A stretch of 64,000 nt of DNA, from assembly GCA_022818135.1 (NCBI GenBank), contig JAFMSR010000005.1, positions 24,532,175 through 24,596,174 of the forward strand, read 5' to 3'. The stretch is from Saxidomus purpurata. Its lineage: Eukaryota; Mollusca; Bivalvia; Venerida; Veneridae. Every line of letters begins with the position of its first letter. Position 1 is the first letter of the stretch. The position numbers and the translations under genes are program-made. Positions 1 to 64,000 of the stretch are shown here, piece after piece. The notes under the pieces were generated by a model, which had not been told where the DNA came from, did not search any database, and was given only the letters and a program-made list of their open reading frames with translations.

Positions 1-170
1 CAGCGGAATTCTACTTGACGAGCGTTGACAGATATATTTTCAATGTCAGACAGATATATTGGATATCTTGTTCATTGCAAGAATAGTCGCTTAGAATTAC
101 GTGCCAGACATTACAGTCACTGCTTATCATTGTTGATGTCTTAACCTCGTAGTTAATTACGATATAGTAA
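1..170 (+). repeat. Dispersed repeat module beta (edge copy)
   Basis: This is one of about eight diverged copies of a roughly 130-150 bp module. It runs from a 'cggaattctacttgacgagc'-like start through 'ttcaatgtcagacagatata' and 'ttgttcattgcaagaata' to a pyrimidine-rich part. Matching copies lie near 14.8, 16.84, 20.27, 27.12, 30.5 and 43.61 kb, with a partial one near 10.37 kb. All are in the same orientation. At most of the full copies the alpha module lies just upstream; here that part would fall outside the window. No coding frame is conserved among the copies. The family is not one I recognise. Confidence 0.55.
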
Positions 171-558
171 ATTCACTTAGTGTGCCGTAAAGCATTTTAA
201 AATTGCTTAGTTTATATATTTACTGATCAGTAGATATAGATCATATTTATCAAAATCATATTATCTTACCCATGAAATGCACTGTTGCAATTCAATCACT
301 TAAATACAGCTGGATATCTGTTAAATAATTAGTGGTGAAAGATGGACGAAGCAATATAACTGTATACGGATTAATTGAGTTATGAACAGTCCACCAAGTA
401 AACATTTCTTTTATACAATGCAATTGTTTAGTTTTCTATTTAATTGTTTTAGGGGAGTGTTAAGTTTGCTCTACCGTCCGTAACCATTTGACATACCGTA
501 TATCTAAATTCCAACGCAGTACCGATGTAAAGTCGTTTCTGCTTGGGGACGTCGTTTC
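171..558. other. AT-rich sequence, nothing recognised
   Basis: I see no coding frame of note, no RNA gene and no clear repeat between the beta copy and the inverted-module cluster. Confidence 0.5.
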
Positions 559-791
559 AATTTGCGACTATCAAATAACGTATATATAGTCGCAAAATTT
601 GAACGGCGTTTTAATTATCGCATTTAGACACATTGTACGTTAGCAAAGGGTAAACCATTTAGTGAATTTGACATTTGCGACCGTATATACGGTCTTAATA
701 GTCGCAAACAGTTTTAACAGCTCCGGCTAACGCCGTCGCCGTTGAAAATATTTGCAACCATTAAAAACCGTATATATACATTCGCAAATAT
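559..791. repeat. Cluster of three TTTGCGAC/GTCGCAAA inverted modules
   Basis: Three inverted modules follow one another. The first has perfect 11 bp arms (561-571 and 586-596, TTTGCGACTAT/ATAGTCGCAAA). The second has arms TTTGCGAC 674-681 and GTCGCAAA 701-708, and overlaps a perfect 16 bp palindrome GACCGTATATACGGTC at 679-694. The third has arms ATATTTGC 748-755 and GCAAATAT 784-791. Each encloses a (C)GTATATA core. CpG-rich words such as 'aacggcgtt' and 'taacgccgtcgccgttg' lie between them. The most likely explanation is remains of a MITE with repeated subterminal inverted motifs; a protein-binding cluster is an alternative. The family is unidentified. Confidence 0.6.
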
Positions 792-1210
792 CAAAATTAC
801 AAAACAGTTATTCCTATAGTGCTAGTTTCTACTGTCCTCTTCTGTAGCTGTAAGCGGAAACATTTTTAAATGTCTCAGTATAGAACTAAGTTTCATGTTC
901 TAGGAAGAGGAAGACTTTCATTCATTAGCTAATTACCGTTCGTTGGCTATAAACACTTGAAAGGATCGTAAAATAATACAGGCTGTAAAACCGTGTTATT
1001 TAACACAGAAGTCAGACATAGATTTTAAAATTTTTCGGAAGTCTCCTAGAGTTCGCGGACAAGCTTTTAACTTATTTATTTAAATCGATTTCAGACTCCG
1101 GTTAATATAATATAAGTTATACGGGGACATTCAGTTATAGAACCTTGCTCAAAACACCTATCTTTTTACAAAATAAATTCTTTCAAATATACCTCAGGAA
1201 TAATAAGTAT
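792..1210. other. AT-rich sequence, nothing recognised
   Basis: Nothing coding or repetitive stands out in this stretch. Confidence 0.5.
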
Positions 1211-1400
1211 GACTGTTTTGTATTTAAAACAACTCTTTAATTCAAATTTTCGGCAATATTGCCTTTTTCAAGAAAATTGTCTGCACTTATACAATTCAAA
1301 AAAAATAAATTCAAATTGTAAAAGTGCAGAAAATTTCTTGAAAAAAGGCAGCATTTCCGAAAATTTGAATTAAAAAGTCGTTTTAAATAGAAAAACAGTT
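1211..1400. repeat. Near-loopless ~190 bp imperfect palindrome (foldback)
   Basis: The left arm, from 1211 to about 1300, and the reverse complement of the right arm, from about 1306 to 1400, align along almost their full length. Shared words include 'tttaattcaaattttcgg', 'tttcaagaaa' and 'ctgcactt', with scattered mismatches and small indels. The central spacer is only a few bases. The arms end abruptly, which is what a foldback or MITE element would show. It lies 22 bp before the TTAA-bounded MITE at 1423. No coding capacity is seen. Confidence 0.75.
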
Positions 1401-1422
1401 TTTACAAAAAAAAATTGCGAAC

Positions 1423-1806
1423 TTAAAGGGACACTCCCTAAACCTAGTTTCAAACTAAATAACTTCAAACACATAAATAATAGAATATTTGCAATTATTA
1501 TTACGTAGTGTACTTTACCTGCAAACTTAAGCTATACATTCTAATCAGTATCGGTAAAATCAGCATTAAAAATATATTGCGGTACCGTAAACCGTTCAAT
1601 ACTCTGTTAAGTTGTTGTTGTACAATAAAAGGATGGATGCGATTTATTACAAAAGGCCGATGTGGTGATTATTTGTGCTAAAGTCAGGCATTTTTCGATG
1701 TTAGTTGCTTCTTTAAAAATGTATTTATTTATTATTTCGCGTTCATTGAACACATCATTTATGTTTCGGGGAAATAATCTGCTAGATGTAGGGATAGTCC
1801 CTTTAA
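1423..1806 (+). mobile_element. TTAA-bounded MITE, copy A (384 bp, complete)
   Basis: The element starts TTAAAGGGACACTCCCTA and ends TAGGGATAGTCCCTTTAA, so the ends are inverted copies and each carries TTAA. A TTAA border is typical of piggyBac-type insertion, but the superfamily is inference. The interior shares long stretches with copies at 1931-4915, 32437-32814, 35306-35673 (inverted) and 47505-47880 (inverted). Shared words include 'gagttgttgttgtacaat' or close variants, 'gtaccgtaaaccattcaat' and 'ataatctgctagatgtaggg'. No transposase frame is present, so it would be non-autonomous. The short open frame at 1662-1889 is fortuitous. Confidence 0.75.
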
Positions 1807-2185
1807 TAAGATACTATTTGCAGAATTTGATACAAAATCCATGGACATTTATACATAAACATGCAGGCGTACACATAAGTCGAGTTTAAGGACACACACT
1901 TTTCCTGTGCCGGTGGCATATATATTCGACACACCCTATAACTGATGCCAAACTAAACAAGAGCCATGTTACACATGGTTAATCCCCCCGCCAGGAAAAA
2001 GTTACCTGAAGGTTGTACTTTCGTACATTTTACTTGGTGAGAGGAAATCCTTAAAAAGCCGTATAGTTATGGTCATGCTGAGTACAGTTTTCAAGTAAGT
2101 AGAAAAAAAATAAGGCAATGAAGAGAAGGTTTGCAAAATTATATTAATGTTCATTATCAGTATAGGTATGATATTTTTCTATTTG

Positions 2186-3375
2186 ACTAAAAGTAGACAA
2201 GGTAGAGTTATTGTTCTTGCACACTGCACTTCCTACCAATGTGCTATGTCAGTGTATTAAGTTTGAAGAAAATCCCTCAAGTACTTTTGGAGTTATGCTC
2301 CGGACAAAGTTTTTCAAGTAAATCTGATAAAGGGGAATAACTCTAAAAGTAGGCAAGGTAGAGTTATTGTTCTTACACACTGCACTTCCTACCAATGTGC
2401 TATGTCAGTGTATTAAGTTTGAAGAAAATCCCTCAAGTACTTTTGGAGTTATGCTCTGGACAAAACTTTTAAAGTAAATCTGATAAAGGGGAATAACTCT
2501 AAGAGTAGGCAAGGTGGAGTTATTGTTCTTGCACACTTCACTTCCTACCAATGTGCTATGTCAGTGTATTAAGTTTGAAGAAAATCACTCAAGTACTTTT
2601 GGAGTTATGCTTCGGACAAGTAAATCTGATAAAGGGGAATAACTCTAAAAGTAGGCAAGGTAGAGTTATTGTTCTTGCACACTGCACTTCCTACCAATGT
2701 GCTATGTCAGTGTATTAAGTTTGAAGAAAATCCCTCAAGTACTTTTGGCGTTATGCTTCGGACAAGTAAATCTGATAAAGGGGAATTACTCTAAAAGTAG
2801 GCAAGGAGAGTTATTGTTCTTGCACATTGCACTTCCTACCAATGTGCTATGTCAGTGTATTAAGTTTGAAGTAAATTCCTCAAGTACTTTTGGAGTTATG
2901 CTCTGGACAAAACTTTTAAAGTAAATCTGATAAAGGGGAATAACTCTAAAAGTAGGCAAGGTAGAGTTATTGTTCTTGCACACTACACTTCCTACTAATG
3001 TGCTTTGTCAGTGTATTAAGTTTGAAGAAAATCCCTCAAGTACTTTTGGAGTTATGCTTCGGACAAGTAAATCTGATAAAGGGGAATAACTCTAAAAGTA
3101 GGCAAGGTAGAGTTATTGTTCTTGCACACTGCACTTCCTACCAATGTGCTATGTCAGTGTATTAAGTTTGAAGAAAATCCCTCAAGTACTTTTTGGAGTT
3201 ATGCTCCGGACAAAGTTTTCAAGTAAATCTGGTAAAAGGGGAATTACTCTAAAAGTAGGCAAGGTAGAGTTATTGTTCTTACACACTGCACTTCCTCCCA
3301 ATGTGCTCTGTCAGTGTATGAAGTTTGAAGAAAATCGCTCAAGTACTTTTGGAGTTATGCTCCGGACAAAATTGG
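2186..3375 (+). repeat. Tandem array, about 8 units of 156/146 bp
   Basis: The landmark 'cctaccaatgtgc' or a near match falls at 2232, 2388, 2544, 2690, 2835, 2991, 3137 and 3294. This gives spacings of 156, 156, 146, 145, 156, 146 and 157. The short class lacks about 10 bp after 'ggacaa', where long units read 'ggacaaaacttttaaagtaaat' or similar. Each unit has a short stem AATAACTCT/AGAGTTATT around a 15 nt loop (for example 2336-2344 with 2360-2368). The open frames at 2697-2924 and 3144-3425 are translations of the repeat and not genes. Confidence 0.9.
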
Positions 3376-3384
3376 GACGGATGC

Positions 3385-3411
3385 ACGGACGGACGGACGG
3401 ACGGACGGACG
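3385..3411 (+). repeat. (ACGG)n microsatellite of the pearl element
   Basis: About six and a half perfect ACGG units lie between the last core unit and the 3' hairpin, where pearl elements usually carry a tetranucleotide tract. Confidence 0.9.
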
Positions 3412-3425
3412 AAGAGCATTTCTAA

Positions 3426-3453
3426 TATCCCCTTCGCCTTCGGCGGGGGGATA
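3426..3453 (+). repeat. 3' terminal hairpin of the pearl element
   Basis: TATCCCC (3426-3432) pairs with GGGGATA (3447-3453), and CGCC pairs with GGCG inside, around a TTC loop. The position just before the element boundary matches the stop hairpin of Helitron-like elements. Confidence 0.75.
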
Positions 3454-3713
3454 AATAAACCCCAAAACATAAATAATATAATCTTTGGAAGTGTTATAAC
3501 TTAACCTAAAAGTTTCAGCTATGTATTCCAAGCCATTATCGGTAAAACAGCGGTTTAAAATATACCGCAGTACCGTAAACCATTCAATAATCTATGTAGA
3601 GTTGTTGTTGTACAATTGGTGGATGTGTTTTATTACAGAAATCCTCTATATTGATTAATTGTGGTAAAATGAGGCATTTGTCGCCATAGGTTCTTCTTTT
3701 AATTTGTATTTAC

Positions 3714-4835
3714 TAGGGATGGGAACGAATACTAAAATCAATATTCGAATATTCGGTTTGGCATATTCGAATATATTCGAATATTCGTTTTGTGGTGTCC
3801 ATGTATATTTTCTTAACACGACGGATACGCCACTACAGTATGTTTAGTATGAAAGTGTTTACTTTAAAACGGTATATAAAGAAACAAATTATTAATTTTC
3901 CACAAGGAGAAGTTTGGCTTACATTTCACGATTGTATCTTTGTATTACGTAAAATATTTGTATGTATAAAGATTAAAAAAAAAAAAAATTGTATTATTTC
4001 AGAATAGCCGTTAAAATGGAATTAAAGTAAAAGAGATTACCTCCCTTTTCTATAAACTATGAATGTCTAACTGTATATATATGGAAAGAAAAATAATTTT
4101 CGCAAGTAAAAGTTTGGATAATATTTCAACCGGTTTTTATATTTTTCTTGTGTATAATATTAATAATTTTTTAATAATTAAAAATAAGAATTTTGCATTT
4201 TTCTAGATAGTCGACTAATTTGAGTTAAAGAAAAAGTAATTATCTCCCTTTTCAATGTTAGAGGTAGATGAATGCTGTACATTAATTATCGTGCAGGGCT
4301 GGGTTGTTTTTTTTTTGTTTTTTTTTTTCATTCATTGTGACTGCCTCCGTGGTCAAGTTAGGAAAGTATACGCCTGACATAACTGAAATACTGTTGAAAC
4401 TGGGTATATCTGATGAGTTGTATCAGTTGAGTTAATACATGTATAAGCGTGATTGGTTATTCGTTTCCGTAAACATGACGTTGATCCTGGAACATTGTGA
4501 GATAAACAACTTTTAAAATTTGTTACATAAAACAGGCGACAATTAAAATGAACAAAAAGATAAAAAGTCACCACAATAACACCTGATGCAAACTGCTAAT
4601 CCGTAACGACGCCCCCCTGTCAATTATGCATTGCAATTTTCGTGTTAATTGGGAAATTTTTGACACGCTCTAAACAAACAATACAGAACAAACGGTTTTA
4701 TTCGGCATAATTAGCATTCTTTAGATTGCTACCTATTTAAAAAAAATAATAATAATTTACGAATATTCGAATTTGATTTTCGCATTCGAATATTCGGCCG
4801 ATTTTCGAATATTCGAATATTCGTTCCCATCCCTA
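3714..4835. mobile_element. hAT-type non-autonomous transposon, 1,122 bp
   Basis: The ends are perfect inverted repeats TAGGGATGGGAACGAATA (3714-3731) and its complement at 4818-4835. They are flanked by a perfect 8 bp duplication GTATTTAC (3706-3713 and 4836-4843). An 8 bp duplication with a TAGGG-type terminus is the signature of hAT elements. Subterminal DNA on both sides is packed with ATTCGAATATTCG palindromes (about 3742-3790 and 4758-4822). The interior has no transposase; the open frames at 3792-4007 and 4353-4574 (minus) match nothing I know. Two copies of a 'tacctcccttttc'/'tatctcccttttc' word lie about 200 bp apart inside. The insertion lies in MITE copy B, whose intact relatives show the empty site with a single TATTTA. 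Confidence 0.9.
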
Positions 4836-4915
4836 GTATTTACTTATCATTTTACGTTCGTTGAACACATAATCTATGTTTCGAGAATATAATATGCTAG
4901 ATGTAGGGAGTTTGT

Positions 4916-6007
4916 AATAAAACAAAATGTAGCGACCACTTTTAAGAAAATATTTCAGTTTTAAAGCAGACAGACGAAAAAAGAAAGTAAGGAGTAGGAG
5001 ATGTTTTACTTTAACTTGCAGTATGACGTATTGTTGATGGAATCGTTAGTCTGTTCAGTGCATATTTTTTAAAATGCATTTTAGATCATTGAAATAGTTA
5101 ATTTAAATAAACATCATGTTTTTAAACGATCATAGCAACCTTTAAGACGATCGCTACATTGTTGTCAGATAATATTATTTGGTGTTACGGTAATACATGG
5201 TAAGTTAGAATACAAAAAAAAAACAACGTTAGATCACCAACCTAATTTATAAGTAATGGACACTTTTTGAAGCAATGAAAATGTCCTATTTCATGTCTAT
5301 CAATAATAAAACTCTAAATTTGGCAATTCACCATTGTGTTTTATTTCAAATGATAAGCAATTTCTCCGTGAAACGACATGAATTGAGATTTTAAAAAGTA
5401 TTTATCCTGAAAATATACGATGAAGAAAAACGAGTTTCTATAAAAACAAACATAAAATTTGTTGTCATTTATTAATTTAAAAAGTTTTTTTTTCACTGTT
5501 AAAGCATTCCAGAATTTCTAAATTGATTACACAAGAAATGTTCAAACATTACTTTCTGGAAAACTAATTTAAAAATGATAAGTCACCGGCCTTATTTCTT
5601 AGCAAAATGCCCTTTGTCTCGGGTGGGAGGATAGTGGTGAAGGGAGGCCATGTGTCTTATGCCACTGAAGTAATACAGATACTTCAGTGAAACTTCAATC
5701 GGAAAAATTGTGCATACTAAAACACAAACAAATAATATGTAACATAAATGTATCCTTCTGAAAGCATTTAAGGAGGTTTAAAAGTCAATCTTGGTTAAAT
5801 ACTGACGTTTTGGTGCTTTTAAAGGGAGGTGATAAATTTACTTGATAATACTAATTTTTAGCTTTATGTATAAAATATTTAACAGCGATATAACTAATTC
5901 AATTATCCTTTTTACAAAAAGGTATTGTTTATCATATTGAATAAAACAAAAGTAAAGAATAAAATTATTTGATATATAACAAAGAACTAAACAACCGCGA
6001 TCGCCAG
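4916..6007. other. AT-rich sequence, nothing recognised
   Basis: No coding frame, RNA gene or clear repeat is seen. Confidence 0.5.
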
Positions 6008-6330
6008 GAGCGGATCTGTGGTCGAGTGGTTCACGCGCTGGGCTTGTAATCCAGGGATTGCGATGCCCCGTACTTCCACATCTTTCGGAGGAGACCTAAA
6101 ACCGAGGTCCAGTGCTATACACTGGGCATGTTAAAGGACCAGGGGGTATCACTGCAACGGCACGCGTTTTTTATCTTGCACTATCCTCCAAAACCTAAAA
6201 TAACTAAACTCTGTTGGGGGCGTTGGCCATATGGATTATCGGTACCAACGGCAAAACTCATATCGCGATCGTCGTTAACACGTAACGAGAATCGGTTCTA
6301 TGGTTTCCAGTAAACTCTCTCCTTTCTGGT
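6008..6330 (+). mobile_element. tRNA-headed SINE with a MetaSINE/MESC-like central domain
   Basis: A tRNA-like head spans about 6009-6072. The A box is TGGTCGAGTGGTT (6019-6031). The anticodon arm reads GGCTTGTAATCC, where the loop would give a Thr-type TGT anticodon. The B box is worn (GCGATGCCCCG, about 6060). It is followed by a body with 'tctttcggaggagaccta', 'aaaccgaggtcc' and 'catgttaaaggacca' (6081-6145). From memory this resembles the conserved centre of the widely distributed animal MetaSINE/MESC group; a library search would decide. The tail runs to about 6330 and its end is not sharp. The open frame at 6128-6313 is part of the SINE and not a gene. Confidence 0.7.
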
Positions 6331-6423
6331 ATCGTTTTCTGTTGAGCATCGTTGTTAGTCAAGATCGATGTAATTTTTGTAAAACTAAATATTTATACAT
6401 ATATATATCTACAGGGAGCATGA

Positions 6424-6544
6424 TCACGTGATGTCAGCCACACAATGTCCGCAAAATAATATAGGATATATATTAAGTAAAACTAATAACTATAAGACAA
6501 AATCATACTTAACTAGCGGACATTGTGTGGCTGACATCACGTGA
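6424..6544. repeat. Perfect 29 bp inverted repeat with 63 nt spacer
   Basis: Positions 6424-6452 and 6516-6544 are exact reverse complements over 29 bases. Both arms contain the E-box-like palindrome TCACGTGA (6424-6431; 6537-6544) and the word CACACAATGTCCGC. Outside the arms the similarity continues loosely (gggagcatg on the left, complement of gcatccct on the right), so the true element may run from about 6416 to 6565. It is most likely a short MITE or foldback. An exact arm match suggests it is young or gene-converted. Confidence 0.85.
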
Positions 6545-6559
6545 CCGACATAATGCATC

Positions 6560-7917
6560 CCTTTAGGAGAGAAAATCCAAAACATATTGACATCAACAGG
6601 AAACCAACTGATGTCAGTGCAAAAGTGTTAGACTTAATGATTATCAAACTAGGACACTTTTAAGACTAGACAATCCAATTACTTTGAAAGTTATTGCTTA
6701 TAAATCTAGACTAGCTACGACAAATCCTCGGAAACTGATTGACAACTCTTTTTTCGGTTTAAAGGTATTACTGTGTCTCTCTGTCGTGAGCAGTATTTCT
6801 TCTACACGTATCTAGTAAAACACGACACATTTAAAGATCTTTAACTGTTTAATGCCAAAAGGGCAAATATTTAATAAAATTATGCTGATATTGTAGTTCG
6901 TGTATTTCTTTGTTATTTGATGAAAAATGGTAATATTAAAAATGGAATATAAAAGCCCTTTAAGCCCAATTCTTGTGTGACTGAAATACGTTTGCCCGAT
7001 GTCTACAGGGAGCATGTTGTCCAACAATAAATAGTTTAAAAGAGGTCTTTGACCGATAGTATTTGGTATTTATACTGAAGTTAAAGAAATACCGTCAGAT
7101 CCATTTTATTCAACAGTTTTTCAATTAATACTGATTCAGACTGTGGATATTAACTGTTATACAGGCACTTGTTTAGTCATATTCTGTGTTTTCTCTTTAC
7201 AAGATTTATTTTTTCCTTGCTGCTCGCAAATAAGCTCTAATATATTGTACATTATACATGTATTTTCATTGTACTCAAATACAAAAAGAAGTTCCGATTG
7301 TGTATAAATAGTTCAATGGCGTTTGATCCTAGAAATATCGAATAAAAGTTTTTATGACTACTTTATTTACAATGTCAGATTTTTGTTCCAGTTAAACAAC
7401 TTTGGCGTGTCTGTCATTATGGTTGTGCGCCACAATTTCCACTTCTCTTTCACAAGCATATTTGACCGATTTTTACTTGCTTCTGTTACTCAATTACATA
7501 TCCCTTTGAACTAAAACGTTTGATCAATAATTTAAGTTTAGTTGAGTTTATTTGATTTTGATAGACCTGGGTGGCTGTGTTTCACCAAAGTATGTCGACT
7601 CTGCTACGAAGATCCAAGAGTAACGTATACATTTTGAGATATTGGTCTGATCATCTTTTATAGTTTAGACGTTAATATATTCGAATTCTTTGTATACGTC
7701 TTTACAGAGCATATAACCCTTTCAGATCTGTGTGCTTATTTTTTTCTCTATTTGACTTTGAGCTTTCTAGAAAATAGATTTAGTTAACTGACTGCATTAA
7801 ACAAGCTACGTGCTAGTTTGTTTTTCAGTGCAAGCAGTGACGTTGTGGTTTGTTTATAATTTCTTAAAATCAATACATCTTATTTTACCAAAGATTTTGA
7901 CAGTGTTGATGAAACAG
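6560..7917. other. Mostly unrecognised; contains dispersed repeat epsilon at about 6900-7030
   Basis: The part at about 6900-7030 ('aaaatggaatataaaagccc', 'ctacagggagcatg') is related to about 19310-19490 and, more weakly, to about 42575-42660. All three are in the same orientation. The rest shows no genes. Confidence 0.4.
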
Positions 7918-7980
7918 CCAATTGGTTGTCCCGGTAAAACTTTTGGCTTTCTTCGTTTGAGGTTCGAATCTCCTGAAAGT
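7918..7980 (+). repeat. Degenerate tRNA-like fragment
   Basis: A good B-box match GGTTCGAATCTCC (7961-7973) follows a weak A-box-like TTGGTTGTCCCGGTA at a plausible distance. The acceptor and anticodon stems do not pair well, so this is a decayed SINE head or pseudo-tRNA and not a working tRNA gene. Confidence 0.3.
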
Positions 7981-8486
7981 ATTTATATTTTAACTTCTTT
8001 AATTAAATAACGCAGCGGAACTAAAACCATTTTGGGGAAAAAAGTTTTTATTGTTAAAAAAATACTGTTAATGCATCGTATTTGTATATTTTTTAATAAA
8101 GTAGATCTATGTAGATTTAGCTTAAAATAAAAATATAGATATTGAAATAACTAATTTTGTGTTATACTTGGAAAAATAAGAGTACCATTCGGAAATCGAA
8201 CCTTAAATGTTGGAATACTCAAGACCTATATAAGGCTAAATACCAAGCTATTGCTTAATCGATTTTGCAGAGTTAAATACACAAATAATCAAAACAATGT
8301 AAACAAAAAGTGATTTTTCTGTGATAATTTACATGTAGCATAGTAATGAAGACGTTGTGTTAATGCCGATAGATAAATTAAGATGACATTCAAACAAATA
8401 CCCGGTATAACATGTTATTCCTAACTCTGCAGTTTTATTTCTTCAATATGTGTTGTTTTAGCTACATAGAGAAAGCCCAATTTATA

Positions 8487-8589
8487 TTTTTTAAAAAAAA
8501 AAAATTATTATTTTTTTTTTTTTTTTTTTTTTTAAAATTTTTTTTTAAAAAAAAAAAAAAAAAAATTTGGGGGGGGCCCCCCCCACCAA

Positions 8590-8624
<35 letters not shown>

Positions 8625-8627
8625 AAA

Positions 8628-8664
<37 letters not shown>
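8487..8664. repeat. Homopolymer block (A, T, G8C8)
   Basis: The stretch consists almost wholly of long A and T runs, with a central GGGGGGGGCCCCCCCC (8569-8584), and ends in about 35 A (8630-8664). Base usage is unlike anything around it. It could be an unstable low-complexity locus, but a poorly polished consensus is as likely. The open frame 8412-8681 that crosses it is meaningless. Confidence 0.9.
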
Positions 8665-8668
<4 letters not shown>

Positions 8669-10144
8669 TGACTTGTTTTAATGCTTACATGACTTTAAGC
8701 TAAATGACGAAGTGAGGCGCGACTTGATTATTAATTAATATGACAGATATCTGTTCAAGGCCAGACGTATGTATTAATTAACTAATTTTGTTTATTTCAG
8801 GAATTGAAGTTGCCCGGTTATAGACATCGCACCAGACCTGTACTCTGAATTGATTGTGCTACTACAAAAATATCATATCAAATTAAGACATTGTTCGAAG
8901 GCCCGCTGTGATCTTTTGTATCACAGTTTTCTTGTGTTTTAAAATTGTTTTGCATTTTCCTCTATGTACACTAAGAATGTCTGCTATGTTACTACAGAAC
9001 AATGAAAAACAAAAATCCTATGTTCGATTTACTTAATCAAAACGAAAATGTGACTTTCAAAGCAAATAATCTCAAAAACCGTCTTTAAACAAGAAAAAAG
9101 AAACAAGTTGTTTCTTATGTTTGTCTTCTGTTATGACCTAGACAAAGTGGGAAGCTTTCATCAAAATGTAAATATTTATCTTGTCTAAACAAATCAGATA
9201 TAGAATTTCTTATTATCAAGTAGTGTTTATTTTGTGTCACTTTGTCATTCACAAATTAAAGAAAATAAAACTGAACCAGACCACAAGAAAACCACGCGGA
9301 ATGTGAGATGTGGTTTAAAAAAAGTGAATGTGTTGTGGCGACAGCGTCTTTCATATGTTGTCCTATAATACATACCATTTTACGCGACATCTTTAAAACA
9401 AAAACGAAATAAAAACACCAATAACAACAAAAATAGTTGAACAACATGGCGACACATGTGAAATTTTGTACCACATAAAAATTAAAAGAATACCATTTAG
9501 TTCAATTAAGATATGTAAAAGGCCATGTAGTGGTTCTGCCTCCGAGAAAAAAATTCACCTGTAACAAAAAAGTACATTTTAATCAACAAGGCTGTTTTAC
9601 AAAACATACTTATTCTTTGGACAGCTTTAACATAAGAACACACTTGTCTTGGTTTAAGATCAGGTGTCAACTATGCAATCGTTATGTTTTCCATTACAGA
9701 ATTGAGCAAAAACTGTAAGTTTGTTTAAAGTAAATGATACAGGTTTTGATGGAAATAGTTTCAGATACACATGTTAATTCTTCACCATTACAGCACTGTT
9801 TCATTGTAACTAAGTATACAGAAAATATAAATTCGTTTTAACACTCGTTCTTCTGTCCGTTATGAATAATTCAACAGCCAACGCTTAGTTCTACATGATT
9901 TTATGTCAACACATTTCCAGACCCCAAGAGTAAACGATTTATGTCTGAGTGCAACTTTAGCAATTTCTTATCTTCTATACCTTATTTGTTTTTCAATTGA
10001 AGTATCAGATTGTTTTCTTCTTCTTTTTTTGTTTTTTTCCAAAACATATGCATAGTCAGCAGAATATCGTAAAATAACATTTGTTTAAGATAAGAAAAAG
10101 TGAAAGCTTCTTCGTAATGCAAAGCCTGTAGCAACATTGTGGTG
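8665..10144. other. AT-rich sequence, nothing recognised
   Basis: No gene or clear repeat is seen. Short open frames at 9256-9474 (minus) and 9530-9718 show no known motif. Confidence 0.5.
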
Positions 10145-10470
10145 TGAATGCAAAATATCGTTCCACTTGGCTACGAATATTCTAGACAATGTATGGCAAG
10201 CGTATGTTGCTCTACTTTACAAACCGAGTAGAATATAATCAGACATAATAGCGACGTTTTGATTTTGTCCAGATATAGGTTAGAAGACATCCGCAATTTA
10301 TTTGTCTGGAACATCAAGATACTAGTAATTTATAGTTTTATTTCTTTGAATATTTATTCAACTTGATAGCGGATTTTTTAAATGCCAGACAGATACAGTA
10401 CGAGATCTAGAAGCACGAGAGAGTGGTACATGGCTTGTTTGTCAGATGAAAAGGTTATCTATCTGGCAAT
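10145..10470 (+). repeat. Dispersed segment, alpha module with a partial beta module
   Basis: This is the first of five alpha copies: 'gcgacgttttgattttgtcc', 'gttagaagacatccgcaatt', 'ttatttgtctggaacatcaa'. The counterparts are at 16555, 20100, 30240 and 43345. A worn beta piece follows ('aaatgccagacagataca', about 10382). The orientation is the same as in all other copies. Confidence 0.6.
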
Positions 10471-12953
10471 TGCCCATGTTTTAATAATACAGTAAGTTAT
10501 GATTTCAGTATGTAATACATGAGTATCAACTACCGAAGAGCTAATTAAAAATGCGTCAGGCTCCAAAGTTCTCAACACAAATTGCAAACGTTAAATGAAT
10601 TGAGTGCGCCTTTATCTTCCTTGGTTTTATTTCTTTTCTCATTTTTGACAAGTAATCTTAAGTTTTGCCTGTTTTTAAATCTTGTTTAAATTCCAACCAA
10701 TAATTCGAATTTAGGTTTTTCTTATAATAAAAAGCGTACATATTTATCAATGTATAGGTCTGGTGTTTTTGTGAACTGCAATGCCATCGTTATGGTTTAA
10801 AACAGTTCAATTTAAGCATGTGTGATTTGCTATTTGTTTTACCATATGAGATGTAGAAACTCCACTCGTGTAACTGATTCAAAGCAGAGTTAGTAATATT
10901 TTTCTCGCGGAAGTGCTATGTTGTTTTTTGTTGTATTGGATATTGCTGTTATATGTTTTGCTTTTGTTTATAACGTAAGTCTTGCCATTAAACTTATGTC
11001 CAGTATGTGTGTTATGTATGGTCGCTGATTTGTGCCATTTCGCCTTTTCATCCCGCCACCCCGTCGAGCGAAAACACGAGTGGCGAAGGTGAAATGACAC
11101 ATATCAGCACCCTTAGTTATTTCTACATATGATCACGACATGATTCAAGGTCATACATGATTTGATTAAAATACATCAAATTGTTTTTTATGTTTGCTTT
11201 ATACATGTATGATGACCGAGATGGCGTAAATGAAATTATTTTTCTCGTCTATGCAAATTAGACCTCAGGCTGGAAGATCTTAAAATCAAGAAGTGCTTAT
11301 TTTATGCCAGTTGCTATATATCCAATTAAAAATTTGGGAACAGGGCAAATATATTAAATTCGATTTGAAAAGACAAAACTATATTGGATGATACAAATGA
11401 AAAACTTGTCAAAACGTACATGTAATTATCTACCTTCTGTAAAATCTAGAAGATTTTATTGTCAAGAAGTTTTTCTTTTATATCGCTTGGTAATTCATAA
11501 CTTAAAAAAAACTGATTGGAGGAACAATAACAGTCACTGTGCATTATGTGAGATTTCATTTTAAAGCTATATGCATAATGATAGTCTCTCCTGATCATTT
11601 GCATGTTCAAGCACGAAAAAGAAAAAACGAACTTGCTGTATTGTAAGATTTCTTAAAGTGAATAATTAGTTAATATTAGTATTTTCGAAAAACTTATCAT
11701 GTGCTAAGAAAATGCTATATTAATTGTTAGTAACTAGTAAACGTTTTTATCCTTTTACTTGTTTACATGTGCGCCGTTCCTTTGGACAATATAAATATTA
11801 CATTAACAATCTTAAAGTGGAATTATGCACATTTTTTAAAGTAAAAATCCAGCTGAAATAGGTGTGTGTAAAAAGGGTAATTTAACCCAATACACCAAAC
11901 TCTTCCTGCTACCAGTACGAAATAATAACTTTTATAATATTAGTTTTTCTATTTTGACTGGGAGAGTCATTAAAAAAACACCGCATGCAGGAATTGCTTC
12001 CCTTCCACTGCTGAAATCTCTACCAACAACAACCAATACACAAGGGAGATCACTGCGAATGGAACTATAATTTTATTAGTCCAATTTTTTCATTTCTAAA
12101 GCACCAACTTTTAATACCAATGCGGCATTATCATTAGTTTAACACATTTAAATGCACAGCAACCGAAAATTGCTTTTATAAAACTGCCACCAAAAATACA
12201 CTTTATATAATGTCACTTTAACAACGCAATCCAAATGATTACGTTTCTTTCTATTTTTAGTTAGGGAGTAAACAAAAGTTCCAGCACATTTTCTGGCCAA
12301 GCACTGAGAACAATTTTTGAAGAATCCAAAACGCCAGAAGATAAGTGGTAGGGGTGGATTTGTATCACGCATCTATGTTGTATTTTAAATGAATTTAAAA
12401 AGAGGCAAAGCCCAGTTGACAAGAAGAAACTATTCAGTGTATTCACGAAACTATCATATCGCTTATTAATAAGAAGAGTCTACGGATATGGATACACAAA
12501 ACAATCCCAGATATTTTTCAAGTTTATTAATTTGACAAATACTGACATAAATGGTAGGCTTGTACATGAACTTAGGTGACAGTTTTGTGACAGTTTTGAT
12601 TGAAGAACTCAGGCCAGAATACAAGTCCGATCTTTTGAAGTTTACTGCAGAACCATGGTCGCCTTCTGGCTAGGACTGTAATAACAATGTAAGTATACAA
12701 TAGTTGTACATAATACAAATAGTTGTTCCTCCGATGAAGCGGAATCACATTATGATAGTAAATGCCTCATCAAAAAGTATAAAAGGAGGCTGAGGAATTT
12801 CAGACTGAAATAAAATCGCAAATTCCAAATTGATGTGCATGCTGCGTATTGCCTGTATCTTGATTTAAGTGATTTTATTCAATGAAGAAATAATTGCGTA
12901 ATTATTGTCAGTAAAGTATGCTGTAAACTGTACAATATTTGATTATCTTCTTT
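10471..12953. other. Mostly unrecognised; possible continuation of the duplicated segment
   Basis: The part near 10490-10640 looks distantly related to 17180-17330 ('aaattgcaaacg' versus 'aaattgtaaacg'), which extends the alpha similarity. A hairpin lies at 11024-11108 (separate entry). A short direct repeat 'gtgacagtttt' occurs twice near 12568-12590. Open frames near 12148-12446 (minus) show no recognisable domain. Confidence 0.35.
11024..11108. repeat. Imperfect inverted repeat (hairpin)
   Basis: GCTGATTTGTGCCATTTCGCC (11024-11044) pairs with 11082-11108, which ends in 'gaaatgacacatatcagc'. The mismatches are few. The loop holds a GC-rich part 'cccgccaccccgtcgagcg'. It is probably a small foldback element or TE fragment. 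Confidence 0.55.
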
Positions 12954-13255
12954 ATTTGAAGAGTGATGTCGCCGCCATAAAACCGGAAGCGGAAGTGAAT
13001 ATTTCATAAATGTTTGAAATTCGATTTAGAAATTACTTTAAAGAAGAAAAGACATAAAGCTCCCATTAAACGTCTATATTTTATGTTTGTAAAGCTGAAC
13101 CAGCGAAGGCACTTAGGGAACAAAGTTATCGATTGCTCACGATAGGCCTTTATTTATGGAGACATTTAAGTTTTCATTTTAAAAAATCCAAAATTTTTAC
13201 GACGTATACTGCTAGAACGATTTAAATTGAAATCATAGTGCCTGTCTAAAAATGA
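12954..13255. repeat. Segment with weak similarity to 17400-17900
   Basis: Words such as 'tgtcgccgccataaaa' versus 'tgtcaccgtcataaaa', and 'tttatttatggagacat' versus 'cttatttatggagagat', recur in the same order. They suggest the segment starting at 10.1 kb and the one at 16.5 kb were once copies over several kilobases. The match is weak and judged by eye. Confidence 0.35.
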
Positions 13256-13642
13256 TTAACATATTAAAATAGAAATCATAATGTTTAACGTAAATTCAAC
13301 GATATATCCCATGAAATCAAGATTTCCTTTATTTTTGTACAGTGCCTTAGAAATAGCAAATAGTTTAAGTGTGTGTATGCCCGTATTGCTCGATCCATGT
13401 ACAGTGGTTACATTCACATTCCAGGGTAAACCAGCATATTTTCCTTGACGAAGTAAATATAGCCCATCAAAAAGGTGGATTCTACTCATTGGAAAACCAG
13501 CAAAATATTTCGACGAACTATATTGCCCCAGGTAATCTTTGGTCAGTTTTGAAATTATTTTGGTACCCGTCTGCACTGTGACCTCTTTTACCAGAATGAT
13601 CAAACTGAGTTTTTGCCCTAGCGAGCAACGTGTCGAGAACAT
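13256..13642 (-). other. Unassigned 128-codon open frame
   Basis: This is one of the longest open frames in the window. Its product has a run of ordinary-looking sequence (for example 'PMSRIHLFDGLYLLRQGKY' and 'NVTTVHGSSNTGIHTLK') and a normal mix of residues, unlike the AT-driven frames elsewhere. I recognise no domain, signal peptide or membrane segment. The opposite strand and another minus frame are also open here, which lowers confidence. It could be a relic of a transposon protein, a single exon, or chance. Confidence 0.15.
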
Positions 13643-13649
13643 AATTATT

Positions 13650-13890
13650 GTTATCGCTTACATGTATTGTAACCCTTAAATTAAGAATTGTTACGATTTC
13701 GTATATGGTAACTGGTTTAATCAGCAGACGGCATTGTACGTCAATCAATTTGTTTACGTGAAAGTCATTTACTAGTCTGCAGAGTTCAAAATGAATAGAC
13801 TATTTATAAAATCCAGAAGGAATTAGACGTGAAAACGACAAACGGCATTTAGCCTTTCCGACAGCTTTGGTATTTACAAATGCAGCATTC
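13650..13890 (+). repeat. Dispersed segment related to 28255-28440
   Basis: 'attgtacgtcaatcaatttg' here corresponds to 'attgaacgtcaatcaatgtg' near 28270. Further words in the same order follow: 'gaaaacgacaaacggcattt' versus 'gacaacgagaaacggcagta', and 'tttacaa' near the end. It is another pair in the set of same-orientation duplications. Confidence 0.45.
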
Positions 13891-13899
13891 AACCTTGAA

Positions 13900-14442
13900 T
13901 CAAACGTAAACGAAATAAACGGTAAATCAGTTTAAAGAAGAAAGTTTGGTTCTTTGGCGCGCAATATCGTATGGCAGCATTGCCACAGAAATACGAAAAT
14001 GTGTTCTGCAACAAGAACTTATCTAGGTAAAAAGGTAAACAAACCGTAGAAGTTGAAGGTGTGGAAAAGCTGTCTTTAAAGTTTTATGATTGGATTTGTG
14101 ACAAAATATCTACACTTAAATGTTTTTCCCTAAAACATACCTCTATGTTACACGTTAGTCTTTTTACCAGTGAAATTTTAAAAAATTTAAGCGAGTCCTG
14201 TTGCCGAATCAAGTACCGTTTCTGTCTGCATTATTTCCCTACATCCGATCGTTTCAAAATTAGGATTGGGAAATACTGAACAAATTAAGACGCTAAGAAT
14301 TTTATTCTCCTTTAAGACATTTGTCTTTTCGACTCTGGAAAAGATTCCAATAGCCCATTAGTAAATGAAGGATAATAATATTAAAAAAAATCAGACTGAG
14401 GTTTAAATTACACACTTGTACGCTGCAGCAGGGATTTGTGAG
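13900..14442. other. AT-rich sequence, nothing recognised
   Basis: No gene or repeat could be supported. Confidence 0.5.
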
Positions 14443-14514
14443 ATGCCGTCGCGTAGTGATAAAACAGCGTATTTACTAATCATGAGGTCGCGGGTTCAAA
14501 TCCCGGCAGCGGAA
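14443..14514 (+). repeat. tRNA-like sequence (pseudo-tRNA or SINE head)
   Basis: A textbook B box GGTTCAAATCC (14493-14503) lies at the right distance from a weaker A-box-like GCGTAGTGATAAAACAGCG. The T-arm pairs at four of five positions. The acceptor stem (GCCGTCG with CAGCGGA) pairs at about five of seven. The anticodon stem has mismatches. It is therefore a worn tRNA copy and unlikely to be functional. Confidence 0.4.
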
Positions 14515-14819
14515 TTTAACTAACTTTAAACTAAACCAGAAGTTATATGACCTTTTTTTCGACTCGATTTGCAAAAAGGACAACTGCAATAAATTGCTTG
14601 AACAAGAAAACACTCCTTTCTTTCCTTACTTCTTTACTGAAACTTTAGTTTAACATACATTTTGATTCAACTCCATCAACTGAAACCATTATTTAGTGTT
14701 GCAAGTTTGAAGATCACATGTAAAAATGAATTAAGAATACATCCGAAATTAGCTTGGTTTTTCTCCTTCTGAATTTCCACTATCTTTAATATATCGTTTT
14801 ATCTTACAATGCAAATAAA

Positions 14820-14940
14820 AACAGAATATGTTTTCAATGCCAGACAAATATACTTGCTGAAGACGGCGTTTAAGAAGCTTGTAATTCGTGCTGTCCGTTA
14901 CTGTATATGTCTGTACCTCGTTGTTTTACATATATTGTCG
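14820..14940 (+). repeat. Dispersed repeat module beta, isolated copy
   Basis: 'gttttcaatgccagacaaat', 'aagacggcgttt' and 'cgtgctgtccgttactgta' match the other beta copies in order. There is no obvious alpha copy directly upstream. Confidence 0.55.
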
Positions 14941-15579
14941 CCTCTTTCGTAAAGAAGCGATAACATATGAAAGAATTGTGACAATACACAGACAACTGGG
15001 TTCAGTAGAGCAATTCTAGTCCGAAAGTGTATCTTATAAGGTAATCTAATAGCGATGTGTTCTAAAATCTAAGACATTTTGTCTATCGTGTCTACTTTTC
15101 ATATTTCGATATACTAAACATGTTAAAATATTTTGCTGTTGCATGTGTAAATAATTTTGACTTGTACAAATAACGTATTGATAAAAATTCAATTTGTATG
15201 AATGATTTCAAACAAAATTGTTTCAAAATCGGTTAGCAGGAAAATATGTAGAACTTTGCGTCTTCACAAGAACTATCTTCAAAAAAGACTGTCGGCGCGA
15301 TTTTGAGTATAGATAGATAGATAACCTTTTATAATAGTGACATGTGTATAGTAGAGATATACATGTAAAATAGGAATGTAATAAATAATACAAAACACAC
15401 GACCCAAAGGGCCTATAGGTTACCTTACACACATGTTTCTAACATTAATTCACGGATACACACATATAAAATAATATATTGAACAATAATGTAACTATAT
15501 GAAACAGATCATAGTGATAATTTCTGATTAATATAATCATAACCCAGTAAGAGGTTTAGAAGATGAAACGAGGCCAAGA
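14941..15579. other. AT-rich sequence, nothing recognised
   Basis: A short (GATA)n-like word lies at about 15309-15322 ('tagatagatagataac'). Nothing else is seen. Confidence 0.5.
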
Positions 15580-15720
15580 CTTTTACTTAACAGGTCTCTG
15601 TGACCTTGACCTTTGACATAAAGTGACCCCAAATCATTATGTGCAAAACCAGACTCCCTATACTGATGCTTTATGGGAAGTGTTATTAAAATCCAGCAAG
15701 GTATTTAGGAGATACGGTAA
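15580..15720 (+). repeat. Single core unit of the 'tgaccttgacctttgac' pearl-like family
   Basis: 'tgtgaccttgacctttgaca' followed by 'aagtgaccccaaa' and 'actccctatactgatg' matches the core of the element at 48001-48320. Only one unit is present, without the tetranucleotide tract or the hairpin, so it is a fragment. Confidence 0.6.
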
Positions 15721-16554
15721 AGTATTGACAAAACTCAACAATTGACCTACGTAGACTCCAAATCTTGGTCATTCTCATCAATTTTAGCATCAAAGAAAGA
15801 TAGTCTATGTCGAGGAATTGGCCCCTGTTCTCCCGCGTGAAAGGCGGTAACACTTACCACTCTACTAACGAGAATTGTTGATAACTGACGAGTATTAATT
15901 ATGTGGAAATGCATCATTGAGGAAAACAAAATTAATTCATGTGTTTCTTATCAAATGTGTTACTAAATAAGAAATATTGACCGTTATTCACATGGTTGAT
16001 AAAGTATAATTACTCTGCACTCATAATTAATATAAGTTGGGAGGTAACAACAGATTATGTTGATTGATATGAGCCATTTATCTGCTAAAATTTTAAAACC
16101 ATTCACAAAAGACTGAAAACGCGAGAATATTTATTGACCTTCTTTTTTCGGTATTATCCAATTAAAAGGTGCCTTACATAGAAACATTTTCAAACCAAAA
16201 ATGTTAAACATTCTACTTGTCATTTCATTGGCGTTTGAAAGATTACTAACTTCCGGGGAACAGCGAGCTTAATACGGCTGCGCCGAAAACAATGTCATTT
16301 CCACTATGATAGGAACAGCCCCGTTGTTTAGTCTTATCATTTGTAAATGCATGTTAAACAACGGACTAATTAGGGAGAGAGTTTTAAATAAGCTTGAAGC
16401 TTTCTACTCGATCCTAAAAGTCTATCATAAATGAGACACATTGTATATGCAATGTATTGAATAAAATATTGTTTAAACCAAATGTCATAATATCAAATTT
16501 GCTTAAGATTAAAAGGCTGAAAACTGAGTTCTTTGGTGTTTGTAAGAATAGTGT
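15721..16554. other. AT-rich sequence, nothing recognised
   Basis: No gene, RNA or repeat could be supported. Confidence 0.5.
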
Positions 16555-16965
16555 GGTTTGTATGCAAAATATTTACTTTTTATCCACTTGGTTACGACCA
16601 TTCTAGAAAATCTACTTAGTAAATTACATGGTCTGCGTCTAGCAAATCATGGCCTTTTTTTCTACTCAGGTCTACTTCATTACAAGCTAAGTGGAATGTA
16701 ATCTGCGATAATAACGACGTTTTGATAATGTCCAGGAATAGATTAGAAGACATCCGAAATTAATTTGTCTGGTACAACAATCTACTCCAATTTTGTTGTT
16801 TTATTTCTTTCAATATACAGTTTTCTAATTTAATTATAACGGAATTTCGCTTGACGAACTAGGACAGATATATCTTCAATGCCAGACAGATACAATTTGG
16901 CTCTTTCATTCGTTACAGGAATTCTTGCCCAGGACGGCGTTTCTGATATTTTTGGTTCATTCCGA
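16555..16965 (+). repeat. Dispersed segment, alpha and beta modules
   Basis: The alpha part (16555-16815) has 'ctacttcattacaagctaag', 'acgacgttttgataatgtcc' and 'aaattaatttgtctggtaca'. The beta part (16840-16965) has 'aatttcgcttgacgaact' and 'cttcaatgccagacagatac'. Both are contiguous and in the same order as at 20.1, 30.2 and 43.3 kb. The open frame 16830-17090 (minus) lies across beta and is not conserved. Confidence 0.65.
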
Positions 16966-19900
16966 TTATCATTGTAGATATATGCGTCTCCTAGTTTTAT
17001 AGTCCTGTGGCAAATTAACTGATTATATCGAAGAAAATTTTGACGTATGGCAAATGCATAGGCATTACTATGCGAAACGAAAGTTAACATTTCAGATTAA
17101 GCAGAATTAGAGAGTTTGACATAACTTTTTTGTCAAGGGAAATCATTCTCAATCTTACAATCTCACATTTGTCTTATCAAATTATGTAGTAAGTTATAAT
17201 CTCCCCATCAATGATAATTGGTAACCGAGAGGTTGGTTGAACAGTGTGAGTCTAAAAAGTTCCCACCATAAATTGTAAACGCAGAGTGAAATTAGTGATA
17301 TGTGTGCTTGTTCTAAAATGGTTAAAATACAGCCAATAATATAAATTACGTGTATTTTGTTGTTTTATATATTACATATTTTGGATAACTTTAACAACAT
17401 CTGGGTTTGACTTAAGAGGTCTGTCACCGTCATAAAATCTGAAGAAGCTAATCATGAATTAAAGCGAAACCTCTCTGTAATAGCCACTCTTTCGAGAGCA
17501 TAAAACGGTTGGTTTGAAGATGTGGCTGTTTTAGAGAGGTTCATTCATACAGATAAAAGTGTTTTGGAAACAGAAATAGTGACTGCTGTTTTATGATGTG
17601 GCTGTTGAATAGAAGTGACCGTTCAGGAAGACTAGACTGTACACCCAATGTAGTAATTATTTTAACAGAGCAGCAGAAGTAAATTTCTCAAAAACTCTCT
17701 ACATCGCGTGATGTAATTTAAAATACGAGCAAAGAAATGTCATAAAACTCAATCATTATTGGTCGCGAACGGCAGCCCTTTTATCTATGAAGAGAAATTT
17801 TATTATGGTAGTCTCTTATTTATGGAGAGATGTTTTATTGTCGAAAGTCAGAATTTTCTCAAATGATGATTTCAAAAATGACTTTAATTTGAATTTACTG
17901 TACCATATTGCTCGCCTCAATCGTGTCAATGTTATAATGCCAATGTAAATAATGCATGTAATACTTGTTTAATAAAATCACAAATCAAGTTAATAAATGG
18001 TCCCCTTATCTCTGTATACGTCACATTATTTGACCACAAAAGAACAACACCACTGAACGTTTTTGAAATTTGGACAGTCTTGCTTTTTGTATTAACCAAT
18101 TAAAAATCCAGAATAATGTCTTACAATGTACACATAATCTACGAGCACAGTCGGAAATTACTTTCATTGGTGAAGGAAATTACAGCTTTCATCTGAAGTC
18201 TTTTGCAACAGATAAAATAACAGCATATTCTAAATCGACTGAAATATGTTTTTCATAAGAATTTGAAATTTTACAAACCTAGTGGGCGAAGGTAGAAGCT
18301 GGATTTCTTTATATTATATTATTAACAAGATGGTTTGAAATAAAGGATTTTAGTTGCATTACTGACGTTAATTTTTCATAATTTATTTTAATCGCTGAAC
18401 AATTTTAAAATTGGACAATAGCTGCCACGATGGCACAAATCAATAGTGAACTATACTATGCTTTTTACGCTCTACACGGTGAAGGAAGCTGTCTTTTTGG
18501 GCTGCTCCATTCTGCCATACAGCTCCTTTTCCAGGGTGGTACAATCTCTAGATACACACATTTTCTTGACTCATCATACAGGAGGCATCTCTGAAGTTAA
18601 TGCTCTGCTACCACGCGAGCATTTAAGTGCTGAGGACAACTTCAATTTTTCATACATATGAGCGCTGAGTCCTGAACGAAGCTTTCACAGAATGACTTGT
18701 TCACATCTGTATATATATGGTAGACATCTTTCTGTGTATTGTTCTTTTAAGAGTCTTGATTCTAGTGAATTTTCTTCATAAGTGACTCTATTGAGTGGCT
18801 GGTCGAAACAAGGTACTACAGTACAGGTACTGATGGTTAATAGATCATACTTTAATTGCTCTTGCGGTTCCGACAGGTCTGGAGGAGTGAACCACGGCGA
18901 GAAAAGCGCACTTAACTTGCGAACATTATGTGGTCGAAATCACTTGGCCGACATTACATTTTCGAATTTACTGGGCAGATAGTACGCGTGCTACTCATTG
19001 ATAAAAACAATAATGTTATTACACATCAACAAGAAACCAGTGTAACAGCAGAATCAAAACATTATAGCCTTGCATTTTATGTTTTTTGACACCGGAAAAG
19101 TTTATTTTTTTAAATATCTCATTCACTTTAAGGTTAACACTTGTGCGTCTGTTATATGTATTTGCGACTGTGAGGACAGAATCCCTGCAACGAATGGGCA
19201 AATTTTGCTGTTAAGTTGTTTTTAGGTGTGTTGCATTATTGCAATGGCACATTCTAAAGGCAAAAGTGTTTAAAAACATTTGATCGTACAGTCTTTGCAT
19301 CCAATCTTATATTTGATAAAATATGGTAATTCAGAAAATGGAATATGTAAATCAGCCCTTTAAACGCAATCTTCATGAAATTGAAACACGAAGATTTAAT
19401 TAAATATATCCAGTAAATTAGAAATATCATGTTCTCATTGTTTGCATGATGCCTACAGGGAATGAGTTGTCCATCATGAAATATTATCACACTGACTACG
19501 AGTCTACAGGCATGAACATTTTGCATCATATGAGATTACCCATGTTTTCACATATGTCTAGAATATTTGGCCAATATAATTTTATTCTTTATCGGGAAGA
19601 CGTGGACGATCAAATGTCATGTTGTTTGACACAGGAAGTGTAAAAAACAGGATGCTTGTTTTAATGAATATATTACTGTCCAACATTGAATACTATTATA
19701 AAACTTACATTAGCATATAAATATGTATTTGCCATTACGTATGTCAGGCCACTGACCAAAAATTCCGCTCTTTCTACCGGAGTTCGTTCATATTAAAGAG
19801 TTTCACCAAAAAATGACTTGAAAAAGTATTCTGACTGAAGCTTTCCTTGCTGAAAAATTAGACAAGCTGTGTCATTGCAAATTTAATCAGATTTACGACA

Positions 19901-20099
19901 GTGGTTCCAAGCAGTATCCAGACCTTCGTCATAATTTGTAAAGAACTGGAGAAATCTTTTGTAGAGTCTTGGATCTCTTGGAAAGTTCAATATGCTAAAG
20001 AAAAGACATTTTTTTAGCGCAGTATCGGAAAACTATAATTCGTGAACGTATTTAAAGACTTTATAATGTGGGTAGACTTTTCAACAGTTATATGCACAA
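16966..20099. other. Mostly unrecognised sequence; some old repeats
   Basis: 17180-17900 contains stretches distantly like 10490-13170. Two 'gatgtggctgtt' words lie near 17517 and 17596, in an imperfect direct repeat. 19310-19490 is a copy of repeat epsilon (compare 6900-7030). 18440-18980 is less AT-rich and has open frames at 18446-18661 and 18782-18982 without known domains. No gene is supported. Confidence 0.4.
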
Positions 20100-23000
20100 T
20101 AGTAAATCATGCTTTCCTACTCCTTTCTGTTTCTTTACAAAGCTAGTGTAACATAATGAGGGATAAAGACAACATTTTAATAATGGCCGGATATAGATTT
20201 GAAGGCATCCAAAATTAATTTGTCAGGTACAACATGATGTAAGTAATTCTCCATTTCGTTTTAATAATAGCGGAACTTTACTAGACATTCTAATGAATAG
20301 ACAGATATAAATGGGCTTTTTCGTGCATTGCAGGAAACGCCTCTTAAAATTAATAGTCAGTCAGGTTAGGATTGTGCTGTCCATCCCTATGATCATGTAG
20401 GCTACCTTTTCCGCCGTCTGTATTAAAGAACATTGAAAAGTTGAAGAGATTATTTCTTATCATTTGATCTAACATGTATATTTGTTATGAATTGCACTTT
20501 TCAATTATTCAGTTAGATAATTTCAATCGTTTACCTTTTTGAATAAATCTATGGCAAAATAAGAAACAATGTCATATACAAAAATTGAAAAGTATAATCA
20601 TTAGGATATGAAGCATTAAAGTTACAGGAATATATATCGTCCGGCCAAATAATTGTATGCTTTTACAAAGTGAAATTATAGTCTTTAGAATAATGTCATG
20701 CTTTGCCCAATATAGCGCGTCTGCTAATTATTTAAATGGTCTCTTCTGTTTTATATATTTTGAGATTTATTTTCTTTTCTCCTATACAAGACTGCAACTG
20801 CTCAGATGTTTTGCTTATATAACAGGTTCTGTAACAGAATGTCTGTGTACTAGTCAGGGTAACGTGTTTGATGTTCTTTGTCAAATTTCGCTTTGTACGC
20901 TAGCACTATCTTAGATACATGTACTTGGTCATTTGATTGTGGATACATGGTTTAAAACCCGGCAAGAATTACATTGCTTGCTTGTTAAGTGTATGGGAAG
21001 CAATCGTTCGCCAGTGAATAAATTATGTTTGGAATTTAATGATAAAGATTGAGTGGAGTTAAAATATTCAGATTAAACCGTTTGTGCTGTCCTCAAGTAA
21101 GTTTTAACCGATACAGACTTTTATCAATGTACCAAGCTCTGGCGTCTATCAACGTCATAGCAAAACACTTCATAATACACGAAAGGACGCATTATTTCCT
21201 GTTTATCAAACTATCCCATAAAATAAACAAATTTATTGCTAGAGGGGAAATCACGACTGTTAGGTCCAGTAAAACAATAATAAATGATGTAATAAAGCAG
21301 GAGACTTGCTGCTTGACAACCCTAGCTAGACATTGAGACTGTATGTATATTTACATTGAAGCAAATAAGATAGCACATGACTGTTATTGTAAGGTTGTCT
21401 ATGCAAAACATTTTGTCCTAATTCAAATGTGCAAGAAAGGCAGACTTCCAAGTAAAGATGTGCAAAATTATTGCAATGAATCAAAACTTGAAATCGAGAT
21501 GATTCAAAATTAACAAAATGTCATTTAAATATAACTGAAATTTTTAGAAATAAAGAGCACAGTAAAAGACAAGAGGCCAGGCACAATAAACAACAACACA
21601 TGTGGGTCTGTCAACTCTTTTCGTTGCCGTACAAAAGTAAGTAAACAATGGTTGTCTGAGTGTCTTACGCTAGTTTCAACTACATTCTGTTACTCAACCA
21701 TAATGTATCTACCAGTTGGATACTGCACGGTCAGAAACACTTTACTCGTTATAACAGTGATGATCCTATGATAGTGAACTTGTAGGACAACAGACATTCG
21801 GAGCCCATTTTAGTAACATAAACAGGTGATATAGATGTTTTTAAAGATAATTTTATAAGTCTCTATGAACAGGTAACATATATAGGCTTTGAGAGCTATG
21901 AAGTTAATACTTCACGGTAATTTCAAGGAGGGATTGGCACAGAACGACTGTTAACATCAATAGTACTAATAGAGTAATGTCATCTCACTTTCCTTTGAAA
22001 TCCGTACGGGCCGTGTTCCCTAATACTCAACTTTACAGAACAGTTTAAAACATGTATGATTAAAGTAGAAGATCGAAAAAGATCGATGTTATATCTATTA
22101 CATGCATCTATATGTTTCAAACATAATTCATATTTAGTCAGTTTGATATAAGAGAAACGTATTACAATAGTTTTCACATACATACTAATCAAACGGTAAA
22201 CACTTTAATCCCTGAATTGCTGTTCTTTATATCGCTTTAAACAGCATACAATCGCGGCCCTCTAAGACAGTATATGCTTTTTTTGTTCCTGTGAGTTAGA
22301 ACAAGATGTTAGTCAATCATTAGAAAAGAAACATTACATGTCATAAATACATAAATTATAACTGGAAATATTCTTACCAATATACACTAAAGTCTTACAG
22401 TATTGCATCGCAGGAAACTGTGACCGTGTTTTTCTCCGATCAATGACCTAATACTGTAATAGCTATTTCTTCCTTATTACTGTCATAAAACCATATATCT
22501 AGGGAACTATATAAACATTTATTTTACTGCTAATATATAATTGACATTCACTGCAGATAACTGAACATCTAGCTGATTTTGATCATATAAAAATGTCTTT
22601 CAATGCAACTTAAGTGAGAGACTAAAGTCTAAAATCTATCTCTACAGTATGTATGTATAATTGTACTTCGTTTTGTATCTGATTCGAGGAAGAGAGACTC
22701 GGCTTTTATTGCATAACCTTTTCTTTTGATGGTCATATAGGTGATATTTATAAGAATAAAGGTGACATGTTCATGAATATGTTACAACAGTCATAAAACA
22801 GTGAATCAGTGTCTTGAAAATAAAATGTCTTTTATTCATGGTCAAATACCAAAAGCGCTTTTGCACACATTTTATCAGTTATCAGTTAAAAAAAGCTTTC
22901 TATACACTGACTGCAGGGCTTTCAAATAAGTTTGATCTTCAAATATAAAAGCTGCTCATTCACAGTTGAGGTGAAAATAATGCATGTCTTCCCAACGACG

Positions 23001-23370
23001 TATTCAGACTCTAACTTCACATTGAAGCTAAGATTGATACGATAAAAACAAAATTTACGAAGAACAGTTTTACTTAAACTACTCTGAAATAGCACTAAAT
23101 TCAAAAGCGTTGCAACGCTTTATGTCATTTTGTGGTGTATATTTTCATTTACAAATGTAACAGAAAACCGTTACATATGTATAACGATTATCGATTTACA
23201 GGATCAAACTAAATTATTCAGAAATATCTATGTGCAAGCTGCTTTAAACTATTTATAGTTTTTAACTTCTCAGAATTTTGAAGAGATGTTGCTTTGAAAA
23301 TAAAGTGGGATCAAGTCTGTTGAAGATTAAACTTCTTGCCTTAAAGTATACTTACATAAATCCATATCGT
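20100..23370 (+). repeat. Duplicated unit U1 (alpha, beta, gamma, delta in order)
   Basis: Alpha is at about 20100-20260, beta at about 20265-20410, gamma at about 21120-21520 and delta at about 22440-22770. A tail near 23310-23350 ('agattaaactt...ttaaagtatac') also has a match. The same modules recur in the same order at 30240-36360. Alpha, beta and delta recur at 43345-45780 with an alpha-to-delta distance of about 2.35 kb, against about 2.39 kb here. In gamma, 'aataaatgatgtaataaagc' is identical at 21278 and 31236. In delta, 'taaaaccatatatctaggga' is identical at 22486 and 35803. There is no shared coding frame, so this looks like duplicated non-coding DNA, or introns of a decayed gene array. 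Confidence 0.6.
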
Positions 23371-26300
23371 ACCATTTGAACATGGACTAATGGTATAGGA
23401 TTAATGAAAATATGCAGATGACATATTTGTGCAATTAATTTTGACCCGCCATCTGTTTCAGACAGGATTTCAGTTACATATTAACTTATTCTTTTCAGTT
23501 GTTATCAACTGATTTTCAAAAATGGATTTTGTTTAGAAAACTTAGAAGTTTGTTAAGAAAGGTTAGAAAACAAAAAAGGGACATCCAAACATCCAAGGAA
23601 TATATATGGTAAGACATGCATACACATCAAACTTTAAGACGTGGTCGTTTGCTATAGGAATTTGAAATTTGCTCATGCGTAAGCTTGATGAAGAACATCT
23701 ATGGTACGGATTGCATGTTATCGTGACTCACCGCTACAGCTCGAACTGGTGGGATTCATACTTGTGGATAGTTTTGTGGTTGCAACATATGCTTAAATTG
23801 GCAGCTTTCAGTCGGCGGTAATCTATAATTGTATCGGCAGCTTTCGTCGGCGTTTATAGAGTGTAAAGCAGTTCTTATCTGAAAAGCAACTACCAGATTA
23901 AGGATGGCCGAAGTATCTACTTAAACTCGTTTTAATCCGTAGCAATCAATTAAAATAAGATTTGTAACGTTAAAACACACTTTGTACCAGACCAAACTAT
24001 TCTGATACAAAAATTACGGTGCTCTCATCAATTGTACTGTACTGTATATCTTCAACAAGATTGTGAATGTATCTGACATCTGACCTTTTACATATGTTTC
24101 TAGTGGTAACGCCATTCCCGGAAATATCTTTTTTATTGTCTGAAACTAAACTCTAAAGAGGTATATTATTTAAAAGGGATAAACTTCAAGAAACAACTTT
24201 AACTTATAACTCGTTAATTCATTCTCTAATGTACAGGAAACATGCCAAAATTACGCTCGAAATATTAGTCTCCAAACTGTTGATGCAGACTATATTAAGC
24301 TCCGATGAAAATCGTACTGGTTATTGTGAATTTAGCGGAAAATGCAAGACCAGACTAATATCCTCAGGAAAATTACTAATTTGATGTATTTGGTTTTTAA
24401 ACACTCACTTTAATTAATTTTTACTGCAACTGTTATTATATGTGACGTACAAAATGTTATTTTCAATACTGGCGAGACAATCCTTCCCAAATGGTAAATT
24501 CAAGCTATTTATGTATTTTTTCATATTGATTTTGATGCATTTTAAAATATTCTTATATTTAAACACACTGGTTTTTATGTTACGATGATATTAAAGAGGA
24601 GACTGTTGTCTAACGCTGAGTTCATAATCTTTAAATTGAAAAAAGAAAATACCTAAATTTAGCAATTTTATGAGTATGTAAATATTTCCAACCACAATGT
24701 GGTGTCAGACGTAATATTTTTGTAACAAAACAAATAGTTGTACCGAGTATTCCTTAGATGATATTTAATACAGTGAGAAAACAACGGCGGGCAGTCATAT
24801 CTAGTTTGATGAAAACAATTTTCTTGCGCTTTTAGTGCCAAATCCCATTGTACTGTGTAAAGTCGTTTGTATTTTGTAGATAGGCGCGATTGTTATAAAG
24901 TCAAAAAATAAGTTATAAATATGTACGTTTAAGTTTTTTTTTCCATTTAGCATATACAATGTACATTGCCAGGATCTTTCCCATGGTTAACCGCTGAAAA
25001 TACACTGTTGAATCATTTACATATAAATGCAGTATTTAAGGAAGTGCACCATTTCCCTTAGTGGGTTGGGTGCATAATCTTCCATTTTTATTTTTTCCCT
25101 TAATATCAAATGTATATCTCATGGTTGGTATGCCATAATATTGTTGTATACTTACACTTATAATTTATGAAATCAAAATAAGAAATAGTGAATTATGATG
25201 AAGAACGGATACATTTTGAAACGTTTTCTTGCTTGTTCACGAACAAATACAATGTGACTGAATCAGTGAAAATAAAGGAACTAAAGCATGGTTTAAACCA
25301 CTATCAACATGCTCTTACATTTTGTATGCTAAAAGTGTTTGTTTATCTAGCCATTTAAAAGATGTAAAAAATTCAGAGAATTCCTGAAAGACACCCTCAT
25401 GTTTATACAGACATTTTACAAAATATGTTTTTGATATAGTAAAACGAAACAAGCGGTGTTAACTATGTTTTCCATTTTTCTTAACATGAATTAGTAGAAT
25501 AAGTTTACTACAATATTATGGAATCTCAAAAAAGAGGAAAAAAATGATATAAAACATAAAAAAAATAAAAATAAAAATCTTGCACCCCACCCACCAACAA
25601 GGAAATTGGTGCGCCACCTTAATATTTCTATATCAAGATAAGAGAAGCAGACTTTCGTGTTTGTTTTTTGCTGAAATTTGTTTTGCAATTTTGTTGTTTC
25701 GTTTCAATAAATTTTGTATCTTAAAAAAAGGACAGTAATAATGTTTGTTTGCTGTCAAGTTACTGTCATTGTAAGAGCTGATACAAACGACAACAAGATG
25801 TTTGTTATTGAGTCTTTGTTATTGAGTTGATGATAAATGTAATACCAAAATCATTTATAATGTTGAAATATGTCCCATGCTTTTAACTTTTATCTCAATG
25901 ATACTCTTGCATATTTCATTTTCATTATGCGGTCCCATATGCTACTTTCTCTTTCTATTCTTTTATTTAAAGGTCCATTACCAAAAACTGTAATTCCTTG
26001 ATTTTTAACAGGGGTTTGAAACTGGCTTCTAAAACTTTACTATAACGAAAAACCTGTTATGACAATACTATAGGTGAATGTATTTGTATATCCTTAGATT
26101 GACCATGGGTGGTCTTTTGTCCTACTTTCGCTTTATTGCATGTTTTTAACAGTCAGACTATACCTTGCGAATTGGAAGTAAAATTCTATCACTTTATTGT
26201 AGGTATCTTATTTCTTTACAACCTCATTGAAGCCTTAAATATGAGAATTTGACAATTAAAAGATTTGAAAACTTCAAAGCCTCAATTTCGTTTTGAAAAT

Positions 26301-27117
26301 GAAAATATAATTTATCAATTTTTGTAATATAGTAACACAATTTAGTACAAATGGTATGTCATACATTTTCTTCTGAGAAGACGCCTGTAATTAAGGATTA
26401 AAGAAAATTCGTGTCTTAGAAGTCTTACAAGGTGCTCGCTAAAAGCTGTATAATATTTGTTTGACGTTGGTTGGTCTCAAACTACCTGGTTAAAATAGAC
26501 ATTTTAGACGTTAGTTACATATAAATATTGTTATTGCATTTATTATTCATATTCAAGCACAGACAAAATAGACTTCTTATAAAGTCCAATGGCGTGTGAC
26601 TACAGACAATTATTGAACACATGTCGCTTCTTATTTCCTATCCTTAATCAGAAGAGATTGTTGTTATTGTACAAACGTCTGTAACCTTGGTTACAGAAAG
26701 ACATAAACTGTTACAACTCAACAAAATGGCGCCATTTAATGACTCTTGTTTTTTTGTAACTATTTTGTTTTTAATTTGAAATGTAAAAAAATTGTTTAAC
26801 GTTTCAAAACATGTTGTTTAAACATTTTGTTTACATTAAACAAAGTGACGTCTTTACATGACTCGTTATTGTGACACTTTTTTGAACAGTCTGTTGTGGA
26901 CTACTTAAATGTACAGTGTTTAGTGAATAATGTTTATTGACTCGATTTTTCTTCTTTCATAAATTAATAGAAGCTGAAAGGAATAAAATTGCGGAAAATC
27001 ATTAATATTGTCGGTTCATGTTTTTTTATACTGAAGCATCTCGCCCACCCCCACAAAATTGATATGACTGGTAAGATGTTCAAAACTCATATAATTCTCT
27101 CAATGTACATTAGCATA
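23371..27117. other. AT-rich sequence, nothing recognised
   Basis: No gene is seen. A short perfect palindrome CTGTAACCTTGGTTACAG (8 bp arms) lies at 26679-26696. The start 'ttaaaggtccattaccaaa' at about 25968 has the look of a MITE end, but no partner end was found. Confidence 0.45.
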
Positions 27118-27260
27118 TTCTAACTTGACGAACGATGACAGCTATATTTTCAATGCCAGACAGATATAGTTGGCTATTTTGTTCATTACAGGAATCGTCG
27201 CTTAGGATGGCGTTTTAGACACTTTGGAAACGTGCTGTCCATCACAGTAAATGAGTGTGT
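27118..27260 (+). repeat. Dispersed repeat module beta, well-preserved copy
   Basis: 'aacttgacgaacgatgacag', 'ttttcaatgccagacagata' and 'ttgttcattacaggaatcgt' give nearly the consensus of the family. The word 'ttgttcattacag' looks like a splice acceptor, but no downstream frame is shared between copies. Confidence 0.6.
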
Positions 27261-27479
27261 CTCGGTATTTCTTAACCCTGTAGCCATTTCATTGTCCGTA
27301 GCCAAAAGAATTAATCGACCAGGTTATCCCTGTTCTGATCAACAGATATGTTTTCAACTTTTCATTATCAGTACCATAACACATCTTGATCATGGTTTAC
27401 AGTGTGAACTATTACGTCATTCAGTTGTGTCCAATTGAAAGAGAGGTAAGTGCAGTATTCATTACATTTCAATACAACA

Positions 27480-27930
27480 CTCGGTTTTGTTGAATAGGAT
27501 TTTTTTCCAGATGACGTATAAGAACATTTATATTTGTGGCAGCCCAACTTTGTCCATTGTAGCAGGGTGAGAAAAAGTGTGTGCAGGCTTACCGAAGTTT
27601 GGGAACCTTCGCTGACAGGGCGAATGCTTTACTGAGTGAGATATTTAGCCGCCTTCAAACCTCCATTTTTCATACTCAAGTCCATTAACTTGAAATTCTT
27701 CTCATTGATGTTGACCGCCGTCCTCAAATTTCAGTGAGAAATATTAAAGCAAGCGATTTACAGGCGTCAGAGATAGACTTTGTAGTGCTGTCGTGGCGCT
27801 ATGTTGAACTACATTGTCGCAGCGTGAAGAAAATGTGCAACCTGACCGATGCTTAAACCCAGGACGGACCCTTTGCTTACGAGGCGAATGTTTTGTCGAC
27901 AGAGCTATCTAGCCGCCTACACACCTCTCC
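27480..27930 (-). mobile_element. Two tandem tRNA-headed SINE units
   Basis: On the minus strand two tRNA-like heads start with GGCGGCTA, at 27917 and at 27653, so they are 264 bp apart. Each has an A-box-like TAGCTCTGTCGAC or TATCTCACTCAGT, an anticodon arm around CATTCGCC...GGCGAA-like sequence, and a common body. The shared body includes complements of 'gcaacctgaccgatg' or 'gcaggcttaccgaagt' and of 'agcgtgaagaaaatg' or 'agggtgagaaaaagtg'. B boxes are degraded (GGGTTTAAGC; GGTTCCCAAAC). The pair could be a dimeric SINE or two insertions in tandem. No coding content is seen. Confidence 0.7.
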
Positions 27931-28254
27931 TATTAAGAATTAAGTCTGTAACCATGGCGAAGTGAATTTAAATTGACTACCATATCCACCGGTACTACAA
28001 TAATCGGACTTATTTCGAGTTCTTAATATCCATAACCTTCAATCAATATGTCTGAATTCTGAAAATTTATCTGATTGGTCTTTTGAACAGCAGGAATGTT
28101 TTTTTCATTATTTTAGATTCAGCAGCTACTTGCTACACATGAGTACGTTAGTACAAGATGTCTCGATGGCTTTGACATTGTTCTTATTCATACCATTTCT
28201 TAAATTTAGATGTGCTATGTTCTCATATAATGTTTTTTTTATAAATAATATATT

Positions 28255-28440
28255 TACCTAACGGTGTGCATTGAACGTCAATCAATGTGATTACTTTTGA
28301 AGTATTAGCTTGTATGCAGACCGAAAGGAAAAAAAGAACGATTTCTTCTACTCGAAGACATTCAGACATGACAACGAGAAACGGCAGTAAACCTTTCAGA
28401 CACGACTCTCATTTACAATATACTGTGCTTGATTAGAAGT
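28255..28440 (+). repeat. Dispersed segment related to 13650-13890
   Basis: See the partner at 13650. Shared words in order include 'gaacgtcaatcaat' and 'gagaaacggcagtaaaccttt'. The orientation is the same. Confidence 0.45.
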
Positions 28441-29737
28441 TATTTTTGGCAACATGTAATACAATTCACATTTCTTCAGATGTGTGTACAAATTATTCTG
28501 ACGTGGGAACACTTGGAACTGTGTAACGTAACAGTAAAAAACATCCTAAAGCAAAATAGAGGAATGAAAAGTTAAAAAAATAATAACCCTCCTTTTCCAC
28601 CAAGATACAAATTTCATACAACTCGCATATCTGTGATAGCATCACGTTATTGAGATAAGGCAGATAACCACTGCATGGGGTTTGTTAATCGTAAATGACG
28701 AGGTTATTCACAATAGTCCATTACTACATGTAGGTACCTCGAAAAGCAATCTAAGCCATAAATTACATGTATTAACACTTCAAAATAACCACACAAAGCA
28801 TCACGTGTATACATCTATATTTGAAGAAAACACGCACTCTGCTGCGTGAAGAAGTTATAACTATTCTTAATGCAAGATCATGATGGCTCAACTTGCTACT
28901 AAACATGCCTGGGTTTGCTAGATGCATTCGAAGAAAGCATTACATTAAGGACCATGATTTGTTCTACTGTAAATGTTTTAACGTACAAGAATCTGGCAAA
29001 GACGAATCAGACGTTATTTAGTAACTGTTTCAACAGTAAATAGGCTTGTTTGATGAATTGAAATTTCTATGAAGGATAACATTAGAGAAACTAAACTGTG
29101 TTATGATATGTGACAGGGTTATCATATTATAAGTACTTTCTGTCTTCCGAGTGTCTACCAACGCATAATAGCGACATCCTACTGGTCCCGGCGGCACACC
29201 ACCTAAACCAACATCAATCAGCTCTGGCATTAATTATATAAAATAGCACATGCATGACGTTTTAGACACTCCGTTCCTACTCATGTATAACACCCTATTT
29301 AAGAATGAAACTGTAAGGAGAAAGCCGGGGACAAAACAATTTGTAATTATTAAAAGGGTTAACGTGATCGCTTCGAGGCATGACATTTTGCAACAATCCG
29401 ATCCTCCTTTCCACTATAGACATACATGCACTCGAATTAGGTCAATCGTGATTTTAGATCTCAATCGTTTCCGTGATATACCTACTTTTGGCAACCAATC
29501 AAATCAGTCTGGTAATTTCTGACTGGAAATTGCAGCCAGGTAAATGTATCCCTCTTAGGCTACTTCAATCTTTCTTTCTTCCACAGACATGCTGGAAGAC
29601 ATGCCAGGCTTCCAGTACTAGAATCATGTATGCTGATCTCAGCCTCTCTTAGACCCTTATGAAATCTTATATTCTAAATAAAAACTATTCAGCTGATACG
29701 TCAAGAAAATAATTTAATTCCGCATGAAAGATTTGTC
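28441..29737. other. Mostly unrecognised; possible terminal exon near 29583
   Basis: At 29568-29585 a pyrimidine tract ends in 'tttcttccacag', and the next frame reads MLEDMPGFQY and then a stop. This could be a splice acceptor with a short last exon, or chance. Nothing else is recognised. Confidence 0.25.
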
Positions 29738-29807
29738 GTGCCGCCGTAGTTTAGTGGCAAACACACTGGACTGGATTTTCCAGAGAGCAGCGGTCCGAAT
29801 ATACCTC
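29738..29807 (+). repeat. tRNA-like SINE head
   Basis: GCCGCCGTAGTTTAGTGG has a reasonable A box (29747 onwards). It is followed by CTGGACTGGATTTTCCAG, which forms an anticodon-like arm, and by a worn B box 'gcggtccgaatatacc'. The stems are imperfect, so it is a SINE head and not a tRNA gene. The downstream body runs on without a clear end. Confidence 0.45.
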
Positions 29808-30239
29808 AAATAATATCCATCTGACCCCAGTAGGTTTAAAGCCAATCGTCACTACTATCTGTGTGTCATATATTAAGATAAAACGCGCTATTCTGGCGCA
29901 TACGCTCAGTTCATTAATTGAATTTTACCCTTAATAACGAGCCTTCTCAATAATTGAAATTCACTTGATTTTAATAAATCTTTACAAAAGAGTTTCCAGA
30001 GAGTTTGTCAAGTAAACTAATCTGATCCCACAAATGCTATTGTACTTTGTATTTAATAGAAGAACTTGTTTATATACGTTATTCAATTTATTGATTATTT
30101 TGTCTAATATCTTAGAAAGTTCTAATTGCAGAAAAACGTTTACTGAGGTTCAGGGCAGTCATCTAAAACTATAATAAAAGAGACGTGTATGTTTAAGTCT
30201 TAAGACTGTCTTCATTGTGTTTGTAGCGATTCCCGATTT
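29808..30239. other. AT-rich sequence, nothing recognised
   Basis: It may include the body of the SINE that starts at 29738. No other feature is seen. Confidence 0.4.
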
Positions 30240-31624
30240 ATATGCAAACTAGTTTAACTATTTTCCTCTTGGTTGCAAGCTTTGTAGACAATCGACTAAG
30301 TAAATTACATAGTCTGTGTCTAGTAAATCATGTTTTTCTTCTCCATTTTACTTCATTACAAGCTGAGCGGAATAAAATCAGGGTAATGACGATGGTTTAA
30401 TAATGCCAAGAAATAGATTTGAAGGCATCTAAAATTAATTTGTCTGGAAAAAGAAGATGTTCGTACGTCTGCTTTCCAAAATCTGTCAATATATTTCGCT
30501 TTTAACTTAATATCCGAACTTCAATCGATGAATGAAAGCTATATTTTTGCTTTTTCGTTCATTTCTGAAAACCTTGCCTATAATCATTTGTCAGACACAA
30601 TTGACTCGTGCTGTCCATTGTTGTAAATGCTTGGATATTGAAGCTTTCTATGATCCAGTATCCGTTTCGAAAATTATACATACCAGATTGAAAACTGTAA
30701 CAGTATCTGTACCGGCGGGTGTGTTTGTTAAAAATTGCACTGTCAGCTGTTCGATTTGTAAGTTTTCTGCGATAATCTCTTTGAATAAGTTCGAATAAGT
30801 TTTGAAAAAGAATAATTTGAATTAGTTGGACTAGTTGATTTTAGAAATTTGGTAGGTTGTTCATAAACAAGGGTACAAAATGTGAATATATCCTTCGATC
30901 GATACACCTGCATACACATGTACTTTGAAACACAGCATTTTATGTCTTCCATTCCTATTTTTCAAATGATCTGTTCCAATATTTCGATTCTGTCATTCAG
31001 GGGCAAAAACCGATATGAATTGCATATTATAACAGTCGGTTCATGCGATGTGCCGGATCATACGAGTGGTTGACCTCGGCCGTGATCAAGCAATGTGCAA
31101 CCAACGAGAAAAGATACGACTCGCTTTCAACAGACTATTACATTTCCTGTTTATCATACTCACCCCCATGAGAAAACACAGTAAACAAATTTATTGCCAG
31201 AAGGGGAATCTCGACTATTGCGTCCAGTTAAACAACAATAAATGATGTAATAAAGCAGGAGACTGGCTTCCTGGCAACAATTGCTAGTCAAGGCTTTACT
31301 TGTATATACAGCAAATAAAATAACCACTCGATTTTATTGTAGTTAAGTAAACGCTATTTCTTCATTTAAATGTCAAGGAAAGAAGAAATCAGGATAAAAG
31401 GAAAAGTAGTCCTCAACAAAAGTGAACAAAATTATTTCAATGACCCAAACTGACAGAATCGTATAGTAACAGAAATCGAAATCAATCGATGTTTCAAACA
31501 TTGACAGAATGGTCGGTAACCAATGAAATGAGCAAGATGTGTTAAACGATACTGCATCACAAATCAGAAACATGAACAGAAATTTAAAAATGGAAATAAA
31601 CAGTATTTACTTTTACAGATACAT

Positions 31625-31690
31625 GAAAGGGGCACTCCCTACATCTAGCAGATTTCTGGAAACAACGTTTTGCCTACATATAATTAATGG
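31625..31690 (-). mobile_element. Fragment of the TTAA-type MITE
   Basis: 'gaaaggggcactccctacat' followed by 'ctagcagatt' is the terminal part of the MITE family (compare 35306 and 47505). Similarity fades after about 45 bp. Confidence 0.55.
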
Positions 31691-32072
31691 GGGTTTTCCG
31701 CCGAAATGCAGCATGCAGTGCTCACTAGTGTTTTTGTAAGGATTACACCGGCAAGCGTTGTAACAAGCACTTGTCACATGCAGCTTATTTTTTTAGATCC
31801 CTTTAATCTATTTTAAGGCTAAATACATGCCAAATACAAATGTCATTTCAACTTATCTTGTTACCTTTCAAACACTGTTTTTGTTTGGGTTCGAGGGTCC
31901 TAAGTGGAAATAAAAAGTTTTGCTCATTTCTAATGGTTTGAAGGGAAGACAGTTTTCTTGTTTTTCTTCGGTTCTAAGTGTTCATATTTAGGATAGTTTA
32001 ACTAATGAGAGTATAGGTTTTTTTGGAATTAGCGGACAAGTAGGTACACAGATGCTTTTAAGGTCATCCATT

Positions 32073-32400
32073 CTTATTCATTAATGTTGCATGCTCATTT
32101 GTTGTGTTTACTACATCTAACACGAATGAAATATCCGCCCAAACTATATGACTTGCTTATAACATTTACCAAACTATATTACTTCCTCATATGTCGTGTT
32201 TACTTCATCTTGCACGAATGAAATATCCGTCCAAACTATATGACTTGCTTATTCATGAACATTGCAGGCTAATATGTCTTGTTTACTACATCTTGCATAC
32301 ATTTAGCAGGCTATGTTACTTCATTGCTTCTTAGCACATTTTTGTAGTTTCATTCATGTAACGTGCTAATTCATGCTCATTTGTCTTAAAGCCGAAAGAA
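32073..32400 (+). repeat. Decayed ~92 bp tandem array
   Basis: 'cacgaatgaaatatccg' occurs at 32121 and 32213, 92 bp apart, each followed by 'ccaaactatatgacttgctt'. A third, more diverged unit starts near 32246. Related sequence resumes at about 32940-33075, beyond MITE copy C ('ttgcttatttatgaatgttgcag', 'tacatttaccaggctatatt'). The MITE therefore landed inside or beside this array. Confidence 0.7.
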
Positions 32401-32436
32401 TGTCCGTACTTCAAAATGAGATACACAAAAAGACGA

Positions 32437-32814
32437 TTAAAGAGACATACCCTATGACTGATGTCAAACTAAATAGCCTCCAAAACATAAATAACAGAAT
32501 CTTTCTTAGTATTATAACTTAACCTAAAAGTTTCAGCTATGCATTCCCAGTCATTATTGATAAGATCTACGTTTTAAAATATACTACAGTACCGTAAACC
32601 ATTCAATAATTTATTTAGAGTTGTTGTTGTACAATTAATAGGTGGATGCGATTTATTAAAGAAAACCTCTATATTGATTAATTGTGGTAAAATTAGGCAA
32701 TTTTCGCCATATGTTCTTCTTTGAAATTGTATTTATTTATCATATTACGTTCATTGAAAACATCATCTATGTTTCGAGAATATAATCTGCTAGCTGTAGG
32801 GAGTGCTTCTTTAA
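32437..32814 (+). mobile_element. TTAA-bounded MITE, copy C (378 bp, complete)
   Basis: It begins TTAAAGAGACATACCCTA (32437) and ends TAGGGAGTGCTTCTTTAA (32814). The ends are imperfect inverted repeats with TTAA at each border. The interior is uninterrupted and serves as the reference for the empty sites in copy B. There is no transposase. Shared words with the others include 'gtaccgtaaaccattcaata', 'gagttgttgttgtacaatta' and 'ctatattgattaattgtggt'. Confidence 0.8.
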
Positions 32815-32869
32815 ACAAGACGAAGGAGCCTACAAATGATCATGCAAAGTTGATGAATAAACATGTCAT

Positions 32870-33400
32870 ATAGATGCATAGTGTTTTGAAGGATATTCCG
32901 TCACATATGTAATATCCACCAAACGTCTATGCATCTTTATGACAACTTTAATGCAATTATGTGACTTGCTTATTTATGAATGTTGCAGTCTCATTTGTAT
33001 TGTTTATTATATCTTCCATACATTTACCAGGCTATATTACTTCATTGCTACTTAGTACTTTCATTCATCTTACATACTTATACTTGGAATGTCTTAGATG
33101 TACTTGATATTAGAACTTTTGTGATTAGGCATGCTATACAGATGCATAGCGTTCTGGCGGATATTCCCCTCCATAGAAATGCAACTTGTATAACCTTTGT
33201 TAATGCACCACATAAAGTTTCAACCAGATGTTTTGTAAGAGTCAGAAAAAAGAGTGAGCTGAACCAAAAATTAGGATTTTCATTGATCCAACTACAAGGG
33301 ACAAGCACAGGGGTCATCCTGTCTGAAAACTTTAATACGGAATTTTTTAAATCTTGTAAAATCGAGTCCAAGATCGTTTTCAATGGCGTATAAAAACGTC
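32870..33400. repeat. Repeat-derived sequence with overlapping open frames
   Basis: 'gatgcatagtgttttgaagg' (near 32874) and 'gatgcatagcgttctggcgg' (near 33141) are two copies of a word followed by 'atattcc'. The stretch has a 137-codon frame (32980-33393, plus) and a 101-codon frame (33078-33383, minus). Neither shows a known domain, and being open on both strands suggests low stop density and not coding. I leave them uncalled. Confidence 0.35.
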
Positions 33401-35305
33401 AGCAATTTGCCTCAAATGTTAGAATTTTCAGTATTCAGGAGTATGTCGGTATAGCATTTCCATTCATATAGACAAAACAAGTTCTGTATGATAGCTGTTG
33501 ACTCTATGGAAGGCAAAACATCTCTAAGCCACCATATATGGCTTTATACATTAAACGTGTGGAAGAATATCCGGTTGATGACTTGGCAATGTCGATGAAA
33601 AAGGAAAACAAATATTGTTAAACTAGCAATCCTTGCAGTTATCATTTTTTTAGTATAAAACAATGTTGACTGTTGGCCTTGATAAAATATGAGTTGACAA
33701 GAATAGAAGTTGGGTCATCATGTAATCAAAGTGTTGCCATGAGATGACAAAGAAGTTTTTGTTAAAATAAAATATGCATGAGCGTCACAACAAAGGGGTG
33801 ACACGTTAAGAAAAGGAAAGTTTATTTATTTGTTTTAACGAAAGCACCTGTAGCAATCAATTCATCATGAAACTAATCAAATTATTGGTTTTGATGGTTG
33901 TTTGCTTAAGATGTAAAATGTGTCAAGAGTATGCCACTTTGGCGGTGTATAGCAGAACATTCAGTCCTCAAAATTGGGAAATATACCTCTTCTAATTCTG
34001 TCTTGTATAGTCACACGTATTCAATTGTGTTTCAGCTGATCCGGGTGATCAGTATATGGCTATTATTGATTTCTTTTGCTACATTGTTCCTCAAAATTGA
34101 GAAATATGTCAGGCAACACTAGTAAAGAAGTCATCTGTCAAGGTTGTCCTATTTCTTTTGCATGTGTATACATATGTGTATGCAAAAGTCATTTTGGTTT
34201 TAGATACAAACACTTTTATGGAAGTTTTTTTCTGTTATGAAAAATAAAGGACAACATATAAGCAAACTGAAGAAGAGCGACTTAAATATCATTCTAATGA
34301 CCTTGTCAATAAATTACATTAAATGACTAATTTTGCTTAGAATTTCTTCTTCAATGAATAAATTTTCAACTTAGTTAAAAACAAAAACAACATCAAACAG
34401 GGAATGCCACGCACCAAAAACGCAGCCCCCCCAAAACGAGCCCCACAAAGCGACACTGAAAGGAATATTTTACTGAAGTTATAAAGAGAACCGGATCTGT
34501 TTTGATGTGAATTGAAAAGATATCCATGATTTAACCATTACATCGTAACAGTTTACTAATTACTTGTGAAATATTACTTCAACGTCGTAGCTTTAGAAGA
34601 CGTTCTAAATATACACCGGAATAGCATGTAATTACTTTGAAAATATACTGCTATTCTTAGTGATGAGTATCGACCAATGTCTTAGAAGTTACAGAATTCT
34701 TATACGTTTTTAGTTTTTTCTGTTTATAGCTCTGGCAGCCAATATATATTAGCTTAGAAATATAAAAACATTGTAACGAGCAATTCGTCATATTTGACGT
34801 TTTGCATTCTTTTCAGTCTGAATAGCTCACAGCGTTATTCAGAAACAGTACCACATGCATGAACAAGGCCTTTCAATTGCATGTTCAGTCAATTACATTG
34901 AATGTCTTATATAACTTTAGATACGCACATATACTGAGTGTATAGATAGAAAAATAACTGTGTTCTATATACTCCAAAACAATGATGACGTATACTATTC
35001 TTTCATACTATGTCGCATCTTTACCGAAAAGCGTTGTCTGAGAGGTTTCTTATGTTTTTGCATTATCATTGATACTTTGTAGCATGTAATTTTGATTTAA
35101 TAAGTAATATGTTCATATAAATTACGTCTAAAAATCACATAAAGCCATCATGGTACTGGTACTTAAAGAGTAAATGAAATGTTTATTGCAGCATAGCACA
35201 CAGTTAAGCAGATGCACCACAACTCTTTACGGCAGATACATCACTCTGTATCATACAAATTATTTAAAATCTTATTACAGCGAGTGCTTTGTACATTTTG
35301 CTTTG
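33401..35305. other. AT-rich sequence with one 34 bp palindrome
   Basis: No genes are seen. See the separate entry for the palindrome at 34155-34188. Confidence 0.5.
34155..34188. repeat. 34 bp near-perfect palindrome with octamer-like ends
   Basis: CTTTTGCAT (34155-34163) and ATGCAAAAG (34180-34188) are exact inverted arms, and the middle 'gtgtatacatatgtgt' is nearly symmetric. The arms contain TTTGCAT/ATGCAAA, the POU-type octamer core. Whether any protein binds is unknown. Confidence 0.6.
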
Positions 35306-35673
35306 TTAAAGAGGCACTCCCTACATCTAGCAGATTATACTCTTGAAACGTAGATTATGTGTTCAATGAACGTAAAATGATATATGAATACAATTTCAAA
35401 GAAGAACCTATGGCGAAAAATGCCTCATTTTACCACAATTAATCAATATAGAGGCTTTCTGTAATAAATCGCATCCACCCATTAATTGTACAACAACAAC
35501 TCTACATAGATTATTGAATGGTTTACGGTACTGCAGTGTATTTTAAACCGCTGATTTTGTCAATAATGACTGGGAATGCATAGCTGAAACTTTTAGGTTA
35601 AGTTTTAATACTTCCAAAGATTATATCCATTTACGTTTTGGAGGTTATTCAGTTGACATCAGTTATAGGGTAG
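35306..35673 (-). mobile_element. TTAA-type MITE, copy D
   Basis: It starts TTAAAGAGGCACTCCCTACA (35306) and runs, inverted relative to copies A-C, to 'catcagttatagggta' near 35673. The far TTAA is not preserved. It matches copy C closely throughout. Confidence 0.75.
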
Positions 35674-36360
35674 TTTTGCTATTTGATCAGACCATTGTTC
35701 GTGAGTGTCTAAACGATATGTACTGACAATATTGAAGTGAAGGAAATGAAACGTTTGAAGGAAATGAAACATCAAAACATCTGATACTGTCTTGATATTG
35801 TCCTAAAACCATATATCTAGGGAACCTTATAATCATTTTATTTGGTTCGTTCAATAAAAGTGACTTTCACTGCAGATAATTGAACATCTGAATGGCTTTG
35901 ATTATATAAAAACGTCTTTTAATGCAAGTTAAGGTAGTGGTTTAAGGCTTTCGTCTCTGCAATTAAATATAATGTAACATAGCCATGCTGTCTCTTAAAA
36001 TATGAAATACAATAGAATGTATAGTTGCACGCTGATCACCAATAAAATTATTCGAGTTTTAAAGGAAGGACTTGTCGCGTAAAAATTAAGAATTCTCTTT
36101 TGATGGTCTGATATGCAAATATATATAATTACCAGCAAAATTGAAAAAAATAGTTATTGTGTAGTAATCCTGAACTTCAAGAGTAGAGACAAGCTCTTGA
36201 CTAGCAATTCTGAGGCATAAAGTTTATGCCATATATCAGTTAAATTGGTTCAACACCTCTTATAATTGTTTTTATGTTTTGATGTAGGTTTGTAAATTAT
36301 GTAAGATTAAACTTGCTGTATATTTAATGTTTTGCCCAAAAGTATACCCTGAAGGATATT

Positions 36361-38169
36361 AAAAAAAACATATAAGTTATACACTATCATTTTACTGCTG
36401 ATATACTTTTCTGCGAATTAACCGTTTATATGTTTATTGATGACCATCGTTTGAACGATAAGCAAATGTTGTTTTGATATTATTTTGCATTGTGATGAAA
36501 TTGATTGCTCGCTTTAATGTTGAATTTCACCGCAAGCCAAAGTTTATGTGCTATCCTTTTACTTTTAGACAGTAATTTGTTTGTGAAAATGATTTATTAT
36601 CGCATTGATAAAAATTTAAGCAGGAGAATGAGTCAAGCTACAAACATTTTGAGAAACATGAGGCTTGATTTGATTTAGATAAGCTGGAAAGAAGATAACA
36701 ATTTTCTAAAAAATGGTTTTACTTGTTGTTACAACCTATCGGTGAATTATTGTTAATCTGTATCTATCTTTGTCTGTTTGTAATATCAGCTACATTATTT
36801 ATGAACGAGTACAAACGATTTGTCACAACTAACGCATCGCCCTCTTCAGAATGTCAGAAATGCATTAGCTGAAATATTGACACTCGGTGGGACAGAAAAA
36901 AGTTACACATAATATATCATGAGCTACAGAAGGAAAGTGTTGTTTGTGTAAAAATATACAGTGTAGTGAAAGTTCCATTATCACTTTGGATGTAACTTTA
37001 CTTATCACTCTTATATCAGCCAAGATAGATATCTTACAAACGAAATTGACCGTTGTATGTTCGAGAAACATTTCTAAAATTTCTTTTTGAAATTCGACTG
37101 CACAATCTTTAAAAATAGCACAGCATTATCTAATGCTATTATAAATAAATAAGATATACTGTCTGAAAGTGCTGAAGAGTATAAACGGAACAATCTTGAT
37201 AGATAATGGTAATTGTAATTGGTAATTTCACATATCAAATGTCTAAGTTTTGGTTTCGGATACAATGTTTTAATTGTTTCATTATACGAATCTAGATACG
37301 CGCAGACAGGGCCACATATTTTCTTAATGTTTTCAATTTAAGCTACCAATATATTCGCTAAGCATAAGGTTCATTTGAAAATTAAACGCATGGATCGGAA
37401 AGCTGATATAGAAAACTGTGTGATAACACCAACGAATGAGGGTATTTCATTATTATGGCCCTTGAGACGCTTATGGCATTCAATACTTTGTATAAATTGT
37501 TTCTTATTCAAATGCTTTATGAAGAGCAGTTTAGGTATATCGTATATTTTATTGGTTAGTCTCATATTCTTACATTGCACGGTATATTACGCAATTATGT
37601 AACGCTGAAGGCAACAGGTTGAAAGAACGTAACTGTGATCAAAACAATGCACTTCGGATTAAAATAGCCTCATAAACAGAAGGTATAAAGAAGGTAAAAT
37701 ACACTATTTTCACACTGACTCTTATTCTGCTACGCAATTTAGCCAATGAAAACGCGTACTACTGAAAACCAGTGGCATTCAACACCGCAGTGCTTATATT
37801 TTCCATAATTCACTTAAAGGTCCAATGGCATATCTTTAAGGTTTAAGAGCAATGGCTAATAGTTTCCCAAACCGTTACCTTTTTTCCGCCAGCCTTAATA
37901 AATCTCACACATTTCTTATACTGAAATCTTTCTGTGACAATCGCTCATACGTTGTGTCAGCTGTCAAACTACTCAATAGACTTGTGTAAAAATGTATTTT
38001 GAACTATTTCCACCATCCTTTAATTCATATCTTCGGTTTAACTTTAGCCTCAGTCACACATTTAGGATTTTTACTCCCGTTCTTGATAGGACCATTCCCG
38101 ATTAAAATCTGTCAAAAGTATGATCAAGAGCTGGAAATTCAAACTTTATTAAAATTTGTGAAATCATTT
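36361..38169. other. AT-rich sequence, nothing recognised
   Basis: Short overlapping open frames near 37371-37602 lie on both strands and show no known motif. No RNA gene or repeat could be supported. Confidence 0.45.
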
Positions 38170-38720
38170 TCGACAAGACAATGAACCGACGCTGACGGAA
38201 GACATTCGGCAAGATCTGGACGGAATCTGGACTCAATCGGCAGGAAACGGCAATGAAGAATTTCTCCAGATTTTACCCGTTCCACAGGACACCGTCCAGA
38301 CAACAAAGGACATTGTTACGATTTTAATCCTTTACAGCGGAATCTGTCACGACATAGTCACAATTATAATCAAACTAGACAAAATCGGGTGAGTTTCCCG
38401 AATGTTACGGGACGCACCTAACTGTCGGGAGTGCTTAACCGACCTCTACGGACCATTCCCAATCCGTAGGACTCTTTTACGAACGTATACGACTGCGTTC
38501 AAACTATGATTGGACATTCCAGATCATTGAGGATAAGTAATCCGACTTTCACTTTTCGTGTCGTAGCGTTGTATGATCTCAAACGGGAACCGCATTAACA
38601 CCTCTACATACTATTTGGAATACTCCTTAATTATACGTTACGCTTTAAGCTAAAACGGACAATTACTTGTAAGATTAAAGTTACGAAGTACGATGTATAA
38701 ATAGGCAACTTTTTTGCATT
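38170..38720. other. Less AT-rich island of unknown origin
   Basis: Base composition and word use differ from the flanks: 'gacggaagacattcggcaag', 'tacgggacgcacctaact', 'ttcccaatccgtagg'. The plus strand holds an open run from about 38161 to 38382 without an ATG, about 73 codons, containing 'RQDLDGIWTQSAGNGNEEF' and 'DIVTILILYSGICHDIVTI'. I recognise no family. It may be an inserted element, an exon, or a SINE or TE body. The edges are not defined by any repeat I can see. Confidence 0.3.
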
Positions 38721-39253
38721 TTGGCCTACACAGTGTTAGAGTATAATGATTCGTTTTCTTTTTTGTATAGGAAATGAGCGAACAAACATCAAGAATCAGC
38801 AACTGTCACACTTTATACATTCTAATCCCTTGGAAAATTGAATTTTCGAAGCAAATACATTATCAGTCACAGGAAAAAATAAATTTAACACCGTATATAT
38901 CATTTTCAAAAGGCGAAAAGTGCAACTCTATTAGTTTCATTAAAAAAAATTATACACCTGACAGATGAAACTCAGCAAGTCTAATACCATTGTAGTATTT
39001 TACAAACAGCAAAGGAAACACGTTTGATAGCGTAATTAAACTGTCAGAAAGGAGACTAAACCCCGGACATATTGCAAGTTGATATCTCTGTCTTCTTTTA
39101 TCATAATAAACGATCATTTAGTCAATTTTACTGTTTATTTGCCATTTACCATCTATATAAGCTGAGTGTTTGAATGGGTTAAAAAGTATAATTGTAAATT
39201 GTCTGTGATGTTAAGGAATGAACTACAAACTAAACGTTTTCATGTAGAAATAA

Positions 39254-39560
39254 GTTTTTATTTGGATAGGAAACTTATTTTATAATTCGACTGATAAGGT
39301 TAAAGAGATAATTTTGGAAATTGCAAATGGTCTTGTAATTAGAATACTTTGACACATAATCTGATTAAAATCATTTGCTGAAAAACGCTACGCTATGAAG
39401 ATCGTGAACTTTAGTTAGATTGGGTGGCACATTAAAAATTGTAATTAATTTTATGTTAGCCAGTCTTTATTTAGATAAAAAAGTTATTTTAAAATTCGAC
39501 TGATTAGGTTAAAGAGATAATTTCGGAAATTGCAAATGGTCTTGTAATTAGGACACTGAT
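39254..39560 (+). repeat. Two-copy direct repeat, 209 bp apart
   Basis: About 85 bp starting 'tttttatttggataggaaac' recurs as 'tctttatttagataaaaaag'. Both contain 'ggttaaagagataatttt' (or 'atttc') and 'attgcaaatggtcttgtaat'. The landmark 'tcttgtaatt' is at 39331 and 39540. It is a local tandem duplication. Confidence 0.8.
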
Positions 39561-42500
39561 GAAACATTAAATTTTTCAATTAGTTTTACCATAGCCGTGC
39601 GAATTCGAGCAAAGAACTGTTATTAATACTGTAGCAATGCTATATCTGTTCCTCCATCTTATTTCATAAGAACTGATAAATTCGATACCATATTTGGCAT
39701 ATTAATAAAATAATTGACCAGAGTACGAAGAATATTTAAACAATTTGTTACATCGTTATATAAGAATAAAGTAAAGTGATTTTATACAACACAAGTAACT
39801 AGGCTTCTAAAGTTTTGCGACTCCTGGATAGCAGAAGAGCACTTACAGTTTGTCCTAATTTCTGATCCAATCAAATGCTCCATTTTCATTCGGAAAAGCT
39901 AGTAGTAGTTTCCATATTGACCCAATATCTTCAATTTAATTAAAAATAATTATTGCACTTTTTTTTCCAATTCGTGGGACTGTGACATTACAGTGCTAAG
40001 CTCCGCCCCAAATATCTATATATTTCAAGACAAATATATGTCTGTATATAGGACAAACTGTAAGCCGGTTATAGGTCAGTATTACAGGAATATAGAAACT
40101 TATTGCTATTCGGTTCGCTAACCATCACTCGAAATAAATTTGCTTTTTCCTGTAATATATACCTATAACTTATATGTATCATCTCGTGACTTACCGTAAT
40201 CATGTTACAACTACAAATATTATTATCATAACATAGTCTGTGTAAGGCAATAAGGAAAACACTTACCAACATTGAGTCTCAGTACAACTGACATTTTACA
40301 GATGACGTATTTATATGCCAAAATATACAACCCCCTAAAGAATAACTAAGGAATGCTTTGAAATCGGTTGATAACTATAAGTTTTAAAATTTTGAAGACA
40401 TTCTACGTTCAAGAGAATATAATAGACGAGTATAGATCTATTTCTTTATGTTATCTAAACAGATTTCATAAAATTTCAGTTCAGTGTAAGAACAATTTAC
40501 TTGAAGTGAAAAAATTGCACTAAATACGGCAGATGATATAGAAAAATTCAGCGTGACTCGTTCTGTTTACATTTAATAAACAAAATTGCTACAAACTCTG
40601 CGTTTAACAATAATTTGGAACGCGAGCTGTTATGACGTCAGAAAATGTGCCTTATGACGCACTAATTACTGTGTTCTTTAAATATAGCCCGCAATGCTTT
40701 TTGTGATATTCGTCTTGTTAGGTTCAAAATGATATCATGTAATTGTTGTTAATCGTCTGATAAACAATTTTACGCTAAGGAGGATCCATTTCAAATTAAA
40801 GCGAGGGGTTACTGACCAGTCACTGCATCATAACAATAACAAGCATAATCTGTGTTCATGTATAATCGAAGAATACACACAACTTGTTCCCTAGTGTGGA
40901 AATAATTACCATTCTAAAGTCTAAACATGCTTTATTTATACTGCAAATACTTTCATTTGAAATGTTTGTTATACTTTCATTTGAAATGTTTGTTATTTGA
41001 ATAAATGTTACAATAATGCAACAATCAATAATATTGCTTTACTTGTAGAAAGTTAAGATAAAGACGATTTCAAACAACCAAAATCGCCACCCGCCTCCAC
41101 CCCCTCCATTTAGTACAAGAAAAAACAGTACGGAAAATTTGAATACAGCAGTGCAATCAGAGCAGATAAAAACTCTTTTTGGATGAAATATTTATATGTT
41201 TATATCAATAATTTCATTGAGAACTTATCTATCAATTAGGGATTGTGAAATTAACAATAAGTCATGTTTGTGAACGAAGATTCTTAATAGGAGATTGTCG
41301 TTATACTGAAACGATAATTAAATCTAATATATCTAATAAAATTAAATTTACTGAAACTGTTTTAACTATGAAAGAGGTTCTGATTATATATCATCAAATT
41401 TCGTTGAACAACGCTTGTCACAAAGTTGACAGACGGGCCTTGATATCTATGAAAAGATAGTGACAGCATTTGTAAAGTTTGCACTTAGCTTTCCCCCCCG
41501 GAAGATACAATGCCCGGATTGGTTGAAATGTGTATTCGGTCGGATGTATTGATTCCCGAGCACAGACTTGTCTACGTGGTGCCCCATTTACACAGGAAAC
41601 ACCTTTGGTGCAGTTGACATTAACGGAGCCTTTACAAAGATGTTATTCGAAATGGCGAGGACAGTCTTTTTGTTATAGTAAAACGTGTTTTTCATCGTTG
41701 ATTGGTGTAAACGTGGTTAAATAAAAACGTGATTGAATCAGGACTTTCATTAAGACGTTTCCATTCTTATCATTTTTTACTGTTTATATTTTGTATTCAT
41801 CTTTGCAAATATTCATCACTGTAATTAAAGTTAAAATTTTGTAAATTGTTGTGCGTTTGATTACTCTGGTGTGTTTAGCCCCGACCATCCATCGTTACAA
41901 CGCTGTTAGTGTAAATCGCAGCAAGGCAGAACATCTATATGTGATATGATGTATTGTGTAGGTTTCATGACGTTGAATTAAAAATATCCTGAATACACTG
42001 TATCAAGATTATTTAAGAAGTTTTTTAAAACATTTTGAATTCAATGTCAATGGCTATAACAAGATATTTCGTTTTGTTTTCTATCACTGAGAAGAAATTT
42101 CTAATCTGTTTAGAAAATAACAACAAAAATTCCCTTAACTAGACATTATTTGGTCAACAACCACGTACTACTATTTTATAAAAAATAGTACATGTTCGGC
42201 AGTACGAGTGCTTCATATTGATATTTGTACAAGATAAAATCTAGTATAAATTCATCAACATACAACAATTCTTATATATCGTAGTATTGAAAGGACAGGT
42301 TTTATTGTTATTCGCTAGTTTATGGCAAGTAGAAATTTCCTTTTAAATGGTGGACAATCCCACATCGTTCAAGGTCAGGACTAGTACGCCTGTACTATGA
42401 ACAACTAAGCGGACAGTGTCCTCGTAAAAGGATTAACATATATTTTATCTGTTAAGAGCAATATTTCTGCCATTTATTAATAAATGACACATTCAATGAT

Positions 42501-43344
42501 CATAAAACTGTCATATTCCTACTCTGAGACACATGTTTAATGAAATTATGTCTATCTTACAATCTATAAGATATTTGCTACATAATGAATTATGGACCTA
42601 TAGGAAACAGAATATGGAAATAAGACCCCTAAGCGCACTCTTTGTGTAATTGATATGCAAGGAATATTCTTTGACAGTAAATAGGCACTGACATGCTCAT
42701 GATTGGCCATTGACAAAGAGTCTCCAAGCAAGAAGATTTTGACCTTCACATTATAAAACTGAGATCATTCATGCAACTCCCATATGGATATAAGTTCTAT
42801 CATCAAATGTATCTTTACTACTTTTATCAAATTTGGCTTTTAAGGTAAACTGAATCATTTATTATGGAAACTAAGTTTAATGATAAGTGTCATCGGATAT
42901 ATCAAAAGTAGTGTGCTTGTTCATTGTTAAAGAATGTTTAATTCAACGGTTGTTGTTCCTAAAAATTCCATTGAACACAGATTACATTCAGTTCTCACTA
43001 ACTCAGATAATTTATGTTTAAGACAATAATTGACTTAAAGCGCAATTCAAATACACTATTTTTCGTACAAAAAACAAACAAGTGTGATTTGCTTGATTTC
43101 ATTGAATTTGTAAGAATTACTGTTTTTGTGAAAGTGTCTGTGCAACAATTTAAAGCACTTGATATTGATAAATCTTTGTAACACTCTTTTAAGAAAGTTT
43201 GTCTAGCAAGCTGTTTAAATTCCACTTGTAAGGTTGATTTTGTTATTTTCAGCTTAATTTCATAAATTTAAACTAGAACACATATGTTTTAAAACTGAAC
43301 ATCAAATAACCATTACAACGTTGGTAGCCTTGTGCAGATTTATA
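39561..43344. other. AT-rich sequence with few features
   Basis: A perfect 24 bp tandem duplication lies at 40947-40994 (unit 'atactttcatttgaaatg' plus 'tttgtt'). Repeat epsilon is weakly visible at 42575-42660. The part at 41500-41720 is less AT-rich and has an open frame with several Cys but no ATG start and no known fold. No gene is called. Confidence 0.45.
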
Positions 43345-43694
43345 TACACTATAGTCTGACTGTTTTCCTCTTGGTTTTGGTCTCTGTCTTGACAATAAAC
43401 GTATATTACATGAACTGCGTGCAGTCAATCATGTTTTTCTACTCCATTTTACTTCATTACAAGTTTAGAGAAATATAATCAGGGATAATGGCGACGTTTT
43501 ATATAGTCCAGAAGTAATTTAAGAAGGTATCCAAAATTAATACGTCTGCTACAATAAGATTTTCTTAATTCTGCAATCTTATTTCTGTCAATATATATCG
43601 CTTAAACTTAATAACGGAACTTCACTCGACAAACAATGACATATATATTTTCAGTGCCAGACAGTTATATTTTGGCTATTTCGTTTATTACTGG

Positions 43695-44295
43695 AAATGT
43701 AGCATATGACTGCAGGAATATTTCTCCATGGCCGAGATGCTGGCTTGAAATCACGTAGCATATGATTGCAGAAATCTACCTCCATGGCATAGATGCTGGC
43801 ATGAAATTGAATCTGCCTCCATGTCCTAGATGCTGACTTGAAAACACGTAGCAAAGGATTGCAAGAACCTGCCTCAATGGCATAGATGCTGACTTGAAAA
43901 CACGTAGCAAAGGATTGCATGAATCTGCCTCCATGGCCGAGATGCTGACTTGAAAACACGTAGCAAAGGATTGCAAGAACCTGCCTCCATGGTTTAGATG
44001 GTGACTTGAAAACACGCAGCAAAGGATTGCATCAATCTGCCTCCATAGCCGAGATGCTGACTTGAAAACACGTAGCAAAGGATTGCAAGAACCTGCCTCC
44101 ATGGTTTAGATGGTGACTTGAAAACACGCAGCAAAGGATTGCATGAAACTGCCTCCATGGCCGAGATGCTGACTTAAAAACACGTGGCAAAGGATAGCAA
44201 GAACCTGCCTCCATGGCCTAGATGCTGACTTAAAAACACGCAGCAAAGGATTGCAAGAACCTGCCTCCATGGCCGAGATCCCGGCTTGCAATCAT
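43695..44295 (-). repeat. 56 bp minisatellite, about 11 units
   Basis: The landmark 'tgctgacttg' or 'tggtgacttg' falls at 43831, 43887, 43943, 43999, 44055, 44111, 44167 and 44223, exactly 56 bp apart. Earlier units at 43738 and 43794 and a last at 44279 are more diverged, and one has lost about 19 bp. Because 56 is not a multiple of three, a reading frame visits all three phases of the unit, and the minus strand is largely free of stops in all of them. That produces overlapping frames of up to 123 codons (43651-44022, 43776-44102, 44032-44214, 44106-44291) with a 56-residue super-period. I take these as by-products of the array, without evidence of translation. Confidence 0.9.
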
Positions 44296-45639
44296 TGTTT
44301 CGTTGTAACGTTTCATTCAGTGGGGCCATGGGTTTAAGCCTGCAGCCGGGCATGTCTCTTTATTTACAAAACTGGCAGTTTGTTATGGGAAAAGGTTTTA
44401 AGCACTAGTTCTTCCAGGCACGATGTTTCGGAAAACTGCCCACCTGTGAAAATAATTGAAAAACAACACCAGCTGAAATGGGTGTTTAACTCCCAGAAAC
44501 GAATAGGATTGCATGTCAGAAACATTGAGTTCGAGCTATTTATCAGTGTAGATGTGTTGTTGTTATAGTTTTTGTAGACATTTAGTACATCTTTTTTTAC
44601 CAACTACAACCACACGCATTGAAATATGATGAGTAAATCTCATTCGTCATATGTAAGAACATGTTAATTTGTTATGAATTTAGTCAGAGAATTTTAATCG
44701 ATAACACCTTTATACTGGCTAGTGAAAAAATAAAAAGATTCGTCAATAAAAAAATATTAAAAAATGAACATGAAAGTAGTATAAATCCTCAGACCAATAC
44801 ATTGTAATCATCTTCTTAAAGTTAATACGCCCTTAAAAGAGTTTTGATTTCGCTTGCATGTAAATACCAATATGTAGAATACCCTAGCTTTCAGTTAATT
44901 ACTGCAGTTGCGTATAATCATGTAAATGTTAACCCCAAAATTAAAACTTTCTCAATGAACATAATTTAAAGTAGTTTCTATCCAGATATACCAAAATACC
45001 GTAACATTCAGCTTACGGCTTTTCCCGTTAGACTAACATGATCTTTTTGTATGTATTCTATTGAAAAGATAATACAATTTTGTTTTTAATTCGTTTCAGC
45101 TAATGCCGTAACGTGTGCATATTAAGAGAAAGTCATCCATTTCTTACAAAGTACGGTCCATAAGGTTAGTAACGTTACACCATTTAAAATTGTATATTCT
45201 AAAGGTATATATATATATGACAATATTTCAACAACATCTTAAAATCTAACCAGTTTTTCATGCTATTACGTATAAACAATACCTACCTGTCAAAGATCTA
45301 TTGCAATGAGCATGTGATTATGCCGTATGAACTTGATTTTCTATCAAACAGATTTCGATGATAAAGAACAGAAGTGTACAGCATAAAAAACACGTTTTTT
45401 TCCGGACATTTGGTTGCCCCTTGATCTTGAAAAAGAAATTGCTCCTTGCATTTAAATTTGAACTTTGAATTTCGCCTTAGTGTTTCTGGTTCAAACAACC
45501 GGGCAAAACTATACATTTACAATATTTCTGATTTACTCAAAGTAATCTATAACCAAATCTCCCAAGTGATTGGCCTAAATGAATCAACAAATATCATTAA
45601 ATGGAATCTCCTATATTATATGGCACTAAAACATCATGT
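44296..45639. other. AT-rich sequence, nothing recognised
   Basis: It lies between the minisatellite and delta of U3. A short (TA)n lies near 45206. No gene could be supported. Confidence 0.45.
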
Positions 45640-45780
45640 CTAGGAGACCATGTAATTGTTTAATACTGTACGTTAACCAAACTGGCAGTTAGTACAATTA
45701 ATTAAACATCTAAATGATTTATAATCAAATAAAATGTCTTCACGTGACACTTAAGTGGCAGAATTAGGCCTGTTATCTTT

Positions 45781-47504
45781 CCCAATACATCATCTAGACG
45801 ATATATTTATATTGGCCATATCTTTTTTAAGGAATAATGGACACAGGTTAATGTACTTTATAATGATTATCCCAAAGTATGTCGTCCCGACCGTAAATAT
45901 TCATGTTTTAAACACGAAATAAATAATATACAGTAGACCGATCTTTCTTGAACTTAAGTCAGAGTTTAATTTTGTAAAAAAATTGTTTTTGGAGACCTCA
46001 AAGATCTAGAAGTTGAAAAAACGTATCATTATCGGCCGATCCTTTAAAAAAAGTATCCATAATACTCAAATTTTTATTATGAGTTAAGTATTCCATTATT
46101 TATTTACTAATCTCATATCTTAGTTACTCAAAAAGGTTCGTTTGTAAAGGAAAAAGCTTATTAATTACTTGCCAATTCGTTGGCTTGTTAGTTAGTTGAA
46201 TGTGTTAGCATGTTGGTAACTCTTGTCAAATTAGAGACCCGGAAGTTTTACATGTATTACTTGTGCTATCCTTTCGTATTTCACATAAGAATATGCAACC
46301 TTTCAAGTGTAGCTGTCAGATGTATTGACTCTAATTTCTTAATATTTGCTAAAGAGCAGATTCATCTAAAACCCTTAAAGCCACTAAACATTTTATGTTT
46401 ATGAAGTTAATTTCCAAGTTGCGTGTGTCGACCACTTAATAATCATACAACTTTCTAAAGTCGATATAACTGACAAATAATAATAATAATAATGCAAATT
46501 TTCCTCTATAAGAGTAATTTTGTTTTTAAAACGTCGATCTTTGATATATAGTATCCGCTTTCTTTGCACTGTGATAAGGCTATTATATCCATATTTTATG
46601 AGCTAAGCTAAAAAGTGAAACTATAAATTTTTGCATATAATGACGAATGGGTCGGCTCTCGAAATGTATAAACATTCGGTAATCGTTTCAAAATACTGCT
46701 TCTGATAAATTAAACTTTGGGTGATTTTATCTATTGTTAACTTTCTACCCTCTAAACTGCAATAATTCAAAATATGTGTGTACAAAAAATATGTGTGTAC
46801 ATAGCAATTAATGAAATACTATTTAAGTACGTAATAAGTGTAAAGATTATTAAATCAAACACTAAATTGCAAACACTATATTACATATTTTACTGCCCTT
46901 AAAAAGGTACATTTCTTACATCATGATAAGTGCTTCCTAATAAAAAACATTCAGTTCTACATTGAGACATAGTCGTTTGATTTTGGAATTAAATGTGTGT
47001 TATTATGACAACCTGTAAGTTTGGTGTCAAAGAATTTTAAAGGTAACTTTCTGGCACAGTTTAACTTGCTATAAGAGTGTTTTGAAATAGATGCTTATTA
47101 TATCCTTGTCTCGACAGCTTATCTTTTACTGTTGATATTATTCAACAGGTCTTACAATAAAAGGCACGCACCTCACTTTGTGTGACCGAAGTTTTTACTT
47201 AAGCGCTTTCTAATTTCAAGATTTTGAACGAATACGTTCTTGTTGAAATAATTGCTATATGTAACGTATCATATTAGTATAATTTGTCAAATTACTTATA
47301 AAAAATATATGTTATCATTTATATCGTCTTTTTTCAACTTGAATTCAAAACGCATTTGAATGATTTTATTGTGTAATTTTAGATTCATAATTTACACACT
47401 AGCATTACATCTCTAGAAACATTTGACAGTAAACTTTTCTGAAAAATCATACAGAAGATCAAGTTTATCCGTTAAAACACTTGTATGTTGTAAAAGTGTC
47501 ATTG
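45781..47504. other. AT-rich sequence, nothing recognised
   Basis: There is a short (AAT)n near 46477-46493. No coding or RNA feature is seen. Confidence 0.5.
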
Positions 47505-47880
47505 TTAAAGGGGCACTCCCTACAACTAGCAGATTATATTCTCGAAACATACATTATGTGTTCCATGAACGTAATATGATACATATGTAAGTAAAAACAA
47601 TTCCAAAGAAGAACATATGGCGTAAAATGCCTCATTTAATCACAATTAATCAATATAGAGGCTTTCTCTAATAAATCACATCAACCCATCAATTGTACAA
47701 CAACACCTCTCCATAGATTATTGAATGGTTTACGGTACTGAAATATATTTTAAACCGCTGATTTTATCAATAATGCCTGGAAATGCATAACTGAAACCTT
47801 TACGTTAAGTTATTATACTTCTATAGGTTCTTTTATTTATGTTTGGAGGTTATTTAGTTTGACATCAGTTATAGGGTATA
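47505..47880 (-). mobile_element. TTAA-type MITE, copy E
   Basis: It starts TTAAAGGGGCACTCCCTACA (47505) and runs to 'gacatcagttatagggtat' (47880), inverted relative to copies A-C. The second TTAA is not clear. It matches copy D over its whole length, including 'aatcaatatagaggctttct' and 'attgaatggtttacggtact'. Confidence 0.75.
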
Positions 47881-48325
47881 TAAGGCTAAAACTTGATCAA
47901 TGTCGTCGTTTTTTTAAAGCAATAAAGAGAAATTTTAATGTATAAGTATGCCAAAGCATTGTCGAGTTATGAGCACAAACAGGTTTTAAATACAATGTCA
48001 CATGGACCTTGATCTTTGACCTAGTGACCTCAATACTATTAAGGTCATCTACTGCCCATAACTGATTTCCCTACCAAGTTTTAGACCTTATAGGTCAAAG
48101 CATTTCTCAAGTTAATGAGCTGAAACTGCTTTTAAATGCAAGTTAAGTGTGCACTTTACCTTTGACAAAGTGACCTCAAAATGAAAAGAGTTCATCTACT
48201 TTCCATGACCAATGCCCCTACCAAGTGTAAGATCTCAAGGTCAAATTCTTCTCAGGATATTGAGCAGAAATCAGCTCTACCGACCGACCGACACTATACC
48301 CACTTCTTCGCATGGGCATAATAAC
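47881..48325 (+). mobile_element. Second pearl-like element (two core units)
   Basis: It has a left part (47881-48000), then two core units with landmark 'gtgacctcaa' at 48024 and 48170 (146 bp apart), a short (CGAC)n tract at 48280-48292, and a terminal hairpin TATACCC (48295-48301) with GGGCATA (48314-48320). This is the same architecture as the element at 1957-3453 with an unrelated core. The 'gaccttgatctttgacctag' core is a widespread bivalve repeat, from memory. The left end is uncertain; it follows directly on MITE copy E. Confidence 0.65.
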
Positions 48326-51300
48326 TTTTGCTAAATTTTTCAAAAGAAAAGCTCTTCAGTTGGATGAAATATAGAATGTGCATAAACTTTGGGGTCAAAT
48401 TCATTACTATTCATCACTTTCAAGTTTTCATAGCAGACAAAGATTCACTGCGGCATAACACCAGAGGAAAGTTTCACAACAAAACGCAAAATAGGCCTTA
48501 CTGAAATGAAATACTTAAATCCCTTGCTGAGTTTTGCAATCCGTTATGTTTCATCTTCCAAGTCAGTACAAACAATTATTTTATCATCAGTCAGAACATG
48601 TACAAGATAAGATAAGGGAATAAAAATGAAATAATAGATAAGCAAGATCTCTGCAAAACTAAATTAAATGCTAGTATGGTAACTTAGAAAAGAATATAGC
48701 AAGCTATAAATCAAAAGAAGAAAAACCGAGCAACGCATTTACACCCACATCGAAGGTAAACAATGATAAAAGTAAATGGTAGTTTAAATAGAATAAATCT
48801 TAGTAGTGCCAGGCTGTAACAGTTATATCAATATAAATTACACCAGTGCATCAAAATAATCATATATAAGGAAATTATGTATGGATTTATTGACTAATGC
48901 CTGATTTGATACACTATTGTATGAAAAATGGTCAAGAGATGTATCTTATACGTGATAAACTCAACATATATTTAAATCATGACAATGATACAATGTACAC
49001 ATTTATATATTGCGTACTTTTGTTAGACAACAGACGCATTAAAGTATAAAAAGAAATAAACTTCTAACGGGTATATATGTATATTTGAAATTATACACTA
49101 CTAAATAATAAAGCGCTACAATCGCTATTCAACATCCCAATATTACCGTATAGCGTAGCGGTGCCGTTAAACCAAACCCAATTAACTTTTTAAACGTTTT
49201 TTTTTGTTTGCAAATTACTACCTAGACTTTAACTTCCTTTGTTGATTCTAGCATTCACTTTTTTAAACCTAAAACTGTGAGCGGCTTGCTTAAAGTTAAA
49301 CACTTTCTGAACAATTGACTCAAACTGCTTAGACTTGTAATAACTGGACTTGCAGACGCCAATTTCTAAGAACACACTGTGATGCGCTGCTAATTTAAAG
49401 CTGAATAAATACGACGATACGTAATTTTACCAAACAAATATTCTTATTTCATGGGTTGGTGATTTGATAAAACCCAATGAGCATCTGTCTCCATTTATAA
49501 CCGAAATGTCCGCCTAGCAGACTGTAAATTACATAATGGCCATCCGTTACTTACAATATCCAAAGAAATTTGTATATCGTGCCAAAATGAGAAACATGGA
49601 ACAAAAGTCCCTTACTTGACCCAGTTGTCAAACATTTTCCTTTTTCTTCTAGTATCTGTCCGTCAAAGTGTGACTTTTCTTATAATAAAATTTATACTGA
49701 TATCAATTTTCACGACGAACAATAAAAAACACAAAACAGATTTTCAGGATAAATAAGTTATTACATATCTTTATACATGTGAAAATGTGCTAGACGTTTT
49801 GATTCTGAAAGTGCTTTTATTTATTCAAGTACATGTAGATACCCTCATTTCCAAAATGCCCTTGTTTATGAGAAAAGCTTTTAAGGGCTGCATTTTTATC
49901 ATTTATAACAACTTTTAGAATGGAAAGTTTGCTTCTTTTAAAGCATTTTTAAAAGGCTTTCACACTTTTAACCTCAGTCATGTAATATCAATATGTTTTC
50001 TTTGTATGCTATTTTGTACCTTATCCAGACAGTCTGGTCAGTAAAGTTTCCTTTTAAAAAGTATTTGTATTATCGTCGAACATATCATTAAGTTAAAGTC
50101 GTAAAGAAACGCAACAAATGGACCCATTAACACAGTATAATACCAGAAATTAGACTAACATCCTTCAGGCACCTGGTAACTGCAACTGACATACTGTCTG
50201 CAGGCCACTAGGCAACAACATATACAATGCTTCTAAGCTCCACTCATTGACGCCAAAGTCACAGCCAGGGCTATCGCTAAAAGAATATGTGGAATCTTGA
50301 TAGATCATACATGTATGCGTGCTACACTATGTAAAAATAAGAAGGGGCATTTTGGTGAAATTATTTCAAATTCCAAAAAAAATTATTATAATGTAACAAC
50401 CAATACTGCTATCATGTTGTAAATAATGGTTTGTGACATTTTTCTCTGAGATACATTGTACAGACCGTAGTGTTGCGTGCAAAACATCATAATGTTGTGA
50501 CATTACGTCCATAATAGGTTGAACAACTCACAATTTAAAAAAAATGTGTTAAGGCCCTGAAAATTCATAATAATAATGTCGTTGAACCATCGAGACGAAA
50601 ACAAAAGTACGTGTTCTTACTGATTAAATTTTCAGAGAATTTGAATTTTAAGATTTCCCAGGACGCATTGGTGTTAGACTTTTTTCAAACAACAAAGATC
50701 ATATGCAGTGCCCAACATCTCGTCTTCTCCCGGTAGGTCATACTTCTTCATTAATACTTAACGCATTAATAATCGCTTGCAGGCAAATTTTCTCTTCGTT
50801 AGGCACTTTTTATCTCTTTTTTGGGCCGCTGTGTATAAACCGTCGCTATTTGTTCCAAGGATTATAGATTATTTGATTCAAAATGGAATATTTTGTATGA
50901 GCTGCCGCTGCTAATATAAATGAACATGTGCCATATAATTTGACAAAGAAAATAATAAACTCGGTTCTGAAAAAAATATTTTAGCATGTGTGATATCAGT
51001 TCGGCTTATCAATTCGGCAAAGCAAAGTTAGTGTTTGATGTCTCAAATGCAAGGACACATACGACATATAGGAAACTCCTTTGTCATAATATAATATATT
51101 CTTAGGTTACAGAAATACAGGAAGTAAGTGGCCTTGTTGATATCAGACACCTGCTCTATTGTTACATGTAAATAGTCAGCTTAATGTAATATATAGAAAG
51201 AAAGGTTCTTTTTGTATTCAGTGCATTAACGATTGTATAGAATGTATCCCTGCAACGCTTGAAAAATAAATTTTGCATGGTTAATGGCTTTGTGGTCTTA

Positions 51301-53112
51301 TGACGTGTAAATTGTTTAAATTAATTTTTTCTCAATATTGTTTTATTGTTACATGTTATGCTAAATTAAATGTAGTAATATTACAGTCAATTTAGATATG
51401 GCTGAAAACGGCCTCCGATCGGTATTGTTAAGTTTTTACTTTAATTAACTAATTACGACCATTTCTTAAAGACACAATTTGTGTTAAGGTAACGCCTCAA
51501 AAAAGTTATAATTTTACAAACGTTTCTATCATTCTGCTTTGTAACACAATATATGAAAAAATATACATTTTCGTAAACTTTTAAGGTCTTTCGATCTCAA
51601 ATTCAACAATACAAATAACTATTATATTAGCGTCCTATTTCTTCTGTTTTGCTTTGTTTGGTATTGATAGTTTAAAGTTCGATGAATTTCCCTAAAAAAA
51701 GTATTAGATTTACCTACTTTCAAAACATAATAATAAGATAAAGAAATGTTTAAAGATACCGGAGAATTTGCCTGTTTCTTCCTTAATTTTTAAAAAAGTT
51801 TTGGTTGTACATGTATCTACATTTGGTCAAGCGTTACAATGTACCTTGATATATGTATAACTTCCGAACATTTGAGAGCAATGTGCTTAAACAGGTTGGA
51901 TAAATGCGCCAAGAGAGCCTTTAAATACAACTAGGTATTGTGACCAAAGCGGTGTTATGAGAAAACCGAATATTAATCAAGGGCATTGTAGCAGAACTTT
52001 TTATAATAACATTCTTAAAATTGTAAGGATATATAGATAAGATACTCAATATGTTGTGGCATTGAAGTTTACCTATTTGACATGAAACTATGTTCCGTTA
52101 TAATATGATATTGACCTACCTATTTGTATTCAAGTAATTTATTTTATTTTATCATGTACAATTTAGAATTTAGTTAAGAGGATTTGATATTGATCCCCCA
52201 ATTTTACACCTAAAATAGCAATGCATGTAAAGGTTACATCTTGTGAAATGAAACAGTCCCATAACGATTAAAAATGATAATAAAGTGGCAAACAATTTAA
52301 TATAATTTATGCAAATTGATATCTTAAGGCAACAAATATAGTTATTATAACTTCATTGATTACAAATGAAATTACCGTAACGATACTGACTCAAACTAGT
52401 GTTTAAATTAAATTGAATTGCAAACCCAGAGGACGATGCGCTTGAAAATTGTGCTCTATAATGTTAATTAACATTGACATTGATACATAAAATAGCATGC
52501 AAACTGGTGCTGAACAACAGAAAAATTAACCGTTTCTTGAACGGAACAAAATTCTATTATCATTTCAAGACAAATACTCACTTGCAATAATAATAAACCC
52601 ATCGAATAGCATGTATAGAAACAATAACATCATTGTCAGGGTTTCACTTTTATACAGGCTGTATCTTTAATCTTTTAAGAAAGTTTGTGGTTAAAGATTT
52701 TTGGGATAGTTAGTATTATCCTATGAGTCAACTAGATCTTTCCCAAGGTTCACGATGGCTTCCTCGAAATTGTGTGATGACAGTTATATTCAGATAAGAT
52801 ATATATATATCCAATCAGACGGCCATGGTTGTTGATTTAGGCGAAAAAGACAACCTCTTCTTTTATACCCCACTATTTACAAAACAAACTAGATACATGA
52901 CATAATGAATATGCTAATGTTAATATCAATAAACATATCATAACAACAAAGTAATCCAAAGTTTCCCTACATTTTAAAATTGGCAAGTAATCGTTGTACA
53001 TTTCCAAAGTAATACAGTGGCGGAAATGGTTGTAATTTCCCTTTCTTAAAGACGAGATCACTTTGTTGCAATTTCTGACAGGAATAACTATCATGCAATC
53101 AAAGTCTGTTAT
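48326..53112. other. Long AT-rich stretch, nothing recognised
   Basis: Almost no open frame of any length exists between 48.3 and 52.8 kb. A 73-codon minus frame (52873-53094) lies just downstream of the GPCR exon in its direction of reading. It contains 'LKCRETLDYFVVMICLLILT', a hydrophobic run after a Cys, which could be a worn TM3 in another phase. That link is weak. Confidence 0.45.
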
Positions 53113-53481
53113 CTATCCAAGACCAAATGCCCCGATAAGATCAACTAATGAGAAAGAACAAGCGGCTTTCAGATCTGAGATAGCTAGTAATATCAAAAAT
53201 GAGGCCGTTGAAAACGCTCTTTTCTTCTTTATCATTAGCGTGACAACAATCGTGACGTTACCAAAAACTGCAACCAAAGTCATGACTATTGGTAATATCC
53301 ACTGATTAAGGTAACCGATCATTACAATGTGAGCTCCATACAACTTGTCGCCGTAACAGTAATCATAGTTATAAAACCCCGGCCAGGATATGTTCGTGAT
53401 GTTATTGTCGACTGTTGTGTCTTTGCAATAACATATATTCGCCATCAGTGTGAGTTTTGTGCAACATATAAAGAATAACAT
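53113..53481 (-). CDS. Rhodopsin-family GPCR, N-terminus to TM2 (partial or broken)
   Basis: The 122-residue product has the start of a class A GPCR. The N-terminus (1-50) begins with a hydrophobic stretch (MLFFICCTKLTLMA) and contains an N-x-T/S site (NNITNIS). TM1 spans about 54-80, with the GN motif in 'LVAVFGNVTIVVTLM'. A basic loop 'IKKKRAF' follows, then TM2 with 'LILLAISDL', where the Asp is the conserved 2.50 residue. An in-frame stop lies upstream, so this ATG is the first possible start. The frame stops at TAG soon after TM2, before the TM3 Cys and the DRY motif. Family members have seven segments and over 300 residues. It is either a first exon that splices onward (no strong donor seen; 'TTTGGTCTTG' is weak) or a pseudogene. 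The ligand cannot be told; peptide receptors of molluscs are one guess. The plus-strand frame at 53063-53305 is its shadow. Confidence 0.6.
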   Translation of the reverse strand: MLFFICCTKLTLMANICYCKDTTVDNNITNISWPGFYNYDYCYGDKLYGAHIVMIGYLNQWILPIVMTLVAVFGNVTIVVTLMIKKKRAFSTASFLILLAISDLKAACSFSLVDLIGAFGLG

Positions 53482-54689
53482 GTTACAGTGTGTGAATTTG
53501 ACTCATAAAAAATCATTTTTGTATTTTGTATTGCAAACACAATAAAATAAATTACAGAATTTCTAAGCGATAAAGTGAGTAACACAGCTTTTTAGTTTCC
53601 ATTTTTATTTTAAGTCCTAACGGCCCTTGGTAAAAATGATATATAACGTTGAAATGTCTTCACGGTTATCCGAGTCCCTGGTGATAGTAAAATGTAGCTT
53701 CGTGCTATGAAAAAGTAAACTGTAGCAGCAAAATGTCTTTTTCTTTGGATTTAAACGCCGTTTCAACAATACTGCGTTTATGTGCAAGCTTACACAACAG
53801 TTGTTCCTTGGATATGAATTCATTTTTTTTAATAATCAGTCAGATTTATGATCCCTTACCAGTCAGACGTTTGGTGATTACTAGTGCGAGTTAACGACAT
53901 TGACCATTCGAATGTGGAAGCCGGTCAACAAAACAGTAAAAGATTGATTTAAATAATAAGTTAAACGCGTGAACAACTGTAGCATCAAAACGCTGTTTAA
54001 ACCGCGAGTTTACTACAAAATAACGGCAGAATGTTCAAGAATTCAATTTACAAATATTTGATATAAGCGGGCTTAACCTATATTTTGATACGTAGCCTCT
54101 GTTGTCATTGATCTGCGTTAATAACCCTTTGCGAGAAAATAGGACTAATGTGGAGGAAAAATGCGAGTACAGGGTCCATTGGTTCTGATTGTTTTTTGTT
54201 AAGATCATAAAGCAAAAATTCTGCAAGTTCAAGAACCTGTGCGCAGGAAAGAGAGTCTACAATGCATGCTTTTGTTAATATAGACACAACACAATTAAAC
54301 AAATGTTGAATAAAGGATTAAACTACGTGTACATGCGCTAGATAACCTTGGAATTGTTTTTTTATACCTTTTATATAATCATACACATCTTACAAATTTA
54401 ATTAATTAAGTTTTCGTTGAGTTTATCTAGAGCTACAAGGATATTGAGAGAAAATGATTATAAAAAACGTACGTGCCACTGAACGGATATATTGAAATAA
54501 CCGAATTTTTTACAATCGTTAGACAAAAGGGTCCTTGTATAAATGTAACAGCTTCATATGACTCATAGTCTGTTACTTGGACTTTACTTTAAACTAAACT
54601 TTTACAACTACCGAACTGTTGAATATATCAATCTTAGTGCAATGTAATTCTTCAACGATTTAAATAACATAAAGGTACAAAGTGATTTT
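53482..54689. other. AT-rich sequence, nothing recognised
   Basis: This is upstream of the GPCR start on its strand. No promoter could be called with confidence. Short minus frames at 53617-54302 show no domain. Confidence 0.45.
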
Positions 54690-54752
54690 GAGGAAGTGGA
54701 TGCAAAAGTAACCTTTGAAATAAGAAGAATAAGAAGTTGACTACATAAGCAG

Positions 54753-55670
54753 ATGAAACAAATACTAACTTTCTTTGACAAGGGTGATTTCCCAAATCAA
54801 TGGACACAAACAGTTGGTATACCCTACAAAAAGGGTAGTGTAAATAACCCAAATAATTATCGTGGTATAGCTTTATTAGATGTTCTGAGCAAAGTTTATA
54901 TAGCAATTATCACAAAGCGTTTGACATTTTATGTAAATGCTTATTGTAAAATTTGTGAAGCCAAAGCGGGCTTTCGATCAGGATATTGTACTGTAGATAA
55001 TGCTTTTATTCTTCAAGCTATTGTAAGTAAATATTTATGTATTAAAAAGAAAACATTGTACGTAGCATTTATTGATTTTCAAAAAGCGTTTGATTCTGTG
55101 GATCACAACATATTGTATGAAGTTCTAAGAAAAGGTCGCATAAAAGGTAAATTATATAATGCAATACAGTCTATATATGTTCCTGTAAAAGCGTAAGTTA
55201 GAACTAACAATGGTATAACAAAAAGTTTCGTATGTCCCATCGGATTGCGTCAGGGCTGTAATTTGAGTCCAATTCTGTTTGCATTGTTTATCGATGAACT
55301 GTACTCACTGTTTTGTAAAACTAGAATAAGAGGTATACAATTATTTCCTCATATCGTAGAAATTTTTTTTGCTTATGTTTGCAGATGGCATAGCCTTTTT
55401 TCCGACACGGTTGTCGGACTGTAAAAGCAATTGAATGTATTGAAACATTTTTGTATAGATGGTAAACTTGTTGTAAATACAGCTAAATCAAAAGTTCTTG
55501 TTTTTCAACGAGGAGGTAGATTAAGTGTAAGAGAACGATGGAATTACAATGAATTGGACATAGAAGTAGTTAATGGTTTTACTTACGTTGGAATATATTT
55601 TTCAAATAGGCTTTCTATGTACAAAATGGCAGAGGTCATGTCGCTTAAAAGGCAAAGAAAGTACTAATGC
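54753..55670 (+). pseudogene. Reverse transcriptase of the LINE, broken
   Basis: The first frame (54753-55196) holds 'NNPNNYRGIALLDVLSK', then 'AGFRSGYCTVDNAF', then 'YVAFIDFQKAFDSVDH' with the first catalytic Asp. An in-frame TAA at about 55194 interrupts it. The same frame resumes with 'GLRQGCNLSPILFALF', the motif around the fourth RT block. A frameshift near 55370 leads to 'LMFADGIAFF', where the usual FADD box has DG in place of DD, so the second catalytic Asp is lost. A further frame (55431-55667) has thumb-region sequence such as 'KLVVNTAKSKVLVFQ' and 'VVNGFTYVGIYFSN'. No active enzyme could be made. Confidence 0.85.
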
Positions 55671-56039
55671 ATTTATTTAGTTCATTGTACAATTATCCAT
55701 GTCTTCCATATACAACGTTTTTTAAAATATTTGATTCAAAGGTTGCATCTATTGCATTGTACGGGTAACTGATTTACGAACTCACTTGTATGTAAATGGC
55801 TACGGATATGTTTGGGAAGCAGAGAATGTTGACAATCTTAATCTGTTTCTATTGCAATATGTACAGCGATTAAAGGACCAGTATATCTAGGAATGGAGGG
55901 ATAGATGTTATCATAACGCAACCCTTTTTATGATGCAAAGTACAAAACAGTACATAAAGTTGAAAAGTATGTAAATGTTGTTGATATCAACAAATTCAGA
56001 AAGTGCATTGCAGCATTTAGAAGTTCTTGTCATTCACTC

Positions 56040-56324
56040 TTGATTGAAAAGGGTAGACATTTTGGTATTGAAATGGAGTTAAGAGATTGCCACTACTGTG
56101 AATGTTATATTGAAGACGAATACCATTTTATACTTTTGTGTCCGTTATATACATGTAGCAGCATTCGCTGTAAATATATTCCTAATACATATATTGAGAA
56201 TACGTCAATTTACAAGTTAAGTAACTTAATGCCTTCTGAAAATGAACATATCATACGCAATGTTGCCATGTATATATATTATGCATTACAAAAAAGGGAA
56301 CAGTACTTATCAGTTTTTCAATAA
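56040..56324 (+). pseudogene. C-terminal Cys/His region of the LINE ORF2
   Basis: 'RDCHYCECYIEDEYHFILLC' gives the C-x2-C...H...C arrangement found at the end of many LINE ORF2 proteins, followed by 'CPLY' and a Tyr/Asn-rich tail ending at the stop about 65 bp before the A/T-rich 3' end. The 5' side is cut off from the RT part by stops in 55680-56040. Confidence 0.75.
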
Positions 56325-56392
56325 TCTGATCAATACTGAGATATGTGTATGGGCCGGAGGCCTTATTATACAATAAACTATTGAATTGAATT

Positions 56393-59300
56393 GATGTATA
56401 TCTGCTCTTTTCAACGTATCATTTTGATTTTACATTTAAAAAGTCAATTGCTACACTTCACACAACAGTGTTTACTTGTTATCTGTATCGTATTTCCGAT
56501 TTCAAGATTAGGTCATTCATACATGTAATTACATTTGTTTTCGAATTTTGTAATTTAAGATGAAATCTGTATAGTGTCAAAGAAGTTATACATTTTTTAC
56601 GACAAAACATATCACGTCGTAAAGAGATAACTTAAAGAGTTTTTCTCGTAAACTTATATTTAAAAGTTGTTTGTTTTAGGTATTGCCATATTGATTTGCT
56701 AGAAAAGTCATATGACAGTACGTGCGTCATAAAGCCGTTTAGTTGTAAACTTAAAAGCTAGCTATATTGCTTTGGCTTGTTCTGTAAGACTAGTAAAGTT
56801 ACAGGAATCATCAGACAATCACAATTTTCCAGTATGGAAAAGACTGCCAGCTGTATCTCAACTTTATTGCCATCCTCAGATCCATCTATAAACTAAATCG
56901 AATCTATTTTCGTCAGTGGCAACAAACTCATGACCATTTGTTTAGATATAAATCGTCCAACGTAATGCGCCGTTGAAAAAACGTTGTTTGTTCTCTGGCA
57001 AGTTCTTAAATGCTAAAACATTTGTACATGCAATTTTGGCCTCATGAGTTTCCTCGATATGAAAAAGGACTAAATTATGGAATACGTGAGAGACCCAAGA
57101 CATTCATATGAAAAACTGAAATATAAAAAATAATGAAAGAGTGGTAATACCCTTCTATGTGACCATCTCAATAATACATTCCCCAATATTCAGTTATCAT
57201 TAAAACAATTATTATGAAAATTATAGCAAGATAACATTGATATATACCATTTTAGTCCTATCTAACATAATTGAAAATATAATTAAAATGTTTTTGACTG
57301 GCTCAGTCATGAAATGATTTTCTATCAACTATGTGTAGTACTTTGTTTATGTATGAAAGAAATGGTTGAGCACAACGTATTTCCTTTAATTTTCTAAACA
57401 TTTTTTTATGATTTAAGAATTTAAATTTAAATGGTACCTTTTCTGGTCATCTTGATCAGCATTTAATTTATGACCGGCATTACAAACGCATCTTTACCAA
57501 TTGACTTGATTTTTTTTATATCAGGTGCATTTTCAATTCTTCGGGAACAGAGACATAAATAATGACTGTCTCTGCATAAATAATCAAACTGTAGACTGTA
57601 CTCTTATAATCAGTATTCACGTTTTAATAAGAAAATGTACGCGGACACTTTTCTGAAGTAATTAGTAACTGAAAATGTCTTTTGCTTTTTTGTATAGCTA
57701 TAATTTTCCGTCTCTTACCGCGTTCAAGCGCAATTATTTGCCACAGACATGACACAGAAAGAAAGGGAAGATAGAATAATTAAGAAAAGAATAAAAAGAC
57801 AGGGATAAGAAAAATAGATTAGCAAGTAGAAGTCAAATATAATATGCAATTCAAATTTGTCTTGACTGATTTTCATATTTTACTTTTAAAATCAAATTGT
57901 TTGTGACCATCGTTAAACACTGTTTTGCTTAAAAGTTTAATGTTCCAGTGAGCCGCCTAACAGAAAGAAAGAAAATGTATATATTATTTATACAGAATTA
58001 AATATTTGAAAAAAAAGCTGTATAAAACAGTATCGACTAAACAATTTACGTCATTGAAATTAAATTTTATACATTTATAGCTCAATGAAACCACTGACAG
58101 AGATGTTAAAATTGCTCTAGCATGTTTTAGTGTACAAACAGAATAACATTTACATTATTTCTCAATTATTTCTCAAACATATAGTTTTAATGTCAATCAA
58201 AAATTGAAAGAATTTTGTCTCTCTTGGCTTTGTGTTGTGATAACATCGGTCATTGATTGAAAACTAAGACGGAAGATAGACTACTGTTACAACATTGAAT
58301 AAATTACAGAAATCATTTCGAGAATCATGAAATATTAGGCATGAAAGCAGACGACAAAAGCTTTTCTTATTTCAATGTTTTGTAATAAGAATAACTAGAA
58401 TTATAATATCATATCATATTCTTTTTTGCTTATTTTTTCAGCATTTGTTTCATCCAACGCGTTTCTACCCTCCCCCGTGTAACTAGTGTTACATTGTATT
58501 TCTCAAACGAAAATAATCCTTTTGCACGACATGCGTGCATTATTTGATATAACCTCAGGCACAAGGTACATGTTTATGCATATTCAGTTCACTTTCGTGA
58601 ATTAAAATTGACGTGTTTTGAATAAAGTCTGGAAACGTGTGACAATTGTTCTGTTATTTCCTGTAGGAGTTAACGCACTGAACTGAATGAACCGATCTAA
58701 AAGAAATATTGCATAAACATATCCTTGTGCGTCAAATTGTATTCTAAAGCAAATCTATATTTACTGATCTTAATGCACCAGATGTAATGGTGAATTGTAC
58801 TGAATACTAATGGAAAGGCTCAATTTATTGTCTTTGACAGGCCAGAAATGACGCAAATAAAGAGTATGGTGAATCACGTGATCATTTGTCTTTTCCGAGC
58901 ATAAACCTTGATTATTCAAGAGCACACGCAATAAGACAGCGAAAGGAATTCACCCGAGACATTCAAAGTGTATTCATGTGCATGTTAAGTTCTAAATGTC
59001 TAACAAATATATCCAGTTAAAGAGAGAAACATATTACACACAATTTATGATACTTTCCCTGCTATCCCTTTGCGGATACTACGTACGTTAACAACTTTAT
59101 TATTATTATTAACAATATTGATTGTTAGAATAAAGACCCACCTTCGTATAGCCATAATATGCAATGGAGTATTGTTTACAGTTGAATCTATCGCAAATAT
59201 TAGTTTAAGGAGATATACCTATGTGACAAATATGAAAATAATTTAACATAAAATTTAACAGTAATTTGCAAAACAAAACACTGACGGCCTTAACTTATTG

Positions 59301-60082
59301 AACGAAATATTGCAAGGTTAGGTACATGTACATGTAGTTACGTAAGTAAAGGTAGAGGATTTTGAAAGCAATCCTGGTGTATGAGACAATTTCCAGCAAA
59401 AATCAAACCAGGACTCTCAAATATAGTCCTATATGAGACTGCACTTAACCTATGGCATAGGATTGAAAATGTGCATCCTTTTTTTCAATTTCGAGAACGA
59501 GATCCGCCCGGTCGCTAGACACCATCATCTTCATTAAGCATGACAGAAACAACAAATCATCCATTTTAGCTTACAAACAATATGATAGTCTATAATGGTA
59601 TCTTCAACCGGTTTCATAATTTGCTTTATGATATAACCAGAGGCAGACAGAAACGACCACATCCCCCGCTGGAAAAAAACCCTTAAAGGTAACTTTTAAT
59701 AATAATGAATGTATAAAGTAATTATAGCTGAATCAATGTCAAATAATGATCAGTTTATGGTAATGTGATAACCCCAGCAGGTTCTTTAAGCCTTTGTCAT
59801 GGAACCACTAGATTTATCATCGAGGCGGAACATGTCCTGCAGCATATGCACCTGCTCTTGATAGTTTAACGGCCTCTTGGTTATTACTGTATACTTATTT
59901 TGTCTGCGATATTTCTCAGCAATAGCTTGCTTGAATGCGCCAAAACTTTACCCGAAATTGTCATATCAGATGGGATAATTTCTTCACTATAAAGGAAATC
60001 AACAAAACCAATGGCTATAAAATTGTTTAAATGGGCAATAAAATGTTGCTTTACGTTTCATATTGTTTTTAATGCATATATT
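56393..60082. other. Long AT-rich stretch, nothing recognised
   Basis: No open frame of note, RNA gene or repeat was recognised. A short (TTA)n lies near 59098-59110. Confidence 0.5.
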
Positions 60083-60196
60083 TGTGTTGTCTACGTCTTT
60101 GTTCTTATTTCTGTGTTGTCTAAGTCTGTGTTGTTTATGTCTGTTTTGTCTATGTTTATCTTGTCAATGTCTATGTTGGCTATGTTTGTGTTGTTG
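60083..60196 (+). repeat. 15 bp minisatellite, about 5-6 units
   Basis: Units of 15 bp run from 60113 (gtgttgtctaagtct, gtgttgtttatgtct, gttttgtctatgttt, atcttgtcaatgtct, atgttggctatgttt), with more diverged sequence before. As 15 is a multiple of three, the open frame 60011-60289 reads a five-residue repeat (S-V-L-S-M-like), giving a hydrophobic stretch. It starts at an ATG but has no other sign of being a gene. Confidence 0.8.
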
Positions 60197-61244
60197 CTAA
60201 ATAACATTCATAAATACAAATGTGCATGTAGAGTTGAAATCACGATTTACAGTAAAACAAACTTGATGCGTATACATAAGGCATGCTGAGCATAAAGACG
60301 TATGAAACAAATAAGACAATTCACGAGTAAAAACCATAAAGTTAACAACAATGCACGTCTCCTTTTTATTTCCTTATAAACCCATACATCATATAGTTTT
60401 AGTAGTTTGTTGAGATTTTATCACCTCGAAAACACAAAGCTTATTTCTTCACTTATACATAGTACCGACAGAAACTACTAGTACTTGAGATTCAAAGAAA
60501 ATTTCAAATGTTCTAACCTAGTTGAAATAGACCAGATTGATTCTACTTGTAATTAGTAATTTCTACGTGTATTAATCCTGTTTCAATTTAAAACAGAAAC
60601 AAAGATTTAAGATTTCTATTGGTTGAGGAAGAAGTAAAAGTAACATGAAAAAGGTTCCACCAATTTGAAAGTAAGAACGCCCAAGATCACTCAGCCACTG
60701 CAACTACATGAATCATTGGTTTAGATGAGCATACAACCAATCTGTCGTCAATAGGACATCATACACGTTGTTTTGCAAGATTACCATTTCCTAGATAGTT
60801 AACATTCTACCGGCACTATCTTAACATATTTCAACAAATGTACGCTTATTATTTTGTATGGAATCCAAACCTGACGAGTATTTTATGGGGCCGTCTAGAA
60901 TAAGGTAATAGTTTATAACCTGATTATTGAATGTAAGATCTCAACATACACTTTATTTTTCACCAGTATTATATTTCGTAATGTATACTTTAGTTGTTTT
61001 TCACATAGCAAACAGGAGGTAATATAAATAATGTATTGTGGTTCCTTTTATGTCTCATCGAGTGCTAATGTTTTATCTAAACCATTTGTAGATTTCTGTA
61101 GGTGGCAATGCATTAGCATTGTCAAAGTGTGTGTATTCTTTCATAAATACTTTACAAAAAATACGTATCGACAGAGAAAATTACAAATAGGGCAACTTTC
61201 GTATTCCGTTTTTTATTCTTTACAGGTTGACTAAATACTCCACT
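60197..61244. other. AT-rich sequence, nothing recognised
   Basis: No gene or repeat could be supported. Confidence 0.5.
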
Positions 61245-61387
61245 GTCTCGTAAAAAACGCCGAGCTGGCTTTTTGATTAGCACTTTCAAAATAATATACA
61301 CCCGCCTCCTTTAAACGTCCAGCCAGCTTGTTGATTAACATTTTCAAAAAATAAACCCGCCTCCTTAAAAGGAGTAAATTACGAGAC
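61245..61387. repeat. Two direct repeats framed by a 9 bp inverted repeat
   Basis: GTCTCGTAA (61245-61253) and TTACGAGAC (61379-61387) are exact inverted copies. Between them two units of about 55-60 bp follow each other: 'gagctggctttttgattagc' ... 'cacccgcctcctttaaa', then 'cagccagcttgttgattaac' ... 'aacccgcctccttaaaa'. It may be a small mobile element or a chance frame around a local duplication. Confidence 0.65.
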
Positions 61388-61629
61388 AAACGACTCGTAT
61401 CGATTCAGCGTTTAAAGACACTGAATTGTGTGCAGAAACTTCAGCGATAACACTTGATAGTCCTACAAAGTTGTCTTAATTTTCCTTTTTCCCTAGAATT
61501 TCTTATCAAAAAGTTAATGATAGCATGAAATTATAATAACATGTTATGTTATGTAAGGGGTTACATATAACACCTAGAGATGGGTTTTTGCAGTATCATG
61601 TTACCAGATGTTATGTAGAGTTGAATAAA

Positions 61630-61893
61630 ATGTAGCAGAGCATTTTGTGAAACCAGATACATTTGTATACTTTTGTCTAACTATCACCTTTGAAATGACC
61701 CTCAAAGAAGCAGGTTCTCAAGTTTTAAACTGTAGCAGAGCATTTTGTGAAAGCAGATCTACTTTTGTCTAACAATCACCTTTGAAATGACTCTCAAAGA
61801 AGCAAGTTGTCAAGTTTTAAACTGTAGCAGAGCATTTTGTGAAAGCAGATATACTTTTGTCTCACAATCACCTTTAAAATGACCCCCAAAGAA
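61630..61893 (+). repeat. Three-unit tandem array (100 and 92 bp spacing)
   Basis: 'tgtagcagagcattttgtga' occurs at 61631, 61731 and 61823. Each is followed by 'tacttttgtct' and 'tcacctttgaaatgac' (or 'tttaaaatgac'). The first unit has an extra stretch of about 8 bp. Confidence 0.85.
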
Positions 61894-64000
61894 ATGTATG
61901 AGATAGTCACAATTATCCATTGTAGGCTTGCTGATAAAGCATTTGCTAAATTTCAGGACTATTGATATAAATAGGAGATTTTATGTATTCACGAGGAAGA
62001 AAAAATACAGTTCATGGTTTTACATGTGTACACTCTTTAAAATTATATTAGTCTGTATTTACGCTTGGAATTTTTCCTTGCTCAGCATAGGCAGTAAAAT
62101 GACTGATGCACTGATGTAAATGGTTGTTCCATACAGGTGGTTTGTATTAGACAGTATTGAATACTTGGTAATCATTTTTCAGTTCAACTGCCGATCACAG
62201 ATGACATATTTATATCCAATTATGGGAGATTTTGAACCATATGGCATAATAACTCAGTCAAAATTGCTTTGAAATATGGAGTTAGAAATGTTTTCATTTA
62301 AACTATTCTACAAACAAGAGAACTAAGCAATTTTGCTAGACATTTCACATAATATGTCAGTTTAGTGTAAGAACGATTTATTTCAGACTAATAAACACTG
62401 AATTGACTCGATATAAAATATCAAATAATAAAATGATATATAGCAATCTGAATTCCGAAATCTTTTGTTTCCATCAATTTACTGTATGATATGTGTGACT
62501 TGAACTGAAGGAGAAATTAGACACCACACTAATACAAGCAACATTGACAACCATTACAAAAATTAATGAATTAAAACAGATAACTGAAAGTGTGGGAAAC
62601 TAAATTTTTCTTTAAGAGAATTTCAAGTGTTTGATAATAAGGCATTGCAAGCAAATTAATAATAAATGAATCAATTTTAAATTTTGATAATTCAATGTAT
62701 TTTGTTAGAGTGCTTAAAAAATTGAATTACCTACACAGAAACTTCTTCAAGGAGTTAGAAGGTAAATATTTCATCAAATATCCTGCTGTGAATGTCAGTA
62801 AGTGTTACATTAACCAGATATTCTTGTTAGTGAAATTACAAATACGACATGCAGCAGATACCTAAATACCGCATCACATGTCTACTCCAATACATTTGTA
62901 CTGTGTGACAGGATATTTCAAATTGAATATTTCAATTTTCCTGTTTATGCCGATATTCGCTTTTTGTAGTGTTAAACAAAGTGCTGAAGTATCAGAAAAT
63001 GTTTGGTCTTAGAACAAATCATTGCAGTTAATTGGAATTTTTGTCGCAGCACTTTCAAAATCATTTTAAGTGAAACACGTTAAATGTATTTTAAGAAGGC
63101 GAGATCACAACATACATGTAGCATTACATGTACATACACAATGAACACAAACAAGAACACATGGGCACAAATCGACATACTGTATTACACAACAGCTTGG
63201 GACGAAAACAGAGCTCAGGGAAATTAGCATGCTAATAATTGATACACTGCAAATGAAACATATATCTTTTTATATAAGATTGACAATGCAGAACCTTTCA
63301 CTAAATGGATTATGAGGAACCAGAAATGTGCAACATTAAGGCAACGTAACAAACCTTTTTACCACAGAATGAAATCAGCACCTTCTATTGTGAGTACTTT
63401 TAAACATACACTTAACCTACTGGTATTCATATTTCTGCTTCAACTATGTAGCTACGTTACAGTATACTATGATTATGTTTTAATATTTCAATTGAGTGAC
63501 ATAGTTGAAACTTTTTTTTCAGATTCAGGTAATATACACAGAATGATGAATTGTTTTGTTTAAGAAATCTCTTACCATAATGTTAGCCGTTCCGTTTTGA
63601 AATATTTTATTAAACATTGTATCTATCTAACCAGCATATACAAACAAAATAAATCTATCGTCGTCAGTCACTCATTTATTTTAATCTTTTATCTGTTACC
63701 TTATTAGTGTAAGCTTTTCACCTTATCAATTTGCATAAAAAACATTGTCATATTAAGATGAAAACTGTAGACGTGTTAAAAAATGTTAGTTAAAAGCTAA
63801 CGTTTGTTGTTGCATTCGATTTGACGGATTTATTGCTTCAATAGGTTTTGGACTGTATCTAGAAATAAAAAAAACAGCATTAGAATTGTTGAAAAAAAAA
63901 CTGCTGGCTTATATTGATGTTGCAGACAGACCACTATGCAAGCATATTTACATATCGAAACATCCGTGAGTTATCGATTATAACATCACCCTGAAGGGCA
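61894..64000. other. AT-rich sequence, nothing recognised
   Basis: Short open frames at 61928-62119 and 63312-63563 show no known motif. No RNA gene or repeat was recognised. Confidence 0.5.

What the first reader, a model, noticed from the sequence alone, without database searches (positions are those of the whole stretch)
10145..45780. Same-orientation duplicated segments repeated along 35 kb
Alpha copies start near 10.1, 16.55, 20.1, 30.2 and 43.3 kb, usually followed by beta. Gamma and delta follow in the same order in U1 and U2, and delta also in U3 with nearly the same alpha-to-delta distance (2.35 and 2.39 kb). All copies point the same way. Random transposon insertion would mix orientations; tandem segmental duplication fits better. 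The copies are diverged, so the array is old. It could be what is left of the non-coding parts of a tandem gene array whose exons decayed or lie elsewhere.
Basis: partly seen in the sequence, partly recalled or inferred. Interest (0 to 1): 0.75.

Follow-up and report, generated by a model that had tools for sequence, protein, structure and literature searches.

The report
Old noncoding tandem duplications in clam
A 45-kb stretch of a clam-like genome holds at least nine worn copies, all facing the same way, of a piece of DNA that shows no sign of making protein, most likely left by old local tandem duplication rather than by jumping genes or a dead gene cluster; this is mostly ordinary genome wear.

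Summary
With one repeat family and two tandem repeats masked, the array has 41 distant self-matches on the same strand and none on the opposite one; 20 Markov simulations gave at most one each. Nine alpha/beta cores, all +, lie between x = -0.3 and 43.7 kb, with collinear flanking blocks. Best reading: an old, decayed tandem duplication of locus-specific DNA.

The second half of the reading, a gene array that lost its exons, is not supported: Pfam finds no convincing domain in the array, 1 of 66 windows looks coding, and there is no codon phase. The same coding test is positive on a real four-gene nAChR-like tandem array just upstream. Two more tandem arrays without coding signal lie downstream. 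The ~360-bp core diverges less than its flanks, but shows no site-rate pattern, coding signal or RNA fold; function is unproven. The host is probably a bivalve.

The parts
1..258 (+). Core U0 (alpha/beta); begins upstream of the window at x = -300
   Evidence: nhmmer -300..258, E 3.9e-110 (the window part was a seed)
8343..8806 (+). Core U8, split by an A/T-rich palindrome (8490-8681)
   Evidence: nhmmer E 6.8e-10 with a profile not containing it, and 8740-8806 at E 0.0032
10050..10467 (+). Core U10, alpha only; beta not recognisable
14643..15000 (+). Core U14, weak, mostly beta
   Evidence: nhmmer E 1.2e-10 with a profile not containing it
16450..17050 (+). Core U16, alpha and beta
   Evidence: 7 genome matches, all at this locus
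19991..20620 (+). Core U20, alpha and partial beta
26905..27371 (+). Core U27, beta with little alpha
   Evidence: 3 genome matches, all at this locus
30042..30815 (+). Core U30, alpha and partial beta
   Evidence: 5 genome matches, all at this locus
43138..43713 (+). Core U43, alpha and beta
43699..44294 (.). 56-bp minisatellite at the 3' edge of core U43; core-like sequence resumes at 44504-44572
6484..7059 (+). Block eps before U8 (also 18885-19509, 42107-42777 and a weak one at 15434-15534)
29796..30039 (+). Block up before U30 (also 42991-43230; weak at 7502-7616)
10387..10798 (+). Block iota after U10 (also 17076-17438)
9087..9266 (+). Block eta (also 11160-11340 and 11418-11510)
21180..21547 (+). 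Block gamma (also 31130-31489)
   Evidence: genome search with the unit places gamma only at this locus
31421..31670 (+). Block kappa (also 35108-35298)
   Evidence: weak: 58% identity; profile is built from the same two copies
22422..22699 (+). Block delta (also 35735-35989 and 45557-45844)
   Evidence: genome search with the unit places delta only at this locus
23280..23358 (+). Block nu (also 36276-36354)
23811..23944 (+). Block zeta (also 47086-47220)
13666..13889 (+). Block theta (also 28190-28429)

Best explanation
The locus is an old head-to-tail tandem duplication array of noncoding DNA. A several-kilobase stretch of locus-specific sequence was duplicated in place several times, which leaves all copies in one orientation. 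The copies then decayed by point mutation, deletion (beta in U10, most of alpha in U27, the core at 33 kb) and insertion of dispersed repeats, a palindrome and a minisatellite. Shown here: one orientation, collinear blocks, restriction to one locus at the sensitivity used, no coding signal. Inferred: that unequal crossing over or a replication error made the duplications, and that the array has no selected function. Other tandem arrays of the same kind lie about 50 to 110 kb downstream, so the neighbourhood seems prone to such duplication.
For: 41 plus / 0 minus distant self-matches, at most 1 per Markov simulation in 20. Nine cores, all +. Collinear blocks, e.g. U20 and U43 share eps, core, delta and zeta over about 5 kb. 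Genome searches with three cores: 5, 7 and 3 matches, all at this locus and +. No coding signal: 1 of 66 windows at p<0.05, no phase and 33 of 205 pairwise indels a multiple of three. Neighbouring tandem arrays without coding signal: 13 plus / 0 minus at x = 97-122 kb and 22 / 1 at 129-164 kb, coding test 0 of 64 and 12 of 254 windows at p<0.05.
Against: The core diverges less than the blocks beside it in the same pairs (U10-U16: 80% against 60-67%; U20-U43: 72% against 55-64%), which plain neutral decay of whole units does not predict. Core spacing is irregular (1.7 to 13.1 kb), and no intact unit boundary was found. Relative-rate tests were uneven; most of that comes from missing parts in U10 and U27, but U8 stays somewhat faster.
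Confidence: 0.8

Rival explanations
1. Selected noncoding element: the ~360-bp core is a functional regulatory element or an unstructured noncoding RNA gene that was amplified in tandem, and selection or gene conversion keeps the cores more alike than the flanks.
For: Core identity 0.60-0.73 in 40-column windows against 0.36-0.54 outside; contrast also within single pairs. It lies beside a duplicated receptor gene cluster.
Against: No rate variation among core sites (gamma shape 117, log-likelihood gain 0.005); no structured RNA; no codon signal. Several copies have lost alpha or beta.
Confidence: 0.12
2. Leftover of a tandem gene array: each unit once held a gene whose exons decayed or lie elsewhere, and the blocks are its introns, UTRs or spacers.
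For: A genuine tandem array of four nAChR-like genes lies just upstream on the same strand, with 9-10 kb spacing.
Against: No receptor fragment in the array (tblastn, E<=1; the only window match is E 0.13 at 55.7 kb); no convincing Pfam domain in 136 frames; 1 of 66 coding windows. In the gene array the ORF plus roughly 0.5 kb upstream is what stays alike, the opposite pattern. Minus-strand exons of another gene type lie between the two arrays.
Confidence: 0.06
3. Dispersed transposon family that happened to insert in one orientation.
For: The core has fairly distinct ends in the multiple alignment.
Against: No copy elsewhere in 1.135 Gb and no minus copy in three searches; flanking blocks are collinear. 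True dispersed repeats here behave otherwise: the 375-bp family lies in both orientations, and matches between the array and its flanks are mixed, 13 plus and 23 minus (recount).
Confidence: 0.02

Closest known systems
Ancient local tandem (segmental) duplication
   Same: Head-to-tail, same-orientation, collinear copies at one locus.
   Different: Too diverged (detected matches 55-80% identical) for the usual cut-off of about 90% used for segmental duplications (cut-off recalled, not from a call); no gene found in the unit.
Tandem arrays of intronless nAChR genes in bivalves (PMC6896357; abstract and passages seen)
   Same: Stepwise tandem duplication in one orientation; such an array of four genes sits next to this one.
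   Different: There the coding sequence is what stays alike; here no coding sequence was found.
Satellite DNA / minisatellite
   Same: Head-to-tail noncoding repetition.
   Different: Units of kilobases, nine detectable copies, irregular spacing, not homogenised, one locus.

Membership tests
Local tandem duplication (loose sense) | Copies in one orientation | tested here: met
   9 of 9 cores +; 41 plus / 0 minus matches
Local tandem duplication (loose sense) | Collinear blocks around the repeated core | tested here: met
Local tandem duplication (loose sense) | Restricted to one locus | tested here: met
   (three cores). Limits: common words skipped, 5000 N at x = 123254-128253, and one search missed weak copies known locally
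Segmental duplication (strict, at least 1 kb and about 90% identity; definition recalled) | High identity | tested here: not met
   54.8-79.6% identity in the 41 matches
Dispersed transposable element | Many copies genome-wide in both orientations | tested here: not met
Dispersed transposable element | Sharp common ends with target-site duplications | tested here: inconclusive
   core edges visible; target-site duplications not searched for
Tandem protein-coding gene array | Coding exons or recognisable pseudo-exons in the units | tested here: not met
   positive control
Structured noncoding RNA cluster | Known family or conserved fold | tested here: not met
   no Rfam match at gathering score; alignment fold not supported; mean z -0.03 over 990 windows
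Functional noncoding element array | Expression or chromatin activity | not testable with these tools
   no RNA-seq or chromatin data on hand

The most novel reading that the evidence does not exclude
The ~360-bp core is a functional noncoding element amplified in tandem, for example a regulatory array beside the nAChR-like gene cluster, kept more alike than its surroundings by selection or gene conversion.
Probability: 0.12. Interest if true: 0.6.

Novelty: new member of a known kind. Interest (0 to 1): 0.3.

Why it matters
It shows that same-orientation repetition can record an old local duplication of locus-specific noncoding DNA with no gene or transposon behind it, and that several such arrays sit within about 200 kb of each other, beside a duplicated receptor gene cluster. 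Their matches range from 55-80% (here) over 57-77% to 59-86% identity, a series in which to study how noncoding tandem duplications decay, and whether a high regional duplication rate, rather than selection on genes alone, feeds gene-family expansion in bivalves. A functional core would be a rare amplified noncoding element.

Tried and rejected
One fixed period of about 3.3 kb: the first spacings looked like multiples of it (note), but U20 and U43 are collinear over about 5 kb and the cores at 8.3 and 14.6 kb break the period; dropped.

Structured RNA: Rfam, alignment folding and windowed folding were negative (the strongest window had z -4.8, in one copy). Coding exons: tblastn self-comparison shows similarity in several frames of both strands, with stops; Pfam was run on 136 of the 149 stop-to-stop frames of at least 60 aa in the window, the 13 dropped being in the 156-bp tandem array, the palindrome and the minisatellite; the 283 frames of 45-59 aa were not scanned. 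In the flanks Pfam was run on 94 of 94 downstream and 80 of 118 upstream frames of at least 72 aa. The synonymous-change test gave 1 of 66 windows. ORF lengths lie within or at the upper edge of 8 Markov simulations.

Uneven rates among copies came mostly from missing alpha in U27 and missing beta in U10; U8 stays somewhat faster. Five paper searches (listings only, showing 4 of 4, 10 of 31, 4 of 4, 1 of 1 and 15 of 107 papers) listed no work on ancient noncoding tandem arrays in bivalves. PMC6896357 was seen as abstract and passages. Random control regions: eight of 50 kb were planned, one of 40 kb was obtained, so how common such arrays are in this genome is not known.
Full report
Frame. x is the window coordinate; contig position is 24532174 + x on contig C5 (58.4 Mb) of the host genome, 1.135 Gb in 4232 contigs. 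A hundred kilobases on each side were fetched; 5000 bases at x = 123254-128253 read N.

The observation. A sensitive self-comparison confirmed the five alpha copies and their beta, gamma and delta companions, all on the + strand. A profile built from seven copies found two more, at 8.34 and 14.7 kb (E 6.8e-10 and 1.2e-10). The copy at the window start continues upstream to x = -300. That makes nine detectable cores, all +, from x = -0.3 to 43.7 kb, with no further hit at E<=0.05 in the flanks.

More than chance. With one repeat family and two tandem repeats masked, 41 self-matches more than 1.5 kb apart are on the same strand and none on the opposite one (unmasked 46 and 4). Twenty order-3 Markov simulations gave zero or one each. 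In small-space unit comparisons weak minus matches do occur (18 against 75 plus at E<=0.05) but none at E<=1e-4, against 47 plus. By contrast the ~375-bp repeat in the same window lies in both orientations (1423+, 3452+, 32437+, 35303-, 47492-), and matches between the array and its flanks are 13 plus and 23 minus.

Not a transposon. Three cores were searched against the whole genome: U30 gave 5 matches, U16 7 and U27 3, each list confined to this locus and to the + strand. With the 5.1-kb U20 unit, 4 of 42 listed matches lie at this locus (itself, alpha, gamma, delta); the other 38 match only two embedded stretches, window 21744-21921 and 22938-23198, which are dispersed repeats (40 of 314 candidates were scored). 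The U43 blocks eps and up found only themselves, although weaker copies are known locally, so very diverged relatives would be missed; very common words are skipped by the tool.

Anatomy. Blocks recur in order around the core: eps and up before it; iota, eta, gamma, kappa, delta, nu and zeta after it. Not every unit has each block. U20 and U43 share eps, core, delta and zeta over about 5 kb. Core-to-core spacing varies from 1.7 to 13.1 kb. The delta at 35.7 kb is better assigned to a unit that lost its core, because kappa recurs at 35.1 kb, though kappa itself is weak (58% identity). U10 has no recognisable beta and U27 little alpha. A 56-bp minisatellite sits at the 3' edge of the U43 core and an A/T-rich palindrome splits U8.

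No coding signal and no structured RNA. Reading frames are within or at the upper edge of eight Markov simulations. Among 136 frames scanned, Pfam gave a convincing hit only for reverse transcriptase, at 54.7 kb; the next best was E 0.0034. In stop-free ungapped windows between array copies, 1 of 66 had fewer amino-acid changes than shuffled columns at p<0.05. The same test gave 35 of 235 (14 at p<0.005) in the nAChR-like array, 0 of 64 at x = 96-123 kb and 12 of 254 (0 at p<0.005) at 128-164 kb. Core indels are a multiple of three in 33 of 205 cases and column conservation has no phase. Folding gave mean z -0.03 over 990 windows, 0.6% below -3, and no Rfam match at gathering score.

Core against flank. 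Pairwise identity in 40-column windows is 0.60-0.73 in the ~360-bp core and 0.36-0.54 outside. Single pairs agree: U10-U16 80% in the core and 60-67% beside it; U20-U43 72% against 55-64%. In the 142-bp alpha part six copies (U0, U10, U16, U20, U30, U43) are 69-82% identical. Yet seven cores fit a single site rate (gamma shape 117; log-likelihood -2386.217 against -2386.222), which is not what a few conserved motifs would give. Mild constraint, gene conversion, or a later duplication limited to the core all remain open.

Surroundings. Upstream lie four nAChR-like genes, each in a single open frame, on the + strand at x = -38.5, -29.5, -19.4 and -10.8 kb. Three were given whole to Pfam and carry both channel domains; the fourth spans two loci and was seen in pieces and by tblastn. 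One was compared with solved structures; best match neuronal acetylcholine receptor alpha-6, E 3.1e-38. Of the 12 relatives of one gene, the named ones come from Mya, Mercenaria, Ruditapes and Mactra, at 31-42% identity, so the host is probably a bivalve; the species is not identified. Tandem intronless nAChR arrays are described in molluscs (PMC6896357, abstract and passages). Between these genes and the array lie minus-strand pieces of a Carboxyl_trans protein (which frame matched is inferred, and the name MCCC2 is recalled).

Neighbouring arrays. Plus and minus distant matches are 19 and 13 at x = 48-97 kb, 13 and 0 at 97-122 kb, 22 and 1 at 129-164 kb, 239 and 22 at -99.9 to -51 kb (largely a ~1.35-kb tandem repeat), and 4 and 2 in one 40-kb control stretch on contig C3. 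The array at 131-156 kb has units of about 7 kb starting near 131.3, 139.1 and 146.1 kb. A 3.3-kb piece of it was searched in the genome: 7 of 56 listed matches are at this locus and the other 49 fall in one embedded dispersed repeat (40 of 3367 candidates scored). So in-place duplication of locus-specific DNA without coding signal happened repeatedly here. With a single control region I cannot say whether the region is special.

Verdict. An old noncoding tandem duplication array, confidence 0.8. The find is sound but mostly ordinary; what is left to explain is the slower divergence of the core and the crowding of such arrays.

Noticed in passing
x = -38495..-9493 upstream of the window (L012-L015): Four nAChR-like (cys-loop receptor) single-frame genes in tandem on the + strand, 53-85% identical in protein.
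   Followed up: partly
x = 96-122 kb and 131-156 kb downstream (L019-L025): Two more same-orientation tandem arrays without coding signal, units about 7-9 kb, 57-77% and 59-86% identical.
   Followed up: partly
x = -67.6 to -56.6 kb (L009-L010): Tandem repeat with a period of about 1.35 kb, matches 86-95% identical.
   Followed up: no
x about -8.5 to -5.7 kb, minus strand (L015): Pieces of a Carboxyl_trans protein, apparently in several exons; the name MCCC2 is recalled.
   Followed up: partly
window 1423-1818, 3452-3712 with 4836-4931, 32437-32814, 35303-35672, 47492-47878: Dispersed ~375-bp repeat family in both orientations, 71-90% identical; the copy at 3.45 kb is split by about 1.1 kb (3713-4835), with a short direct repeat at the break.
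   Followed up: no
window 2187-3411: Tandem array of a ~150-bp unit followed by a GGAC microsatellite; related sequence at x = 156.1-156.8 kb, 60-66% identical.
   Followed up: no
window 4429-4759 and x = -18014..-17685: Inverted pair 97% identical, much younger than the array, probably a recent dispersed repeat.
   Followed up: no
window 21744-21921 and 22938-23198: Two dispersed repeats inside unit U20 with matches on many contigs in both orientations.
   Followed up: partly
window 52876-53502, minus strand: Frame that looks by eye like the first helices of a GPCR, broken by a stop; no Pfam match.
   Followed up: partly
window 54741-56321, plus strand: Pieces of a LINE-type reverse transcriptase in separate frames (RVT_1, E 1e-12).
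   Followed up: no
window 40206-40555 and 62110-62434: Same-orientation pair, about 59% identical, with one member outside the array; dispersed repeat or array member is unknown.
   Followed up: no
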